From positions 1-64,000 of the forward strand of contig RPFO01000240.1 in assembly GCA_009746045.1 (NCBI GenBank): a stretch of DNA of 64,000 nucleotides. Direction: 5' to 3'. The notes under the pieces were generated by a model. That model made no database searches, was not told the origin of the DNA, and was given only the letters and a program-made list of their open reading frames with translations. Shown in pieces: positions 1 through 64,000 of this stretch (the first letter of the stretch is position 1; each line of letters opens with the position of its first letter). Origin of the DNA: Mesostigma viride. Lineage: Eukaryota; Streptophyta; Mesostigmatophyceae; Mesostigmatales; Mesostigmataceae. The position numbers and the translations under genes are program-made.

Positions 1-480
1 GGACTCGCCCGTGGGCTGACATCCGCCTCACCAAAGCAACTCGGTTGTTAGCACCCCAGCCAAAACCCCCGGTGCCATCGAACCCTTCCCGCCGCAATTC
101 AACCTCAGGTTCTGCTGTCCGCGCCTCGCCTCCGCCCAACACCACTGGCCCGCATCGATGCCTGCCCGTCCACTGTTGACTGCAATGACGACCCTCTACG
201 CCACCAATCTGTCGTCCACTCCCGCATTAGCACCCAATTGCTGCTCAACTGTTGCGACTGTTGCTGGCATCTTGCGCTATGAATCTGCCCCGCAACACGC
301 CACCACTACCTCACGCGCTTCTGGTCCGCTCTCACCCACTGCGGGAACGCGAGAACCCCATTCGACCCCGACGACGTTCGCATGCTGCCTCCATTTGCAT
401 CCCCATGCTCGATCCTGCCGACTCGCGCATCTGCCCAGTCACCAGCTGACCGAATGGCAAAACAAGAACCAAACAGCCCT
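1..480 (-). pseudogene. Ty3 gag start, diverged or poor-quality copy
   Basis: The reverse complement aligns with the start of the Ty3 gag at about 21440-21945. Shared landmarks are the CAGCTGGT segment before the gag ATG, the CAACAGTCGCAACAGTTG segment and the ACCGGGGGTTTTGGCTGGG segment. Single-base gains and losses every 10-20 bases destroy the frame. The differences are mostly indels, as in uncorrected long-read sequence, although true decay is possible. The copy runs off the window edge. Confidence 0.7.
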
Positions 481-642
481 AGTTTCGCTGGAAGAAGCAA
501 CAAACCAAACTTAAAATCTGTCTCAAGACACCATCCTTTACAAACAGCAGCCAGCTTCCCTGTACTGCTGATGGTGATAAACATAAACCAATCCGTCTTG
601 CTTCGAACAGAAGGAAGCAGACTACCGGTCAGTCTCTCGAAG

Positions 643-1775
643 TACAAAGGAGCTCTCACGAGACAAGGAACGTCCCTCGTGCCGATATAACCACCTTAAT
701 TATGCCTCCCCTGCTATAGCAATAAGCTTCAAACCACACACTCTTCCACAGATCTGATATGAAGCCGCACATGCGCAATTTATGAGAAAGTTAATACAAT
801 TAACAACACGTTGATAGTTCTCAATATCGATGCACTCCCACTGCCACGAGACCGCCGTAGCAGCGCTCCATGACATCACCCGCACTTGCTCCCAAGGCAA
901 AGGAAACACGACAGCACTAACGAAGACTCGAAAGACGACCACGCTGCGATTAATCCTCCTTCGACTATAAACCCAAACCATTCGTCATCCACACGCATGC
1001 CATGACACACGCCACACTTGTCAGTCCAGCCAGGAATGCCAAAACTATCTTGCTGCCTGAACCATGCGAATAGAAACCGCATTCCAGTTGCCGTCCTGGC
1101 TTTCTACCACACATGCCAACAAAAGCAGGAAGGCATCCCGACAAATCTAAATTGCTACCCTGTTGCCGATCTCATCTCCTAGAGGCTCCGGCATTTCTGT
1201 CCCTGGGAATGTCCGACATTGAGTCACGTCCAGCAAGGTCGAAGCATAATATCCTTCAGACAATCTGCACGCTCACACCTTGCGTGTGAGTGGCCCAGCA
1301 AACATTGCGTCTAATCGTTCCTTTCTAGAAGAAATCCCTTTTTAGGGCTGCCAGCGATTTCGCATTCATTCCAGCGATCTGGCTCCGCACCGCAAATTGT
1401 CCTTTTCCATTTTCTGTCCAGTCCTCATAACGTTGACCCGCTATTCTACACCACAAAGACACCTGGCCTGTCAATAGCCTCGGCGCTGTTGAAGTCCAGC
1501 AGTCCAGCTTCAGCTCCAGCTGTCCACTAACACGCGTATGATCCTCTCGCCGCTGCACACTTGTGCTGCCGTCCGCTCAAGTCAGTGCTGCGCGCCCAGC
1601 TGTGCCTGGCCCGGCGCGCGTGCACGTACACTTTCGTCCGCTCTTATGCTGCAAGTGCTAGTGTCCCCCCCGGTCACTAGCCTTTGTCGAAAATGCGTAG
1701 AAGACAAATTCCTTGCGCACGTCACCGGTCTTGTGCATAGTGGGCGCCCGGATGACATAGCGCGCGTCCGTGACA
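643..1775 (-). repeat. Ty3 long repeat (L unit), left-arm copy
   Basis: This is the reverse complement of the L unit found at 20129-21266 and 29497-30633. It begins, on the minus strand, with TGTCACGG at 1775, directly against element X sequence ending CATGGG. From about 1020 to 1775 it is essentially identical to the other two copies. From 643 to about 1020 it is indel-rich. The internal-region start (CTTCGAGAGACTG, then TAGTCTGCTTCC) follows L directly, as it does at 21267. Confidence 0.8.
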
Positions 1776-2973
1776 CCCATGCCAGGTACCCACCTTGCCT
1801 AGTCCCGACTCCTTGTAGAATAGGACCTGATCCCCTTCTCTGAAGGTGGGACGTGGATGCTTTGCATCCTTGACAGCTAACCTGCTAGCTGTATGTGCTC
1901 GCTGTGCGTTGTATAGGGCTAGTACCTCAGGTGGATAAATGCCTGCATGCAATCCATCTGGTGTAATGATCACCCCTTGTGGGGTTTTCATGAGTGGCCT
2001 CCTGTTGAGGACTTGGCACAACCTGGTGGACCACAGAGCTCTGTCAGCATATGACCCACTGTCAGCCAGCAGATTACCATCTTCCTTGGCTACAAGGGTT
2101 TTAATGGACCTGATGGCCCTTTCAATAATGCCTTGCCTCTCATGATCTTCTAGCCCAGCCAGATCAATAGCCTCACACCCTGGTTCATTGGCAAGACACG
2201 TGAACTGCTGATCCAGTAACAATGCCTCCACAGGGTAGTACCTGGCCTGAGCAATCAAGAGAGCCCTGAGCAACTGTGTCTTGTCCATTCCAGGTAATGG
2301 TTCAATGGTTGTGTACCTTGACCATGCATCTTTAAGTGCCAAGTAAGATTGTCCTTTGATATGAAAGACATCTCCTACCACCCTGCCCTTGCACTTAGGT
2401 GGGGTAGCTACATGCCACTTAGGGGGTTTGGGTGCATTGAACTGACAATGCTGGCAGTGGGATCTGACCACCTGGCATGCACGTCTGAGTGCTGCCCCCC
2501 CTATTGCTGCTGCCACCACCTCTGCACTCACTTCATGCCCATAAAGGAAATGCAACTGCAAAGCAAGCTCCTGTATACTGATATGAGCATCCTCTGATGG
2601 GGACACTCTGCACACCTTGGGAACCATAGATGTGAAGGTTGGTTTAGAGACATAATCTTCTGAAACCAGCTGTAGCACCTTTCCAGAACTGCTCACTGCT
2701 CTGACAGTGGGGCATGCAGATGAAAGAGGTGAAGCAGGCACACTCAAGCCAGCATGAGAGGGAGACTCACACTTCTTGCCGTAAGGAGGCCGCTTGCAGT
2801 CCTTGGGGTCACCGTGGGGCGGCCCGTGGCACTTGTGGCACAGGACGTCCAAGTGCCAGCTCGTCCACGTTCTTGCGGCATTTGGGCCGCGAGTGGTACC
2901 TCATGCCACAGCGGGTGCACCGCTGAGAAGCCTTGTCCTCCTTGTCCTGCTTGTTGTTGTTGTTGCTGTTGTT

Positions 2974-3045
<72 letters not shown>

Positions 3046-3178
3046 GCTGTTGTTGTTGCTGGAGCTGCCCCCCTTGGAGGGAGACTGCCCCTTACCCTTG
3101 CCCTTGCCCCAGCCCCTGCCCTTGCCCTTGCCCTTGCCCTTGCCCTTGCCCTTGCCCTTGCCCTTGCCCTTGCCTTAA
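1776..3178 (-). pseudogene. Element X integrase region, left-arm copy, truncated
   Basis: The minus strand encodes the zinc-knuckle and integrase part of X, matching 18720-20128. It reads from the (Gly-Lys)n tract through poly-Asn and the knuckles to an HHCC region with LHFLYGH and HCQHC, then GDVFHIKG, LLLDQQFT and ERAIRSIK. It ends at the Ty3 junction (1775/1776), so the integrase C-terminus and everything downstream are missing. Compared with the right arm it has a 1 bp deletion before the Gly-Lys tract, an indel near 2850 and a few substitutions (Cys to Tyr, Ser to Ala, Asp to Asn). It cannot encode a complete product. Confidence 0.85.
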
Positions 3179-5735
3179 ACATCTGTCCCAGCAGGGACTT
3201 CACCTCTGCCATGGTGACAGGCCTCTTGCTCCTGTCTTCCCTCTCCCTATCCTCCTCCTCCTCCCCTCCCCCCTGACCCTCTTTACAGAGGTACCCATGG
3301 CCCCCTGGCTAAGGGGGCCAGGGCCAGCTTGATATAATCCAAAGCCTCCTTCATGTCCTCCCAGTACTTTGCCATTCCTGTATACAAGCATAGCGTGAGT
3401 GTTTTTGTCAAGTTTGAGTTTCTCCAGGAAGGAATGCAGCAAGAACTTGTGATCTAGCTGCTGGACATCAGGACGTGCTTTGATGATGGCTAGCTCATAT
3501 TTCTTGGTCTCAGCCACGTAGTCTAGTGAGGTGACCCTGTATTCCTCTACCCACCTGAATGCCCCATACATGTCCACAGATGAGGGGGTGGAGAGGAGGT
3601 CAGTTAGCTCCTTCATGAATGCCTCCCAGACTGCCCTAGCCTGCGTGTCCTGCCACTGGGATATCTACGCTGGAAGACAAGGATGAGATTCTGAATCTGA
3701 GAGGAGGACTGATGGTAAAAATCCCCCTGCATGAGGATCCAAACCATTCTTGATATTCAGTTCCTCCCTAGCCAGCTGAGAGAGAGAAGTACATGATTCC
3801 CCTGCTCCCTAGTATGCCCCTCAGGCAACCCCCTGACATTGATCCTATCCACAGGACGGTTTTCATTGTATGTGGGCCACCTGTCCAGAGGGGGATGCAG
3901 GGGGAGAGGGAGAAGATGGAGTTGCTGCTGCAGCATTCACAGGAGCAACATGCTGAGAGGGAGGTGCTACTTGAGTGAACTGAGCAGGAGGGGCAAGCAT
4001 GGGCTGTGTAGGATGGGTAGGCAACATAGGGGTGGCTGGGTGGGGGTGTGAGTATGTGTGACTTCCCGCCTCCTGCTGCGGGCCTCCTCCCAATCATGGA
4101 AGGTGGGAGAGAGTGACACGTCATCGTCAGTAGGGTTAGTAAAATCATGATGCAGCCAGGTAGGCAACCACCTACCCGCCCCTTTCAGGATGGCATTGTG
4201 CAGGAGCTCCAGGAGTCGCACCAGGCGAACCCTGTTACCCTGCACCCTCCTTCCTGAGAGGAGGGCCTGCAGGGCAGGCAGCAAGTCGTCACACACCCTG
4301 CGTGTGTCCGCGTGGAGGTTGGGCAAGCCCAGGATGTGCGTGATAATCGCACACACCAGGCTGCCCGCCTCCGCGACGTGCATCTGCTGGCTCCTGTCGG
4401 CCAGCCCACGGAAGGAGGCTGTGGCAGCCTGTATGGCCCGCCACACAGGCTCATCACCCAGGGTGATGAAGTCCCGACCTTCCAGATCGCCGTCCAGCCG
4501 TGCCGGCTGCTGCCCTGCCAAGGTGGGACCCTGAGGCCCCTCCGGCCCTGCCAGGGCCTTGTCCTTGGTGCGGCTGGAGGGGGCCTGCCCCCCAGAGCCG
4601 CTGGAGGTGCCAGTGACATCCTCCATGGGAGTTGCCTCCCCCGCCTGCGCCGGAGGCGCCGGCGTCGCTGCCGGGGTCCCTGCGACCCCGGGAGCTGGCG
4701 TCGCCGCCGGGGTCCCTGCAACCCCGGTGGCCTCCTCAGCCACCTGGCCCCCCACGCTGGGCGGGGGAGCCCGCTGCTGAGGCTGGACCCTCTGCCCTGC
4801 CAGAGGGTCCTGGGTGGTTACACCACCCATGGGCGTGGTAGGGGCGACTGCCGCCCCGCGCTCCGTCGCAGGCGGCATCGCAGCCGCCTCGCGCCTGTCA
4901 GCTTCCCAGCCAACTGGCGTGACTTGTGGCCACGCCGGCAACGGTGTCAGCGTGATCTCCTGCTTGGCGACCACGCGCAGCGCCTCTTTCTGACGCTGCC
5001 TGGACGCCCACTGATCCACAGTGCCTGGATTGCGCCTCGGCCGATTGGCGAAACACCACATCCAAACTGCCACCTGGATCAGGTGGAACTGCATCCGCAG
5101 TCGACTCTCGAGCAGCGTGTGCGTCCGATGAACATCCATCGCATGCGTTGGCTCATCGGCGGTCAACTGAAAACGCTGACGAATGATCCAGCCGTTCACC
5201 GAGATGAACGCTGGGATGTCATCTTCCCCGATGGGGAGAAGATGCGGTAAGCGCCCGAACTCGACAGGCGGCGGAACATGCGCACCATACCGGTCGATGT
5301 CCAGTATGGCCATCTGTCAGCCCAGTGACCGAAAGATTACCAGACGTCGCAGGCGTCTGTGAAGAAATCTCAAGCGAAGGCCGTGGCCTCGCAGGCTGCA
5401 CCTCCCCGTCCTCTTCCGAGGAGTCGCTTCGTTCACGACCCCCATCACCTGCGATGGGGGAATTACGTGCCCGGGGGACCTGCCCCCCGGGTGCCAGGGC
5501 GGACGAGCCGCCAGTGGCAAACGGGCGTCCGCTCGCCATCCCCCGGGCGCCGGGCCCCACCTGCGGGGTCCGACGCCTGGGGTGGTCGGCGACCACCGTG
5601 CGGAAGGTGACGCTAGGCGTCACCCTCGCTGCATCGTTGGCGGAGGGCGTGCCCTCCGGCGAGAGTCGGGGGATGTGCGCCTGGCAGGCGCCTTCCCCTT
5701 GTTGTTGTTGTCCTTGACGTTGTTGGAAGCCATAT
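3179..5735 (-). pseudogene. Element X gag region, left-arm copy
   Basis: This is the minus-strand counterpart of 16160-18719. The longest open part (5313-3967) begins MAILDIDRYG and carries an Ala/Pro/Thr-rich middle followed by a helical domain (ITHILGLPNL, LLELLHNAILKG). Relative to the right arm an indel near 4035 changes the last residues of that frame. The gag is already split over several frames in the better-preserved right arm, so this is a decayed duplicate. The direction is opposite to X proper only because the arm is inverted. Confidence 0.8.
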
Positions 5736-5775
5736 TTTTTGTTTTTCGAAAAAATAAAAAAGCTTTTCAGTCCAA

Positions 5776-6237
5776 GTTGGAACGAGTCTCACGACGATGG
5801 ACAATTGCCGAAAGCTGAAATGGAAGGATGGTTGTATTAGCAATAATACAATGAGAGTAGTGTAAGCTTGAGGGCTCAGAATGGAACGTCTGGGCAAACT
5901 CGGGTGCTGCGGCACTCCCCAGTACGTGCTACGCCTATATGCCTATGGCGGTGCTCACTGCAGCACCTGCCAGTGGACAACTGGACACTGCAATGCCATG
6001 CGACCACGTCACTAGCAACCAGCTAAGACTCGGCCCGTCAGGCCCGGCTACACCGGACCTGGCGGGTCGAGCTAGCACCTAGGAACAGTCTGGCACTAAC
6101 TGCACGTCAGTCCACCTGACGCCTCAGTACCGTACGCCCTTCCGTACAGTACTGAGGTGTCCCGCTCAGCCGCGGTAGGCAATACGCGGCGCGCAGGCCG
6201 GAAATCCGTGTGTCAGCCTAAGCATCTCATCTAACTC
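5776..6237 (-). repeat. Element X LTR, left-arm copy
   Basis: Reverse complement of the X 5' LTR at 15656-16117, same length (462 bp), starting GAGTTAGATG and ending TTCCAAC on the minus strand. It lies against the 187 bp satellite on one side and the X leader on the other, exactly as in the right arm. Confidence 0.9.
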
Positions 6238-6885
6238 AACCACATGCACTAGGCCATCATGTAGTGTAAGTGGGGGCTTGCAGGCCCACCATCTAGGGTG
6301 GGTTATATATGCCAGGGGCTACCAAGGTCCCTTGTGCGCCTTAGCACGTACACCCACATTAGGGGTGGTGTATGCCACTAATATATCCAAATGAGCTCAG
6401 AATGGGCTACAACTTGGAGGCAATGTTCACCCACACTAGGCCATCATGTAGTGTAAGTGAGGGCTTGCAGGCCCACCATCTAGGGTGGGTTATATATGCC
6501 AGGGGCTACCAAGGTCCCTTGTGCGCCTTGGCACGTACACCCACATTAGGGGTGGTGTATGCCACTAATATATCCAAATGAGCTCAGAATGGGCTACAAA
6601 TTGGACGCAATGTTCACCCACACTAGGCCATCATGTAGTGTAAGTGAGGGCTTGCAGGCCCACCATCTAAGGTGGGTTATATATGCCAGGGGCTACCAAG
6701 GTCCCTTGTGCGCCTTAGCACGTACACCCACATTAGGGGTGGTGTATGCCACTAATATATCCAAATGAGCTCAGAATGGGCTACAAATTGGAGGCAATGT
6801 TCAACCACACTAGGGCATCATGTAGTGTAAGTGGGGGCTTGCAGGCCCACCATCTAAGGTGGGTTATATATGCCAGGAGCCATGC
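6238..6885. repeat. 187 bp satellite, ~3.4 units
   Basis: The landmark GGTTATATATGCC recurs at 6301, 6488, 6675 and 6862, an exact 187 bp period. Units differ by a few substitutions. Each unit is open for 69 codons in one frame, which is a by-product of the repeat and not a gene. Copies are mirrored at 15012-15655 and recur at 61477-62150. Element X is inserted in this satellite. Confidence 0.95.
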
Positions 6886-7113
6886 TGACTCCAATTCAAT
6901 GTTCATATTAAGCAACAAGTACCGGGCCCATTCTCAGGGTTTGTGCATGGAGGGATTTATTTATGCAATTTGTATTATTCATCCACGCATGCCACGCATC
7001 CACCACACCCACACACGCATGCCAGCCCCCCAACCCACCCATCCACGCATGCCAGCCGGGCCCCACCACACCCACACACGCATAATGCCTAGTGTCCTCT
7101 TTTCTCATGTAGA
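6886..7113. other. Spacer with short CACGCATGCCA repeats
   Basis: Between the satellite and the next open frame lies non-coding DNA. It contains imperfect repeats of CACGCATGCCA and CACCCACACACGCAT (6985-7085). The same motif, in the other orientation, follows the satellite at 62148-62225 and lies at 14810-14910 in the right arm. Confidence 0.6.
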
Positions 7114-7464
7114 TTGCCAGGAGTGGCTCTTTACCTGCATTTTCGTGGTTGTGCGCAGGTAATGCAACGCGGACAACGCATGTACCTCTATTACGATGGC
7201 ATGGAGGAACTGCTCGATGATCCACAAGTACAAGCTGTTCTTCGCAAGGGTGCCACGATGGGGTATGATTTTGCTGCCAAGGGACACCAATCCGTGCCAC
7301 AATACGCGGAAGCTGTGCTCAGGGCCAAGTTGGCGGGTGTGCCCAAGGAATACGATGACTATGACCTGTCGGATGATGCGCATGGAACGGCCGAGCACGA
7401 CGAAGATGAGGCTCAACGTGCTACGGTGCGAGAACATGGTACCATAGGGGAGGATGGATGCTAG
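7114..7464 (+). CDS. Hypothetical protein or terminal exon, left-arm copy
   Basis: A 116-codon frame with ordinary, non-repetitive composition. After a likely splice acceptor (GTGCGCAG at about 7152-7159) it reads from VMQRGQRMYLYYDGMEELL, through a helical stretch, to an acidic tail rich in Asp and Glu, and stops at 7464. I do not recognise the family. It may be the last exon of a host gene whose upstream exons were lost, since satellite lies immediately upstream. An identical copy sits at 14429-14779 in the other arm, so the duplication gives no evidence of selection. No matching upstream exon or promoter is visible. Alternatively it is a chance open frame. Confidence 0.4.
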   Translation: MPGVALYLHFRGCAQVMQRGQRMYLYYDGMEELLDDPQVQAVLRKGATMGYDFAAKGHQSVPQYAEAVLRAKLAGVPKEYDDYDLSDDAHGTAEHDEDEAQRATVREHGTIGEDGC

Positions 7465-8692
7465 CTTTAGAATTCCATTTCTTTGCCCCATATTTAGTAG
7501 AAGGATAGGAGGATGACTTGCAATGTGCACCTCCACCGCCTTCCATGATTTGTGCGTGGTGGTAATGGGCATGCTGGCATACATGGTGGCGGGCAACTTG
7601 TAAAAGTGGCGCGATTGCCTTAGTTGCGTATAATTGAACCTAGCCCGTTATGGGATTTCTCTATCTTAGCCACTTGTAAATACTAGACACTAGATTTTTG
7701 TACATCCAAAGTACACCTAATGATGAGCTAAGTTATTTGTGGTCCATATTCCATTTCCTCGGAGGTCCGTTTGCATATAATTGTTGCTAATTAATCTATT
7801 TCTTGGGGTTAATCGAGACAACGTTCGTGAATTTGCCCCCATAATTCATTCATTAATTAATGAATAGGCACGTGACACATAAGTCCTCAGTGGGAGGGGC
7901 CCCCATAATGACTAGAAGTAATGATGCATGAATCATTAATCACTTGATTCATTCATTTACACGTAATTGCGTCACGCGATGCATGATGAATAATATAATT
8001 AACAGGTGAGGGCATGAGGCAATTAAATGTATTTGATCTGGGTTGTCGTATATGCGCGTTGTCATGTGGGGGGTTGTATTGCCCCCTCTGAGGTGATTTA
8101 ATTAATTCCTCGAAGCTAGGGCCGTTGTCCACGCTGAATGAATGAATGAATGAATGAATTAATTAATTAATTAATTAGACTCGTGCTCCCGTCACGGAGC
8201 ATTAACCCCGATGGATGGATGGATGGATGGGCGCAAACAGTCCTACCGGTCTACTCTATCTACAACATCTATCTACAAACATCCATCGACAACAACTCTA
8301 CCCTAGGGGACCTGTCTGGCGTGCTTCCCGTCCACGCTGAAGCTAGAGCAAAGCTTAGTCATGGCGACTCTTCTTTGCCTTCGTTTCCCACTGGACGTGG
8401 CCAGTCGCATTGCAAGTAGTCATGCCTTCCACCTTGATCCTGGAAAGGAAGGCAGTTGGCAACATTCATAAAAAAATCAAACAAGTACAACATTTGCAGT
8501 TGGTCAACCTTCACGAGGAACCAATCGTTATGCATGCATACCGACCAACATGGCAGGGGCAGCTAGTACAACCAACAATTCTCTCAACTAAATGGTAGAT
8601 ATTGGCAAGATATCCTCCCAGTTTAATCAATTTTATGCCAGGCCCAAGCCGCCATATCAGCATCCAGTAGCCACCACGCCCGCCCGGGGTGC
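7465..8692. other. AT-rich non-coding DNA with simple repeats
   Basis: No supportable gene. It contains (AATG)n passing into (AATT)n at 8135-8180, (GATG)n at 8210-8230, and small palindromes such as ATTCATTAATTAATGAAT near 7850. Mirrored at 13201-14428. Confidence 0.7.
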
Positions 8693-9490
8693 TTGGTTGG
8701 TTGGTTAGTTGGTTGGTTGGTTGGTTGGTTGGTTGGTTGGTTGGTTGGTTGGTTGGTTGGTTGGTTGGTTGGTTGGTTGGTTGGTTGGTTGGTTGGTTGG
8801 TTGGTTGGTTGGTTGGTTGGTTGGTTGGTTGGTTGGTTGCTTGGTTGCTTGCTTGGTTGGTTGGTTGGTTGGTTGGTTGGTTGGTTGGTTGGTTGGTTGG
8901 TTGGTTGGTTGGTTGGTTGGTTGGTTGGTTGGTTGGTTGGTTGGTTGGTTGGTTGGTTGGTTGGTTGGTTGGTTGGTTGGTTGGTTGGTTGGTTGGTTGG
9001 TCGGTTGGTTGGTTGGTTGGTTGGGAGGTTGGTTGGTTGGGAGGTTGGTTGGGAGGTTGGTTGGGAGGTTGGTTGGGAGGTTGGTTGGGCGGGCGGGCGG
9101 GCGGGCGGGTGGGTGGGCGGGCGGGCGGGCGGGCGGGTGGGTGGGTGGGTGGGCGGGTGGGCGGGTGGGTGGGTGGGTGGGTGGGTGGGTGGGTGGGTGG
9201 GTGGGTGGGTGGTGGGTGGGTGGGTGGGTGGTGGGTGGTGGGTGGGTGGGTGGGTGGGTGGGTGGGTGGGTGGGTGGGTGGGTGGGTGGGCGAGCGGGCG
9301 GGTGGGTGGGTGGGTGGGTGGGTGGGTGGGTGGTGGGTGGGTGGGTGGGTGGGTGGGTGGGTGGGTGGGTGGGTGGGTGGGTGGGTGGGTGGGTGGTGGG
9401 TGGGTGGGTGGGTGGGTGGGTGGGTGGGTGGGTGGGCGGGCGGGTGGGTGGGTGGGTGGGTGGGTGGGTGGGTTGGTGGGTGGGTGGTGT
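8693..9490 (+). repeat. (GGTT)n then (GGGT/GGGC)n microsatellite
   Basis: About 400 bp of GGTT repeats, interrupted by TTGC variants near 8838-8852 and by GGGAGGTT variants at 9022-9090, then about 400 bp of GGGT with GGGC and GGTG variants. All frames are open because the period is 4 and stop codons are absent; there is no gene. The top strand is strongly G-rich and could form G-quadruplexes. The mirror copy is at 12386-13200. Confidence 0.97.
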
Positions 9491-9885
9491 TACGTCGCGT
9501 AACAATTCGTTGTAGTTACGGACGTAAATTAGGTCCCTTGCCTTGGTCGTTCATAGGTTTACGTGTAGTTCGTACTAGGACACTGTTGTCCTCGTAGCAG
9601 TACTGTGGTGCATTGGATGCTTTTGGGCGTCGCGCCGAGTACTTTATTAGTAGTCCTTATCCTTCGTGTAGAATGTAGTGGACCAGCGTGCATCTGTGCA
9701 ATTGTAGGCAAGGGCCAGGTCGGCCCGAGCAGGTTGGACCGTTGGTGACCATTTATGCACGTTCTACCCCTTGTGTTGGCACTCGGCGTGTGTTAAATGA
9801 ATTAACACATATAGGCTTGGGTCACGGCAGTGTAGTGTGTTTCCTTCCTCTATTCCTGGAGTAAACGGGTTCGTGTAAATGGCTT
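9491..9885. other. Inner end of left arm, no gene seen
   Basis: Unique-looking DNA between the microsatellite and the centre. It ends just upstream of a short ORF, near TAACACATATAGG and TTCCTTCCTC. No domain or RNA gene is recognised. Mirrored at 11937-12385. Confidence 0.6.
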
Positions 9886-10188
9886 ATGGCGTATTACAGT
9901 AATACATACGTGAATGCATTGAGATCTGCACCGTCTCGTTCGTCTTTCGCTAGGGGTTTGAGTAGAGGAGGCCTGACCAATTTAGGTTGGGTTAGACGAG
10001 GTCGAGGTAGAGGTGGTGGTAGAAGTTTAGGACGTAACAATGGTTCCGGAGGAACTTTCGTAGGTAGAGAGCGAGACGACGGTCCTTTGTCACAGACGCC
10101 TTTACAAGAACCCTTCCGCGTCCAGGGATACGAAGACGACACCTTCTTGACAGGTAATGGGCGGGTCGCCGTCAAGCTGGGAGAGTAG
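9886..10188 (+). CDS. Arg/Gly-rich small ORF crossing the arm/spacer boundary
   Basis: A 100-codon frame with a central RGG-like run (RRGRGRGGGRSLGRN) of the type found in RNA-binding tails and retroelement nucleocapsids. The first 18 codons lie in the inverted arm and the rest in the unique spacer, so this side may keep the original continuity while the other arm (11937) was joined to different DNA. The start codon is uncertain: the frame opens with a near-cognate codon. No family is recognised. It could be the basic gag-like ORF of a retroelement whose neighbours are the next two frames. Confidence 0.4.
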   Translation: MAYYSNTYVNALRSAPSRSSFARGLSRGGLTNLGWVRRGRGRGGGRSLGRNNGSGGTFVGRERDDGPLSQTPLQEPFRVQGYEDDTFLTGNGRVAVKLGE

Positions 10189-10571
10189 TGCTGCCCGGTT
10201 CGGGACACGATCAGCCTAGATGCTAGACCTGCTCGTAGCGGATAAACCCTTTTTGTAGATGGCTCCTTCGCTTTACTATATAGCTCCTTCGCTTTGTTTT
10301 CCTGCGTATGATTGCTTCCTGTCGTAGATAGGGGATAATTGTTCGGATCGGCAAGCGTGAGACGATTAGCGTCGTGGTAGACTACACCTTTTTCCTTCGT
10401 GCTGCTGTTTTATTAGACGGCCGCACCCGCAGAGAGACGGGTCGCTGATTTTAGGACGAGCGCTGGACTATTCCGCCCTCATGCTGCTTTCGGTGCTCCA
10501 GATCACCCAGATAAGTCGCCTACTCCTTCTACTTCTAGCGTGACGTCACAAGACCCACCAGGTGCGTTACC

Positions 10572-10967
10572 ATGAGCCAGCGTCGTGTTTTTACTGCTCC
10601 TTCCCATTCGTCCAGCGACAATAGCTTAATAGCCAAATATTACGTAGTTATTACCCCTCAATGGGCAGCCATTTTCCTTTCTTGGTCAGATGCTAGGAAG
10701 ATAGTGCAAAACCGTACATATAACGTAGTTAGGTATAAGAAATTTGTTACCTTTGAAGAAGCTCAGCAATTCCTTATAGACCATAGTGAATCAGATTTAG
10801 GCCTACATGTACGTTCTACTCCTCATGGTCGTCCTCCCGTAGAAGCCCTAGTTTTTGCTACTACTCCTTCTTCTCCCCCTAGGCGGGCTGCATCCTCATC
10901 TAGCTCAGATACTCCTCTCACCTTAGAGTTTGGTTCCCTATCCATTACTGTGGTTAAAAAGGATTGA
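10572..10967 (+). CDS. Viroplasmin / RNase H1 N-terminal-like domain protein
   Basis: 131 codons from an ATG. Residues 20-70 (KYYVVITPQWAAIFLSW, then a run with RYKKFVTFEEAQQFL) match the pattern of the RNase H1 N-terminal hybrid-binding domain, also called caulimovirus viroplasmin: an aromatic start, a Trp near the middle, and KKF followed by the EEA helix. The C-terminal half is Ser/Pro-rich and disordered. Such domains occur in RNase H1 and in some retroelements. No RNase H catalytic domain follows, so it is either a stand-alone domain or the remains of a retroelement ORF. The assignment rests on motif reading and should be moderate. Confidence 0.55.
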   Translation: MSQRRVFTAPSHSSSDNSLIAKYYVVITPQWAAIFLSWSDARKIVQNRTYNVVRYKKFVTFEEAQQFLIDHSESDLGLHVRSTPHGRPPVEALVFATTPSSPPRRAASSSSSDTPLTLEFGSLSITVVKKD

Positions 10968-11090
10968 TTGTAATTGTTTTCCTTGCTTAAGACATTCAAG
11001 GTTTTTCCTTTTGTCTTTATTGCTTCAATTTAGATTCCTATTTCTTTCTTAACGCAACTTTTGTGTTTTCTTTCTTTTAATTAATTAAAC

Positions 11091-11675
11091 ATGGATCCAG
11101 TGGGTGGAGATATGTCGCCTATACCTACCAATACTACCGCTACTAATAATAATACTACTAATAACAACAACAATACTCGTGGTAACCTACGGGACTCCTT
11201 GGAAACGGTGCACCATCTCACTCCTCAAGGTAATCTGCGTACCTCACCTCCTTCTCCTGTTAATGGTGGTCGCCGTCGTCCCTCACATACCCCACCTACC
11301 TTTGAACAACGTGTCAGATTTAGTGATGACCCCTCTTTTACTCTGAACCAGGCCCCTGCCCCTCCTGCAACCTTGGCTCAACCCTCCAGTAGGTCCTCAC
11401 TAACTAACCATGCTTCTAGGCCTCCTTCCCACCCTGTGTCTTCCATTCCTGCTTATAACACGGGTCGTACCTCTGCCCCTGTTGGCCCTTCTGGTCGCCC
11501 TAGTGCAGTTCCCTTTTACCCCCCTGCTTCTTGGGCTTACCCTGATACGGCCTACGAGGCTGCCCAGGTCCCTACCCGTGTGGCTGATTTAGAAGTTAAC
11601 GGTGATTTCACGACACCATGCCTCTACGATGACAGAAATTATGATCATATTGCCTACTCCTCCCAAAAAGCGTGA
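11091..11675 (+). CDS. Low-complexity Pro/Ser/Thr/Asn-rich ORF
   Basis: 194 codons from an ATG that follows TTAATTAATTAAAC. The N-terminus is Asn/Thr-rich, the middle Pro/Ser/Arg-rich, and only the last 40 residues look globular (SWAYPDTAYEAAQVPTRVAD). There is no recognised domain. The order RGG ORF, viroplasmin-like ORF, low-complexity ORF on one strand would suit the 5' part of a retroelement, but no RT follows before the right arm begins. Confidence 0.35.
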   Translation: MDPVGGDMSPIPTNTTATNNNTTNNNNNTRGNLRDSLETVHHLTPQGNLRTSPPSPVNGGRRRPSHTPPTFEQRVRFSDDPSFTLNQAPAPPATLAQPSSRSSLTNHASRPPSHPVSSIPAYNTGRTSAPVGPSGRPSAVPFYPPASWAYPDTAYEAAQVPTRVADLEVNGDFTTPCLYDDRNYDHIAYSSQKA

Positions 11676-12385
11676 GCAATATAGCAGGTCCCATCTCCTA
11701 TGGGTCCCATCCTGAAACGGTGGCTCCCTTCTAGACCTCGATCCAAAACCTTTCCTCTTCCTTCTTTCGTATCCCTCGATGTAGAAGTGGTCCTTGGGTA
11801 AATCTGACTGTTCTAATCCCCCTCGCCCCCTCTCTTCCCCTCTTTGCTAACCTTCCCAAGTTGGACTGTCAAGTCTACCCCTCAACAGTTTTTCACCTTT
11901 ATTATGTTGCTCTACCCAAACACAGAGCGAAAGCAAAACGAGACGGTGCAGATCTCAATGCATTCACGTATGTATTACTGTAATACGCCATAAGCCATTT
12001 ACACGAACCCGTTTACTCCAGGAATAGAGGAAGGAAACACACTACACTGCCGTGACCCAAGCCTATATGTGTTAATTCATTTAACACACGCCGAGTGCCA
12101 ACACAAGGGGTAGAACGTGCATAAATGGTCACCAACGGTCCAACCTGCTCGGGCCGACCTGGCCCTTGCCTACAATTGCACAGATGCACGCTGGTCCACT
12201 ACATTCTACACGAAGGATAAGGACTACTAATAAAGTACTCGGCGCGACGCCCAAAAGCATCCAATGCACCACAGTACTGCTACGAGGACAACAGTGTCCT
12301 AGTACGAACTACACGTAAACCTATGAACGACCAAGGCAAGGGACCTAATTTACGTCCGTAACTACAACGAATTGTTACGCGACGT

Positions 12386-13200
12386 AACACCACCCACCCA
12401 CCAACCCACCCACCCACCCACCCACCCACCCACCCACCCGCCCGCCCACCCACCCACCCACCCACCCACCCACCCACCCACCCACCACCCACCCACCCAC
12501 CCACCCACCCACCCACCCACCCACCCACCCACCCACCCACCCACCCACCAACCCACCCACCCACCCACCCACCCACCCACCCACCCGCCCGCTCGCCCAC
12601 CCACCCACCCACCCACCCACCCACCCACCCACCCACCCACCCACCCACCCACCCACCCACCCACCCACCCACCCACCCACCCACCCACCCACCCACCCAC
12701 CCACCCACCCACCCACCCACCCACCCGCCCACCCGCCCACCCACCCACCCACCCGCCCGCCCGCCCGCCCACCCACCCGCCCGCCCGCCCGCCCGCCCAA
12801 CCAACCTCCCAACCAACCTCCCAACCAACCTCCCAACCAACCTCCCAACCAACCAACCTCCCAACCAACCAACCAACCAACCGACCAACCAACCAACCAA
12901 CCAACCAACCAACCAACCAACCAACCAACCAACCAACCAACCAACCAACCAACCAACCAACCAACCAACCAACCAACCAACCAACCAACCAACCAACCAA
13001 CCAACCAACCAACCAACCAACCAACCAACCAACCAAGCAAGCAACCAAGCAACCAACCAACCAACCAACCAACCAACCAACCAACCAACCAACCAACCAA
13101 CCAACCAACCAACCAACCAACCAACCAACCAACCAACCAACCAACCAACCAACCAACCAACCAACCAACCAACCAACCAACCAACTAACCAACCAACCAA
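12386..13200 (-). repeat. (ACCC)n / (AACC)n microsatellite, mirror of 8693-9490
   Basis: Same tract in inverse orientation, about 16 bp longer overall and with different variant units (fewer GGTG interruptions). Both arms therefore place their G-rich strand running toward the spacer, on opposite strands. Confidence 0.97.
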
Positions 13201-14428
13201 GCACCCCGGGCGGGCGTGGTGGCTACTGGATGCTGATATGGCGGCTTGGGCCTGGCATAAAATTGATTAAACTGGGAGGATATCTTGCCAATATCTACCA
13301 TTTAGTTGAGAGAATTGTTGGTTGTACTAGCTGCCCCTGCCATGTTGGTCGGTATGCATGCATAACGATTGGTTCCTCGTGAAGGTTGACCAACTGCAAA
13401 TGTTGTACTTGTTTGATTTTTTTATGAATGTTGCCAACTGCCTTCCTTTCCAGGATCAAGGTGGAAGGCATGACTACTTGCAATGCGACTGGCCACGTCC
13501 AGTGGGAAACGAAGGCAAAGAAGAGTCGCCATGACTAAGCTTTGCTCTAGCTTCAGCGTGGACGGGAAGCACGCCAGACAGGTCCCCTAGGGTAGAGTTG
13601 TTGTCGATGGATGTTTGTAGATAGATGTTGTAGATAGAGTAGACCGGTAGGACTGTTTGCGCCCATCCATCCATCCATCCATCGGGGTTAATGCTCCGTG
13701 ACGGGAGCACGAGTCTAATTAATTAATTAATTAATTCATTCATTCATTCATTCATTCAGCGTGGACAACGGCCCTAGCTTCGAGGAATTAATTAAATCAC
13801 CTCAGAGGGGGCAATACAACCCCCCACATGACAACGCGCATATACGACAACCCAGATCAAATACATTTAATTGCCTCATGCCCTCACCTGTTAATTATAT
13901 TATTCATCATGCATCGCGTGACGCAATTACGTGTAAATGAATGAATCAAGTGATTAATGATTCATGCATCATTACTTCTAGTCATTATGGGGGCCCCTCC
14001 CACTGAGGACTTATGTGTCACGTGCCTATTCATTAATTAATGAATGAATTATGGGGGCAAATTCACGAACGTTGTCTCGATTAACCCCAAGAAATAGATT
14101 AATTAGCAACAATTATATGCAAACGGACCTCCGAGGAAATGGAATATGGACCACAAATAACTTAGCTCATCATTAGGTGTACTTTGGATGTACAAAAATC
14201 TAGTGTCTAGTATTTACAAGTGGCTAAGATAGAGAAATCCCATAACGGGCTAGGTTCAATTATACGCAACTAAGGCAATCGCGCCACTTTTACAAGTTGC
14301 CCGCCACCATGTATGCCAGCATGCCCATTACCACCACGCACAAATCATGGAAGGCGGTGGAGGTGCACATTGCAAGTCATCCTCCTATCCTTCTACTAAA
14401 TATGGGGCAAAGAAATGGAATTCTAAAG
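13201..14428. other. Non-coding DNA, mirror of 7465-8692
   Basis: Reverse-complement copy of the AT-rich stretch of the left arm, with the same (AATT)n and (CATC)n tracts. No gene seen. Confidence 0.7.
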
Positions 14429-14779
14429 CTAGCATCCATCCTCCCCTATGGTACCATGTTCTCGCACCGTAGCACGTTGAGCCTCATCTTCGTCGTGCTC
14501 GGCCGTTCCATGCGCATCATCCGACAGGTCATAGTCATCGTATTCCTTGGGCACACCCGCCAACTTGGCCCTGAGCACAGCTTCCGCGTATTGTGGCACG
14601 GATTGGTGTCCCTTGGCAGCAAAATCATACCCCATCGTGGCACCCTTGCGAAGAACAGCTTGTACTTGTGGATCATCGAGCAGTTCCTCCATGCCATCGT
14701 AATAGAGGTACATGCGTTGTCCGCGTTGCATTACCTGCGCACAACCACGAAAATGCAGGTAAAGAGCCACTCCTGGCAA
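14429..14779 (-). CDS. Hypothetical protein or terminal exon, right-arm copy
   Basis: Reverse-complement duplicate of 7114-7464 with the same translation, including the LYYDGMEELLDDP segment and the acidic tail. The putative splice acceptor lies at about 14734-14741. The caution given for the left copy applies: I do not recognise it, and the upstream exons of any real gene are not visible here. Confidence 0.4.
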   Translation of the reverse strand: MPGVALYLHFRGCAQVMQRGQRMYLYYDGMEELLDDPQVQAVLRKGATMGYDFAAKGHQSVPQYAEAVLRAKLAGVPKEYDDYDLSDDAHGTAEHDEDEAQRATVREHGTIGEDGC

Positions 14780-15011
14780 TCTACATGAGAAAAGAGGACA
14801 CTAGGCATTATGCGTGTGTGGGTGTGGTGGGGCCCGGCTGGCATGCGTGGATGGGTGGGTTGGGGGGCTGGCATGCGTGTGTGGGTGTGGTGGATGCGTG
14901 GCATGCGTGGATGAATAATACAAATTGCATAAATAAATCCCTCCATGCACAAACCCTGAGAATGGGCCCGGTACTTGTTGCTTAATATGAACATTGAATT
15001 GGAGTCAGCAT

Positions 15012-15655
15012 GGCTCCTGGCATATATAACCCACCTTAGATGGTGGGCCTGCAAGCCCCCACTTACACTACATGATGCCCTAGTGTGGTTGAACATTGCC
15101 TCCAATTTGTAGCCCATTCTGAGCTCATTTGGATATATTAGTGGCATACACCACCCCTAATGTGGGTGTACGTGCTAAGGCGCACAAGGGACCTTGGTAG
15201 CCCCTGGCATATATAACCCACCTTAGATGGTGGGCCTGCAAGCCCTCACTTACACTACATGATGGCCTAGTGTGGGTGAACATTGCGTCCAATTTGTAGC
15301 CCATTCTGAGCTCATTTGGATATATTAGTGGCATACACCACCCCTAATGTGGGTGTACGTGCCAAGGCGCACAAGGGACCTTGGTAGCCCCTGGCATATA
15401 TAACCCACCCTAGATGGTGGGCCTGCAAGCCCTCACTTACACTACATGATGGCCTAGTGTGGGTGAACATTGCCTCCAAGTTGTAGCCCATTCTGAGCTC
15501 ATTTGGATATATTAGTGGCATACACCACCCCTAATGTGGGTGTACGTGCTAAGGCGCACAAGGGACCTTGGTAGCCCCTGGCATATATAACCCACCCTAG
15601 ATGGTGGGCCTGCAAGCCCCCACTTACACTACATGATGGCCTAGTGCATGTGGTT
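15012..15655. repeat. 187 bp satellite, right-arm copy
   Basis: Inverse of 6238-6885. It ends in TGGTT (optionally TGGTTGA) immediately before the X 5' LTR, which forms the left target-site duplication of X. Confidence 0.95.
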
Positions 15656-16117
15656 GAGTTAGATGAGATGCTTAGGCTGACACACGGATTTCCGGCCTGC
15701 GCGCCGCGTATTGCCTACCGCGGCTGAGCGGGACACCTCAGTACTGTACGGAAGGGCGTACGGTACTGAGGCGTCAGGTGGACTGACGTGCAGTTAGTGC
15801 CAGACTGTTCCTAGGTGCTAGCTCGACCCGCCAGGTCCGGTGTAGCCGGGCCTGACGGGCCGAGTCTTAGCTGGTTGCTAGTGACGTGGTCGCATGGCAT
15901 TGCAGTGTCCAGTTGTCCACTGGCAGGTGCTGCAGTGAGCACCGCCATAGGCATATAGGCGTAGCACGTACTGGGGAGTGCCGCAGCACCCGAGTTTGCC
16001 CAGACGTTCCATTCTGAGCCCTCAAGCTTACACTACTCTCATTGTATTATTGCTAATACAACCATCCTTCCATTTCAGCTTTCGGCAATTGTCCATCGTC
16101 GTGAGACTCGTTCCAAC
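15656..16117 (+). repeat. Element X 5' LTR
   Basis: Starts GAGTTAGATG and ends TTCCAAC. It contains an internal inverted pair, CCTCAGTACTGTACGG and CGTACGGTACTGAGGCG (15735-15772), and another, CCCGCCAGGTCCGG with CCGGGCCTGACGGGC (15825-15860). These give this LTR stable potential hairpins. Confidence 0.9.
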
Positions 16118-16118
16118 T

Positions 16119-16131
16119 TGGACTGAAAAGC
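16119..16131 (+). promoter_or_regulatory. Probable primer binding site of element X
   Basis: TGGACTGAAAAGC starts 1-2 bases after the LTR. It begins with the usual TGG that pairs with the CCA end of a tRNA. The rest does not match the initiator-tRNA site common in plants, so a different tRNA is likely; I cannot name it. Confidence 0.5.
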
Positions 16132-16159
16132 TTTTTTATTTTTTCGAAAAACAAAAAAT

Positions 16160-18518
16160 ATGGCTTCCAACAACGTCAAGGACAACAACAACAAGGGGAA
16201 GGCGCCTGCCAGGCGCACATCCCCCGACTCTCGCCGGAGGGCACGCCCTCCGCCAACGATGCAGCGAGGGTGACGCCTAGCGTCACCTTCCGCACGGTGG
16301 TCGCCGACCACCCCAGGCGTCGGACCCCGCAGGTGGGGCCCGGCGCCCGGGGGATGGCGAGCGGACGCCCGTTTGCCACTGGCGGCTCGTCCGCCCTGGC
16401 ACCCGGGGGGCAGGTCCCCCGGGCACGTAATTCCCCCATCGCAGGTGATGGGGGTCGTGAACGAAGCGACTCCTCGGAAGAGGACGGGGAGGTGCAGCCT
16501 GCGAGGCCACGGCCTTCGCTTGAGATTTCTTCACAGACGCCTGCGACGTCTGGTAATCTTTCGGTCACTGGGCTGACAGATGGCCATACTGGACATCGAC
16601 CGGTATGGTGCGCATGTTCCGCCGCCTGTCGAGTTCGGGCGCTTACCGCATCTTCTCCCCATCGGGGAAGATGACATCCCAGCGTTCATCTCGGTGAACG
16701 GCTGGATCATTCGTCAGCGTTTTCAGTTGACCGCCGATGAGCCAACGCATGCGATGGATGTTCATCGGACGCACACGCTGCTCGAGAGTCGACTGCGGAT
16801 GCAGTTCCACCTGATCCAGGTGGCAGTTTGGATGTGGTGTTTCGCCAATCGGCCGAGGCGCAATCCAGGCACTGTGGATCAGTGGGCGTCCAGGCAGCGT
16901 CAGAAAGAGGCGCTGCGCGTGGTCGCCAAGCAGGAGATCACGCTGACACCGTTGCCGGCGTGGCCACAAGTCACGCCAGTTGGCTGGGAAGCTGACAGGC
17001 GCGAGGCGGCTGCGATGCCGCCTGCGACGGAGCGCGGGGCGGCAGTCGCCCCTACCACGCCCATGGGTGGTGTAACCACCCAGGACCCTCTGGCAGGGCA
17101 GAGGGTCCAGCCTCAGCAGCGGGCTCCCCCGCCCAGCGTGGGGGGCCAGGTGGCTGAGGAGGCCACCGGGGTTGCAGGGACCCCGGCGGCGACGCCAGCT
17201 CCCGGGGTCGCAGGGACCCCGGCAGCGACGCCGGCGCCTCCGGCGCAGGCGGGGGAGGCAACTCCCATGGAGGATGTCACTGGCACCTCCAGCGGCTCTG
17301 GGGGGCAGGCCCCCTCCAGCCGCACCAAGGACAAGGCCCTGGCAGGGCCGGAGGGGCCTCAGGGTCCCACCTTGGCAGGGCAGCAGCCGGCACGGCTGGA
17401 CGGCGATCTGGAAGGTCGGGACTTCATCACCCTGGGTGATGAGCCTGTGTGGCGGGCCATACAGGCTGCCACAGCCTCCTTCCGTGGGCTGGCCGACAGG
17501 AGCCAGCAGATGCACGTCGCGGAGGCGGGCAGCCTGGTGTGTGCGATTATCACGCACATCCTGGGCTTGCCCAACCTCCACGCGGACACACGCAGGGTGT
17601 GTGACGACTTGCTGCCTGCCCTGCAGGCCCTCCTCTCAGGAAGGAGGGTGCAGGGTAACAGGGTTCGCCTGGTGCGACTCCTGGAGCTCCTGCACAATGC
17701 CATCCTGAAAGGGGCGGGTAGGTGGTTGCCTACCTGGCTGCATCATGATTTTACTAACCCTACTGACGATGACGTGTCACTCTCTCCCACCTTCCATGAT
17801 TGGGAGGAGGCCCGCAGCAGGAGGCGGGAAGTCACACATACTCACACCCCCACCCAGTCCACCCCTATGTTGCCTACCCATCCTACACAGCCCATGCTTG
17901 CCCCTCCTGCTCAGTTCACTCAAGTAGCACCTCCCTCTCAGCATGTTGCTCCTGTGAATGCTGCAGCAGCAACTCCATCTTCTCCCTCTCCCCCTGCATC
18001 CCCCTCTGGACAGGTGGCCCACATACAATGAAAACCGTCCTGTGGATAGGATCAATGTCAGGGGGTTGCCTGAGGGGCATACTAGGGAGCAGGGGAATCA
18101 TGTACTTCTCTCTCTCCAGCTGGCTAGGGAGGAACTGAATATCAAGAACTGGTTTGGATCCCTCATGCAGGGGGATTTTTACCATCAGTCCTCCTCTCAG
18201 ATTCAGAATCTCATCCTTGTCTTCCAGCGTAGATATCCCAGGTGTCAGGACACGCAGGCTAGGGCAGTCTGGGAGGCATTCATGAAGGAGCTAACTGACC
18301 TCCTCTCCACCCCCTCATCTGTGGACATGTATGGGGCATTCAGGTGGGTAGAGGAATACAGGGTTACCTCACTAGACTACGTGGCTGAGACCAAGAAATA
18401 TGAGCTAGCCATCATCAAAGCACGTCCTGATGTCCAGCAGCTAGATCACAAGTTCTTGCTGCATTCCTTCCTGGAGAAACTCAAACTTGACAAAAACACT
18501 CACGCTATGCTTGTATAA
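16160..18518 (+). pseudogene. Element X gag, split across frames
   Basis: Translation can start at the ATG at 16160 (MASNNVKDNNNKGK), but that frame stops at 16273. A shifted frame runs 16270-16674. The main gag frame, 16580-18031, begins MAILDIDRYG, has an Ala/Pro/Thr-rich centre and a helical C-terminal part. A third frame, 17958-18518, continues with helices (ELNIKNWFGSLMQGDFYHQ, KELTDLLSTPSSVDMYGAF) typical in style of retroelement capsid. Reading therefore needs at least three frame changes, in GC-rich or C-rich runs. Decay is the simplest cause. Programmed shifts at every step are unlikely, although one could be real. No named gag family is recognised. Confidence 0.65.
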
Positions 18519-18523
18519 CAGGA

Positions 18524-18856
18524 ATGGCAAAGTACTGGGAGGACATGAAGGAGGCTTTGGATTATATCAAGCTGGCCCTGGCACCCCTTAGTCAGGGGGC
18601 CATGGGTACCTCTGTAAAGAGGGTCAGGGGGGAGGGGCAGGAGGAGGAGGATAGGGAGAGGGAAGACAGGAGCAAGAGGCCTGTCACCATGGCAGAGGTG
18701 AAGTCCCTGCTGGGACAGATGTTTAAAGGCAAGGGCAAGGGCAAGGGCAAGGGCAAGGGCAAGGGCAAGGGCAAGGGCAAGGGCAGGGGCTGGGGCAAGG
18801 GCAAGGGTAAGGGGCAGTCTCCCTCCAAGGGGGGCAGCTCCAGCAACAACAACAGC

Positions 18857-18928
<72 letters not shown>

Positions 18929-20128
18929 AACAACAGCAACAACAACAACAAGCAGGACAAGGAGGACAAGGCTTCTCAGCGGTGCACCCGCTGTGGCATG
19001 AGGTACCACTCGCGGCCCAAATGCCGCAAGAACGTGGACGAGCTGCAGCACTTGGACGTCCTGTGCCACAAGTGCCACGGGCCGCCCCACGGTGACCCCA
19101 AGGACTGCAAGCGGCCTCCTTACGGCAAGAAGTGTGAGTCTCCCTCTCATGCTGGCTTGAGTGTGCCTGCTTCACCTCTTTCATCTGCATGCCCCACTGT
19201 CAGAGCAGTGAGCAGTTCTGGAAAGGTGCTACAGCTGGTTTCAGAAGATTACGTCTCTAAACCAACCTTCACATCTATGGTTCCCAAGGTGTGCAGAGTG
19301 TCCCCATCAGAGGATGCTCATATCAGTATACAGGAGCTTGCTTTGCAGTTGCATTTCCTTTGTGGGCATGAAGTGAGTGCAGAGGTGGTGGCAGCAGCAA
19401 TAGGGGGGGCAGCACTCAGACGTGCATGCCAGGTGGTCAGATCCCACTGCCAGCATTGTCAGTTCAATGCACCCAAACCCCCTAAGTGGCATGTAGCTAC
19501 CCCACCTAAGTGCAAGGGCAGGGTGGTAGGAGATGTCTTTCATATCAAAGGACAATCTTACTTGGCACTTAAAGATGCATGGTCAAGGTACACAACCATT
19601 GAACCATTACCTGGAATGGACAAGACACAGTTGCTCAGGGCTCTCTTGATTGCTCAGTCCAGGTACTACCCTGTGGAGGCATTGTTACTGGATCAGCAGT
19701 TCACGTGTCTTGCCAATGAACCAGGGTGTGAGGCTATTGATCTGGCTGGGCTAGAAGATCATGAGAGGCAAGGCATTATTGAAAGGGCCATCAGGTCCAT
19801 AAAAACCCTTGTAGCCAAGGAAGATGGTAATCTGCTGGCTGACAGTGGGTCATATGCTGACAGAGCTCTGTGGTCAACCAGGTTGTGCCAAGTCCTCGAC
19901 AGGAGGCCACTCATGAAAACCCCACAAGGGGTGATCATTACACCAGATGGATTGCATGCAGGCATTTATCCACCTGAGGTACTAGCCCTATACAACGCAC
20001 AGCGAGCACATACAGCTAGCAGGTTAGCTGTCAAGGATGCAAAGCATCCACGTCCCACCTTCAGAGAAGGGGATCAGGTCCTATTCTACAAGGAGTCGGG
20101 ACTAGGCAAGGTGGGTACCTGGCATGGG
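18524..20128 (+). CDS. Element X nucleocapsid and integrase (continues at 30779)
   Basis: The frame opens about 18524 and runs into the Ty3 insertion. It contains a (Gly-Lys)n tract (18730-18785), a poly-Asn tract interrupted by Ser (18844-18950), and two Zn knuckles: CTRCGMRYHSRPKC is a perfect CX2CX4HX4C, and CHKCHGPPHGDPKDC is a variant. The integrase has an HHCC-type start (LHFLCGH and HCQHC, about 19345-19460), first Asp in GDVFHIKG (about 19532), second in LLLDQQFT (about 19690), and Glu in the HERQGIIERAIRSIK helix (about 19765-19805). A small C-terminal domain (GDQVLFYKESGLGKVG) continues after the insertion as 30779-30964. The visible open frame runs on past 20128 only by chance reading of the Ty3 repeat. 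Confidence 0.8.
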
Positions 20129-21266
20129 TGTCACGGACGCGCGCTATGTCATCCGGGCGCCCACTATGCACAAGACCGGTGACGTGCGCAAGGAATTTGT
20201 CTTCTACGCATTTTCGACAAAGGCTAGTGACCGGGGGGGGACACTAGCACTTGCAGCATAAGAGCGGACGAAAGTGTACGTGCACGCGCGCCGGGCCAGG
20301 CACAGCTGGGCGCGCAGCACTGACTTGAGCGGACGGCAGCACAAGTGTGCAGCGGCGAGAGGATCATACGCGTGTTAGTGGACAGCTGGAGCTGAAGCTG
20401 GACTGCTGGACTTCAACAGCGCCGAGGCTATTGACAGGCCAGGTGTCTTTGTGGTGTAGAATAGCGGGTCAACGTTATGAGGACTGGACAGAAAATGGAA
20501 AAGGACAATTTGCGGTGCGGAGCCAGATCGCTGGAATGAATGCGAAATCGCTGGCAGCCCTAAAAAGGGATTTCTTCTAGAAAGGAACGATTAGACGCAA
20601 TGTTTGCTGGGCCACTCACACGCAAGGTGTGAGCGTGCAGATTGTCTGAAGGATATTATGCTTCGACCTTGCTGGACGTGACTCAATGTCGGACATTCCC
20701 AGGGACAGAAATGCCGGAGCCTCTAGGAGATGAGATCGGCAACAGGGTAGCAATTTAGATTTGTCGGGATGCCTTCCTGCTTTTGTTGGCATGTGTGGTA
20801 GAAAGCCAGGACGGCAACTGGAATGCGGTTTCTATTCGCATGGTTCAGGCAGCAAGATAGTTTTGGCATTCCTGGCTGGACTGACAAGTGTGGCGTGTGT
20901 CATGCGTGTGGCATGACGAATGGTTTGGTTCATAGTCGAAGAGGACTCTCACGCAGCGTGTAGTCTCTTCGAGTCTCTCGTTAGTGGCCTTCGTGTTTCT
21001 CCCTTTCCTTGGGAGCAAGGCCGGTAGCATGTCATGGAGCGCTGCCTAACTGCGGGCTCGTGAGCATGGAGTGCATCGATATTGAGACTATCAACGTGTT
21101 GTAATTGTATTAACTTTCTCAATAAATTCCGCATGTGCGGCTTCATCATCAGACTGTGCAAAGTGTGTGTTTTGAAAGCATTATTCTATAGCAGGGGAGG
21201 CAATAAGGTGGTTATCAGGCACGAGGGACAGTTCCTTGTCCTCGGCTGAGAGCCCTCCTTTCGTTA
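20129..21266 (+). repeat. Ty3 L repeat, first copy
   Basis: 1138 bp from TGTCACGG to TTTCGTTA. It lies directly after X sequence CATGGG and is followed by the gag leader (CTCGAAGAGACTAC), not by an A unit. No standard TGG-type primer site follows; CTCGAAGAGACTACCCGG and nearby TTCGAAG could fold back, so self-priming is possible. Confidence 0.88.
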
Positions 21267-21478
21267 CTCGAAGAGACTACCCGGTAGTCTGCTTCCTTCT
21301 GTTCGAAGCCAAGACGTTGGCTTTAGTGTTTATCAACCATCAGCAGTACAGGGAACGGCCTGGCTGACAGTTTGTAAAGGAAGTGTCTTGAGACAGATTT
21401 TAAAGCCTTTGGTTGTTGCTTCTTCTCAGCGAAACCTAGGCTTGTTGGTTCTTGTTTTGCCCATCGGTCAGCTGGTGC

Positions 21479-23150
21479 ATGCCACTGACGCGAGCGCAGA
21501 CTCGAGCCATGGCGGATGCAAATAGAGCAGATGCCGACACGTCCGCTCCGGGGTCGAATGGCGGGATTCCTCCCGCCGTACCCGCAGTGGGTGAGAGTCG
21601 CGACCAAGAAGCGCCGCTGAGTATGGTGGCGCTGTTCGCGCAGATGCAAGCGCAGATGCAGCAACAGTCGCAACAGTTGCAGCAGCAATTGGCGCTGCAG
21701 ATGCGGGAAGTGACCGACAGATTGGTGGCCGTAGAGGGTCGTCATCTGCAGTCCACACCATGGGACGGGCAGGCATCGATGCCGGGCCCCAGTGGTGTTG
21801 CCGCGGAGCCGAGGGAGCGGGACCAGCCGCCAACCTCAGGTAATGCGGCGGGAAGGGCTTCGATGGAACCGGGGGTTTTGGCTGGGTCGCTAACCCAACA
21901 CGACTTGCTTGGTGAGGCGGATGGTCAGCCACGGGGCGAGTATACGCTGGCGCCCAGGCGCCTGCCTTTCGATCAAGCGCGAGACGGATTGCACGAGGAG
22001 AACGGGGCAGGGCTGGCGCGCGCGATGGACCCACACAGGGGTGCACCAGGACGCATGCTGCCAGGCGGGGCCTCAATTCCGTTTGGGCGAGGCGGTGGGG
22101 CGCTGACCGGCGGGTCGACTGCACGGTGGTCAAGTGTGCCAATCGGGCGCATTCCGCCCATGGAGGACATAACCACGCCGCTGGCTTTCCGAGTACGGGA
22201 GGCAGCACGACCAAGCACGCTGGCGCAGGGACGCGCAGCTCAGCGACCGCCGGAGGATGCCGATGGGGTGCAGTACCCGCAAAGGGTGCGCCTCATACCG
22301 GAAGGCGCGAAGATGCCCACCCTACCACGGGTGGACATGCGCGAGAAGTTCTCCACAACCGGCAATCTGGCCACGCTGGCGCAGGCCTACAACGCGTACA
22401 AGTCATGGATTGATCTGCAATACATGACTACGCAAGGCGCTGTAATGCATGAGTTTGTGATGAACAACATGCATTTTTTCTTTCACGGCCTTACGCTGAG
22501 GCGAGTGGCTAGGCTGGTGGAGCAGTGGAGAGAGGTCTCGCTGTACACGCGTCACACGGACGTGTGGTTCGGCTTCGACGGGCGTGGCCAGCCCGACTAT
22601 GACAACATCATGTATGGTGTCGACCCTGCCGAGGAACTGTGGGGCCTCCTTCGCCAGGAATACCCGGTGGAGACCATCAAGGCAGAGCGTGAGTGGCGCA
22701 GTTTCAAGATAGCCGAGGGTGAAACCCCGGAGCAATCTTACGAGCGCCTCATGGAGTTCGCCGGCGAAGTGGAGGACTGGTCCGAAAAGCTGGCGTGTCA
22801 GAAATGGCTGCAAGCGCTAGGCTCCAAGGAGATGGAGCTGCCCACGCCGCCCAACGGCCAGCCGTGGCGATTGCGGTCACTGTGCATTGAGGTCAGGGCC
22901 ATGATGCGACGACACGCGCAAGGCCGGATCTCGGTAAGCACGGTGGTGGCCGAGCTGCAGGCCAAGGTCGACGCGCTGACCAAGGCCAAGTCGGGTGAGT
23001 CGTCTGCCACAAGACAAGCGCGCCCGCAAGGCGGCCACGGTGCTAGCAGGAACCAAGGGGGGTCTCGCAACGCCTCATCGCATGATGCAACCCAGGGTAA
23101 CGCCGCTGGCGGCAACAAAGACGCTGCCGCCCCGACGCGAGCTGGGGGGG
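21479..23150 (+). CDS. Ty3 gag (capsid) protein
   Basis: Gag frame starting at the ATG at 21479 (alternative ATG at 21509 in the strong context GAGCCATGG). The N-terminus is Gln-rich and coiled (FAQMQAQMQQQSQQLQQQL). A long linker is rich in Gly, Pro and Arg. The capsid-like domain includes TLAQAYNAYKSWIDLQYMTT and the region AEREWRSFKIAEGETPEQSY followed by LMEFAGEVEDW, the usual Ty3 gag pattern. After 23150 this frame becomes meaningless, while the -1 frame encodes the zinc knuckle. The frame must therefore change at the run of seven G (23144-23150), by programmed -1 shift or by an indel. The formal stop of this frame is at 23285-23287. Confidence 0.8.
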
Positions 23151-26100
23151 CACGTCCTCACAGACGGGTACTAGGACGGATGCGCGCAAATCGGGCTGCT
23201 TCCTTTGCGACAAGGATGGGCACCTTAGTCGCGAGTGTCCAAGCCGCTGCACGAAGCCGCATGGGGCAGACACGAAGTGGCACCTGATGAACAAGTGTCC
23301 AGCCGCGGGCATCAAGACGGTCCACTTCGCCGAGATGGCGGGCAAGACCGACTCGATGGAAGCCCAGGTGGCTGCCATCAAGCATGGTGAGGAGGCGACG
23401 GCGCCCCCCAACCAATTCGAGACGGTGTACCGGGAGGACCCATTCTGGGCGCCCATGCCGGGTGACGTCGAGATCAACGCTGCGGAGGCTACCAAAGGCA
23501 AGCAGGCACGCAGCCCGCTTTCTTTTCAGCAGGCACCCATGTTGCCTGCCGGGCAGTTGCCCGCGTCCTTTTCCATGCCGCTGGCTGGGGTGCAATCTGC
23601 TTTTGAGCATGCGAACCCTGCTGGGCTGGAGCAGCGTAGGCGATTGGCGCCTGTGTACCCAATGCCGTTCATTGTGGACGTACCCATGTTTTCAGCACGG
23701 CAGGTGGTCGACACCTTCGGGCAGAAGGGGGTTGAGTGGCTGGGGTCGGTTGTGTCCGAGATCCAGTTGTTCGCAGATGGGCATGATGTGCGCACCTTGC
23801 GCAATTCTGAGTCCGTCACCTACGGGCGCCAGCCGGTAGAAGCCGCAGTGCCCGTGGTGCAAGCGGGAGTGGTCAGCACAAGTAGCCAGCAGCGCACTAG
23901 TGCAGTCCCCCAGGTTCCCACGGTGGTTCCATACCCCAATGGTGAGCCGTCCATGGCGTTCCAAGCAGTTGGAGCCTGTGGAGATGTATGGAGCGACATG
24001 GTGACATGTCCGTTGGTTGGCGCAGTCAAGCTTGATAGCGGTGCTCAGCCGCTAGTCATCAGCACGGACTTGGCCACCATGCTGAACCTGACCTACGAGA
24101 ACGGTGGCTTAGTGGAAAGCCCCGTGTCTGTGTCAGGTTGGCAGGGTCCGGCTAGTAAGCCGTACGCTATGACGGCGGTTAAAGTCAACGTGATTTTCAA
24201 TCCGTTGCGCGCCTCTAGCATGACCACCGTGTCCGCGTATGCGCTGGTGGTCAACAAGTGTGGATATTCCGCACTACTCGGGGTGGATGTCCTTGCTCGC
24301 GCCATGGTTCAGGTGGACTATAGGGCGGAGGAGGCATCTTACATCCCTGATTGGGATGGGGCTGGCCTGAAGCGGGCCAGCGTGCCGGTCTCATGCTTCA
24401 GTTCTTCAGCCGGGGCTGCACGCCTCAACCCTTCCGCGGCTGCGGGCGTGGTGGAGGTCAGCATGGTGGAGGTACGGGCGGCGGGCTCATCGGCGTGGGA
24501 CAAGCATCGGACGGTGCTGCCCCAGCCAACGGCGAGCATTGCCAAGATGCGCACGCAGTGGTCGCTGGATGCTGTGACGTCCACGCGGCAGCTGGCTATG
24601 CGCAAGCGGGTAACTGAAGCCGTCATCACCATTCCTCAGATGGCCAGCCATGGCCTCACTTTGCTGCAACCGGGTGTCTCGGAGGCCCAAGGTAATTTTT
24701 CTGCTGCAATCTTACCGCAGGCCCCTGATTTTGCCAAGGGTGCGGTAGTGTTGGAACTGTTTGCGGGGATCGGAGGGGGCATTGCAGGCTTTTTGGCCGC
24801 AGGCGGCGTGTGCCGTAAACTCATCGCGGTAGAGCCATCGCACAAGGCGCGTCAGGTGTACTTCAGTCACTGTGGCGTGTTGTCGCGAGAGTATCCCGCG
24901 CAGTTTCCGCCATCAGCATGGCGTGACCCGTTTGGGGAATGTCCTCAAGATATCCGAGCCATCGGTGAGGTGCAGGTGCAGCAGTTGTTGCGCAGGCATC
25001 ATGCCATCGACTTGGTAATTGCGGGTTGGGAGTGCCAGGGCCTGAGCCAGGCAGGGCAAGGGCGGGGGCTAGCCGATCCGCGTAGCGCGCTGTTCTGGGA
25101 ACTGTTGCGTGTGGTGGGACTGTTGCAGTCGCGTCAGCCCCATCCGCCTGCGTATCTGTTTGAGAACGTTGTGGCGGGTGACAGCCCACATCAGGCGGTG
25201 CGGGAGGACTGGGCTACAATCGTGGCACTCCTGGGGGAGCCCATCGTGTGTGACAACGCAGGGCTGGGTGGGCTCACGCATCGTTTGCGTGCCTATTGGA
25301 CCAACGTGGCGTGTGCGACCGATGTGCAGGCGGTCTTGGGGGCCGTAGCAAGGCAGCATCCGAGTGTGTCTGCGGAGGTAGCATTGCCTTCCCACCTAGT
25401 CACGCAGAAGGTGGATAGCGAGGATCGCCCACCGTATGCACGCGTCAACCGGGTCGGGAGCCCCATGTGTGCACTGCCGACCCTGGTCAGTTACCAAGGG
25501 TCGACAGCATACCGTGATCGGGGTAAGGGTCTCGTTTGGGACACTACCACCGGTCTGTTGGTGCAGCCACCCGCAGAATTTCGTGAGGCCAGCATGGGTT
25601 TTCATGTCGGGGCCTCGGCGCTGCCGGGCGTGCTCGAGAGTGAGCGCTGGTCTTTGATAGGCCAGGCTATGTCGGTGTTGCAGGTCGGGTATGTGCTGCT
25701 TGCATCGGTTGCCGTGCGCCAGTCTGGGGGGGCGTCCCCAGCCAATCCGCCTCAGCAGGTTGAGGCGCGCGCAGCCAAACTGAAGCGCCCTGCAGCGACG
25801 GGGACTTCATCAGCATGGGGGTGGCGTCTGCGACAGGTGTGGACTATCATTCTCATGACCGCCCTGCTGACCAGCACCGTGCTGGCCGGCGAGCCCACGC
25901 TGCATCGGGTAATACACCGTGCGGCACGCGAGGCTCCGGCGGTGGGTGTCACACCAGGCGTGGCAGCCTTTTCCTTGTTCCACGACGATGCGGCTAGGGC
26001 GCCGCATCTTGAGGCACATGCGGTAGCTGTGGGTGATCCCGCGGATACGCACCCCTGGGCTATTGGCGAACACCTTTCTGATGCGCAGCGCTCAGCCATG

Positions 26101-29100
26101 CTAAAGTGGCTAGGCACTGCAAGGGGGGCCTTCGCTTTCACAAGTGATGAACTGGGGTGTTTCAATGGTGGGACCATGCGTGTTCCATTGGACACTGACA
26201 CTCCTTTGTTCCGACGCCAGCATCGCCTGAGTCAGGCCGAGTTGGATTTTGTAGCCGAGCAATGCAAGGAGTTAGAGGATGCCGGTATCATCAGGCAATC
26301 TTCCTCCAGCTATGCCGCTGCCGTTGTCGTTGCGCCCAAGAAGGACGCTATCACCGGGGCATGGACGGGTATGCGCATGGCCACCGATCTGCGGTTGCTG
26401 AATGCACACACACCCGTGGACCGTTACCCCATGCCACGTGTGGATGATGTCCTGGATAAGATATCTCCTCATGTGAAGTTTGTGTCCTCGCTGGACCTGC
26501 GTAGCGGCTTTCATCAGATCGCAGTTGCGCCGGAGGATCAGCGGAAGCTTGCATTCTGGGGGGGCGGCAATTTGTATGAGTGGGTGCGCATGCCCTTTGG
26601 GCACCGCAACGCTAGTGCTGTTTTCCAACGAGCTATGGACAAAGTGCTTGCAGGTCTTCCTTTCGCCGCTTGTTACATTGATGATGTAATCGTCTTTAGC
26701 GCGACATTTGAGGAGCACCTGGCGCACTTGGAGCAGGTTCGCTTGGCTCTCGAGGAGCATAATATGCGGCTGCACCCTGAGAAGTGCAAGTTCGCCCAGC
26801 GGACCCTCTCATTCCTTGGTCATCAGATTGTGCCGGGTGGCCGGACGCCTGATGCCGCCAAGGTCGAATCCATTGTGCAGGCCGCCGTACCCACGGATGT
26901 CTCAGGGGTGCGGGCGTATTTGGGTTTGGCTGGCTATTACCGAGGTTACATTGAGAACTTCAGCAGCAAGGTGAAGCCCTTGACCGAGTTACTCAAGAAG
27001 GGGTGCGTGTGGGCGTGGGGTCCCGCACAGCAACGCGCCATCGAGACAATCAAGCAGGAGCTCACGTCGGCCCCGATTCTGCGCGCCCCTGACTATGCTT
27101 TGCCATTTGTGTTATATACCGACTGGTCCAAGGTAGGACTGGGTGCGGTCTTGGCGCAAAAGGATGGTGATGGGCGCGAGCACGTTATTGCTTATGCTAG
27201 TCGCAGCAACAACCCAGCGGAGAGCCGGTATTCTTCCTATGAGGGGGAGGCACTGGCTGTGGTGTGGGCCATCAAGCACTTTCGCCCGTATTTAGTTGGG
27301 CGCGTGTTTACTCTGGTGACAGACCACCAGCCGCTTCAGTGGCTAATGACCAACACCAACCTGACGGGTAAGCTCGCCCGATGGGCCATGATTATCCAGG
27401 AGTACCACATGACCATTGTGCATCGGGCCGGCAAGGACCATGTCAACGCCGATGTGCTATCCCGATACGCCATGCCTACCACTGTTGACCACACTGGAGC
27501 CCGGGCCATGGGTGCCGAGGGCTCGTCGGGTTCTGTGGTCTTTGTGAACGCTGCTGGGTATGCGGCCGACGATGAGGAGGAGGCGTGGTGGCGCAGTGTC
27601 GAGTACTCTGTGGCGGACTTCGGCATCAGCGACGACCCGGTGCGGCCGTCGCCATTCACGCCATCCAAAGCTGTGTGCGCTATGGAAGAGGGTAGGTCTC
27701 TGTCCTTTGACATTGATCCTTCTCTGCAGCAGCTGATCGCTGTGCAGGCTCTCTTAGCGCGTAGCTCTCTTGCTGATTGCTACACCGCTGATATCTGGCT
27801 AGATGGTCGAGTTTTGGAGCAAGTGCAGGGTGCTGTCTTGACTCCTACTCCAGTCGATTGGACTCCTGCTCAGAAGGCGACGGAGTTGAACAGGGTGCAG
27901 CACAGGGCTGCAACCTATGGTTGGGAAGATGGGGTTTTGTACAAGCTGTTGGGCAAGCGTAGGGTGGTCGTCCCACCGCCTGACAAGCGCGTTGCTATAG
28001 TGCAGGCGTACCACGAGCGGTATGGTCACTTGGGTGGCAATCGCACGCTCAGCCTCGTACGGACCAGCTATTGGTGGAATAACATGCGACACACAGTGGC
28101 CCAGGTAGTGGCCAGCTGTGTCCCGTGTGCTCGAACCAAGGCTAACTTTAGCGCAGATCATGGTGCCAAGGAGCTGATGTCGCTTCCCATCAAGGGCTTG
28201 TTTTATCGCTGGCACGTCGATCTGTGCGGGCCGTTTCAGGAGAGCCCTGACGGCAACCTCTATGTCATGGTATGCGTGGAGAGCTTTAGCAAATGGGTTG
28301 AGTTGATCCCCATTGCTGACAAGCATGCCGCTACCACAGCGAAGCATTTTGCAGACATCATCACCAGGTTTGGGGCTCCCGCGGAGGTAGTCACGGACCA
28401 GGGTGGTGAGTTCAGGGGTGAGTTCCAGGAGTTGCTGGATGGATGTCTTATTGATCACCGTCGCACTTCTCGGGAGCATCCTCAGGCCAATGGTTTGGCT
28501 GAGAGATTGGTGCAGACCGTCAAGCAGGCGCTGCGCAAGTGGAGCCTGCAGGTGCCGGAGTCGGCCAGGTGGGATCGCGAGTTGGCATGGATTGCCATGG
28601 GTTATCGCATGTCTCCCCAGGAGTCTCTCGCTACCTTCTCCCCGTATTTCCTTCTGTTCGGGCGTAATCCTCTTTTGCCTACGGAGGCACAGGTTGCGCA
28701 CCCCGAACCCATGGCCTTCGACAACGCTCAGCAATTTTTGGTTGAGGTGCTGGCCAGGGCAGAGACTTTTAAGAAGGTCATGCCCATCGCGATGAACAAC
28801 TTGTTCATTGCTCAGCACAGGGACTCCCTGCGTTACGCTCAGCGCCGGGGGGGCGCATACATGGCTCGCCAGCTGCGGTTTAGGCCAGGGCAGTATGTTT
28901 TCCTGCGCACTCAGCTGAAGCACACTTTGGATGTGGAGGCGGGGCCCACCATTTTGCGCATTGTGGCTATCAAACCATCGGGAGTGGCAATTTTGGAGGG
29001 CGCCGACGGGAGCCGTACGACAGACAACCTCAGCAATCTCAGTCCCTGCTCACTGCCCAATTTGGTCCACGACCTCCAACCGCACACATCTCGCCGAGTC

Positions 29101-29325
29101 AAGGACGCCCAGTGTCAGGTTTGTCACCGGGTCGATCAGGCGGAGTCCATGTTATTGTGTGATCAGTGTAACTGTGGTTGGCACATGCAGTGCTTGCAGC
29201 CCGTGGTCACCAGCATTCCGGAGGGGGATTGGTTTTGTCCAGTGTGCACCGCTGCGCAGTTTACCTCCCGCAGCTTGACTGCGGTCACCGCTGCCCTTGT
29301 CTTGGTACGATCGCTGTCTTCGTGA
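23151..29325 (+). CDS. Ty3 pol: knuckle, protease, C5 methyltransferase, RT, RNase H, integrase, PHD
   Basis: Residues are numbered from the ATG at 23287 (2012 codons); the open frame starts about 45 codons earlier and includes the knuckle CFLCDKDGHLSREC (CX2CX4HX4C). Protease active site is DSG at D250. The C5 methyltransferase spans about 485-815: LELFAGIGGG (489-498, cofactor), AGWECQGLSQAG with catalytic C583 (ECQ instead of the usual PCQ), FENV (625-628), THRLRAYWTN (664-672) and GQAM (792-795). A hydrophobic stretch (VWTIILMTALLTS) lies near 855. RT has YIDD (1130-1133). RNase H has D1279, E1321, D1346. Integrase has H1576, H1581, C1611, C1614 and D1645, D1704, E1739. A C4HC3 PHD finger occupies 1943-1987. 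All key residues seem present, so the enzyme may be active. The methyltransferase between protease and RT is the odd feature. Confidence 0.9.
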
Positions 29326-29340
29326 TGGGGCCGGTCGCCA

Positions 29341-29353
29341 GCGAGGGGGGGAA
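29341..29353 (+). promoter_or_regulatory. Polypurine tract of the Ty3 element
   Basis: GCGAGGGGGGGAA directly precedes the first A unit. A polypurine tract normally abuts the 3' LTR, so by this criterion the functional LTR begins with A, which conflicts with the element ends (L at the left, A at the right). Confidence 0.65.
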
Positions 29354-29494
29354 TCATGGGACAGGTCCTCGCCCACCCCACAGGGCATGCAGTTAAGGCA
29401 GGCACATCAGCTCAGCTCATTTGGGTTTTACCAAATTAAGCTGAGTGGCCAGCCGCCATGGTGGCGCCGGAGATTGTGGCACGCAGACGCGACA
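29354..29494 (+). repeat. Ty3 A repeat, first copy
   Basis: 141 bp from TCATGGGACAGG to CGCAGACGCGACA. It is joined to the next L unit by GC, creating the palindrome GACAGCTGTC at 29491-29500. Confidence 0.88.
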
Positions 29495-29496
29495 GC

Positions 29497-30633
29497 TGTC
29501 ACGGACGCGCGCTATGTCATCCGGGCGCCCACTATGCACAAGACCGGTGACGTGCGCAAGGAATTTGTCTTCTACGCATTTTCGACAAAGGCTAGTGACC
29601 GGGGGGGACACTAGCACTTGCAGCATAAGAGCGGACGAAAGTGTACGTGCACGCGCGCCGGGCCAGGCACAGCTGGGCGCGCAGCACTGACTTGAGCGGA
29701 CGGCAGCACAAGTGTGCAGCGTCGAGAGGATCATACGCGTGTTAGTGGACAGCTGGAGCTGAAGCTGGACTGCTGGACTTCAACAGCGCCGAGGCTATTG
29801 ACAGGCCAGGTGTCTTTGTGGTGTAGAATAGCGGGTCAACGTTATGAGGACTGGACAGAAAATGGAAAAGGACAATTTGCGGTGCGGAGCCAGATCGCTG
29901 GAATGAATGCGAAATCGCTGGCAGCCCTAAAAAGGGATTTCTTCTAGAAAGGAACGATTAGACGCAATGTTTGCTGGGCCACTCACACGCAAGGTGTGAG
30001 CGTGCAGATTGTCTGAAGGATATTATGCTTCGACCTTGCTGGACGTGACTCAATGTCGGACATTCCCAGGGACAGAAATGCCGGAGCCTCTAGGAGATGA
30101 GATCGGCAACAGGGTAGCAATTTAGATTTGTCGGGATGCCTTCCTGCTTTTGTTGGCATGTGTGGTAGAAAGCCAGGACGGCAACTGGAATGCGGTTTCT
30201 ATTCGCATGGTTCAGGCAGCAAGATAGTTTTGGCATTCCTGGCTGGACTGACAAGTGTGGCGTGTGTCATGCGTGTGGCATGACGAATGGTTTGGTTCAT
30301 AGTCGAAGAGGACTCTCACGCAGCGTGTAGTCTCTTCGAGTCTCTCGTTAGTGGCCTTCGTGTTTCTCCCTTTCCTTGGGAGCAAGGCCGGTAGCATGTC
30401 ATGGAGCGCTGCCTAACTGCGGGCTCGTGAGCATGGAGTGCATCGATATTGAGACTATCAACGTGTTGTAATTGTATTAACTTTCTCAATAAATTCCGCA
30501 TGTGCGGCTTCATCATCAGACTGTGCAAAGTGTGTGTTTTGAAAGCATTATTCTATAGCAGGGGAGGCAATAAGGTGGTTATCAGGCACGAGGGACAGTT
30601 CCTTGTCCTCGGCTGAGAGCCCTCCTTTCGTTA
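29497..30633 (+). repeat. Ty3 L repeat, second copy
   Basis: 1137 bp, one base shorter than 20129-21266 (seven instead of eight G near 29605). It ends TTTCGTTA and runs directly into the second A unit. Confidence 0.88.
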
Positions 30634-30774
30634 TCATGGGACAGGTCCTCGCCCACCCCACAGGGCATGCAGTTAAGGCAGGCACATCAGCTCAGCTCAT
30701 TTGGGTTTTACCAAATTAAGCTGAGTGGCCAGCCGCCATGGTGGCGCCGGAGATTGTGGCACGCAGACGCGACA
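30634..30774 (+). repeat. Ty3 A repeat, second copy, right end of element
   Basis: 141 bp with the same sequence as 29354-29494 as far as I can read. It ends GCGACA against the target copy TGGG. Confidence 0.88.
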
Positions 30775-30778
30775 TGGG

Positions 30779-30964
30779 CCAGCCACCATCCTAAAGTTTA
30801 ACACCACTGGCAGGACAGTGCTGGTTAAACACAATGACACGGGCAAGATTCACAGGATGAAATTGTATTTTCCAACTGTGTCAGACGTGGCAGAGGAGGA
30901 AGAGCTGTTGGCCGACAGCCCTGTACAGTTGCCTGGCATCCCAGCGTTGCCCAGTGAGTGGTTG
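30779..30964 (+). CDS. Element X integrase C-terminal segment between two insertions
   Basis: After removal of the Ty3 element the frame of 18524-20128 continues here: PATILKFNTTGRTVLVKHND, then TGKIHRMKLYFP and an acidic stretch (VAEEEELLAD), ending SEWL. The pattern of a GDQVLFYK strand followed by PATILKF and VLVKHN strands resembles the small SH3-like integrase C-terminal domain. The frame is cut by the giant element at 30965 and resumes at 57587 as FGTPTGECES. Confidence 0.75.
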
Positions 30965-31037
30965 GGGTGGTCCCACGCGGAATGGGGTCATTTTTGGCGC
31001 ATTTTGCAAGAAAAAAACGCTAGTTTCAATCGTCCGA
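30965..31037 (+). repeat. Left terminal inverted repeat
   Basis: 73 bp matching the right end. Identity covers the first 24 bases, then after an 8 bp indel a second block with TTTTGCAAGAAAAAAACGCT and TTTCAATCGTCCGA, with one substitution. CGTCCGATCGCGT occurs twice just inside (31031 and 31068), a possible subterminal transposase site. Confidence 0.88.
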
Positions 31038-31781
31038 TCGCGTTTTTTTGCGCGAATTTGGCGTCCGATCGCGTATTTTCGAGCTAATTTGGTGTCATAA
31101 TGCTTAATTCATGTCAATTTGAGCGTACATTCCACATCGAGAGGCTTGAAAGTTAGTAATTCATGTAAATTTTACGTGGAGAGACTCGACATCATCCTAA
31201 CCTTTGTATTAACCATAGGACGAGCATTGCTAGCGCATGTCCAAGTGCTAACTTTCCCTCAAGCTTAATTTCGAAGGCCTCTTCCGTAATTTCGCTTCCG
31301 CGATCTGCTGTTCCGTTTTCGAGTTCCTCCTCTTCTTATCGATCTCCTTTGCAGGCGCCCAGACTTCCACATCCTTCCAGCTCTTGCCATCCGTCAGCTT
31401 TACCACCTTCATCGCGTAGTCCAGCGGCATCCACCACAACTTGTTCTTCAACTTCCCTCCCTTCTCCCCCTCAGCGAAAAACTTAAATGCGACGTCCCTC
31501 CACTTGGTGTCGTATCCAGACACCTGCCCATAAAGCATGACGTCTTCTAGCTTGGCATACATTGGCGTAGCCGTATCCTTGTTCCCTGCTTGCATAATGG
31601 CTGAAGTCCACCCATCACACCAAAAGGCCTCTGGTGCTCCGAACCCCATTTCCCCGTCCATAAGTCTCATTTCCAACGTGGGCTTCTCATCATCCTCATC
31701 GCCCGCCTGACTGTCTTCCGCCCCCTTAGGCTCCTCCCGTCCGGAAGTGTCAGCATGTACAGCCGCTGGTCCGAAGCCCAC

Positions 31782-32559
31782 TGTTGGAAAGGTAGAGGAA
31801 ACTAATGGGTTTTACACAATGCCTTGTGCTTGGCCTTGTTACCCTTGCACCTTGCAGGTGATGAAAGACTGAGCTTGAAGACAATGGAAGAGAGACCAGA
31901 AAAAGAGTTTTATTTCTTAGGCTGAGAGGTTAGGAAAAGAGGTACCTGGCCTTAGGAGCCAGTTTCTTTTTATACCTTTCTAGCTAGGAAGGATGACATC
32001 AGATGCTGATGTCATCATAGAAGCTTGTAGAAACATCTAAGCATATTCCCAGCATATTCTCAGTATATTCCAGGAATATTCCTGGCATATTCCTAGAACA
32101 TTCCAAGGTCATTCTAGAAAGGTTCTAATGAGCTGGCATGACAGTTGATTGCCAAATGTCCTCTGAACAATGTGCCACATCTAATGCTTAATAAAGTGAC
32201 ACATGGTTTCTACTTGGAATGACAAGTGTAATCCAATGAGTCTATCCACTTGTCAGTCAATGGAATGCAACACTTGTCACTATGAGCTTCCAACACATGT
32301 CAGCTCATGGAATGGACACTTGTCTACCAAAGAAGTACACCACTTGTCAAGCATGGAAGTGATGCTACTAGACCAACTCAGGTACAAGAGATCTATGGCC
32401 AAATATAGGACTATGGCACATGAACATTGATCAGCTCATTGAGAGCAATTCATCTAACTTATCAAATCTATCAAATTCTCAGCCCTTGTGAAGTAAAACA
32501 AAGAAGAATAAAGTCAGGCTGGAATATAGTGTGGGCAGGTGGGTATATGATCCCCAACA
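31782..32559 (-). repeat. Copia 3' LTR
   Basis: 778 bp. On the minus strand it carries a TATA-like TATAAAAA (31967-31974) and AATAAA (31909-31914). A cluster of TTC and GAA half-sites (32040-32130), such as GAACATTC and TTCTAGAA, resembles heat-shock elements. Confidence 0.93.
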
Positions 32560-32567
32560 CCCCCCTT
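32560..32567 (-). promoter_or_regulatory. Copia polypurine tract
   Basis: AAGGGGGG on the minus strand, directly before the 3' LTR, in the expected place for second-strand priming. Confidence 0.8.
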
Positions 32568-32587
32568 AGCCAGCTGAACACAAAGGA

Positions 32588-35500
32588 CTAAGTTGACATG
32601 AGTTTGCCACGCAGGGCAGTGAACCTGGCACGTGAAAGTGCCTTCGTCAGAAGATCAGCAAGCATGTCCTCCCCAGGACAATGCTTCATGGCGATGAGTC
32701 CCCCCTCCACCTTCTCCCGGATGAAATGGAAACGCACGTCAATGTGCTTCGTGCGCTTGGGATGAACAGGGTCACGAGCGAGTGCCACGGCGCCTGTGTT
32801 GTCGCAGAAGACAGGCGTGGGCCCCTGAACTGGATGCCCCAGCTCCCCCAACATGTGCCTCAGTGGAAGCACTAGCTGGGTTACGCTGCTAGCAGCAATG
32901 TACTCCGCCTCGCAGGAAGACAGGGCGGTAACGTGCTGCTTGCGGCTGCACCACTCGACTGCGGCCCCCCTGAACATCACTACATTGCCAGAGACAGATC
33001 TGCGTGTCTCAGGGCAGTTCCCCCAATCGGCATCCGTCCACCCCTCCAGCCCCCCTTGGCCACCATAGCGCAGTCCCAAATCCTTGGTGTGGACAAGGTA
33101 GCGCACCACTCGCTTGGCCAGCTCCAAGTCGCCCTCCGTGGGTGCCTGCATGCATTGGGCCAGCTGGTTGACAGCAAAAGCAATGTCTGGGCGCGTCCAT
33201 GTCGCGGCGTACATGAGAGCACCAACAATCTGCTGAAAGAGTTGATGGTTTGGGGCATCACACATTCCCCCCTCGCGACGGGGACTACCAGGCACTATAG
33301 GGGTGTGCACAGGGTGAGGGGTAGAAAGCCCAAAACGGGCAGCAATAGCTTCAATGTAGGGCCGTTGGTGCATGGTAAGGGAACGAGACGCAGGGTCGAT
33401 AGTAAGGGAAACACCGAGGAAAAGAGAGGGATTGTCCGACTCAGTGATTTGAAAAGTATTAGCCAAACGGCGAGACCAGGATGCCAGCCAGGAAGGGGAA
33501 GGATGAGCAGCAAGAATGTCATCGACGTGCACGAACACGAAACCACGAGACGAAGGGTAGTAATACAGGCACGCATCAATTTGGCTTTGGATGGCGCCGT
33601 CAGAAAGAAGGTGTGCACGGAACGTTTTATGCCAATTGCGTGGCGCTTGCTTGATGCCATACAAGCTGCGGTGCAGCTTCCACACAAGCACATCGCCATT
33701 GGCATCCCGCTCTTCAAAGCCAGTAGGGGGACGCACAAAGACATCCTCCTGTAGGGGAGCATAGAGAAAAGCGGTTCGGACATCGAGCTGCTTGACAGTA
33801 AAGCCAGACGTGACAGCTAAAGCAAGAGCAAGTCGCACGGTGGACGCACGAACAGTGGGGGAAAAGACTTCATTAAAGTCGATACCTTCACGTTGGGCAA
33901 AACCTTTCACGACAAACCTGGCCTTGTGACGGCCGTCGGACTTGACAGCAAATACCCACCGGGAAGGGAGGACCTTGGCACCGGCGGGCAAAGTACGCGG
34001 GCTCACAAGCGAGTATACTGCATGATCACGAATGCTATTAATTTCGCTCAACATCGCAGCCCACCACTCTGGACTGTTGTTAGCCTCAGTAAAGGAGACG
34101 GGAAGGGAAACGTCACTGCCAGTAAAATGCACTGTGTCAAAAAGATCACGAACTGACTGGTAATGCGGAAAAAAACGAGCCCATTTAGGCGACACCGTGA
34201 CAGGGGGAGCATAGGTAGTAATCTCCATCGCGAGGGGTTCACGGGTGCTACCGCAAAACATCAGCTCATCAGCAGTTGCCATGGCGACATTACCAGCTGG
34301 GTTACGTCGCAGCGCAGAGATTGTACTTTGCAGTCGAGCAGCACTTGAAGTGGCAGTGACCGGTGGACCAGCAGACAGCTCCCGTGCGTCACTTGGGGAG
34401 ACGTCGTCAGTAGTTAGGACGGGCTGTGAAAAGTTTGGAGCACCGTCGAGCGCCTCCGGAACTGGTCTAGGACTTGGGACGTTGACTGCATCAGGACTTG
34501 GTGCGTCCGCTCCCTCGTGGCGAAGCTCCTCAGGAATATCCCTTCTGGTGGCGTCCAGAAACCTCGCCTGAGACCGGGTGACCGGTCCGCTACGTTCGGC
34601 CAGAGAATTTGGCTGAACTTCTGCTACAGCCGGAAGATCAGTTGGTGAAGTTTCCTCCAGTGCGGCAGAACTTTCCAGAAGCGGCGCAGGAGTTGGCATG
34701 GCTCCATTGCGCCAGGCCTCATTGAAGGTGACATGCAGGCGGCGAATGACATCCTTGGATTCTGGACGGTAAATGAGGTACGCCGGCGATTCCAGATCAT
34801 AGCCGACGAAGATTCCAGGCAGAGCCTTGGCCTCCAGCTTGCCACGTGGGCCCTCCACCCGATAGAAGGCAGGGCAGCCGAAAATTCGAAGATTCGAGAG
34901 ATCCGCATTGCGACCGGTGAGCAGGAAGTGTGGCGTGGCACCTCCAGGATTCGAGCTAGACGGCAGGCGGTTAAGTATATAAACCGCGCAATTGAAGGCT
35001 AGTGCCCAGAATCCTTTGGGCAAACCGGCATGCGTGAGCATTGCCAGTGTCATGCCCATGGCCAGACCCCACAGCCGCTCCGCCACTCCGTTCTGCTCAG
35101 GAGTGTAGGGGCTGGAGAACTCCTGGTGCACTCGGTGTTCAGCGCAGACGGCCCGCCACGCCTGCCCAGTGAAGACTGCGTCGTTGTCGGTCCGGAGAAG
35201 AATCGAACCGTTGTAGAAGGGGCGAATTTCGCGCGCGAGCAGCTGCTGTAGGGCGTCAACAGCCTCGTCCTTGTGTCGAAGCGGAAAGCACCATCGCCAG
35301 CGGGTAGCATCGTCGGTGAAACCGAGCATGTAGCGGGCGCCTCCAATTGCTGGCTGCATCGGCCCGAGAATGTCGCTGTGAAGCTTGGCTCGGGGAACAG
35401 TCGATCGGAGCTGTCCAGGCGAAAATGAGCGCCTCTTGATGAAGCCAGCAGGGCAGGATGGGCAGCCAGGCGATGACAGGCGCCTCGAAAAAAGGTTAGA

Positions 35501-36931
35501 CTCCGGAATGGCGGCCAGCCTCTTGATCCGATCTTCGCCAGCATGCCCAAGACGCCAGTGCCAGAGCAGGCTCGCCGGCCGCTCGATGGCCGTGGCAGCC
35601 ATTGCCGCCTCGTCGCGCTCCGCAGGTAACACGTAGATGTTGTTCTGCAGCGCAATCTTGTGCGTCTCGTTGTCCAGCACCACTGTCTGCTCGGTGAGGT
35701 CGACTTTGTGGCCGTCCTTGGCGAGCTGCCCAGCTGATAGCAGTCGGGCGCTCAAGCCGGGCACGAAGAGCGCACCATTCAGGTGCACATGCTGGTTGGG
35801 CAGTTTGAGCCGAATCGTGCCCACTCCCGTCGCGCGAAGACGTCCTCCTGATCCGACGATGTTCCTAGTGGTGGGGGTGAGGGACACAAAGTCAGTGCGG
35901 CATGGGGACATGTGGCTGCTTGCAGCGGAGTCCAGAACCCAGGCAGGGGGCTTGGGGCTATACTGCGTGAGTGCAGCAGCCTCCTGCGACGGCGCCGACT
36001 CGGCGATGGTGGTGAAGACGAAGCCCTCCGGCAGCTCCGCGGCCTCCTGGGTGTTGTTGGCCACGCTTCCGCCAGGTGAGGTCTCCTTCTTGGTCGCTTG
36101 GTTGCCCCTCCTGCGCTGGTTGCCCCGCCGTCCTTGGTTCTTGCTTCGTGGCTTGAGCTGGGAGTTCTTTTGCCAGCACTGGGTCTCCGCATGCCCACTC
36201 CTGTTGCAGTAGGCGCAGTGCTTCCTCTCACCACCCTTGTTGGCAGTGTGGAAAGCTTGACCTTGGGCTGGCTCCTCCTTGGTAGCTTGAGAAGGCCGTC
36301 CTCCCAGCAGCATGTCCTCCGCCTCCAGCAGCGCAGCCTTGACCTCCTCCAAGCTGTCCTCCTCTTTGAAGTGCGCTGAAATCAGGGCAGGGCGATATCG
36401 GTCAGGCAGGCCGCTCTTGAGGATAGCCGCAAAATCTTGGTCGCTCATGACGCCTCCCACCGCACGGTAGTCCGCCAGCAGCAGCAATCCACGTAGGATA
36501 TACTGCCCCATGGTCTCCCCAGGCTTCATTTGCAGCCGGTGAAGCTGAATCCTGAGGTCCATGCGGTGACTCTTGGTGAGCTTTTGTTGCTCGTAGACCT
36601 CCCTCAGCGTCTTGTAGAGCTTGCTGCCAGATTGGTCTGGCACGAGCGATAGGATGCGCCTCGCTTCTCCCACAAGTGCAGCTGAGATGACAAGGCCAAC
36701 AGCTTGGTCAGCCTTGCGGTCCTGCCTGGTGCCCAGCAGGACGTCCTTAACCTCATAGAAGGAACAGAAACCCTCAAGAGATGTCTTGGTCTCCTCCCAG
36801 CCACGTAGGCTTGTGCCATCGAATTTCAGCACCATCTTGGAGCACACATTCAGCATAGGAGTGTAGTCGACGTCGCTTGCCATGGAGCTTGTAGCTGGGC
36901 TGGGTTTCTTGGTGGTCTTCTTGGAGCTCAT
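32588..36931 (-). CDS. Copia gag-pol polyprotein, 1447 codons, intact
   Basis: One open frame from an ATG 19 bases after the 5' LTR. Gag helices occupy about 1-215. The zinc knuckle CAYCNRSGHAETQC (239-252) is CX2CX4HX4C. Protease is at D334 in VLDSAASSHM (DSA where DSG is usual). Integrase has an HHCC region near 458-495 (HWRLGHAG and CPSC), and catalytic D520, D582 and E618 (NGVAER). RT includes LDVRTAFLY (D1050) and VHVDDILA (1134-1141, HVDD in place of YVDD). RNase H includes WTDADWGNC, SCEAEYIA and CDNTGAV near the end. The order gag-PR-INT-RT-RH is that of Ty1/copia. There is no stop or frameshift, unlike most coding DNA around it. Confidence 0.96.
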   Translation of the reverse strand: MSSKKTTKKPSPATSSMASDVDYTPMLNVCSKMVLKFDGTSLRGWEETKTSLEGFCSFYEVKDVLLGTRQDRKADQAVGLVISAALVGEARRILSLVPDQSGSKLYKTLREVYEQQKLTKSHRMDLRIQLHRLQMKPGETMGQYILRGLLLLADYRAVGGVMSDQDFAAILKSGLPDRYRPALISAHFKEEDSLEEVKAALLEAEDMLLGGRPSQATKEEPAQGQAFHTANKGGERKHCAYCNRSGHAETQCWQKNSQLKPRSKNQGRRGNQRRRGNQATKKETSPGGSVANNTQEAAELPEGFVFTTIAESAPSQEAAALTQYSPKPPAWVLDSAASSHMSPCRTDFVSLTPTTRNIVGSGGRLRATGVGTIRLKLPNQHVHLNGALFVPGLSARLLSAGQLAKDGHKVDLTEQTVVLDNETHKIALQNNIYVLPAERDEAAMAATAIERPASLLWHWRLGHAGEDRIKRLAAIPESNLFSRRLSSPGCPSCPAGFIKRRSFSPGQLRSTVPRAKLHSDILGPMQPAIGGARYMLGFTDDATRWRWCFPLRHKDEAVDALQQLLAREIRPFYNGSILLRTDNDAVFTGQAWRAVCAEHRVHQEFSSPYTPEQNGVAERLWGLAMGMTLAMLTHAGLPKGFWALAFNCAVYILNRLPSSSNPGGATPHFLLTGRNADLSNLRIFGCPAFYRVEGPRGKLEAKALPGIFVGYDLESPAYLIYRPESKDVIRRLHVTFNEAWRNGAMPTPAPLLESSAALEETSPTDLPAVAEVQPNSLAERSGPVTRSQARFLDATRRDIPEELRHEGADAPSPDAVNVPSPRPVPEALDGAPNFSQPVLTTDDVSPSDARELSAGPPVTATSSAARLQSTISALRRNPAGNVAMATADELMFCGSTREPLAMEITTYAPPVTVSPKWARFFPHYQSVRDLFDTVHFTGSDVSLPVSFTEANNSPEWWAAMLSEINSIRDHAVYSLVSPRTLPAGAKVLPSRWVFAVKSDGRHKARFVVKGFAQREGIDFNEVFSPTVRASTVRLALALAVTSGFTVKQLDVRTAFLYAPLQEDVFVRPPTGFEERDANGDVLVWKLHRSLYGIKQAPRNWHKTFRAHLLSDGAIQSQIDACLYYYPSSRGFVFVHVDDILAAHPSPSWLASWSRRLANTFQITESDNPSLFLGVSLTIDPASRSLTMHQRPYIEAIAARFGLSTPHPVHTPIVPGSPRREGGMCDAPNHQLFQQIVGALMYAATWTRPDIAFAVNQLAQCMQAPTEGDLELAKRVVRYLVHTKDLGLRYGGQGGLEGWTDADWGNCPETRRSVSGNVVMFRGAAVEWCSRKQHVTALSSCEAEYIAASSVTQLVLPLRHMLGELGHPVQGPTPVFCDNTGAVALARDPVHPKRTKHIDVRFHFIREKVEGGLIAMKHCPGEDMLADLLTKALSRARFTALRGKLMST

Positions 36932-36937
36932 GAAGAT

Positions 36938-36950
36938 TCCTCCGATACCA
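36938..36950 (-). promoter_or_regulatory. Copia primer binding site
   Basis: TGGTATCGGAGGA on the minus strand, directly after the 5' LTR. It closely resembles the TGGTATCAGAGC site that pairs with initiator methionine tRNA in plant copia elements. Confidence 0.8.
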
Positions 36951-37728
36951 TGTTGGAAAGGTAGAGGAAACTAATGGGTTTTACACAATGCCTTGTGCTT
37001 GGCCTTGTTACCCTTGCACCTTGCAGGTGATGAAAGACTGAGCTTGAAGACAATGGAAGAGAGACCAGAAAAAGAGTTTTATTTCTTAGGCTGAGAGGTT
37101 AGGAAAAGAGGTACCTGGCCTTAGGAGCCAGTTTCTTTTTATACCTTTCTAGCTAGGAAGGATGACATCAGATGCTGATGTCATCATAGAAGCTTGTAGA
37201 AACATCTAAGCATATTCCCAGCATATTCTCAGTATATTCCAGGAATATTCCTGGCATATTCCTAGAACATTCCAAGGTCATTCTAGAAAGGTTCTAATGA
37301 GCTGGCATGACAGTTGATTGCCAAATGTCCTCTGAACAATGTGCCACATCTAATGCTTAATAAAGTGACACATGGTTTCTACTTGGAATGACAAGTGTAA
37401 TCCAATGAGTCTATCCACTTGTCAGTCAATGGAATGCAACACTTGTCACTATGAGCTTCCAACACATGTCAGCTCATGGAATGGACACTTGTCTACCAAA
37501 GAAGTACACCACTTGTCAAGCATGGAAGTGATGCTACTAGACCAACTCAGGTACAAGAGATCTATGGCCAAATATAGGACTATGGCACATGAACATTGAT
37601 CAGCTCATTGAGAGCAATTCATCTAACTTATCAAATCTATCAAATTCTCAGCCCTTGTGAAGTAAAACAAAGAAGAATAAAGTCAGGCTGGAATATAGTG
37701 TGGGCAGGTGGGTATATGATCCCCAACA
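36951..37728 (-). repeat. Copia 5' LTR
   Basis: 778 bp, same length as the other LTR. Promoter of the element (TATA-like TATAAAAA at 37136-37143 on the minus strand). Confidence 0.93.
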
Positions 37729-40404
37729 CCCACCGCCACATTTGCCAAGCGAAGTAACTGCTCCACATCCTCCTTACCTGCGAGCAAACCGATCATGCCA
37801 TCAACGCATGACTAAAATCGAGTTAGTAGAAATCGGACTGCCAACCGTAAAAAATGAAAACACTCGACATAACAGAATTCACTCGCAGATTTTTTCTTAC
37901 CCTTTTTGGCCTTTTCCTTCGACCTCTGCTCGCAGGTAGACCCCGTCTGGGGGTGGGGGGCAGGCGCCGGGGCGGGTTTGGCGGGCTCGGCAACCTTGGC
38001 AGTCTTCGCGGTCTTGGGTAACTTCTTGGAAGCAACGCGCTCCTTTCCCCCGTCCTCCTCCTCTCCGCCGCCATCCTCCTCCTCCTTCTCCTCCTCATCG
38101 TCCGAATCTGAAAGCACAACTGCTTTTCGACGCCGTTTCTGAGGCAGGGCAGGCTTGGCAGCCTTCCCCACCTTGGCCGATTTCTTGGAAGCAACGTGCT
38201 CCGCAGCCTTCCCACCCTTGGCGGATTTCTTGGTAGCAACGTGCTGCTCCTCCTCCTCCTCCTCCTCCTCCTCCCCCTCCTCCTCCTCAGCATCGTCGTC
38301 CTCCTCCTCCTCCTCCTCCTCACTCAGCATCGTCGTCCGAATCAGCCACTGCCACAAGTTGCTTACGAAGCTGCTTCTTCGGTACCTGAGAAATGGGCTG
38401 AGTCCGCGGGGGAACCCGAAGCGTACTCTTCGGTACTTGAGAACTGGGCAGAGGCGCCGGGGTGGGCAGAGTCGGCAAGGGAACCCGAAGCTGCTTCTTC
38501 GGAACCTGAAAAACGGGCTGCGGCGCGGCAGGCTTGGAAGGCCCACCTCCATCATCCTCAACAAGTGACACGACTGCACGTCGAGTCACTTGAGAAGCGG
38601 GCTTCTTCGCCGCAGGCGGATCCGAATCACCTTCAGGCCCCGTCATCTGTTCGGCCTGCTGCGTTCTCACCTCGACGGGGGTCTCTCCGCGGTTAGACCC
38701 TCCTGCCGGACCTCCATCCCCTCCATCCCCTCCCTCCAACAACTGTTGGTCATCCCTCTCCACCACGGCGGACAATCCCCCAGCTTCGTGGGAAGCTTTT
38801 CGCTTCTTCGCCCTTCCGAGCCTAGGCCCCCATCACCTTCCCCCGTTCAAGCCGCTCCCACAATTCAGTCCCAATCCCGATCCTTTCCGTTATCTCTTGA
38901 AACCCCTTAATCTCCGGCCTGGTACCAAACACGATCACCATCGGTTCGAACCTGGAGAAAAACTCTTGGGCGCAAGCCTTCAGCACATGATCGTAGATCC
39001 CGCCCGGTTGGGGAATGTCCGATTCTGGCGGGCAAGGACCAAACGCCCACCACCTGGACTGAAAGTCAACTCCACTTATCACCCCAAATGTTCGCCAAGT
39101 TCAGCAGGCTCAGGCACGGAAGGGACCTGCCCAAGGGAAAGGGTGGGCTGAAGCTGAGGCAACCTCGCCTGCCACCTGCTTGACGAGCGACTCGTCATCT
39201 TTATCACCGAGGAGGACGTGACAGCAAAACCAGACCCGGCGACGGCCCCAGTCCACACTACGCCACTCATACACAACGTCCCACTCCTCCTTCCCCTTCG
39301 CCTCCTCCTCCTTCTTCGCCACCGTCTCCTTCCCCTTCCCCTTCCCCTTCTCCAGCCCCTTCACCGGCCCCTTCATCGCCGCCTCCTTCACCCCCCTTCG
39401 AGTAATCCAACTTTTGGAGCGTACTTCCTGAACGCTTCCGGAGCCAAAAGTGCCAAACCCACCGTCTTGTCCTCGCTCTCTTTTAGCAGAATCTCCTGAA
39501 AGTCGATCTTGCCACTACTGAGATCCTTTCTCGGAATCCTCAGATGTGCGGCGTGTTTTTTGGCTTTAAGAAGGTAGGCGATGTTCCTCGTTATGATGAC
39601 GGCCACATCCCAAAATTCCCGGTATCTGGCCACAATCTGCTCCCTGCCGACTGGCCGAGGGAGAGGATGGAGATTGAAGACGAGTTCGAAAATATGAGAC
39701 GCCACAAACTCCTTGCCCTTTGCGTCCTTGCATTTCGCTTCCAGCGTCACATCCTCCTTGAATCTGGCGCAAATGGTCAGCCGCAGGCACTCCAGCACAT
39801 CCTTGGCGAACTCCACCAACTTGGTGAGCTTTTCCGGTCCAACCTGGCAGCTCATGATGCAATCGATCACGGCGTCCATCATAGGAAGGCTGGCCAAGTT
39901 CCTGAAAGCGGTCCAAGAGACCTTCTGGCCTTTCTTCTCCCCCTCTGCATTCGCGAATTTGCACCTTTGCATCATCACCTCCTCAGGCGCGGGTTTCGTT
40001 GAGGCAGGATCATCAGTCTGCTCCTGTGTCAGACGGAGAAACGTGTTGGCCAGCGTGCGACTGTAAGCGGAATGCACTGAAGCAATGCTGTGGGCCGGCT
40101 TTTTCTTTCCTTCTGCTTCCTCCTCGTGTACATCCACCGCTGCCGGCTCCACATTCCCTTCCCTTCCCCCCGCTTGCCGCATAGCCGGGAGGATGTACGT
40201 GAGCAGATTGGTATAGTGGCCATCCGCAATATAGTGGCCCTTCCCACGCGTGACTTTGCCGTGTAGATATAGCTTGTTGTAGTTCCACACGTCAAGCAAC
40301 GCCTGGCCCAGCGTACGATCCGCCACGGCTAAGTCCTCCGAATTCGCCCCCTTGGCGATGTCGAACAGCTTCTCCAGCTTGCCGGTCAGCACCGCCTGCG
40401 ACAT

Positions 40405-40650
40405 CAATTAACATCGAGCGAGCAACGACAAAACTCAGTCATAAAAGGCGAGGGGTATAGCTGCGGATAGACCCTAACAAAATTCGAAAAAGAAACGGCC
40501 GACAATACGCAACGAAAATTCCAACAAAAAAAAGGAGAGGGTCTAGCTGCAGCGAGACCCTCGCAAAAAACTTGAAGCGCACACAAAAAACAACCACGAA
40601 AATTCCGAGGGTCTACCCGCAGCTAGACCCTGCCAAAATAGATAGCTTAC
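40405..40650. other. Intron or intergenic gap with three 22 bp palindromes
   Basis: Palindrome copies at 40453-40474, 40539-40560 and 40609-40630. GTAAGC follows the upstream coding region at 40650, and an acceptor-like CAG precedes 40395, but joining these gives a stop. Two adjacent genes are therefore as likely as one intron. Confidence 0.6.
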
Positions 40651-43600
40651 ATCTTCTTTTGCTTAGGTAGATTTCGCTGCTCACTCCACGACGGGAGCAG
40701 GTCGCCACCCTTGAGAAGAATGACATTCGTACCCATGTAACCACCACGGAATTTCCGCAACAGGTCCTGGAAGGCGTGCTCCGCCTCCTTAGGAGTATTT
40801 GCGAAATTGGACTCCGCCCCACCCTCGCACATCATTGCCCGAACCTCTCCCCACCCGCCATCCGGCCCCCTGAGAAACGACTTTAACCCCTTAAAGTAGT
40901 GGTTCCCATCCACCACCGCGTACCGGAGAACCAGATACGGTACCGGTACCCGTTCCTCAAAAAATTTCGGATCGTAGGACTTCATCGCAGTATTGCACAG
41001 CAGGTTGAAACACCCGACTGCCCTCGATCTCCTGAGGCAAAACTGCTTCCACTCGTCCACCTGGCGTAGGTACGCCACTCAAGTCCTCTCGCGAGGAAAG
41101 AGGTGGTGGACTCCGTGTTAAGCCACACGTCGACTTCAGTATCCGAAAGGGGCCGGAAGTACCTGGACCCCACATCCTCCGCGTCAATCTTGGCGCCGTG
41201 GTGAATCTTCAGCCACTTGACGAAATCCGGCATGCACAAGATTTGCTTGTCGAACAGGTCAGGTTGAGATTCGGCAAGCGCCTGGAAAGGGAACTGCCAG
41301 ACCGGGACAACAACCTTGAAGTGCAAGGCGTTGTCCCGCGCATTGAGGAGAATGCGGCCGTTCTCCTTAATGGTTTCAAGGTTTAAACGCCGCTGCCTCA
41401 AAGCCTCTGGCAAAATAAGCGCGTTGACCGTCTGGATCCGCATACTGAAACATCCGGTCTGCTTAAAATCGGCCGGCCGAATCCAACGCGTTTCCCTGAG
41501 AGTATTGGCCTTCCGGATGTTCTGGTCCCTGACCTCCTTGTTCGAGTCGACCTTTTTCGAAGGCTTCCAGCTTTCAATGATAGGGTCGGTGTCCGGGTTC
41601 CCACTGCTCGTGAGCACCCCCTCCTTAAAAAGCTTGTTGAGTGACCGGAGCAGCTCAAGAAAGGGGGAGAACTCGGGCCAGTTTGGCAGGTCATCGACGT
41701 CCGCCATCCGCCTACTCGAGCAGTACTTGAGCATATCCTTCACCAGCGCGAACACGGCGTCATGACCAGGTAACTTCTTCTCCACCGTGGCGTCTTCGTC
41801 CCCCCCGTCATCCTGAAGTAAAAAATCGAAAAGGACCGCAGGATTTGCTCAAGTCAGTAATATTTAGGCCGACCACGACATCCTGTTCAGGGACGAACAA
41901 AGTTCTGTTGGAATAATACCTTACTGACACTAAACACCAAGTCCCGCAGCCAGTCAGCGTCTACCCGCAGCGAGAGGTCTAAATTTTCACAACAATCGTA
42001 CCTGTCCAGTTTTCTGCTGCTTCTTGGCCTCCTTAGCCTTCTCCTTCTCCGCCTTCTTCGCCTCCTTCTCCGCCGCCTTCGCCTCCGCGTTCTTCTTACT
42101 GTTAGCCTTTGCCACCGCATTCAGCGCCCTTTTTCCCTCAGCGGCCCGACGACGAAAATCAGACTTCATGAATTTCTCGATCTTGTCAACCTTTGCCTCT
42201 GAGTACTCCTTAGGCTGCCACTTGTAATTCTTGGTGGCTTTCGACTTCACCAGATTTACAAATTCATATGCCAATTCACTCTGAAAGGTAGCGGCACCCA
42301 ACACCTCCGTATCGAAATCGGCATCGACTTCCGCCTCAAGTCGTGTCAGGTACTTGCGAAACTCGGACCCCGCAGGTCCCTCCGAATCGACGCCATCGGG
42401 CGGAGACTTAAGCATGATCAGGCCAACAGCAATAATATGATCCTTCGCAACCTTCTTGCGGGAATCCAGCTTTTCCCTTTCATGCTCAGTCAATTCGGGC
42501 TTCGCCGCCTTCCCCCCCGCAGTACCCCCAGCGACAGCCCCCGCCTGCATGACAAAAAAAAACCAACAAGAAGGGACTTGACCTCAGTTCGATTGTTGCA
42601 CCATCGTCTCTCTGCGGAGATACCCCTCAGCACGAAAAAAATCACACGAACTCGCGGCGGATGAACGTACCTGCACAGCCACTTCTCCCTCAGCGTCTCC
42701 CCATCCTCATCTCCTCCAGCGTTTTCATCCCCCCATCCTCATCTCCTCCAGCGTTTTCTTCCTCTCCGGCAGCGCCTGCTGAGGCCAAACCCCCCACCTG
42801 TCAACACCGAATACGACAGCTCATTGGAAATCAAAATTAGTCGACATTTGTATATTTCGCATAATGCGCTCACTAAAACTTCAGGCGAAATGCAGACATC
42901 CGGATATCGTTCAATGCTTACCATTTCCATCTCGAGTCCCGGACTCGAGATGGTCTGGCAGACCAAAGACCAGCACTGTCAACAGCCATCGCCGCAGCCG
43001 CCCCCTGAAAAAAGACAACAGATTGGTGGGGGGCACCGTTGAAATTAGCCGAAGATGTCAGTTACAATAAAAGGGTGAGGGTCTACCTGCAGCTAGACCC
43101 CATGTAAGACTAAGTGGAAACTCGACGGACAAGCACCCACCTTATCAACCAAGTCTGACAAATTCGTTCCATCCTCCGATACGTCCCCTGGCATGGAGCC
43201 CCCCTGCATGATATGACAGGACAAACCATGAAGGTTGGTCAGCATATAGAGCCGTATTCAGGGAATGGAAACAAACCAAATCGATAAACGATATCGGCAA
43301 GTTAACGTACCGAAACGTAGAACTTCCACCTCCTCAAAATCTTCCCCAAAGGCCATATCGGCACTTGATGGGCTCTCTCCTTTTCCAGATGCCGCCTCAA
43401 TTCCGCCTCGAAGAACAACTCGAGGGACTGCCAATGGCCTCCCGCCTCTAAATCAGACCACTCCGTGTCTATCTTCTTTCGGATACTCTGGAGACAATCA
43501 ACCAACGAGATTTGATCCAACCATTCCTGGACGACTTCCCGGTGTGGCTTATATGTCTGAATAACATTGAAGTCGGCCCGGTGCCGGAAACTTTGGATCA

Positions 43601-45785
43601 CCTGTCCAGCCAAATCCAAAAAGAAAGCGACCGCTTCCCGCGAAAGGCTGGCGTCCGGGCTGACAAGAAAGTCGGTCCGCCACTTAACAAAAGATTGCAG
43701 TAAGTGGTCTCTTGTCATGTCCAAATGCGCGATCACTTCATGTGCGCGCACCTCCAATCCTCCTACGTCATTCATTCTTCCCGGCACAATTACGATAAAG
43801 TCACTGTTGGACATGTCAACAAATCCTTGCCTGACAATATCAAACACTTCATCTTCCGACAGTGAAGCCCTCGAATCCGCTTTCATATCTCCAGTCATGA
43901 GTTTAAAGAGCTGATGCAACGCAGTGATTTTCAAGGTTTCCATATAGGAAGCCTCGTAAAATGTGACGCCCGTGTTGACCTCGAACTTTTCAACCTCATC
44001 AAAGAGCGTCGACCATATTAAAGCACGACGGGGAAAGTAACGTCCGACATCCTCCTTCAGATGAAGGATGCACGAGTGCGCGATCTTCAAAACCTCATAA
44101 ATGTCGTCACCAACGACCCTCTTCCCATGAATGGCTCGCTGTGTGGCTTCGAACAAAGCAAGCTGGCCGCAGCGGTCGTTCTTCCAAATTACGTTCTGAA
44201 ACTGGAGGACACTCGGGTTGGCGACGACACCGGACTTCTCTGCAAACCCTATCTCGGCCGAAAGAAAGCGGATCAAGCCTCGCAAGCCCTTTTCGGCTTT
44301 ACGACTCGCCCCAGACTCAGACTCAGCCTGAGCCAGGTACTGTTTCAGAATGGCCAGCGTGTCGGGCTGCAGACAACAAGAGTAAAAAAAAGGCCACACA
44401 TCGTCGTCGTCAACAACCTTAACTCCTAGGTCAACGTCTCTCCGCAGCTAGACCCTTACGATCAATGTATGACATAAAACCACCCTTTCTACGATACACA
44501 AACGCCGTTCAAGCCATCTGAAAAATGTACGTCTCACATTAATAAACATACCTGATAATCGACTGAAAATCCTTCGGGAGCCCACCCCTTCTTCACGTTC
44601 TCGTCCTTCTCCCCCTCAACCGCCTTCGCAGCCTCCTCCTCCTTCCTCGCAGCCTCCTCCTCCATCTTCCTCGCGGCCTCGTCCGTCTTCATCCTCTCCT
44701 GTCGCATCTGCAAAAAAAAAGCGGCCTCCTCCGCAAGAAGGTCCTTCGCTGCCGCCTCCGTCTTCTTCTTCGCCTCCTCCTTCTGCTTCGCCACCAGGAT
44801 CCTGTGCTCCTTCTCCTGGGCAGCCTTTTTCTCCTTGTACTCCCTCTCCTCCTCCTCCCTCTCCGCCTTCTCCAGCCTCTCCTTCTCCTCCCTCTCCACC
44901 CTCTCCCTCTCCGCCTTCTCGATGGCCTCCCTCTCCGCCTTCTCCTTCTCCTTGTCCTTCTTGTCGAGAGCCGCGTAGTCGTCAGCAAAGCTTGCGGCCA
45001 TTGCTAACAAATCGGACAACCGCTTCCGACGCGACTCCCGAACCGGCGAGTCCGGGTCTTCAGGCCTCCCGTTAGTCTGATCGCGCTCGTCCTCCTCAAC
45101 AAGCTCATTGATAGACTTCCTCAGCTTCCTGAGCTCTTTGGTGCGGTCGTCTTCCTCTACCCACTCGGTCGCAGGCTTACGCTTAGAACTGGAATGCTTG
45201 GGGGACGGCGAGCGGGACGCAGAAACGGGGGACTTGGGTGGCGGCGAGCGGGACGCAGAAGCGGGGGACTTGGGTGGCGGCGAGCGGGACTTGGGGGAAG
45301 GAGAGCGGGACGGCGAGCGGGACGCAGTTGCGGGGTTCTTGGTTGACGGCGAGGGGGACTTGCGAGAAGGAGAGCGGGACGCGGTAGCGGGGGGAACTTT
45401 GGGCGGAGAGGGGGACTTGCGGTTCGGCGAACGGGTCGCAGCTGCGGGGGACTTGGGGGACTTGCGGGGCGGCGAGCGGGACGCAGTAGCTCCGGCCGAC
45501 TTGGGGGGCGGCGATGGAGACTTACGGGGCGGAGAGCGGGACGGAGCGCGAGACGTGCGCAGCAGCGAGAGAGTTGGGGGGTAAAATTCTGTCCAACTCG
45601 CTGGGGGGCAAGTTGGACTTGGAGGGCGAGGGGGACTCGGTGGGGGGGGACCTCGCCAGAGCATTTACGGGACCGACCGGCAACCCAGGAAACGCCTCTG
45701 TTGCCGTTCGGTCCGGCGAGGTGTTCGACGTCATCTTGGGTGAAACGGGAGTGGCCTTGACAGAATCGGAATAGGAGGACGACAT
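40651..45785 (-). CDS. Unrecognised six-exon gene of the giant element
   Basis: Exons by GT-AG sites: 45785-44552, 44366-43311, 43203-43141, 42797-42671, 42544-42002, 41812-40651. The first three joins are all phase 0. Exon 1 begins MSSSYSDSVKATP, then has SR/SP repeats (SRSPPRKSPSP) and a long charged coiled coil (KEKAEREAIEKAERERVERE). Exon 2 is globular, about 350 residues, starting PDTLAILKQYLAQ. Exon 5 is charged and Lys/Ala-rich. Exon 6 is globular (WIRPADFKQTGCFSMRIQTV, VPVPYLVLRYAVVDGNHYF). Frame changes are needed near 45590, in exon 4 and near 41085. I recognise no domain. Its place beside a transposase suggests an accessory role, but that is inference. Confidence 0.55.
43079..43100. 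repeat. 22 bp palindrome in an intron
   Basis: GGGTCTACCTG followed by CAGCTAGACCC, an almost perfect palindrome around CTGCAG. It sits in the intron after exon 3 of the minus-strand gene. Similar copies lie in the other introns at 44434-44455, 42605-42625 (degenerate) and 41957-41978 (degenerate). Confidence 0.85.
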
Positions 45786-45862
45786 CTGCAGAACAATATC
45801 AAAAAAGCAAGTTTCACAAATGTCATTCAGAATCTGAATCGCCGGCAGAAAAACGATGGGGA

Positions 45863-46325
45863 GGGTCTCGCTGCAGCTAGACCCTTTCGTGGATTCTAAA
45901 AGGGACATTTACTTTAATCCAAACTTTGGCGTCTCGCTGCAGCGAGACCCTCACTTCAAGCAAAAACAAATCATTTTTAAGGTGAGCGAAAAAAAGCAAC
46001 CTCCCATCATGCAAACATAAAAAAGTATACATTCCTTGGGGTCTCGCTGCAGCGAGACCCTAACGTCAAACAAAAACAAATCATTTTTAGGGTGAGCGAA
46101 GAAAGCCCCCTCCCATCTTTCAAACATTAAAAGTCGACATTCGTAGGGGTCTCGCTGCCGCGAGACCCTAACATCGATACAAAAACAAATCATTTTAAGG
46201 GTGAGAAAAGAAAGACCCCCCATCATGAAAACATGAAAAATTGACATTCCTTGGGGTCTCGCTGCAGCGAGACCCTAACGTCAATACAAAAACAAAATTC
46301 CGAGGGTCTACCCGCAGCGAGACCC
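45863..46325. repeat. Palindrome cluster, partly a ~108 bp tandem array
   Basis: Palindromes at 45863-45884, 45929-45950, 46039-46060, 46147-46168, 46254-46275 and 46304-46325. From 45929 to 46275 each belongs to a 107-110 bp unit that also holds CAAAAACAAATCATTTTTA and GGTGAGCGAA. It lies upstream of the minus-strand gene, where a promoter would be. Confidence 0.88.
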
Positions 46326-46329
46326 TTAC

Positions 46330-47110
46330 GACCACGTATAAATACATGTGGGGGGGGAAGCTACGTATAAATACATGTGGGGGGGGATGCTATGTATAAA
46401 TGCATGTGGGGGGGTGCTGGCATGAAGAAATTAATGTGGGGGGTTGCTGGCATGAATAATTACATGTGGGGGGGTGATGGCATGAATAAATGAATGTGGG
46501 GGGGTGCTGGCATGAATAAATGAATGTGGGGGGGTGCTGGCCTGAATAAATGAATGTGGGGGTGTGATGGCATGAATAAATAAATGTGGGGGGTGCTGCT
46601 ACGTATCAATACATGTGGGGGGGTGCTGTCATGAATAATTAAATGTGGGGGGATGATGGCATGAATTATTAAATGTGGGGGTGCTGCTACGTATAAATAA
46701 ATGTTGGGGGGTGCTGGCATGAATAATTAAATGTGGGGGGTGATGGCATGAATAAATAAATGTGGGGGGGTGCTGCCATGAATAAAAGAATGTGGGGGTG
46801 TGATGGCATGAATAAATGAATGTTGGGGGGTGCTGGCATGAATAATTAAATGTGGGGGGTGATGGCATGAATAAATAAATGTGGGGGGGTGCTGCCATGA
46901 ATAAAAGAATGTGGGGGTGTGATGGCATGAATAAATGAATGTTGGGGGGTGCTGGCATTAATAATTAAATGTGGGGGGGTGATGGCATGAATAAATAAAT
47001 GTGGGGGGGTGCTGCCATGAATAAAAGAATGTGGGGGTGTGATGGCATGAATAAATGAATGTTGGGGGGTGCTGGCATTAAAAATTAAATGTGGGGGGGT
47101 GATGGCATGA
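46330..47110 (-). repeat. Minisatellite block 1, about 30 bp units
   Basis: Diverged units of the form ATGTGGGGGGGTGCTGGCATGA and TAAATGA, alternating GTGCTGG and GTGATGG forms in a higher-order pattern of about 120 bp from 46730 to 47100. The open frames across it are products of the repeat. Confidence 0.93.
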
Positions 47111-47120
47111 ATTATTAAAT

Positions 47121-48235
47121 GATACGTAGCAGCACCCCCCCACATGTATTGATACGTAGCAGCACCCCCCCACGTGTATTGATACGTAGCAGCACCCCCC
47201 CACATGTATTGATACGTAGCAGCACCCCCCCACGTGTATTGATACGTAGCATCACCCCCCCACGTGTATTGATACGTAGCATCACCCCCCCACATGTATT
47301 GATACGTAGCATCACCCCCCCACATGTATTGATACGTAGCAGCACCCCCCCACATGTATTGATACGTAGCAGCACCCCCCCACATGTATTGATACGTAGC
47401 AGCACCCCCCCACATGTATTGATACGTAGCAGCACCCCCCCACATGTATTGATACGTAGCAGCACCCCCCACGTGTATTGATACGTAGCAGCACCCCCCC
47501 ACATGTATTGATACGTAGCAGCACCCCCCCACATGTATTGATACGTAGCAGCACCCCCCCACATGTATTGATACGTAGCAGCACCCCCCACATGTATTGA
47601 TACGTAGCAGCACCCCCCACATGTATTGATACGTAGCAGCACCCCCCACATGTATTGATACGTAGCAGCACCCCCCACATGTATTGATACGTAGCAGCAC
47701 CCCCCCACGTGTATTGATACGTAGCAGCACCCCCCCACGTGTATTGATACGTAGCAGCACCCCCCCACATGTATTGATACGTAGCAGCACCCCCCCACAT
47801 GTATTGATACGTAGCATCACCCCCCCACATGTATTGATACGTAGCAGCACCCCCCCACATGTATTGATACGTAGCAGCACCCCCCCACATGTATTGATAC
47901 GTAGCAGCACCCCCCACATGTATTGATACGTAGCAGCACCCCCCCACATGTATTGATACGTAGCATCACCCCCCCACATGTATTGATACGTAGCATCACC
48001 CCCCCACATGTATTGATACGTAGCAGCACCCCCCCACATGTATTGATACGTAGCAGCACCCCCCCACATGTATTGATACGTAGCAGCACCCCCCCACATG
48101 TATTGATACGTAGCAGCACCCCCCCACATGTATTGATACGTAGCAGCACCCCCCCACATGTATTGATACGTAGCAGCACCCCCCACATGTATTGATACGT
48201 AGCAGCACCCCCCACATGTATTGATACGTAGCAGC
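47121..48235 (+). repeat. Minisatellite block 2, ~37 units of 30 bp, inverted relative to block 1
   Basis: Highly uniform units ATTGATACGTAGCAGCACCC followed by CCCCACATGT. Variation is limited to CAG/CAT, ACATG/ACGTG and the number of C (6 or 7). This is the opposite orientation of block 1, and the turn is at about 47110-47121. The high uniformity suggests recent expansion. No unique spacers, so not a CRISPR. Confidence 0.95.
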
Positions 48236-48236
48236 A

Positions 48237-48393
48237 CAATTTTAGTCAGCCTACCATCCACGTTGCGGCAAAAGATCACCTTTTTTTGTGTTTCGGCAAA
48301 ATGAAGATTTCTTGCAAACTATCGTTATGCAGGCAGGTAGCAACGTCCGATGTTATAATCCGGCAGGTAGCATGCAAACGTCGAAACGATATG
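48237..48393 (+). repeat. ~160 bp direct repeat, copy 1
   Basis: Begins CAATTTTAGTCAGCCTACCA and ends CGAAACGATATG. It matches 48802-48962 with scattered differences. Between the copies (48394-48801) I see no gene. Confidence 0.85.
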
Positions 48394-48801
48394 AAGGGGA
48401 AAAAAAGCATCAAACAGGAGCACCGATTAGAAACGCAGCAAATGCAGTATGTGCACATCTACACCTATAACCTAACCAGACCAAAGGCATAGCAAACATG
48501 GAAAGGGTGACCCAAGTGAAAGCCTAGCACCACCATGATCGACATGTGCGAGACCAAGAAACGCTCCATGGCAACTAGACTAAAGGGATGGATGCCAGAT
48601 GTGGATTAGGATCGGCTTAGCTGACTCTACCGAGATGTCTGCAGGGTTTAGCTAGCAACGAAAAGAAGGAAGCCAGACATTTTTATCACTCTTGCTGCAA
48701 CATAGAGTTTCTTGCGATGGCAACAAAGACATAGTCGTCGCCCAGCTGGCTAACTGTGTCGTCGGCGTGCATGCGCTGTTTAGTTGCCGTTTTTGATAGA
48801 A

Positions 48802-48962
48802 CAATTTTAGTCAGCCTACCATCCAGGATGCGGCAAAAGCTCACCTTTTTTTCGTTGTGCGGCGAAAGCAGACCGATTTCCTTGTAAACTTCCGGCACCA
48901 GGCAGGTATCAACGTAGGATTTTATAATCCAGCAGGTAGCATGCAAACGTCGAAACGATATG
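48802..48962 (+). repeat. ~160 bp direct repeat, copy 2
   Basis: Second copy of 48237-48393, at roughly 85% similarity by eye. It is followed by a region with a degenerate palindrome (GGGGTCTCTCTGCGGCTG at 48979). Confidence 0.85.
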
Positions 48963-50061
48963 GCAGCTCGTATCAGCTATGGGGTCTCTCTGCGGCTGCG
49001 CTTCTTTTTCGATGGGCGATGGGACGGTCGCAATTCGCAAACCGGACGCGGCGTCACAGGGCTGAACGGTATTGAAAAAATTGGAAACGTGGCATCCTCG
49101 TTCCTCCCCACGGAACTGAAAACTGGAAGCGCGGCGCTGGTGCAAAAGCTCGATCCCATCTTTTGGAACCAAGCTATATAGCGGATTGGACGACATCCAA
49201 TATGCCGTCACCCGTGCTTGTGGCCGCAGGTATAAAAAGAGACGACCTCCAGCCCATTTACCTGGGAACATTCGGATGTTTGGCTGACATCGTTACCATG
49301 CAGAAATGTACAATGAGGTTCTGGGTTCGATTCCTGGTGTGGTCATGGTAATAAATTTTTTTCTGCACATCTACTGAAATCAGTCATAGCACCAAACGGT
49401 CACGCTGCAGCGAGACGCTATAGCCCTGGAGGCCGCTGATAAACCTGACATCCGGTATGTCTTACTATCATAGATTGCCGAACTATATAATAATAATAGT
49501 CTATACCACTTTTTCTTGTAAATGATTTACTAAATAATGATTCTATATACTTTAACATACCATATTATTAAAGTATGTGGAATTAATCCATGCTATTCAC
49601 AATATATTATAAAATCTTTTGCAAAATATACTGTAATTAGTATATATATTTTCTGATAAACAATTTTATCAATGCTACTGTGTTATTTTTGTTATTCTCG
49701 CCATGCAGGTATCTGAGTGTTCTGGGAGAACTAATAAGAGAATGAGCCGCGAAGGTGAGGAAAACCTGAAATCTTTTCGTCCTTATTGGGGTCTCTCTGC
49801 AGCTAGACCATTTATGACCACAAGCAATAGCTTAAACTCATGGGTCTTGCTGCAGCTAGACCCTCTTTATGGTTGCTATAAAATTAATGAATCAGAAGTC
49901 TGTGATTTAACAATCGCACGCCGCAATCAAGGGTCTAGCTGCAGCGAGACCCCAATCTTGGTTGGGGTATGCTAAGTTCACCACATCAGGTAATCTTTTC
50001 GTCTAACGGAAAAAGCCCCTCTAAGGGTCTAGCTGCAGCTAGACCCCAATCGTGGTAAAAA
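48963..50061. other. Mostly non-coding, with palindromes and an AT-rich block
   Basis: Contains a tRNA T-arm-like GGTTCGATTCC (49324-49334) followed by AATAAA, an AT-rich block (about 49440-49690), and palindromes at 49398-49419, 49789-49810, 49842-49863, 49931-49952 and 50025-50046. Small frames here could be upstream exons of the transposase gene, but I cannot join them with confidence. Confidence 0.6.
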
Positions 50062-50382
50062 ATGATACACTTTCGAACTTTGTCTGTAATTGTCGCTTTT
50101 CCCAACGATACTCGATTTGCATGGATTTTGTTATGCCGGTCGTCATGGCATGCAGCACGCGAACGGGTGGGAGTTTTCGCCCTTGCGTCCGGTCGTCCAG
50201 GATTCAGTGCAATTAAGTTGAACACCGGGACGAAGCAGCCAACTGGCGCAAAAAGGGTTTTCGGAGATGAGAACCAGAATCCAGCGCAGCCTGAAGCCAA
50301 GGAAGTCAAGCGGCCGGGAGAATACAAGAAATCAAAGAGGGTTATGACACTTGAGCTCCCAAGAAAACCAGCATTTGATTGA
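50062..50382 (+). CDS. Short hypothetical ORF or exon
   Basis: 106 codons ending LELPRKPAFD. The second half (AKRVFGDENQNPAQPEAKEV) looks like a nuclear, charged peptide. Its last 13 codons lie in a 121 bp repeat that recurs at 50945. Function unknown. It may be a 5' exon of the transposase gene displaced by the local duplication. Confidence 0.3.
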   Translation: MIHFRTLSVIVAFPNDTRFAWILLCRSSWHAARERVGVFALASGRPGFSAIKLNTGTKQPTGAKRVFGDENQNPAQPEAKEVKRPGEYKKSKRVMTLELPRKPAFD

Positions 50383-50462
50383 AAACAATGAGTAGAGCCC
50401 CTGCCAAAGGCAGGTTTAAGTAGTCATCTCGTCTCCCTCGCATGCAGGAGCAAGAGCCCCCC
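50342..50462 (+). repeat. Tandem duplication unit 1, P segment
   Basis: 121 bp from TTATGACACTTGAG to GAGCCCCCC, repeated at 50945-51065. It is followed after 18 bp by the Q segment. Confidence 0.93.
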
Positions 50463-50480
50463 AAGGGTGGGATGGGTGGG

Positions 50481-50948
50481 AAGAAACAATTACGGGTCAC
50501 AACCCGCCGACCATGCTTATCAAGCCTACCGTCAAAATGGAAAACGGCAAAACCAGAAATATCCTAACGCTGACAATTTAATAATTCAGCCAGCCAGCTC
50601 ATCTGTCACACGTCTGAGCTGTCAGGCCATGTGTACTCTTCGAATGCAACCCTGAACACACTACCCAACCAAGCAGCACACCAATCAATTGGTGAGTGCT
50701 GGTTACATCAGATTTTATTACAACTTTTTGACGCAACTTCCGTCAGCATTCAACACATGGCCGGCCGTTCAAACAAACGGCGCCTGACTTACAAAAGGCA
50801 AAGCTAGTTGCCAGTAGGATTCCCCGGTAAACAACAAGCCGTCCCCATTCGTCTAACAAGCCTTTCTGCATGTACAGCCACAAGGTTGTGGCGGCCCTTT
50901 CTTTCCCGCATGCTGTTTAATAAACTATTTTCAGAGAAATCCGATTAT
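50481..50948 (+). repeat. Tandem duplication unit 1, Q segment
   Basis: 468 bp from AAGAAACAATTACGGG to AATCCGATTAT, repeated at 52016-52483. It includes TTTTCAG before AGAAATCC, which in the second copy is the splice acceptor of the transposase exon. Confidence 0.93.
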
Positions 50949-51065
50949 GACACTTGAGCTCCCAAGAAAACCAGCATTTGATTGAAAACAATGAGTAGAG
51001 CCCCTGCCAAAGGCAGGTTTAAGTAGTCATCTCGTCTCCCTCGCATGCAGGAGCAAGAGCCCCCC
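50945..51065 (+). repeat. Tandem duplication unit 2, P segment
   Basis: Same 121 bp as 50342-50462. It starts inside the last bases of Q1, so the two units share TTAT at the junction. Confidence 0.93.
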
Positions 51066-52015
51066 GATCCACCCCAGTCCCTGGCGCCGTTACCCTCCTC
51101 CCCCGCACTGTCGCCGCTCAGGAAACAAAACTTGATAGGATCACTGTTGCCCCAATAACAGTGAACAAAGAAAAGGAGAAGACCCCCCCCCTCTTCCGAG
51201 CAGCCTCGAGGGTAGCCGCTTCCATAAAAGACCACAAAGTGGGGCGTGTCGCAACATCTCCTTCATGGCGACTCAGCCCGCACAAGGCTATAATAACCCC
51301 CTAAGGGGCCCGACAATAAAAGGTTAGCGAATCCGCGGAGCCGCCTCAGCAAAATATTATTCCGGATAAAAACCCAGAAAATTCGCATTCCGACGCCACC
51401 AGGGTTTGAACCGCTACCTGCCGGGTGCTGAGCAGGGAGAGACGACAAGGCCAGACACTGCCACTGTCAGCCGAGACGCCTTTCCGATACTCGGTTCCTT
51501 TTGTGGGAATTTTGCAAATATATTTTCTTCCGGAACGCAAGAAATTAGCCGGCCGCGCGTCACCCTTATATCCCTCGCTGGCCCATAACAAAAAAGGGCC
51601 GCGCACCAAGCCGAAGGCAGCGCCATGCAGCGCCCTAGGCGGTGGGCCGCTGACTGACTACCAGCGCAGTCTCATGGAATCCAAATTAATCTATTGACCT
51701 TCGCACAGTTTCCGCATCAGCTGCGGACTTCTTAGTCGACATGATTGGCTCCGCTGCTGGAATTACCAGCAGCCGGGGCGGGGCGCCCAGCCCACTTTCT
51801 ATGACCACCGAGACGCTGCCCAGCAAGGTGCCAACCAGAACCACTTGGCACATTGGTAACGCGAAATTTCCGTTCCGTTCAAACCGCCCCTACCTGCCGT
51901 GAAGTCGCAAAGCCCGCGACTTCATAGCAGGCAAGGACGGGGTCTTTGCCTAATTTTCTTTAGCCCCGCCGCCATAGCAGCGAGGGCGCGCATACTGCTT
52001 CAGTGAGCACATTCA
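51066..52015. other. ~950 bp present only in duplication unit 2
   Basis: GATCCACCCCAG at the start and CACATTC at the end, replacing the 18 bp between P and Q of unit 1. No gene is recognised. A weak tRNA T-arm-like GGTTCAAACC (minus, 51400-51412) is not part of a foldable tRNA. It is either an insertion in unit 2 or a deletion in unit 1. Confidence 0.6.
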
Positions 52016-52483
52016 AAGAAACAATTACGGGTCACAACCCGCCGACCATGCTTATCAAGCCTACCGTCAAAATGGAAAACGGCAAAACCAGAAATATCCT
52101 AACGCTGACAATTTAATAATTCAGCCAGCCAGCTCATCTGTCACACGTCTGAGCTGTCAGGCCATGTGTACTCTTCGAATGCAACCCTGAACACACTACC
52201 CAACCAAGCAGCACACCAATCAATTGGTGAGTGCTGGTTACATCAGATTTTATTACAACTTTTTGACGCAACTTCCGTCAGCATTCAACACATGGCCGGC
52301 CGTTCAAACAAACGGCGCCTGACTTACAAAAGGCAAAGCTAGTTGCCAGTAGGATTCCCCGGTAAACAACAAGCCGTCCCCATTCGTCTAACAAGCCTTT
52401 CTGCATGTACAGCCACAAGGTTGTGGCGGCCCTTTCTTTCCCGCATGCTGTTTAATAAACTATTTTCAGAGAAATCCGATTAT
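52016..52483 (+). repeat. Tandem duplication unit 2, Q segment
   Basis: Same 468 bp as 50481-50948. It ends inside the first exon of the transposase-like gene (exon start 52470). Confidence 0.93.
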
Positions 52484-55400
52484 CGGGGAATTTTTCGCTG
52501 ACAAGGCGTTTGAAGTGGCTCAGGCGATGACAAAACCCGAGGGGCGGGGGCCGGCATTCGAGCAGATGATTGCTGGCTTTAACTCTAGGGCCGCTGAACT
52601 AGGTCACGGGCTGTATCATGAGGAGGCGAAAAAACTTTACAATCAGGATCGGATGGCAGAACTGAACAGGTTCTGGGTGGCTCGGATTAACGGCTTTTTT
52701 GATGGTCTGACAAAAAGCGACCCAGACAGAGACGTCAGAATGGTGCTGATGTCCACGCTTTACTGTGGTGACGACTTGGAGAAGGAGTTTTCGGCCGCGG
52801 AGTTGGAGAAGCTAACGGGGGCGGACGCCAAGAAGATTCGCGGAATTCGCGCGATTCGAAGGCAGCAGAAGCTGAACTACCTCAGACACGCGCAGGCTCG
52901 CCAGGGGCGCCCTTTGCCGCAATTCGTGATTGACGCGATAGTGGACGCGTGGATGCACGATGATGAGTCGCGCGCCTCCTCCCAGATGAAGGATGTCAAG
53001 CGCACTTACAGCAGGGAGGGTCATGGCAATCGCGGGGTGCTCGTCGCCGTTGAGGGAGCGCGCTATTACATGACCTCCAAGGAGGACATGTACAATCACT
53101 TTCTCGAAAAGCACGCGTACTGGAACAAAAGGAGTGACCAGTATGATAAGGACGTGGGCATTCACGTGGGCTACACGACCTTCTGCAAATACGCGCCCGA
53201 TTGCATCAAGGGCAAGTGGAAGGAGAGGAACCTGTGCGCGTGTGAGAAGCACGTCACCATGCAGTCGGCCATGGGGGCGTGGACCAAGCACTGCAATGCG
53301 AACCACGGCAAGAACTGCAAGTGTGGCGCGGAGTGTGCGGGATGCTCCAAGTACAGACTGCCGGATGGTACTTGCGGAATGTGGAAAGCCATTCGCTCGA
53401 CGGACTGGATCAAGCACTTTCACTGCCCGGTGTCCGCCGAGACTGACGGCAGGGATAACGGGCTGCGTGAAGGGGGCGGAATGGGCGGGGGGATGGAAGA
53501 GGGGGGGGGGGAAGATGAATGGCGGGGACGGGACCTGGAAGACCTCGACATTTCTGAGAGGCTGGTGGAGGACGAAGATGGGGTGCCGAGGACGGAGAGG
53601 GTTCACCGCATACTGAAGATGGCGTGTGTGGAGGGGTTCTGTCCTGAGGAATCATGCGGCATCCATAATAACTGGGTGCAGTGTGATCGGGACAAGAATT
53701 CCACGGAGATTCTGAATTGGTTCAAGTTTGAGATGGTGGAGCAGACTGTGACCCGAGGGGTGAGGGTGAGTAGGTTTCGATTTTATTTCTCCGTTAAAAT
53801 GTTGTTGACTTTTTGTTTTTGTGACCTATAGCTGCAGCGAGACCCTTTGTGAGTTGCAGTTATCTGATCGAAATGCGATTTTATTGCAAATCGAAACTGT
53901 CTGCGGACCTTTGCGAAACAGGGCGAGACCGATGGCAGGGCGGCGAAGAAGGTGAAGCGGCCCGAGCAAGTCCAAATGAGGTCCACCCCAGCTGAGCTGC
54001 GGGACGAGATTCTTAAGAGGTGGGACAAGTTCACCGTGCACTGCTTTACGGCCTGGTCGCAGGCGGATACAATCAAGGATCGGGAGAAGAATCTGAGAGA
54101 GGGGGACGTGCTCGTGCACGGCGACTGGGCCGAGAACTACGAGAACAGCAGCTACGTCCAACTGCAGTCGCAGTACTTCCACAAGCGCAGCCACATCCTG
54201 ATGCCCATGATCGTGCGTTATCGGCTCAACGGCGAGCTGGAAAAGCGCGTCTTCTTTTTCCTGGGGGATTCCAGTATCAAGCGGGGCGAGCGCGCACTCG
54301 TATACGCTCTTCGCAAGATTCTGGAAACCCTGCGGGTAGAAGTAGGGGTAGAGGTGCGAAACCTGTACATGTGCTCGGACAACTGCGCGGTGCAGTTTAA
54401 GTCCAGGTACGTGATTAACCAGATTAACGGTCTGCTCATGGGGGATCCCGACCTGCAGGCCTTTGAGTTCCACTACATGGGGGAGCAGCATGGGAAGGGG
54501 GAGGTGGATGGTCAAGGAGCGAAGTGCAAGTGCGTCTTGAGGGAAATGCAGAGGATTCCCGAAAACCAGCAAATACTTGAGACCCACCAGCTAGTCGCCT
54601 ACTTGAACCAGAACTGGCAGGGCGGCAAGACATCGAGCAGGGAGTCGGCCCGCGCGCGGGCCGAGAACGTCACTCGCCACTTCTTCCTTTTACCCCCGGT
54701 ACGGAATTTTGTGTTATTTCAGGTTTTAAGACGTCAACTGCCGATGTTCTACAAAAATTCAAACCCAATAAAGGTATCTCTGCAGAGAGACCCTATATAC
54801 TGTCAATGGGTTGCTTTTCTTTTAGGTATGAAATTTCGCTTGTTCTATCGGTATGAAGGGGTCTCTCTGCAGCTATACCCTGTGTCGAATTTCGATCACT
54901 TGATATCTTGTCGTACGTTGTTATTATGATTCGAATGGGGTCTCTCTGCAGCTATACCCTGTGTCGAATTTTGATGACTGTATGTCTTGTCGTTAATTTT
55001 TTTTTTGTAAGGGGTCTCTCTGCAGCTATACCCTGTTTTATTGATTTTTGGTCAATTTTGCTTACTTGAACGGTATTCTTTTTGTCCTAACTATTTGATG
55101 ACAGGACGTCGAGTCCGGCCGACGCGCGGAGGTGGAGGAGGTGCCTGGCATCAAGAAGGCGCATTGGTGGCGACTGGACAAGTCCGACCCTGGCCTTTTG
55201 ATGATTAGGCGCTATTCCTGCTACTGTCCGCCCTGTTTGGCTGGGCGGTTTGAGGGATGTCTAAGCGAGTGGTCGTTTATCATCGAGTTCAATGATGCAG
55301 GAAGCTCGATGAAAACTGTCCGTTTGCTGCCACCGAGCCAGCCCAACCCTCCGGTTCGCATGGTGACGCGGGGGGAGCAGCTGAAGGACAAGCGGGAGGC

Positions 55401-55851
55401 GATGGGCCGGCAGATGAGACTCCACGACTATGTGGCAGTTCCATCGGACAAGGACACGGATCACGATCCCATCCACCCGTTCTGGTTGGCTGAGGTTGTA
55501 AGCGAAGCCGGGCCGATCGTGTTAGACGAGAACTTCGAGAGGTGGGTCGAGGGCCGGAACGGACGGGAGAAGGAGCTGTTCCTCGCCGGGAATGGCATTC
55601 TTCCCGTTCGGATTTGGAAGCGGGATAAGCATGACCCCCTGCATTTCACGCTCAACGTTGAGGATTGGCCACCGTCACGCCAGCCCGAGCTTGTGAATTG
55701 CTATCTCTGCGTCGCTCCGGCTCTCCGGCTAGAAGCACGCGTGCGCAGCGACGGAATGTGTGCCGACATCAGGATGAGCAAGGAGCTCGACAAGTGGCTT
55801 ACTGCGCTGGTGATCAAGGATGAAGCCCCGGAGGGGCCGGCACCGACTTAA
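52470..55851 (+). CDS. DDE/RNase H-fold transposase-like protein, three exons
   Basis: Exons 52470-53765, 53922-54698 and 55105-55851 join in phase 0 at GT-AG sites (GTGAGT/CAG, GTACGG/CAG), giving about 939 codons. Exon 1 has helices and a Cys/His-rich part (CACEKHVTM, CKCGAECAGC) that may bind zinc. Exon 2 is the catalytic candidate: GDWAENY (first Asp), FFLGDSSIK, LYMCSDNCAVQFKSRY (second Asp), and HYMGEQHGKGEVDGQGAK with Glu and Asp for the third position. Exon 3 has SCYCPPCLAGRFEGC, another Cys cluster. This ENY, SDN, HGKGxxDGxG pattern is, from memory, that of a widespread but poorly named protein family in animals and other eukaryotes, thought to come from transposons. It is the best candidate for mobilising the TIR element. 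More 5' exons are possible. Confidence 0.7.
54773..55033. repeat. Four palindromes in the second transposase intron
   Basis: Copies at 54773-54793, 54859-54880, 54938-54959 and 55012-55033, the last three nearly the same (GGGTCTCTCTG, CAGCTATACCC) and spaced 74-80 bp in a degenerate tandem array that shares CCTGTGTCGAATTT. The first intron also carries one (53824-53845). Confidence 0.88.
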
Positions 55852-56145
55852 ACAAGAAATTGGGGTCTCGCTGCGGGTAGACGACGCCCTAGTTTCGGCT
55901 CGTATTATATCTTTAGAGTGGGGCTTCAGTAGGGTGTAAAAAGGTGCCCGCATATATTGTATATACTTTTCGAGATCTTTCTGTGGTCAAGTTTAAGGGT
56001 AGTTGATAATTTTTTGCGGCCTTCAATTAACAGTTATTTTTTACTGCAACATAATTTTATGCTGTATATTTAAATAATGATAAGGATTTCGATATTTTTT
56101 TGCACAATCTATTCGACATTTGTTTCTGCAAATGTCGAGAATTTA

Positions 56146-56352
56146 TTGCTCCACCCCCACAAAAAAATCGTTCCGGAACTGTTCGAAGAGAATAGCAATG
56201 ACAGGATTCGAACCCGGGTCCACATTGATGTTCGGAGTGAGGTAGGCCAGCCACCATGTTCTGCACTCAAATCTGGCTCGGGTCCGATCCCTTGCAGTGC
56301 TCTTCGCTTCGAACAGCTCCGGAACAAGTTTTTTGTGGGGTTGGAGCAATAA
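56146..56352. repeat. Inverted pair of short tRNA-like (SINE-like) elements
   Basis: On the plus strand, GGGTCCGATCCC is followed by CTTCGAACAGCTCCGGAAC, a T-rich run, and GGAGCAATAAAT (to 56352). On the minus strand the same order appears from GGGTTCGAATCC (56217) down to GGAGCAATAAAT (56146). The T-arm-like box, common tail and AATAAA suggest a tRNA-derived SINE in two head-to-head copies. No complete tRNA cloverleaf can be drawn. Confidence 0.55.
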
Positions 56353-56509
56353 ATACTTATTTGCCGGGCGCAGTTGTCATTCCGCCTAGTACAATTGCGT
56401 CACTAGTACAATTTTTGTCTGGGTACGGTACGAACCAATAACGCAATATTTAGTATCTAATCGCCGCTGCTCTTGCTGAATTTTAACCGGAAGCTGAAGA
56501 AGGTGTCCG

Positions 56510-57112
56510 GTGAAGCGAATAGTAGTGACTGGTGGTCGTGCCCTTCCATTACTCCTTATCGACAAATTTTGGGTTCTACCTGCAGTGATAACCCTTGCGC
56601 GTCTGGCTGTCGGGGTCACCAATTTCCTGTCGATTGCAAGCAGCCAAGCTTGCCGAAATTTAACACTGTCACAAATGGAGCAGAGCGATATTTTCGGTTC
56701 TCAGCATACCTATGTGATGGTCGACAAAAATGAGCACGCTGCAAACATCAGAATTGATGTAGAGTTGCTCGGACCTTCTGCACAGTGGGGTGCAGGTGTC
56801 ATTGCGTTCGGCAATGGCATGATCGATCTGGTGCCACCCGATTCAGATTTGAACCCTGCTTACCAATGCGTGCCTGACAATCAGGCGAGAGTGGTGGTGG
56901 AGAGCACGGAAATTCCGGGCTCTCCCAATGTATCAATGATGCGCCTGAGGGCTGAGGCCCAGCAGGAGTTCCTGGCTGCTGCGGAGAACGGCGGGGCCAA
57001 GTGGAACACCAAAATGTATACAGGCGAGCCTCCCAACTACAGGGGAGACCTGTACCAGGGAGTGTACTCCTTCGGCGATTTTGACATCGACGGATGGGGC
57101 ACCTTTTTCTAG
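56510..57112 (+). CDS. Hypothetical protein near the right end of the giant element
   Basis: 200 codons. The N-terminal 35 residues are hydrophobic (LPLLLIDKFWVLPAVITLARL) and could be a membrane segment or intronic noise. The rest has balanced composition (RIDVELLGPSAQWGAGVIAF, YQGVYSFGDFDIDGWGTFF). The first in-frame codon is GTG, so the true start or a splice acceptor lies elsewhere. No family recognised. It may be a gene of the giant element, as it lies 400 bp inside the right inverted repeat. Confidence 0.4.
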   Translation: MKRIVVTGGRALPLLLIDKFWVLPAVITLARLAVGVTNFLSIASSQACRNLTLSQMEQSDIFGSQHTYVMVDKNEHAANIRIDVELLGPSAQWGAGVIAFGNGMIDLVPPDSDLNPAYQCVPDNQARVVVESTEIPGSPNVSMMRLRAEAQQEFLAAAENGGAKWNTKMYTGEPPNYRGDLYQGVYSFGDFDIDGWGTFF

Positions 57113-57518
57113 GCGCAATGCCTAAGTTGTCAAATACTCGACAATGTCGACTTTATGTGCACATATTTATATTCATTGAGAATGATAAAATTACGGACAT
57201 GTGCACATTTATATACTGATTCAATAAAAAATTTCGGCAACTTTGTTCCCGGCATTGATAATCAAAAGCTGCTAGCAGGCCAAGGACTTCAAAAGTGGCA
57301 ATAGATCGATGTAGGTCGTCGCTAAACTTGTCTAGTCGTCATATTTCGGTCGCAAAATTCGTGCGTGGCCTGCAGGCATCGGACAAAGTGCACGCAAAAG
57401 CAGGAGTCGGTTGAGTTCGAAGCACGGCAGACAAAAAATTTCGGCGCAGAGTCCGTCCGGCGAAAAATTCGCTCGGCTGCCAAATTTTCGGCAAGAATTT
57501 CGGCGCAATGTCCGGTTT

Positions 57519-57582
57519 TCGGACGATTGAAATTAGCGTTTTTTTCTTGCAAAAATCTACCCCATTCCGCGTGGGACCACCC
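57519..57582 (-). repeat. Right terminal inverted repeat
   Basis: 64 bp, inverse of the left end, 8 bp shorter. Inside it, AATTTCGGCGCA occurs twice (57436-57447 and 57497-57508), which may be subterminal binding sites. Confidence 0.88.
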
Positions 57583-57586
57583 GTTG

Positions 57587-58072
57587 TTTGGAACACCCAC
57601 TGGTGAGTGTGAGAGCCACACCCACTGTGACACCCAGGTCACCCTTGATGATTGTAGGCAGTCACTGCAGGCTTGGCCCCCTGCAGCAGAGGGTTACAAT
57701 GGCAAAACAGGTGAGCAGCAACCTCTCACCTCTTCAATTGTGAACACAGCTCAGCCACCAGCTGCATCTTCCAAACGCAGCCTAGCAGAAGCTGTTCGCA
57801 TTTTACAATCAGCTCATAGAGCTAAAGCTCAAACTGCTGCAGGATCAGCTAAGGTGGGGAAGGTTGGGCAGAATGACAATAGCCCATTTATGGTTGCAGT
57901 GGACACACAAGCCCAGGTCAGCATTATCAGTGCCCTGGCTGTGCCCCATATGCCTTTGGAACCTTCACCCTGGCACCATGTAGCTGACTTCTCAGGGCAG
58001 TCATCCCTCAAGGTACTAGGTCAGGTCATGTTGACTATACTCGGTATCCCCACTCCTTTTCAGGTATTGTAA
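57587..58072 (+). pseudogene. Element X protease region, ends at an internal TAA
   Basis: Continues the X frame from 30964 (SEWL then FGTPTGECES). The stretch FMVAVDTQAQVSIISALAVP has the retropepsin-like D-T-x core (DTQ for DTG/DSG). TAA follows PTPFQVL at 58070-58072, yet the same frame resumes at once with GNALLGDPFL, which corresponds to the second conserved retropepsin motif (ILGxDxL). So the stop lies inside the protease. Point mutation is the simple reading, stop-codon readthrough the alternative. The protease lies after the integrase, the reverse of Ty1/copia. Confidence 0.7.
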
Positions 58073-59950
58073 GGTTATAAAGGGAATGCTTTGTTGGGGG
58101 ATCCTTTTCTCTCTTACCCTGGTGTCATTATCTCCAGTGATAGACTATCCATCCAGGACCTGGGTGGTGTTGATCTCAATCATTTCAAAATTTCTCTTCA
58201 AAAACTTCTTAACACCAACATTGCTTCTGTAAAATTTGCTACACCCAAGTATGCCCCAGGGCAAGAACCCTGTATGGCAGATTTGGTTCATAACCAAAAA
58301 CTTCATCCCACCTCCTTTGGATTGGGCAAGCATGATGTGGCTAAAATGTCTCCTCTTTCTTATGAACAGATAGAGCAAGATTGTCGCACACACATAGGTT
58401 TCCTAAAATGGGTGGAGGCCTTCAACAAGGCCAGGGAAGAATGGGTAGTGCCAGATCCTCTCAGCCCTTCTCACACTCCACCTGTTACACCTATTGACAA
58501 AAAGCCTGCAGGGTGCAAGCACTTGCGCCTGAAGTTTGTGTGTAAACATAAGCCAGCAGCAGATGGGTCAGTCATTTTCCATGCTAGACCTTGTGTGACA
58601 GAGTTCAAGGGCACCACTGATCTGACAGAGGCAGAGTTGTACACGCCAGGCATTCAGCAAACCTCCCTAAAAATCTTGCTGTCTGTCTTTGTGGGTCATC
58701 TCAATGACGGGGATGACTATGTATGTAAGGCTACAGACATTACAAGGGCTTTCTTGAAAGGCTCACCTGAGATAGCACAACAAGTGTGGCATGGTCAGGT
58801 GTATGTAGTCTCCACTCCCAGAGTTTGGGCAAAACACATCCCTCAGCAGTACCTGAAAGCTAACATAGGTGTTGAAGGGCTGCAATCAGCTCCTCAAATT
58901 TTCAGGATGTCAGCTCAGGCTGTGTTTGAAAAGCTAGGGGCTAGATATGATGATATAGACCCTTGCTTCTTTGTGGTCCCACACCCTCATGGCATACTCA
59001 CCTTTGTGTGGCATGGGGATGATCAGCTGATTGCTGGGCCAAGGCGTGCTGTAGATGATTTTATTCAACAAGTGTCACAGCATTTTGAGATTGGCAAGCA
59101 AGTAGAGCTGGGCACCACTGCCATAAAATTTTGTGGCACAATGTTACAACTCCAGCAGCATCAAAACCAGTGGGTGTGTGCACTTTATTCTCCCAATGAT
59201 TACATGCACAGCTGCTTGGAGGTTTTGCAAACCAAAATCAAACCTGGAGCCTGTCCCACCATTAGAGGCAAGCTGGGGTGGTTGTGCTCAACCTGTGCAC
59301 CTCACCTGGCTGTGGTTAGCAGAGTTGATGATGATGTCTTGATGCAAGTAGGTCACAAAGCCATCACCAAAGCTCTCCAGGAAGGCCCTCCCCTTATCTT
59401 GCATTCTTTGGATCTCCACAAAACCATTCACATCCAAGCTATGATGGATAGTTCCATGGAGTCCAGGCAGATTACCAAGTTGCAGGCAAGGGAGTCAGGC
59501 TTGTATTTTGTGCAGAATGATGATGCACCCTTGTCTCTCATTTCATGGTACAGCCGGTTGCATAGACGCAAGGCTGTCAGCAGCAATGCTGCTGAGTGCA
59601 GGGCAGTGGTGTCAGCAGTGCTTCATGCCAGGTACTCGAATCATGTGCTGGTTTGGTTGCAGATGCAAGCAGGCAGCAATGCTGGGGTGGTGGCACAATT
59701 GCTCACTGACAGTCAGTCAGTCCTCAGTTTCCTTGCTAACCCCTATGCTGTGCACACTGATCTTGACTGGGTGGTCCTTAAACAGGAGTCCACCTACTGG
59801 GAGTCCACCCGTCACGTGGAGGACAAACACAACGCTGCTGATGCACTCACTAAAGTGCCTCAGCAGGCAGCTGAACAATATCAGCTGTTGTACCACTTGA
59901 TGAACCCGTATGGCAAGCAGGCAACCCTGCCCCATCGGGGGGACGCCTAG
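58073..59950 (+). CDS. Element X reverse transcriptase and RNase H
   Basis: Open for 625 codons in the same frame as the protease. RT shows KATDITRAFLKG (compare copia DVKTAFLNG), the GLQSAPQIFRM segment and the catalytic FVWHGDDQLIAGP, where GDD replaces the usual VDD. RNase H shows MMDSSMESRQ, SNAAECRAVV, LLTDSQSVLSFL, and the end signature EDKHNAADALTK seen in copia elements. It stops at 59950. The element is therefore copia-like by RT and RNase H, although the gene order differs. The catalytic residues seem present, so only the upstream defects clearly disable it. Confidence 0.85.
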   Translation, partial: GYKGNALLGDPFLSYPGVIISSDRLSIQDLGGVDLNHFKISLQKLLNTNIASVKFATPKYAPGQEPCMADLVHNQKLHPTSFGLGKHDVAKMSPLSYEQIEQDCRTHIGFLKWVEAFNKAREEWVVPDPLSPSHTPPVTPIDKKPAGCKHLRLKFVCKHKPAADGSVIFHARPCVTEFKGTTDLTEAELYTPGIQQTSLKILLSVFVGHLNDGDDYVCKATDITRAFLKGSPEIAQQVWHGQVYVVSTPRVWAKHIPQQYLKANIGVEGLQSAPQIFRMSAQAVFEKLGARYDDIDPCFFVVPHPHGILTFVWHGDDQLIAGPRRAVDDFIQQVSQHFEIGKQVELGTTAIKFCGTMLQLQQHQNQWVCALYSPNDYMHSCLEVLQTKIKPGACPTIRGKLGWLCSTCAPHLAVVSRVDDDVLMQVGHKAITKALQEGPPLILHSLDLHKTIHIQAMMDSSMESRQITKLQARESGLYFVQNDDAPLSLISWYSRLHRRKAVSSNAAECRAVVSAVLHARYSNHVLVWLQMQAGSNAGVVAQLLTDSQSVLSFLANPYAVHTDLDWVVLKQESTYWESTRHVEDKHNAADALTKVPQQAAEQYQLLYHLMNPYGKQATLPHRGDA

Positions 59951-61018
59951 CAGGGTCCTGATCACCAGGGCCGCCTAGGTAACCCAGTACCCCTTGGGCA
60001 GGTCCAAGGGGTAGGTTGTGGCTTCCAGCAAGGGGGGTTGGTTGGAGTCTGTTTTCATGCATCTGCGTGCCCTATGCCAATAAAATCTGTTTTGATTTTT
60101 TCAACACCATGGAATTTCGTTATGCCCACCTTCATAGGTGGGCAGGGGATGTATCTCACATTCTTTCTCCACTAGGGTTGTATGCCTTGGTGGATTGGCC
60201 TTGAGCTCAGTGGCTCAGGTGCCTCCCATTCAAGTGGAGGGTCAAAGCTCCCTTGACAGGTGGTTACCCAGGACCCCAGTTCACTGTGGCTCTCCTGGGC
60301 CACCTGGCCTCACTGTTCAGTGGCAGTAAAGGCATGGGTGCTGTCATGTTGTCTAGTACAACGTGCTCAGCACAGGTGCAGGATGAAATATTCCTGTCAC
60401 CTGTCACCAGGAATTCAGCCACCACTGTGCAGGGCAGGGGTGGCTGGTCCTCACACGTTGTGCAGGGGCAACGTGGACAGGCCCAGGATGTCATAGTCCT
60501 GTCACCTGTCACTAGGACTTCAGCCCCCTCTGTGCAGGGCAGGGGTGGCTGGTCCTCACATGTTGTGCAGGTGCAACATGGACAGTGCAGGGTGCATTAA
60601 ACCTGTCTCCTGTCACTCCTCAGGTTGCAGGTAACCTGAGCTCAGTTGACCCAGCCTGGCTGGGTATTTTTTCTCTGAGTGGGCGATGATGATGGAACAA
60701 CATGGAACCTCTTAAACGGTTACCTTGGCATTTTTTGACAATGGCTCTCTTGGCTGGTGATGCACTCCCTGGATAGGCAGACAGGCATAGCTATCTCCCT
60801 TGTGAGCTCGCGAGGAGGAGGAACTCCCCGGGCATGTTGAGCTAAACGTGATGCCATCACAAGTATTGCACGAGTTCTGGGGCCCATCTTTTTCAGTCCA
60901 GATGTTGCAGTATGGGTGTCAGTTGCTCAGCACCTCAGTCAGATTGGAGTCAGTCTCCTAGCTGGGCAGGATCAGGCTTGAAGTCGCTAGCCTTCAACCT
61001 GAAAGGAAAACATAATGG
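59951..61018 (+). other. Element X 3' untranslated region
   Basis: Long 3' leader before the LTR. It contains AATAAA at 60079-60084 and about two copies of a 105 bp direct repeat (60391-60600, landmark CCTGTCACCTGTCAC and GGGCAGGGGTGGCTGGTCCTC). It ends CTGAAAGGAAAACATAATGG before the 3' LTR, a weak polypurine tract. No gene seen. Confidence 0.7.
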
Positions 61019-61476
61019 GAGTTAGATGAGATGCTTAGGCTGACACACGGATTTCCGGCCTGCGCGCCGCGTATTGCCTACCGCGGCTGAGCGGGACACC
61101 TCAGTACTGTACGGCAGGGCGTACGGTACTGAGGCGTCAGGTGGACTGACGTGCAGTTAGTGCCAGACTGTTCCTAGGTGCTAGCTCGACCCGCCAGGTC
61201 CGGTGTAGCCGGGCCTGACGGGCCGAGTCTTAGCTGGTTGCTAGTGACGTGGTCGCATGGCATTGCAGTGTCCAGTTGTCCACTGGCAGGTGCTGCAGTG
61301 AGCACCGCCATAGGCATATAGGCGTAGCACTGGGGAGTGCCGCAGCACCCGAGTTTGCCCAGACGTTCCATTCTGAGCCCTCAAGCTTACACTACTCTCA
61401 TTGTATTATTGCTAATACAACCATCCTTCCATTTCAGCTTTCGGCAGTTGTCCATCGTCGTGAGACTCGTTCCAAC
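61019..61476 (+). repeat. Element X 3' LTR
   Basis: 458 bp matching 15656-16117 except for a missing 4 bp (GTACTGGGG region) and about two substitutions. Followed by TGGTT(GA), the right target-site copy. Confidence 0.92.
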
Positions 61477-62150
61477 TGGTTGAACATTGCCTCCAATTTG
61501 TAGCCCATTCTGAGCTCATTTGGATATATTAGTGGCATACACCACCCCTAGTGTGGGTGTACGTGCTAAGGCGCACAAGGGACCTTGGTAGCCCCTGGCA
61601 TATATAACCCACCCTAGATGGTGGGCCTGCAAGCCCCCACTTACACCACATGATGGCCTAGTGTGGGTGAACATTGCCTCCAATTTATAGCCCATTCTGA
61701 GCTTATTTGGATATATTAGTGTCATACACCCCCCCTAGTGTGGGTGTGCGTGCTAAGGCGCACAAGGGACATTAGGGGTGGTGTATGCCACTAATATATC
61801 CAAATGAGCTCAGAATGGGCTACAAATTGGAGGCAATGTTCAACCACACTAGGCCATGATGTGGTGTAAGTGGGGGCTTGCAGGCCCACCATCTAGGGTG
61901 GGTTATATATGCCAGGGGCTACCAAGGTCCCTTGTGCGCCTTAGCACGTACACCCACACTAGGGGTGGTGTATGCCACTAATATATCCAAATGAGCTCAG
62001 AATGGGCTATAAATTGGAGACAATGTTCAACCACACTAGGCCATCATGTGGTGTAAGTGGGGGCGTGCAGGCCCACCATCTAGGGTGGGTTATATATGCC
62101 AGGGGCTACCAAGGTCCCTTGTGCGCCTTGGCAAGTACACCCACACTAGG
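61477..62150. repeat. 187 bp satellite with a head-to-head turn
   Basis: Units run in one orientation to about 61768 and in the opposite orientation from about 61769. The turn falls between GCGCACAAGGGAC and ATTAGGGGTGG. Open frames of 69-85 codons are repeat by-products. Confidence 0.93.
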
Positions 62151-64000
62151 GTGTGGCGGATGCGTGGCATGCGTGGATGGGTGGGTGGGGGGCTGGCATG
62201 TGTGCGTGGGTGGCGTGGATGCGTCGTAGGACAATTATGGACAATAGCATGACTAACTATTATGCATGCAAGGCCATGTGGCCCGTCCGATAATGAAAGA
62301 CCATGCATTGAAGGCTAAACGAGCATTGCATACCTGCAGGAGGGGCTCGTTGGGCACATGCACACGTTCGCCCTTGGCATGAATACGGCCGCATGTCCCT
62401 GCGGTGTTGATTGGAACCTGTAACTATAGCGACTAATTGTTGATGACACCACTAGTTGAGGGTACTACCCCGCCCCCACCATACACCAATGGTGAGCTAC
62501 AAATGCATGCACCAAGCAAGAAAAAATAAACCCAAGACTGCAAAAATATGAGAAACAAGACCCCCTACTATTAACAAAGGAATTTGCCATCATAACGAGC
62601 TGAAATTTTGCAGCAGTGCGGTTCAGCCCCCTCGGCCCTCGGCCAGTTTTGAATACAAGTACGTGGTGTTGATCATTTTACAATGTGATTGGTCTGATTT
62701 CACTAATTAAGAGGGAAAAAAGACGCGACTTTGGGAGAGAAACTGATTAACTATGAGGAATACTCATTCTTTTACTGAGCTGAATAGCCACAATGTTTCA
62801 CCAAGGGGGCAGCTACATGGGAGTACATGGTTTGCATAAGAACGGTTTGCCCATTCTCCTAAATGATAATATTCGTCCTAAATAGCGTCGTTTTCCTTAG
62901 CTCACCACCGGTGCGTGGTTGGGGGTAACCCCCAATAACCCCCAACAAAAAAGTACCCCCAACAAGTGCAGTGGGATAAATGCCAAACAAACATCATCTT
63001 TACGGTCCCCAAGCATTATTGGATATGCTTCAAATGCATTACATTTATAAAAGGTATTTTTGGTGGGGTGCTAGGGATGTCCCCTCCCCTTAAGATGAAT
63101 CGCAGAGTTCTAAGCAAAGAAACAATTCCAAAGCAAAGAACCAACTCCATTATTAACATACAGCTACCAATGCACTCGGTGCACTAAATTACATGCAAGA
63201 GGCCTACCTCCATTTGCTCAATTGCACAAGTAAAACAGTCACGTCATTGCTAATATCCTAGGCACACAACTGCTCACAACACAAGACCCTTTTTACCAAT
63301 GCTGTGAGAATATATTATTTCAAATCCTGTGAGAATCTCAGCTGGGCTAGTGAATATCTGAAGGATGAGCTGTGAGGGAGAACGAGGAATGTAAACTGAA
63401 AAGAAGTTTATGTTGGAACACAAGTTTTTTTCCAGTTCAGAACCAGTAATGGCTTCAATTGTAAATTAAAGCACGCCAGCAGTATCAAAATGCATGGAGC
63501 CACTTAAAGCTGTAAAGTCTTCAACCTAGAAGGAGGCCTAAAATGCATGGAAAGGATGTCCACGTGGGTTTGTTGCCATGTACGTACCTTCCACGAGGGT
63601 GGCCAACGTTGCCACTGGCTGTTGCCTTTGGGAGATTTTATCAGGCATCTGCATGCAGCAAACGGGTACATTTTGCATTGCAGAAACGATTGCATACAAC
63701 GCATGTTCATAGCGTCAGGCGAGTGCGGGACACAAGTTCACTGCGATAAATTGCGACGGCAGTGCAGGGCGCGTTTAGGAACGTGATGCACCAATACTGC
63801 GTGCACCGAGACGTGGCATCGCAGGCGTGGCAGTGCTGCACATTGTTTCTAAACTACAGTGCAGCACATTGCACCACGGCACGTGACTAATTAAACCAAA
63901 GCCTGGCCTTAAAGCCTAGAAAAAGCCGACACGGTGTTGCCTGCAAGGGGCAGCGCTTGTGGCCGGCAAAGGAACTTGAAATGCCAGGAACTTGAAAAAG
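62151..64000. other. Flanking DNA with no recognised gene
   Basis: Starts with short GGATGCGTGGCATGC repeats like those at 14815-14910. The rest is AT-richer, with only short open frames and no motif I recognise. A GGGGGTAACCCCCAATAACC stretch near 62921 is a small local repeat. Confidence 0.6.

What the first reader, a model, noticed from the sequence alone, without database searches (positions are those of the whole stretch)
30965..57582. A ~20.7 kb multi-gene TIR element that may be an undescribed giant DNA transposon
Both borders are fixed by inverted ends beginning GGGTGGTCCCACGCGGAATG, a 4 bp GTTG duplication, and restoration of the interrupted X reading frame on excision. Inside are a transposase-like gene and two multi-exon genes with no recognisable domain. 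I know of no named family with these ends, this target size and this cargo; that judgement is from memory.
Basis: partly seen in the sequence, partly recalled or inferred. Interest (0 to 1): 0.92.

Follow-up and report, generated by a model that had tools for sequence, protein, structure and literature searches.

The report
Giant algal jumping gene, multigene family
The stretch is one of many nearly identical copies of a roughly 20,000-base jumping DNA element in the green alga Mesostigma viride, with its own probable cutting enzyme, a large conserved companion gene and about two dozen matching palindromes, and it may be the first member of an undescribed lineage of giant transposons.

Summary
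Confirmed and extended. 30965-57582 is one copy, with nested insertions, of a giant TIR DNA transposon of Mesostigma viride. Its 20-bp end occurs 628 times genome-wide (reversed control 14). Of 28 end pairs inspected, 24 have an exact 4-bp duplication, one 5 bp, three none. The empty target site occurs 418 times (control 0). Six other copies read end to end (19.5-21.6 kb) are collinear with it.

The plus-strand gene encodes a protein with a predicted RNase H-like core, probably a DDE/D transposase; capped searches found relatives only in Mesostigma. A second family (catalytic exon 68% identical, related ends) keeps the same gene set under purifying selection, so the "cargo" is core equipment. 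Family-A elements carry 22-24 copies of a 22-bp palindrome, 2951 genome-wide (control 0); its arms do not covary, suggesting protein-dimer sites.

Best reading: a recently mobile cut-and-paste transposon, probably a new lineage, possibly a new superfamily. Superfamily placement, catalysis and the accessory gene's function remain open; no copy was shown intact in every gene.

The parts
30961..30964 (.). left target-site duplication GTTG
   Evidence: empty site
30965..31037 (+). left terminal inverted repeat (73 bp alignable to right end)
   Evidence: 628 ends genome-wide
31248..31776 (-). left-end ORF of the minus-strand block; about 53% identical homologue in family B
31782..37728 (-). nested Copia-type LTR retrotransposon (LTRs identical, TSD CCCAC; type judged by eye), not part of the transposon
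37780..39387 (-). continuation of the minus-strand block (region E8b, frame broken here)
39388..40395 (-). minus-strand gene exon E8 (335 aa, open in C1)
40651..41812 (-). minus-strand gene exon E7 (389 aa in C1; frameshifted in the window)
42002..42544 (-). minus-strand gene exon E6 (181 aa in the window; frameshifted in C1)
42671..43203 (-). minus-strand gene short exons E3-E5 (putative)
43311..44366 (-). minus-strand gene exon E2 (352 aa)
44552..45785 (-). minus-strand gene exon E1: ATG, Ser/Pro/Arg-rich then Glu/Lys-rich coiled-coil-like (open in copy C557; frameshifted in some others)
38679..55884 (.). span of 23 dispersed 22-bp palindromes, consensus by eye GGGTCTMKCTGCAGMKAGACCC, mostly in putative introns and intergenic stretches (judged by eye, not counted)
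46338..48237 (.). 30-bp minisatellite between the divergent genes, variable in length between copies
49709..49754 (+). transposase first exon
50156..50345 (+). transposase exon 2, 5' part
50346..52483 (.). nested ~2.1-kb insertion (TSD TTAT) that breaks transposase exon 2 in this copy; not part of the transposon
52484..53765 (+). transposase exon 2, 3' part (Cys/His-rich region); donor at 53760 or 53766
53922..54698 (+). transposase catalytic exon: DWAENY, SDN, HGKGEVDG; predicted RNase H-like core
55105..55851 (+). transposase last exon (HWWR, CYCxxC)
56082..56377 (.). ~0.3-kb stretch present in 5 of 6 other full copies, absent from C1
56498..57112 (+). small right-end ORF; homologue in family B (46% over 94 aa)
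57519..57582 (-). right terminal inverted repeat (64 bp)
57583..57586 (.). right target-site duplication GTTG

Best explanation
A giant, recently active cut-and-paste TIR DNA transposon (family A) of Mesostigma viride. The plus-strand gene encodes an RNase H-like DDE/D transposase that pairs the GGGTGGTCCCAC ends and inserts with a 4-bp stagger (ends, duplication and empty sites are shown; the fold is predicted; catalysis is inferred). The same enzyme mobilises a 10.3-kb element without comparable coding sequence in trans (inferred from shared ends and identical sampled copies). The large minus-strand gene is a conserved accessory, most likely a DNA-binding protein (inferred); the 22-24 internal palindromes are protein-dimer sites, most likely for an element-encoded factor that counteracts silencing or organises the element for transposition (inferred).
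Against: Three of 28 pairs lack a TSD (C382, C100, C310); one (C224a) has 5 bp, and its 58-kb interval holds two catalytic exons, so it may be nested copies. No copy was shown to have every gene intact: the window has an insertion in the transposase and frameshifts; C1 has frameshifts in exons E1 and E6. Model confidence is modest (mean pLDDT 36.7 and 57.0), no Foldseek match had E below 0.001, and the third catalytic acid is not placed. Only one divergent palindrome was found in the family-B sequence read, although family B has the minus-strand gene, which weakens a fixed link between that gene and the palindromes. Within family A, 6 of 14 coding segments had pN/pS above 1, 5 below 1, and 3 had no silent differences, so copies show little sign of selection after insertion.
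Confidence: 0.85

Rival explanations
1. It belongs to a known 4-bp-TSD superfamily, most likely Sola (or Ginger/Academ, recalled), as an oversized member; the sequence has merely diverged beyond recognition.
For: Sola2 elements have TIRs and 4-bp TSDs and can carry extra genes (PMC3627910, passages). The catalytic exon has a SDN..QFK motif of a general kind I recall from such transposases; a weak DUF7869 match lies exactly there (P0002 658-748, E 0.12, 12.3 bits against cut-off 26; E 0.082).
Against: The Sola2 TSDs in that paper are AT-rich; here most are not. No profile match reached a cut-off. No Sola sequence could be compared.
Confidence: 0.35
2. The minus-strand genes are captured host or viral cargo carried by a small transposon.
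For: No recognisable domain and no homologue found for them.
Against: Family B, diverged at silent sites by more than 1 substitution per site (Jukes-Cantor), keeps the same genes, order and strand under purifying selection.
Confidence: 0.05
3. The palindromes are hairpins acting in RNA or single-stranded DNA (for example in the introns), or are themselves small mobile inserts.
For: They lie mostly outside exons (by eye) and are near-perfect palindromes.
Against: The two arms vary independently: complementary positions 213 against 214.8 expected (p 0.72) in C1 and 216 against 215.9 (p 0.50) in C80. They sit at corresponding places in the full copies. Power is limited because mainly two positions vary.
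Confidence: 0.15
4. An endogenous virus or virus-like element (Polinton type) rather than a plain transposon.
For: About 20 kb, several genes, TIR-bounded unit.
Against: No capsid, polymerase, integrase or ATPase match at cut-off in the exons scanned; no viral contig encodes a relative; 4-bp TSD.
Confidence: 0.04

Closest known systems
Sola2 DNA transposons (PMC3627910, passages read)
   Same: TIRs, 4-bp target duplication, may carry an additional gene
   Different: AT-rich targets in the families described there; no demonstrated sequence relation; this element is about 20 kb with a conserved multi-gene set and dispersed palindromes
Giant EnSpm/CACTA families of the red alga Chondrus crispus, 16-20 kb, 4-5 ORFs (PMC6431247, section 5 read)
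   Same: size and number of ORFs; algal host
   Different: 4-bp TSD here; EnSpm-related families in PMC12730594 (passages) have 2-3 bp and other termini
VANDAL21/VANC anti-silencing system of Arabidopsis (PMC5735166, abstract and passages)
   Same: a family-specific motif repeated in introns and intergenic stretches of the element and rare elsewhere, with accessory genes beside the transposase
   Different: there a 9-bp motif often in tandem repeats, in another kind of transposon (a MULE, recalled); here a 22-bp palindrome; binding and demethylation are untested here
Pfam DUF7869
   Same: weak match over the second catalytic motif
   Different: far below the gathering score (12.3 against 26 bits)

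Membership tests
TIR cut-and-paste DNA transposon | terminal inverted repeats defining the ends of many dispersed copies | tested here: met
TIR cut-and-paste DNA transposon | short target-site duplication and clean empty sites | tested here: met
   24 of 28 pairs with 4 bp; 418 empty sites
TIR cut-and-paste DNA transposon | RNase H-like DDE/D transposase | tested here: inconclusive
   predicted fold agrees; modest confidence, third acid not placed, no activity test
Sola | 4-bp TSD | tested here: met
Sola | homology to Sola transposase | not tested
EnSpm/CACTA and relatives (CMCT) | 2-3 bp TSD and termini such as CATCA or TGT (PMC12730594 passages; CACTA recalled) | tested here: not met
   4-bp TSD; termini GGGTGG (family A) and GGCCGG (family B)
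EnSpm/CACTA and relatives (CMCT) | C(2)C and H(3-4)H motifs between second D and last E (PMC12730594) | tested here: inconclusive
   last acidic residue not placed; a CYCPPC motif lies further downstream
Zisupton | 8-bp TSD (PMC12730594) | tested here: not met
VANDAL/MULE | MULE transposase domain | tested here: inconclusive
   no Pfam match at cut-off; a very divergent domain could be missed
Polinton/Maverick | family B DNA polymerase and capsid genes (recalled) | tested here: not met
   no Pfam match at cut-off in the exons scanned
DUF7869 | score above the Pfam gathering cut-off | tested here: not met
   12.3 bits against 26

The most novel reading that the evidence does not exclude
A new superfamily of DDE/D transposons whose minimal autonomous unit is about 20 kb with a transposase and a large accessory gene, in which an element-encoded protein bound to two dozen dispersed palindromes licenses or de-silences the whole element, a solution to mobilising very long DNA that evolved independently of VANC/VANDAL.
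Probability: 0.25. Interest if true: 0.87.

Novelty: new variant of a known kind. Interest (0 to 1): 0.72.

Why it matters
A review puts most eukaryotic DNA transposons well below this size and notes that transposition efficiency falls with cargo above about 6 kb (PMC6431247, section 5). Here a cut-and-paste element of about 20 kb has spread to more than a hundred catalytic-exon copies, mostly 98-100% identical in protein, in an early-branching streptophyte alga, with a shorter dependent element and a conserved accessory gene of unknown type. If the palindromes are target sites of an element protein, this offers a test of how giant elements escape silencing or bring distant ends together, and possibly a large-capacity insertion tool.

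Full report
Source. The window is contig C2111 of a 439.9-Mb assembly. The transposase matches at 99% (81% of the region searched) a protein named after a JGI Mesvir1 model, and the published Mesostigma viride genome is 441.8 Mb (PMC6947507, passages), so I take the organism to be Mesostigma viride.

The observation. The exact 20-bp ends, the GTTG duplication and the frame restored on joining the flanks are all present. A 32-base pattern across the joined flanks occurs 418 times in the genome (203 + 215) with up to 3 mismatches and 0 times reversed. The disrupted host sequence is a repeated retroelement, so these are paralogous, not allelic, empty sites. In the six fetched, the right flank matches over 866-1500 bp at 95-97% and the left only over the last 192 bp, at 90-92%.

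Genome-wide. With up to 3 mismatches the end occurs 314 times on each strand, against 9 and 5 for the reversed pattern. Only about a hundred of these places are listed; from them I took by eye all 27 convergent neighbours within 60 kb, and added the window. In all 28 one end has the GGGGTCATTTT and the other the GGGGTAGATTT extension. Twenty-four have an exact 4-bp duplication, one 5 bp (C224a), three none (C382, C100, C310). The duplications show no shared motif by eye. Six pairs are 10.3-10.7 kb apart; the other 22 are 16 to 58 kb apart. The 58-kb pair (C224a) contains two catalytic exons, so it may be two nested or adjacent elements. Of the 28, only eight were read inside: the window and the seven below.

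Copies. I read seven other elements end to end. Six (C1, C557, C323, C382, C85, C446; 19,535 to 21,568 bp) are collinear with the window, 95-99% identical over most segments and 86-92% in the palindrome and minisatellite region; C557 and C446 also have insertions. The seventh, C80 (10,314 bp), shares with C1 about 283 bp and a further 0.4 kb (83%) at the left, an inner 0.24-kb stretch and 140 bp at the right, and has no comparable coding sequence; its long ORFs are mostly tandem repeats by eye and were not sent to profile libraries. Six hundred bases from the middle of the five other 10.3-10.7 kb copies are 100% identical to C80. I infer recent mobilisation in trans.

The window copy is damaged: a Copia-type element with identical LTRs and a CCCAC duplication, a 2.1-kb insertion with TTAT duplication within transposase exon 2, and frameshifts in the minus-strand gene. 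C1 has frameshifts in exons E1 and E6. No copy was shown to be intact in every gene.

A second family. Copies at 68% have their own ends, GGCCGGGCCCACTTCGAATG, 14 of 20 identical by eye to GGGTGGTCCCACGCGGAATG. One copy (C685) runs from 4933 to 24551, 19,619 bp, with an AAAT duplication; another (C442) is 22,144 bp without one; a third (C551) showed only its right end. The left part of family B encodes homologues of the minus-strand exons in the same order and strand (35-63% identity) and of the left ORF (53%); its right end has the small ORF (46%). Silent differences are near or beyond saturation (pS 0.59-0.72) while pN is 0.24 to 0.42. In family B exon E8 and the next region form one 810-aa ORF, so the break after E8 in family A is either a short intron or a frameshift.

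Palindromes. A 22-bp dyad (up to 5 mismatches) occurs 24 times at corresponding places in each of the six full copies, 23 times in the window copy, 22 times in C80 at unrelated places, never in 37.4 kb of window flank and never in 10 mononucleotide shuffles of C1. Genome-wide with up to 3 mismatches: 2951, reversed control 0. Of the exact sites listed there (about a hundred rows), all but two places lie within, or within about 25 kb of, an end listed; the exceptions are C1:685719-686130, which proved to be part of a diverged copy (93-95% identical), and C58:518004, not followed up. The arms do not covary, which favours a protein dimer on duplex DNA. The shorter element retains such sites without sharing the surrounding sequence, which argues for function in cis. 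The layout resembles VANC21 target motifs in introns and intergenic stretches of VANDAL21 (PMC5735166); this is a resemblance of layout, not a test. In about 22 kb of family-B left parts none was found, and in its right part one divergent site.

Comparison. TSD length excludes Zisupton and, with the termini, argues against EnSpm. Sola shares the 4-bp TSD, and membership there was not testable. Nine paper searches of a CC-licensed library listed no description of such an element in Mesostigma by title or abstract; I saw listings, abstracts and passages, and one full section (PMC6431247, section 5). Subscription literature and Repbase were not searched.

Noticed in passing
window 23101-29325: A 2074-aa Gypsy-like polyprotein ORF that appears to contain a C5 cytosine methyltransferase-like stretch (LELFAGIGGG) and a PHD-finger-like end, read by eye (motifs recalled, no profile search run).
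   Followed up: no
window 1001-20904: Large near-perfect inverted repeat (arms 4029-9212 and 12681-17864, 99%; further arms 1665-2856 with 19048-20239 and 1001-1671 with 20234-20904) around 8-bp satellite arrays: a true palindrome or an assembly artefact.
   Followed up: no
window 6169-7029, 14899-15756, 61477-62255: A repeat of 187-bp period recurring in three places.
   Followed up: no
window 50346-52483: The 2.1-kb insertion has an A-B-A'-B' layout, as if an element inserted in tandem with an internal deletion in the first unit.
   Followed up: partly
window 56082-56377: A ~0.3-kb stretch with a tRNA T-arm-like motif (by eye; ARAGORN found no tRNA), shared by five of six other copies and cleanly absent from C1; possibly a SINE.
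   Followed up: partly
L080 (C1:685419-686418): A diverged (about 94%) fragment of the family with palindromes but no nearby listed end: perhaps an older layer of copies.
   Followed up: partly
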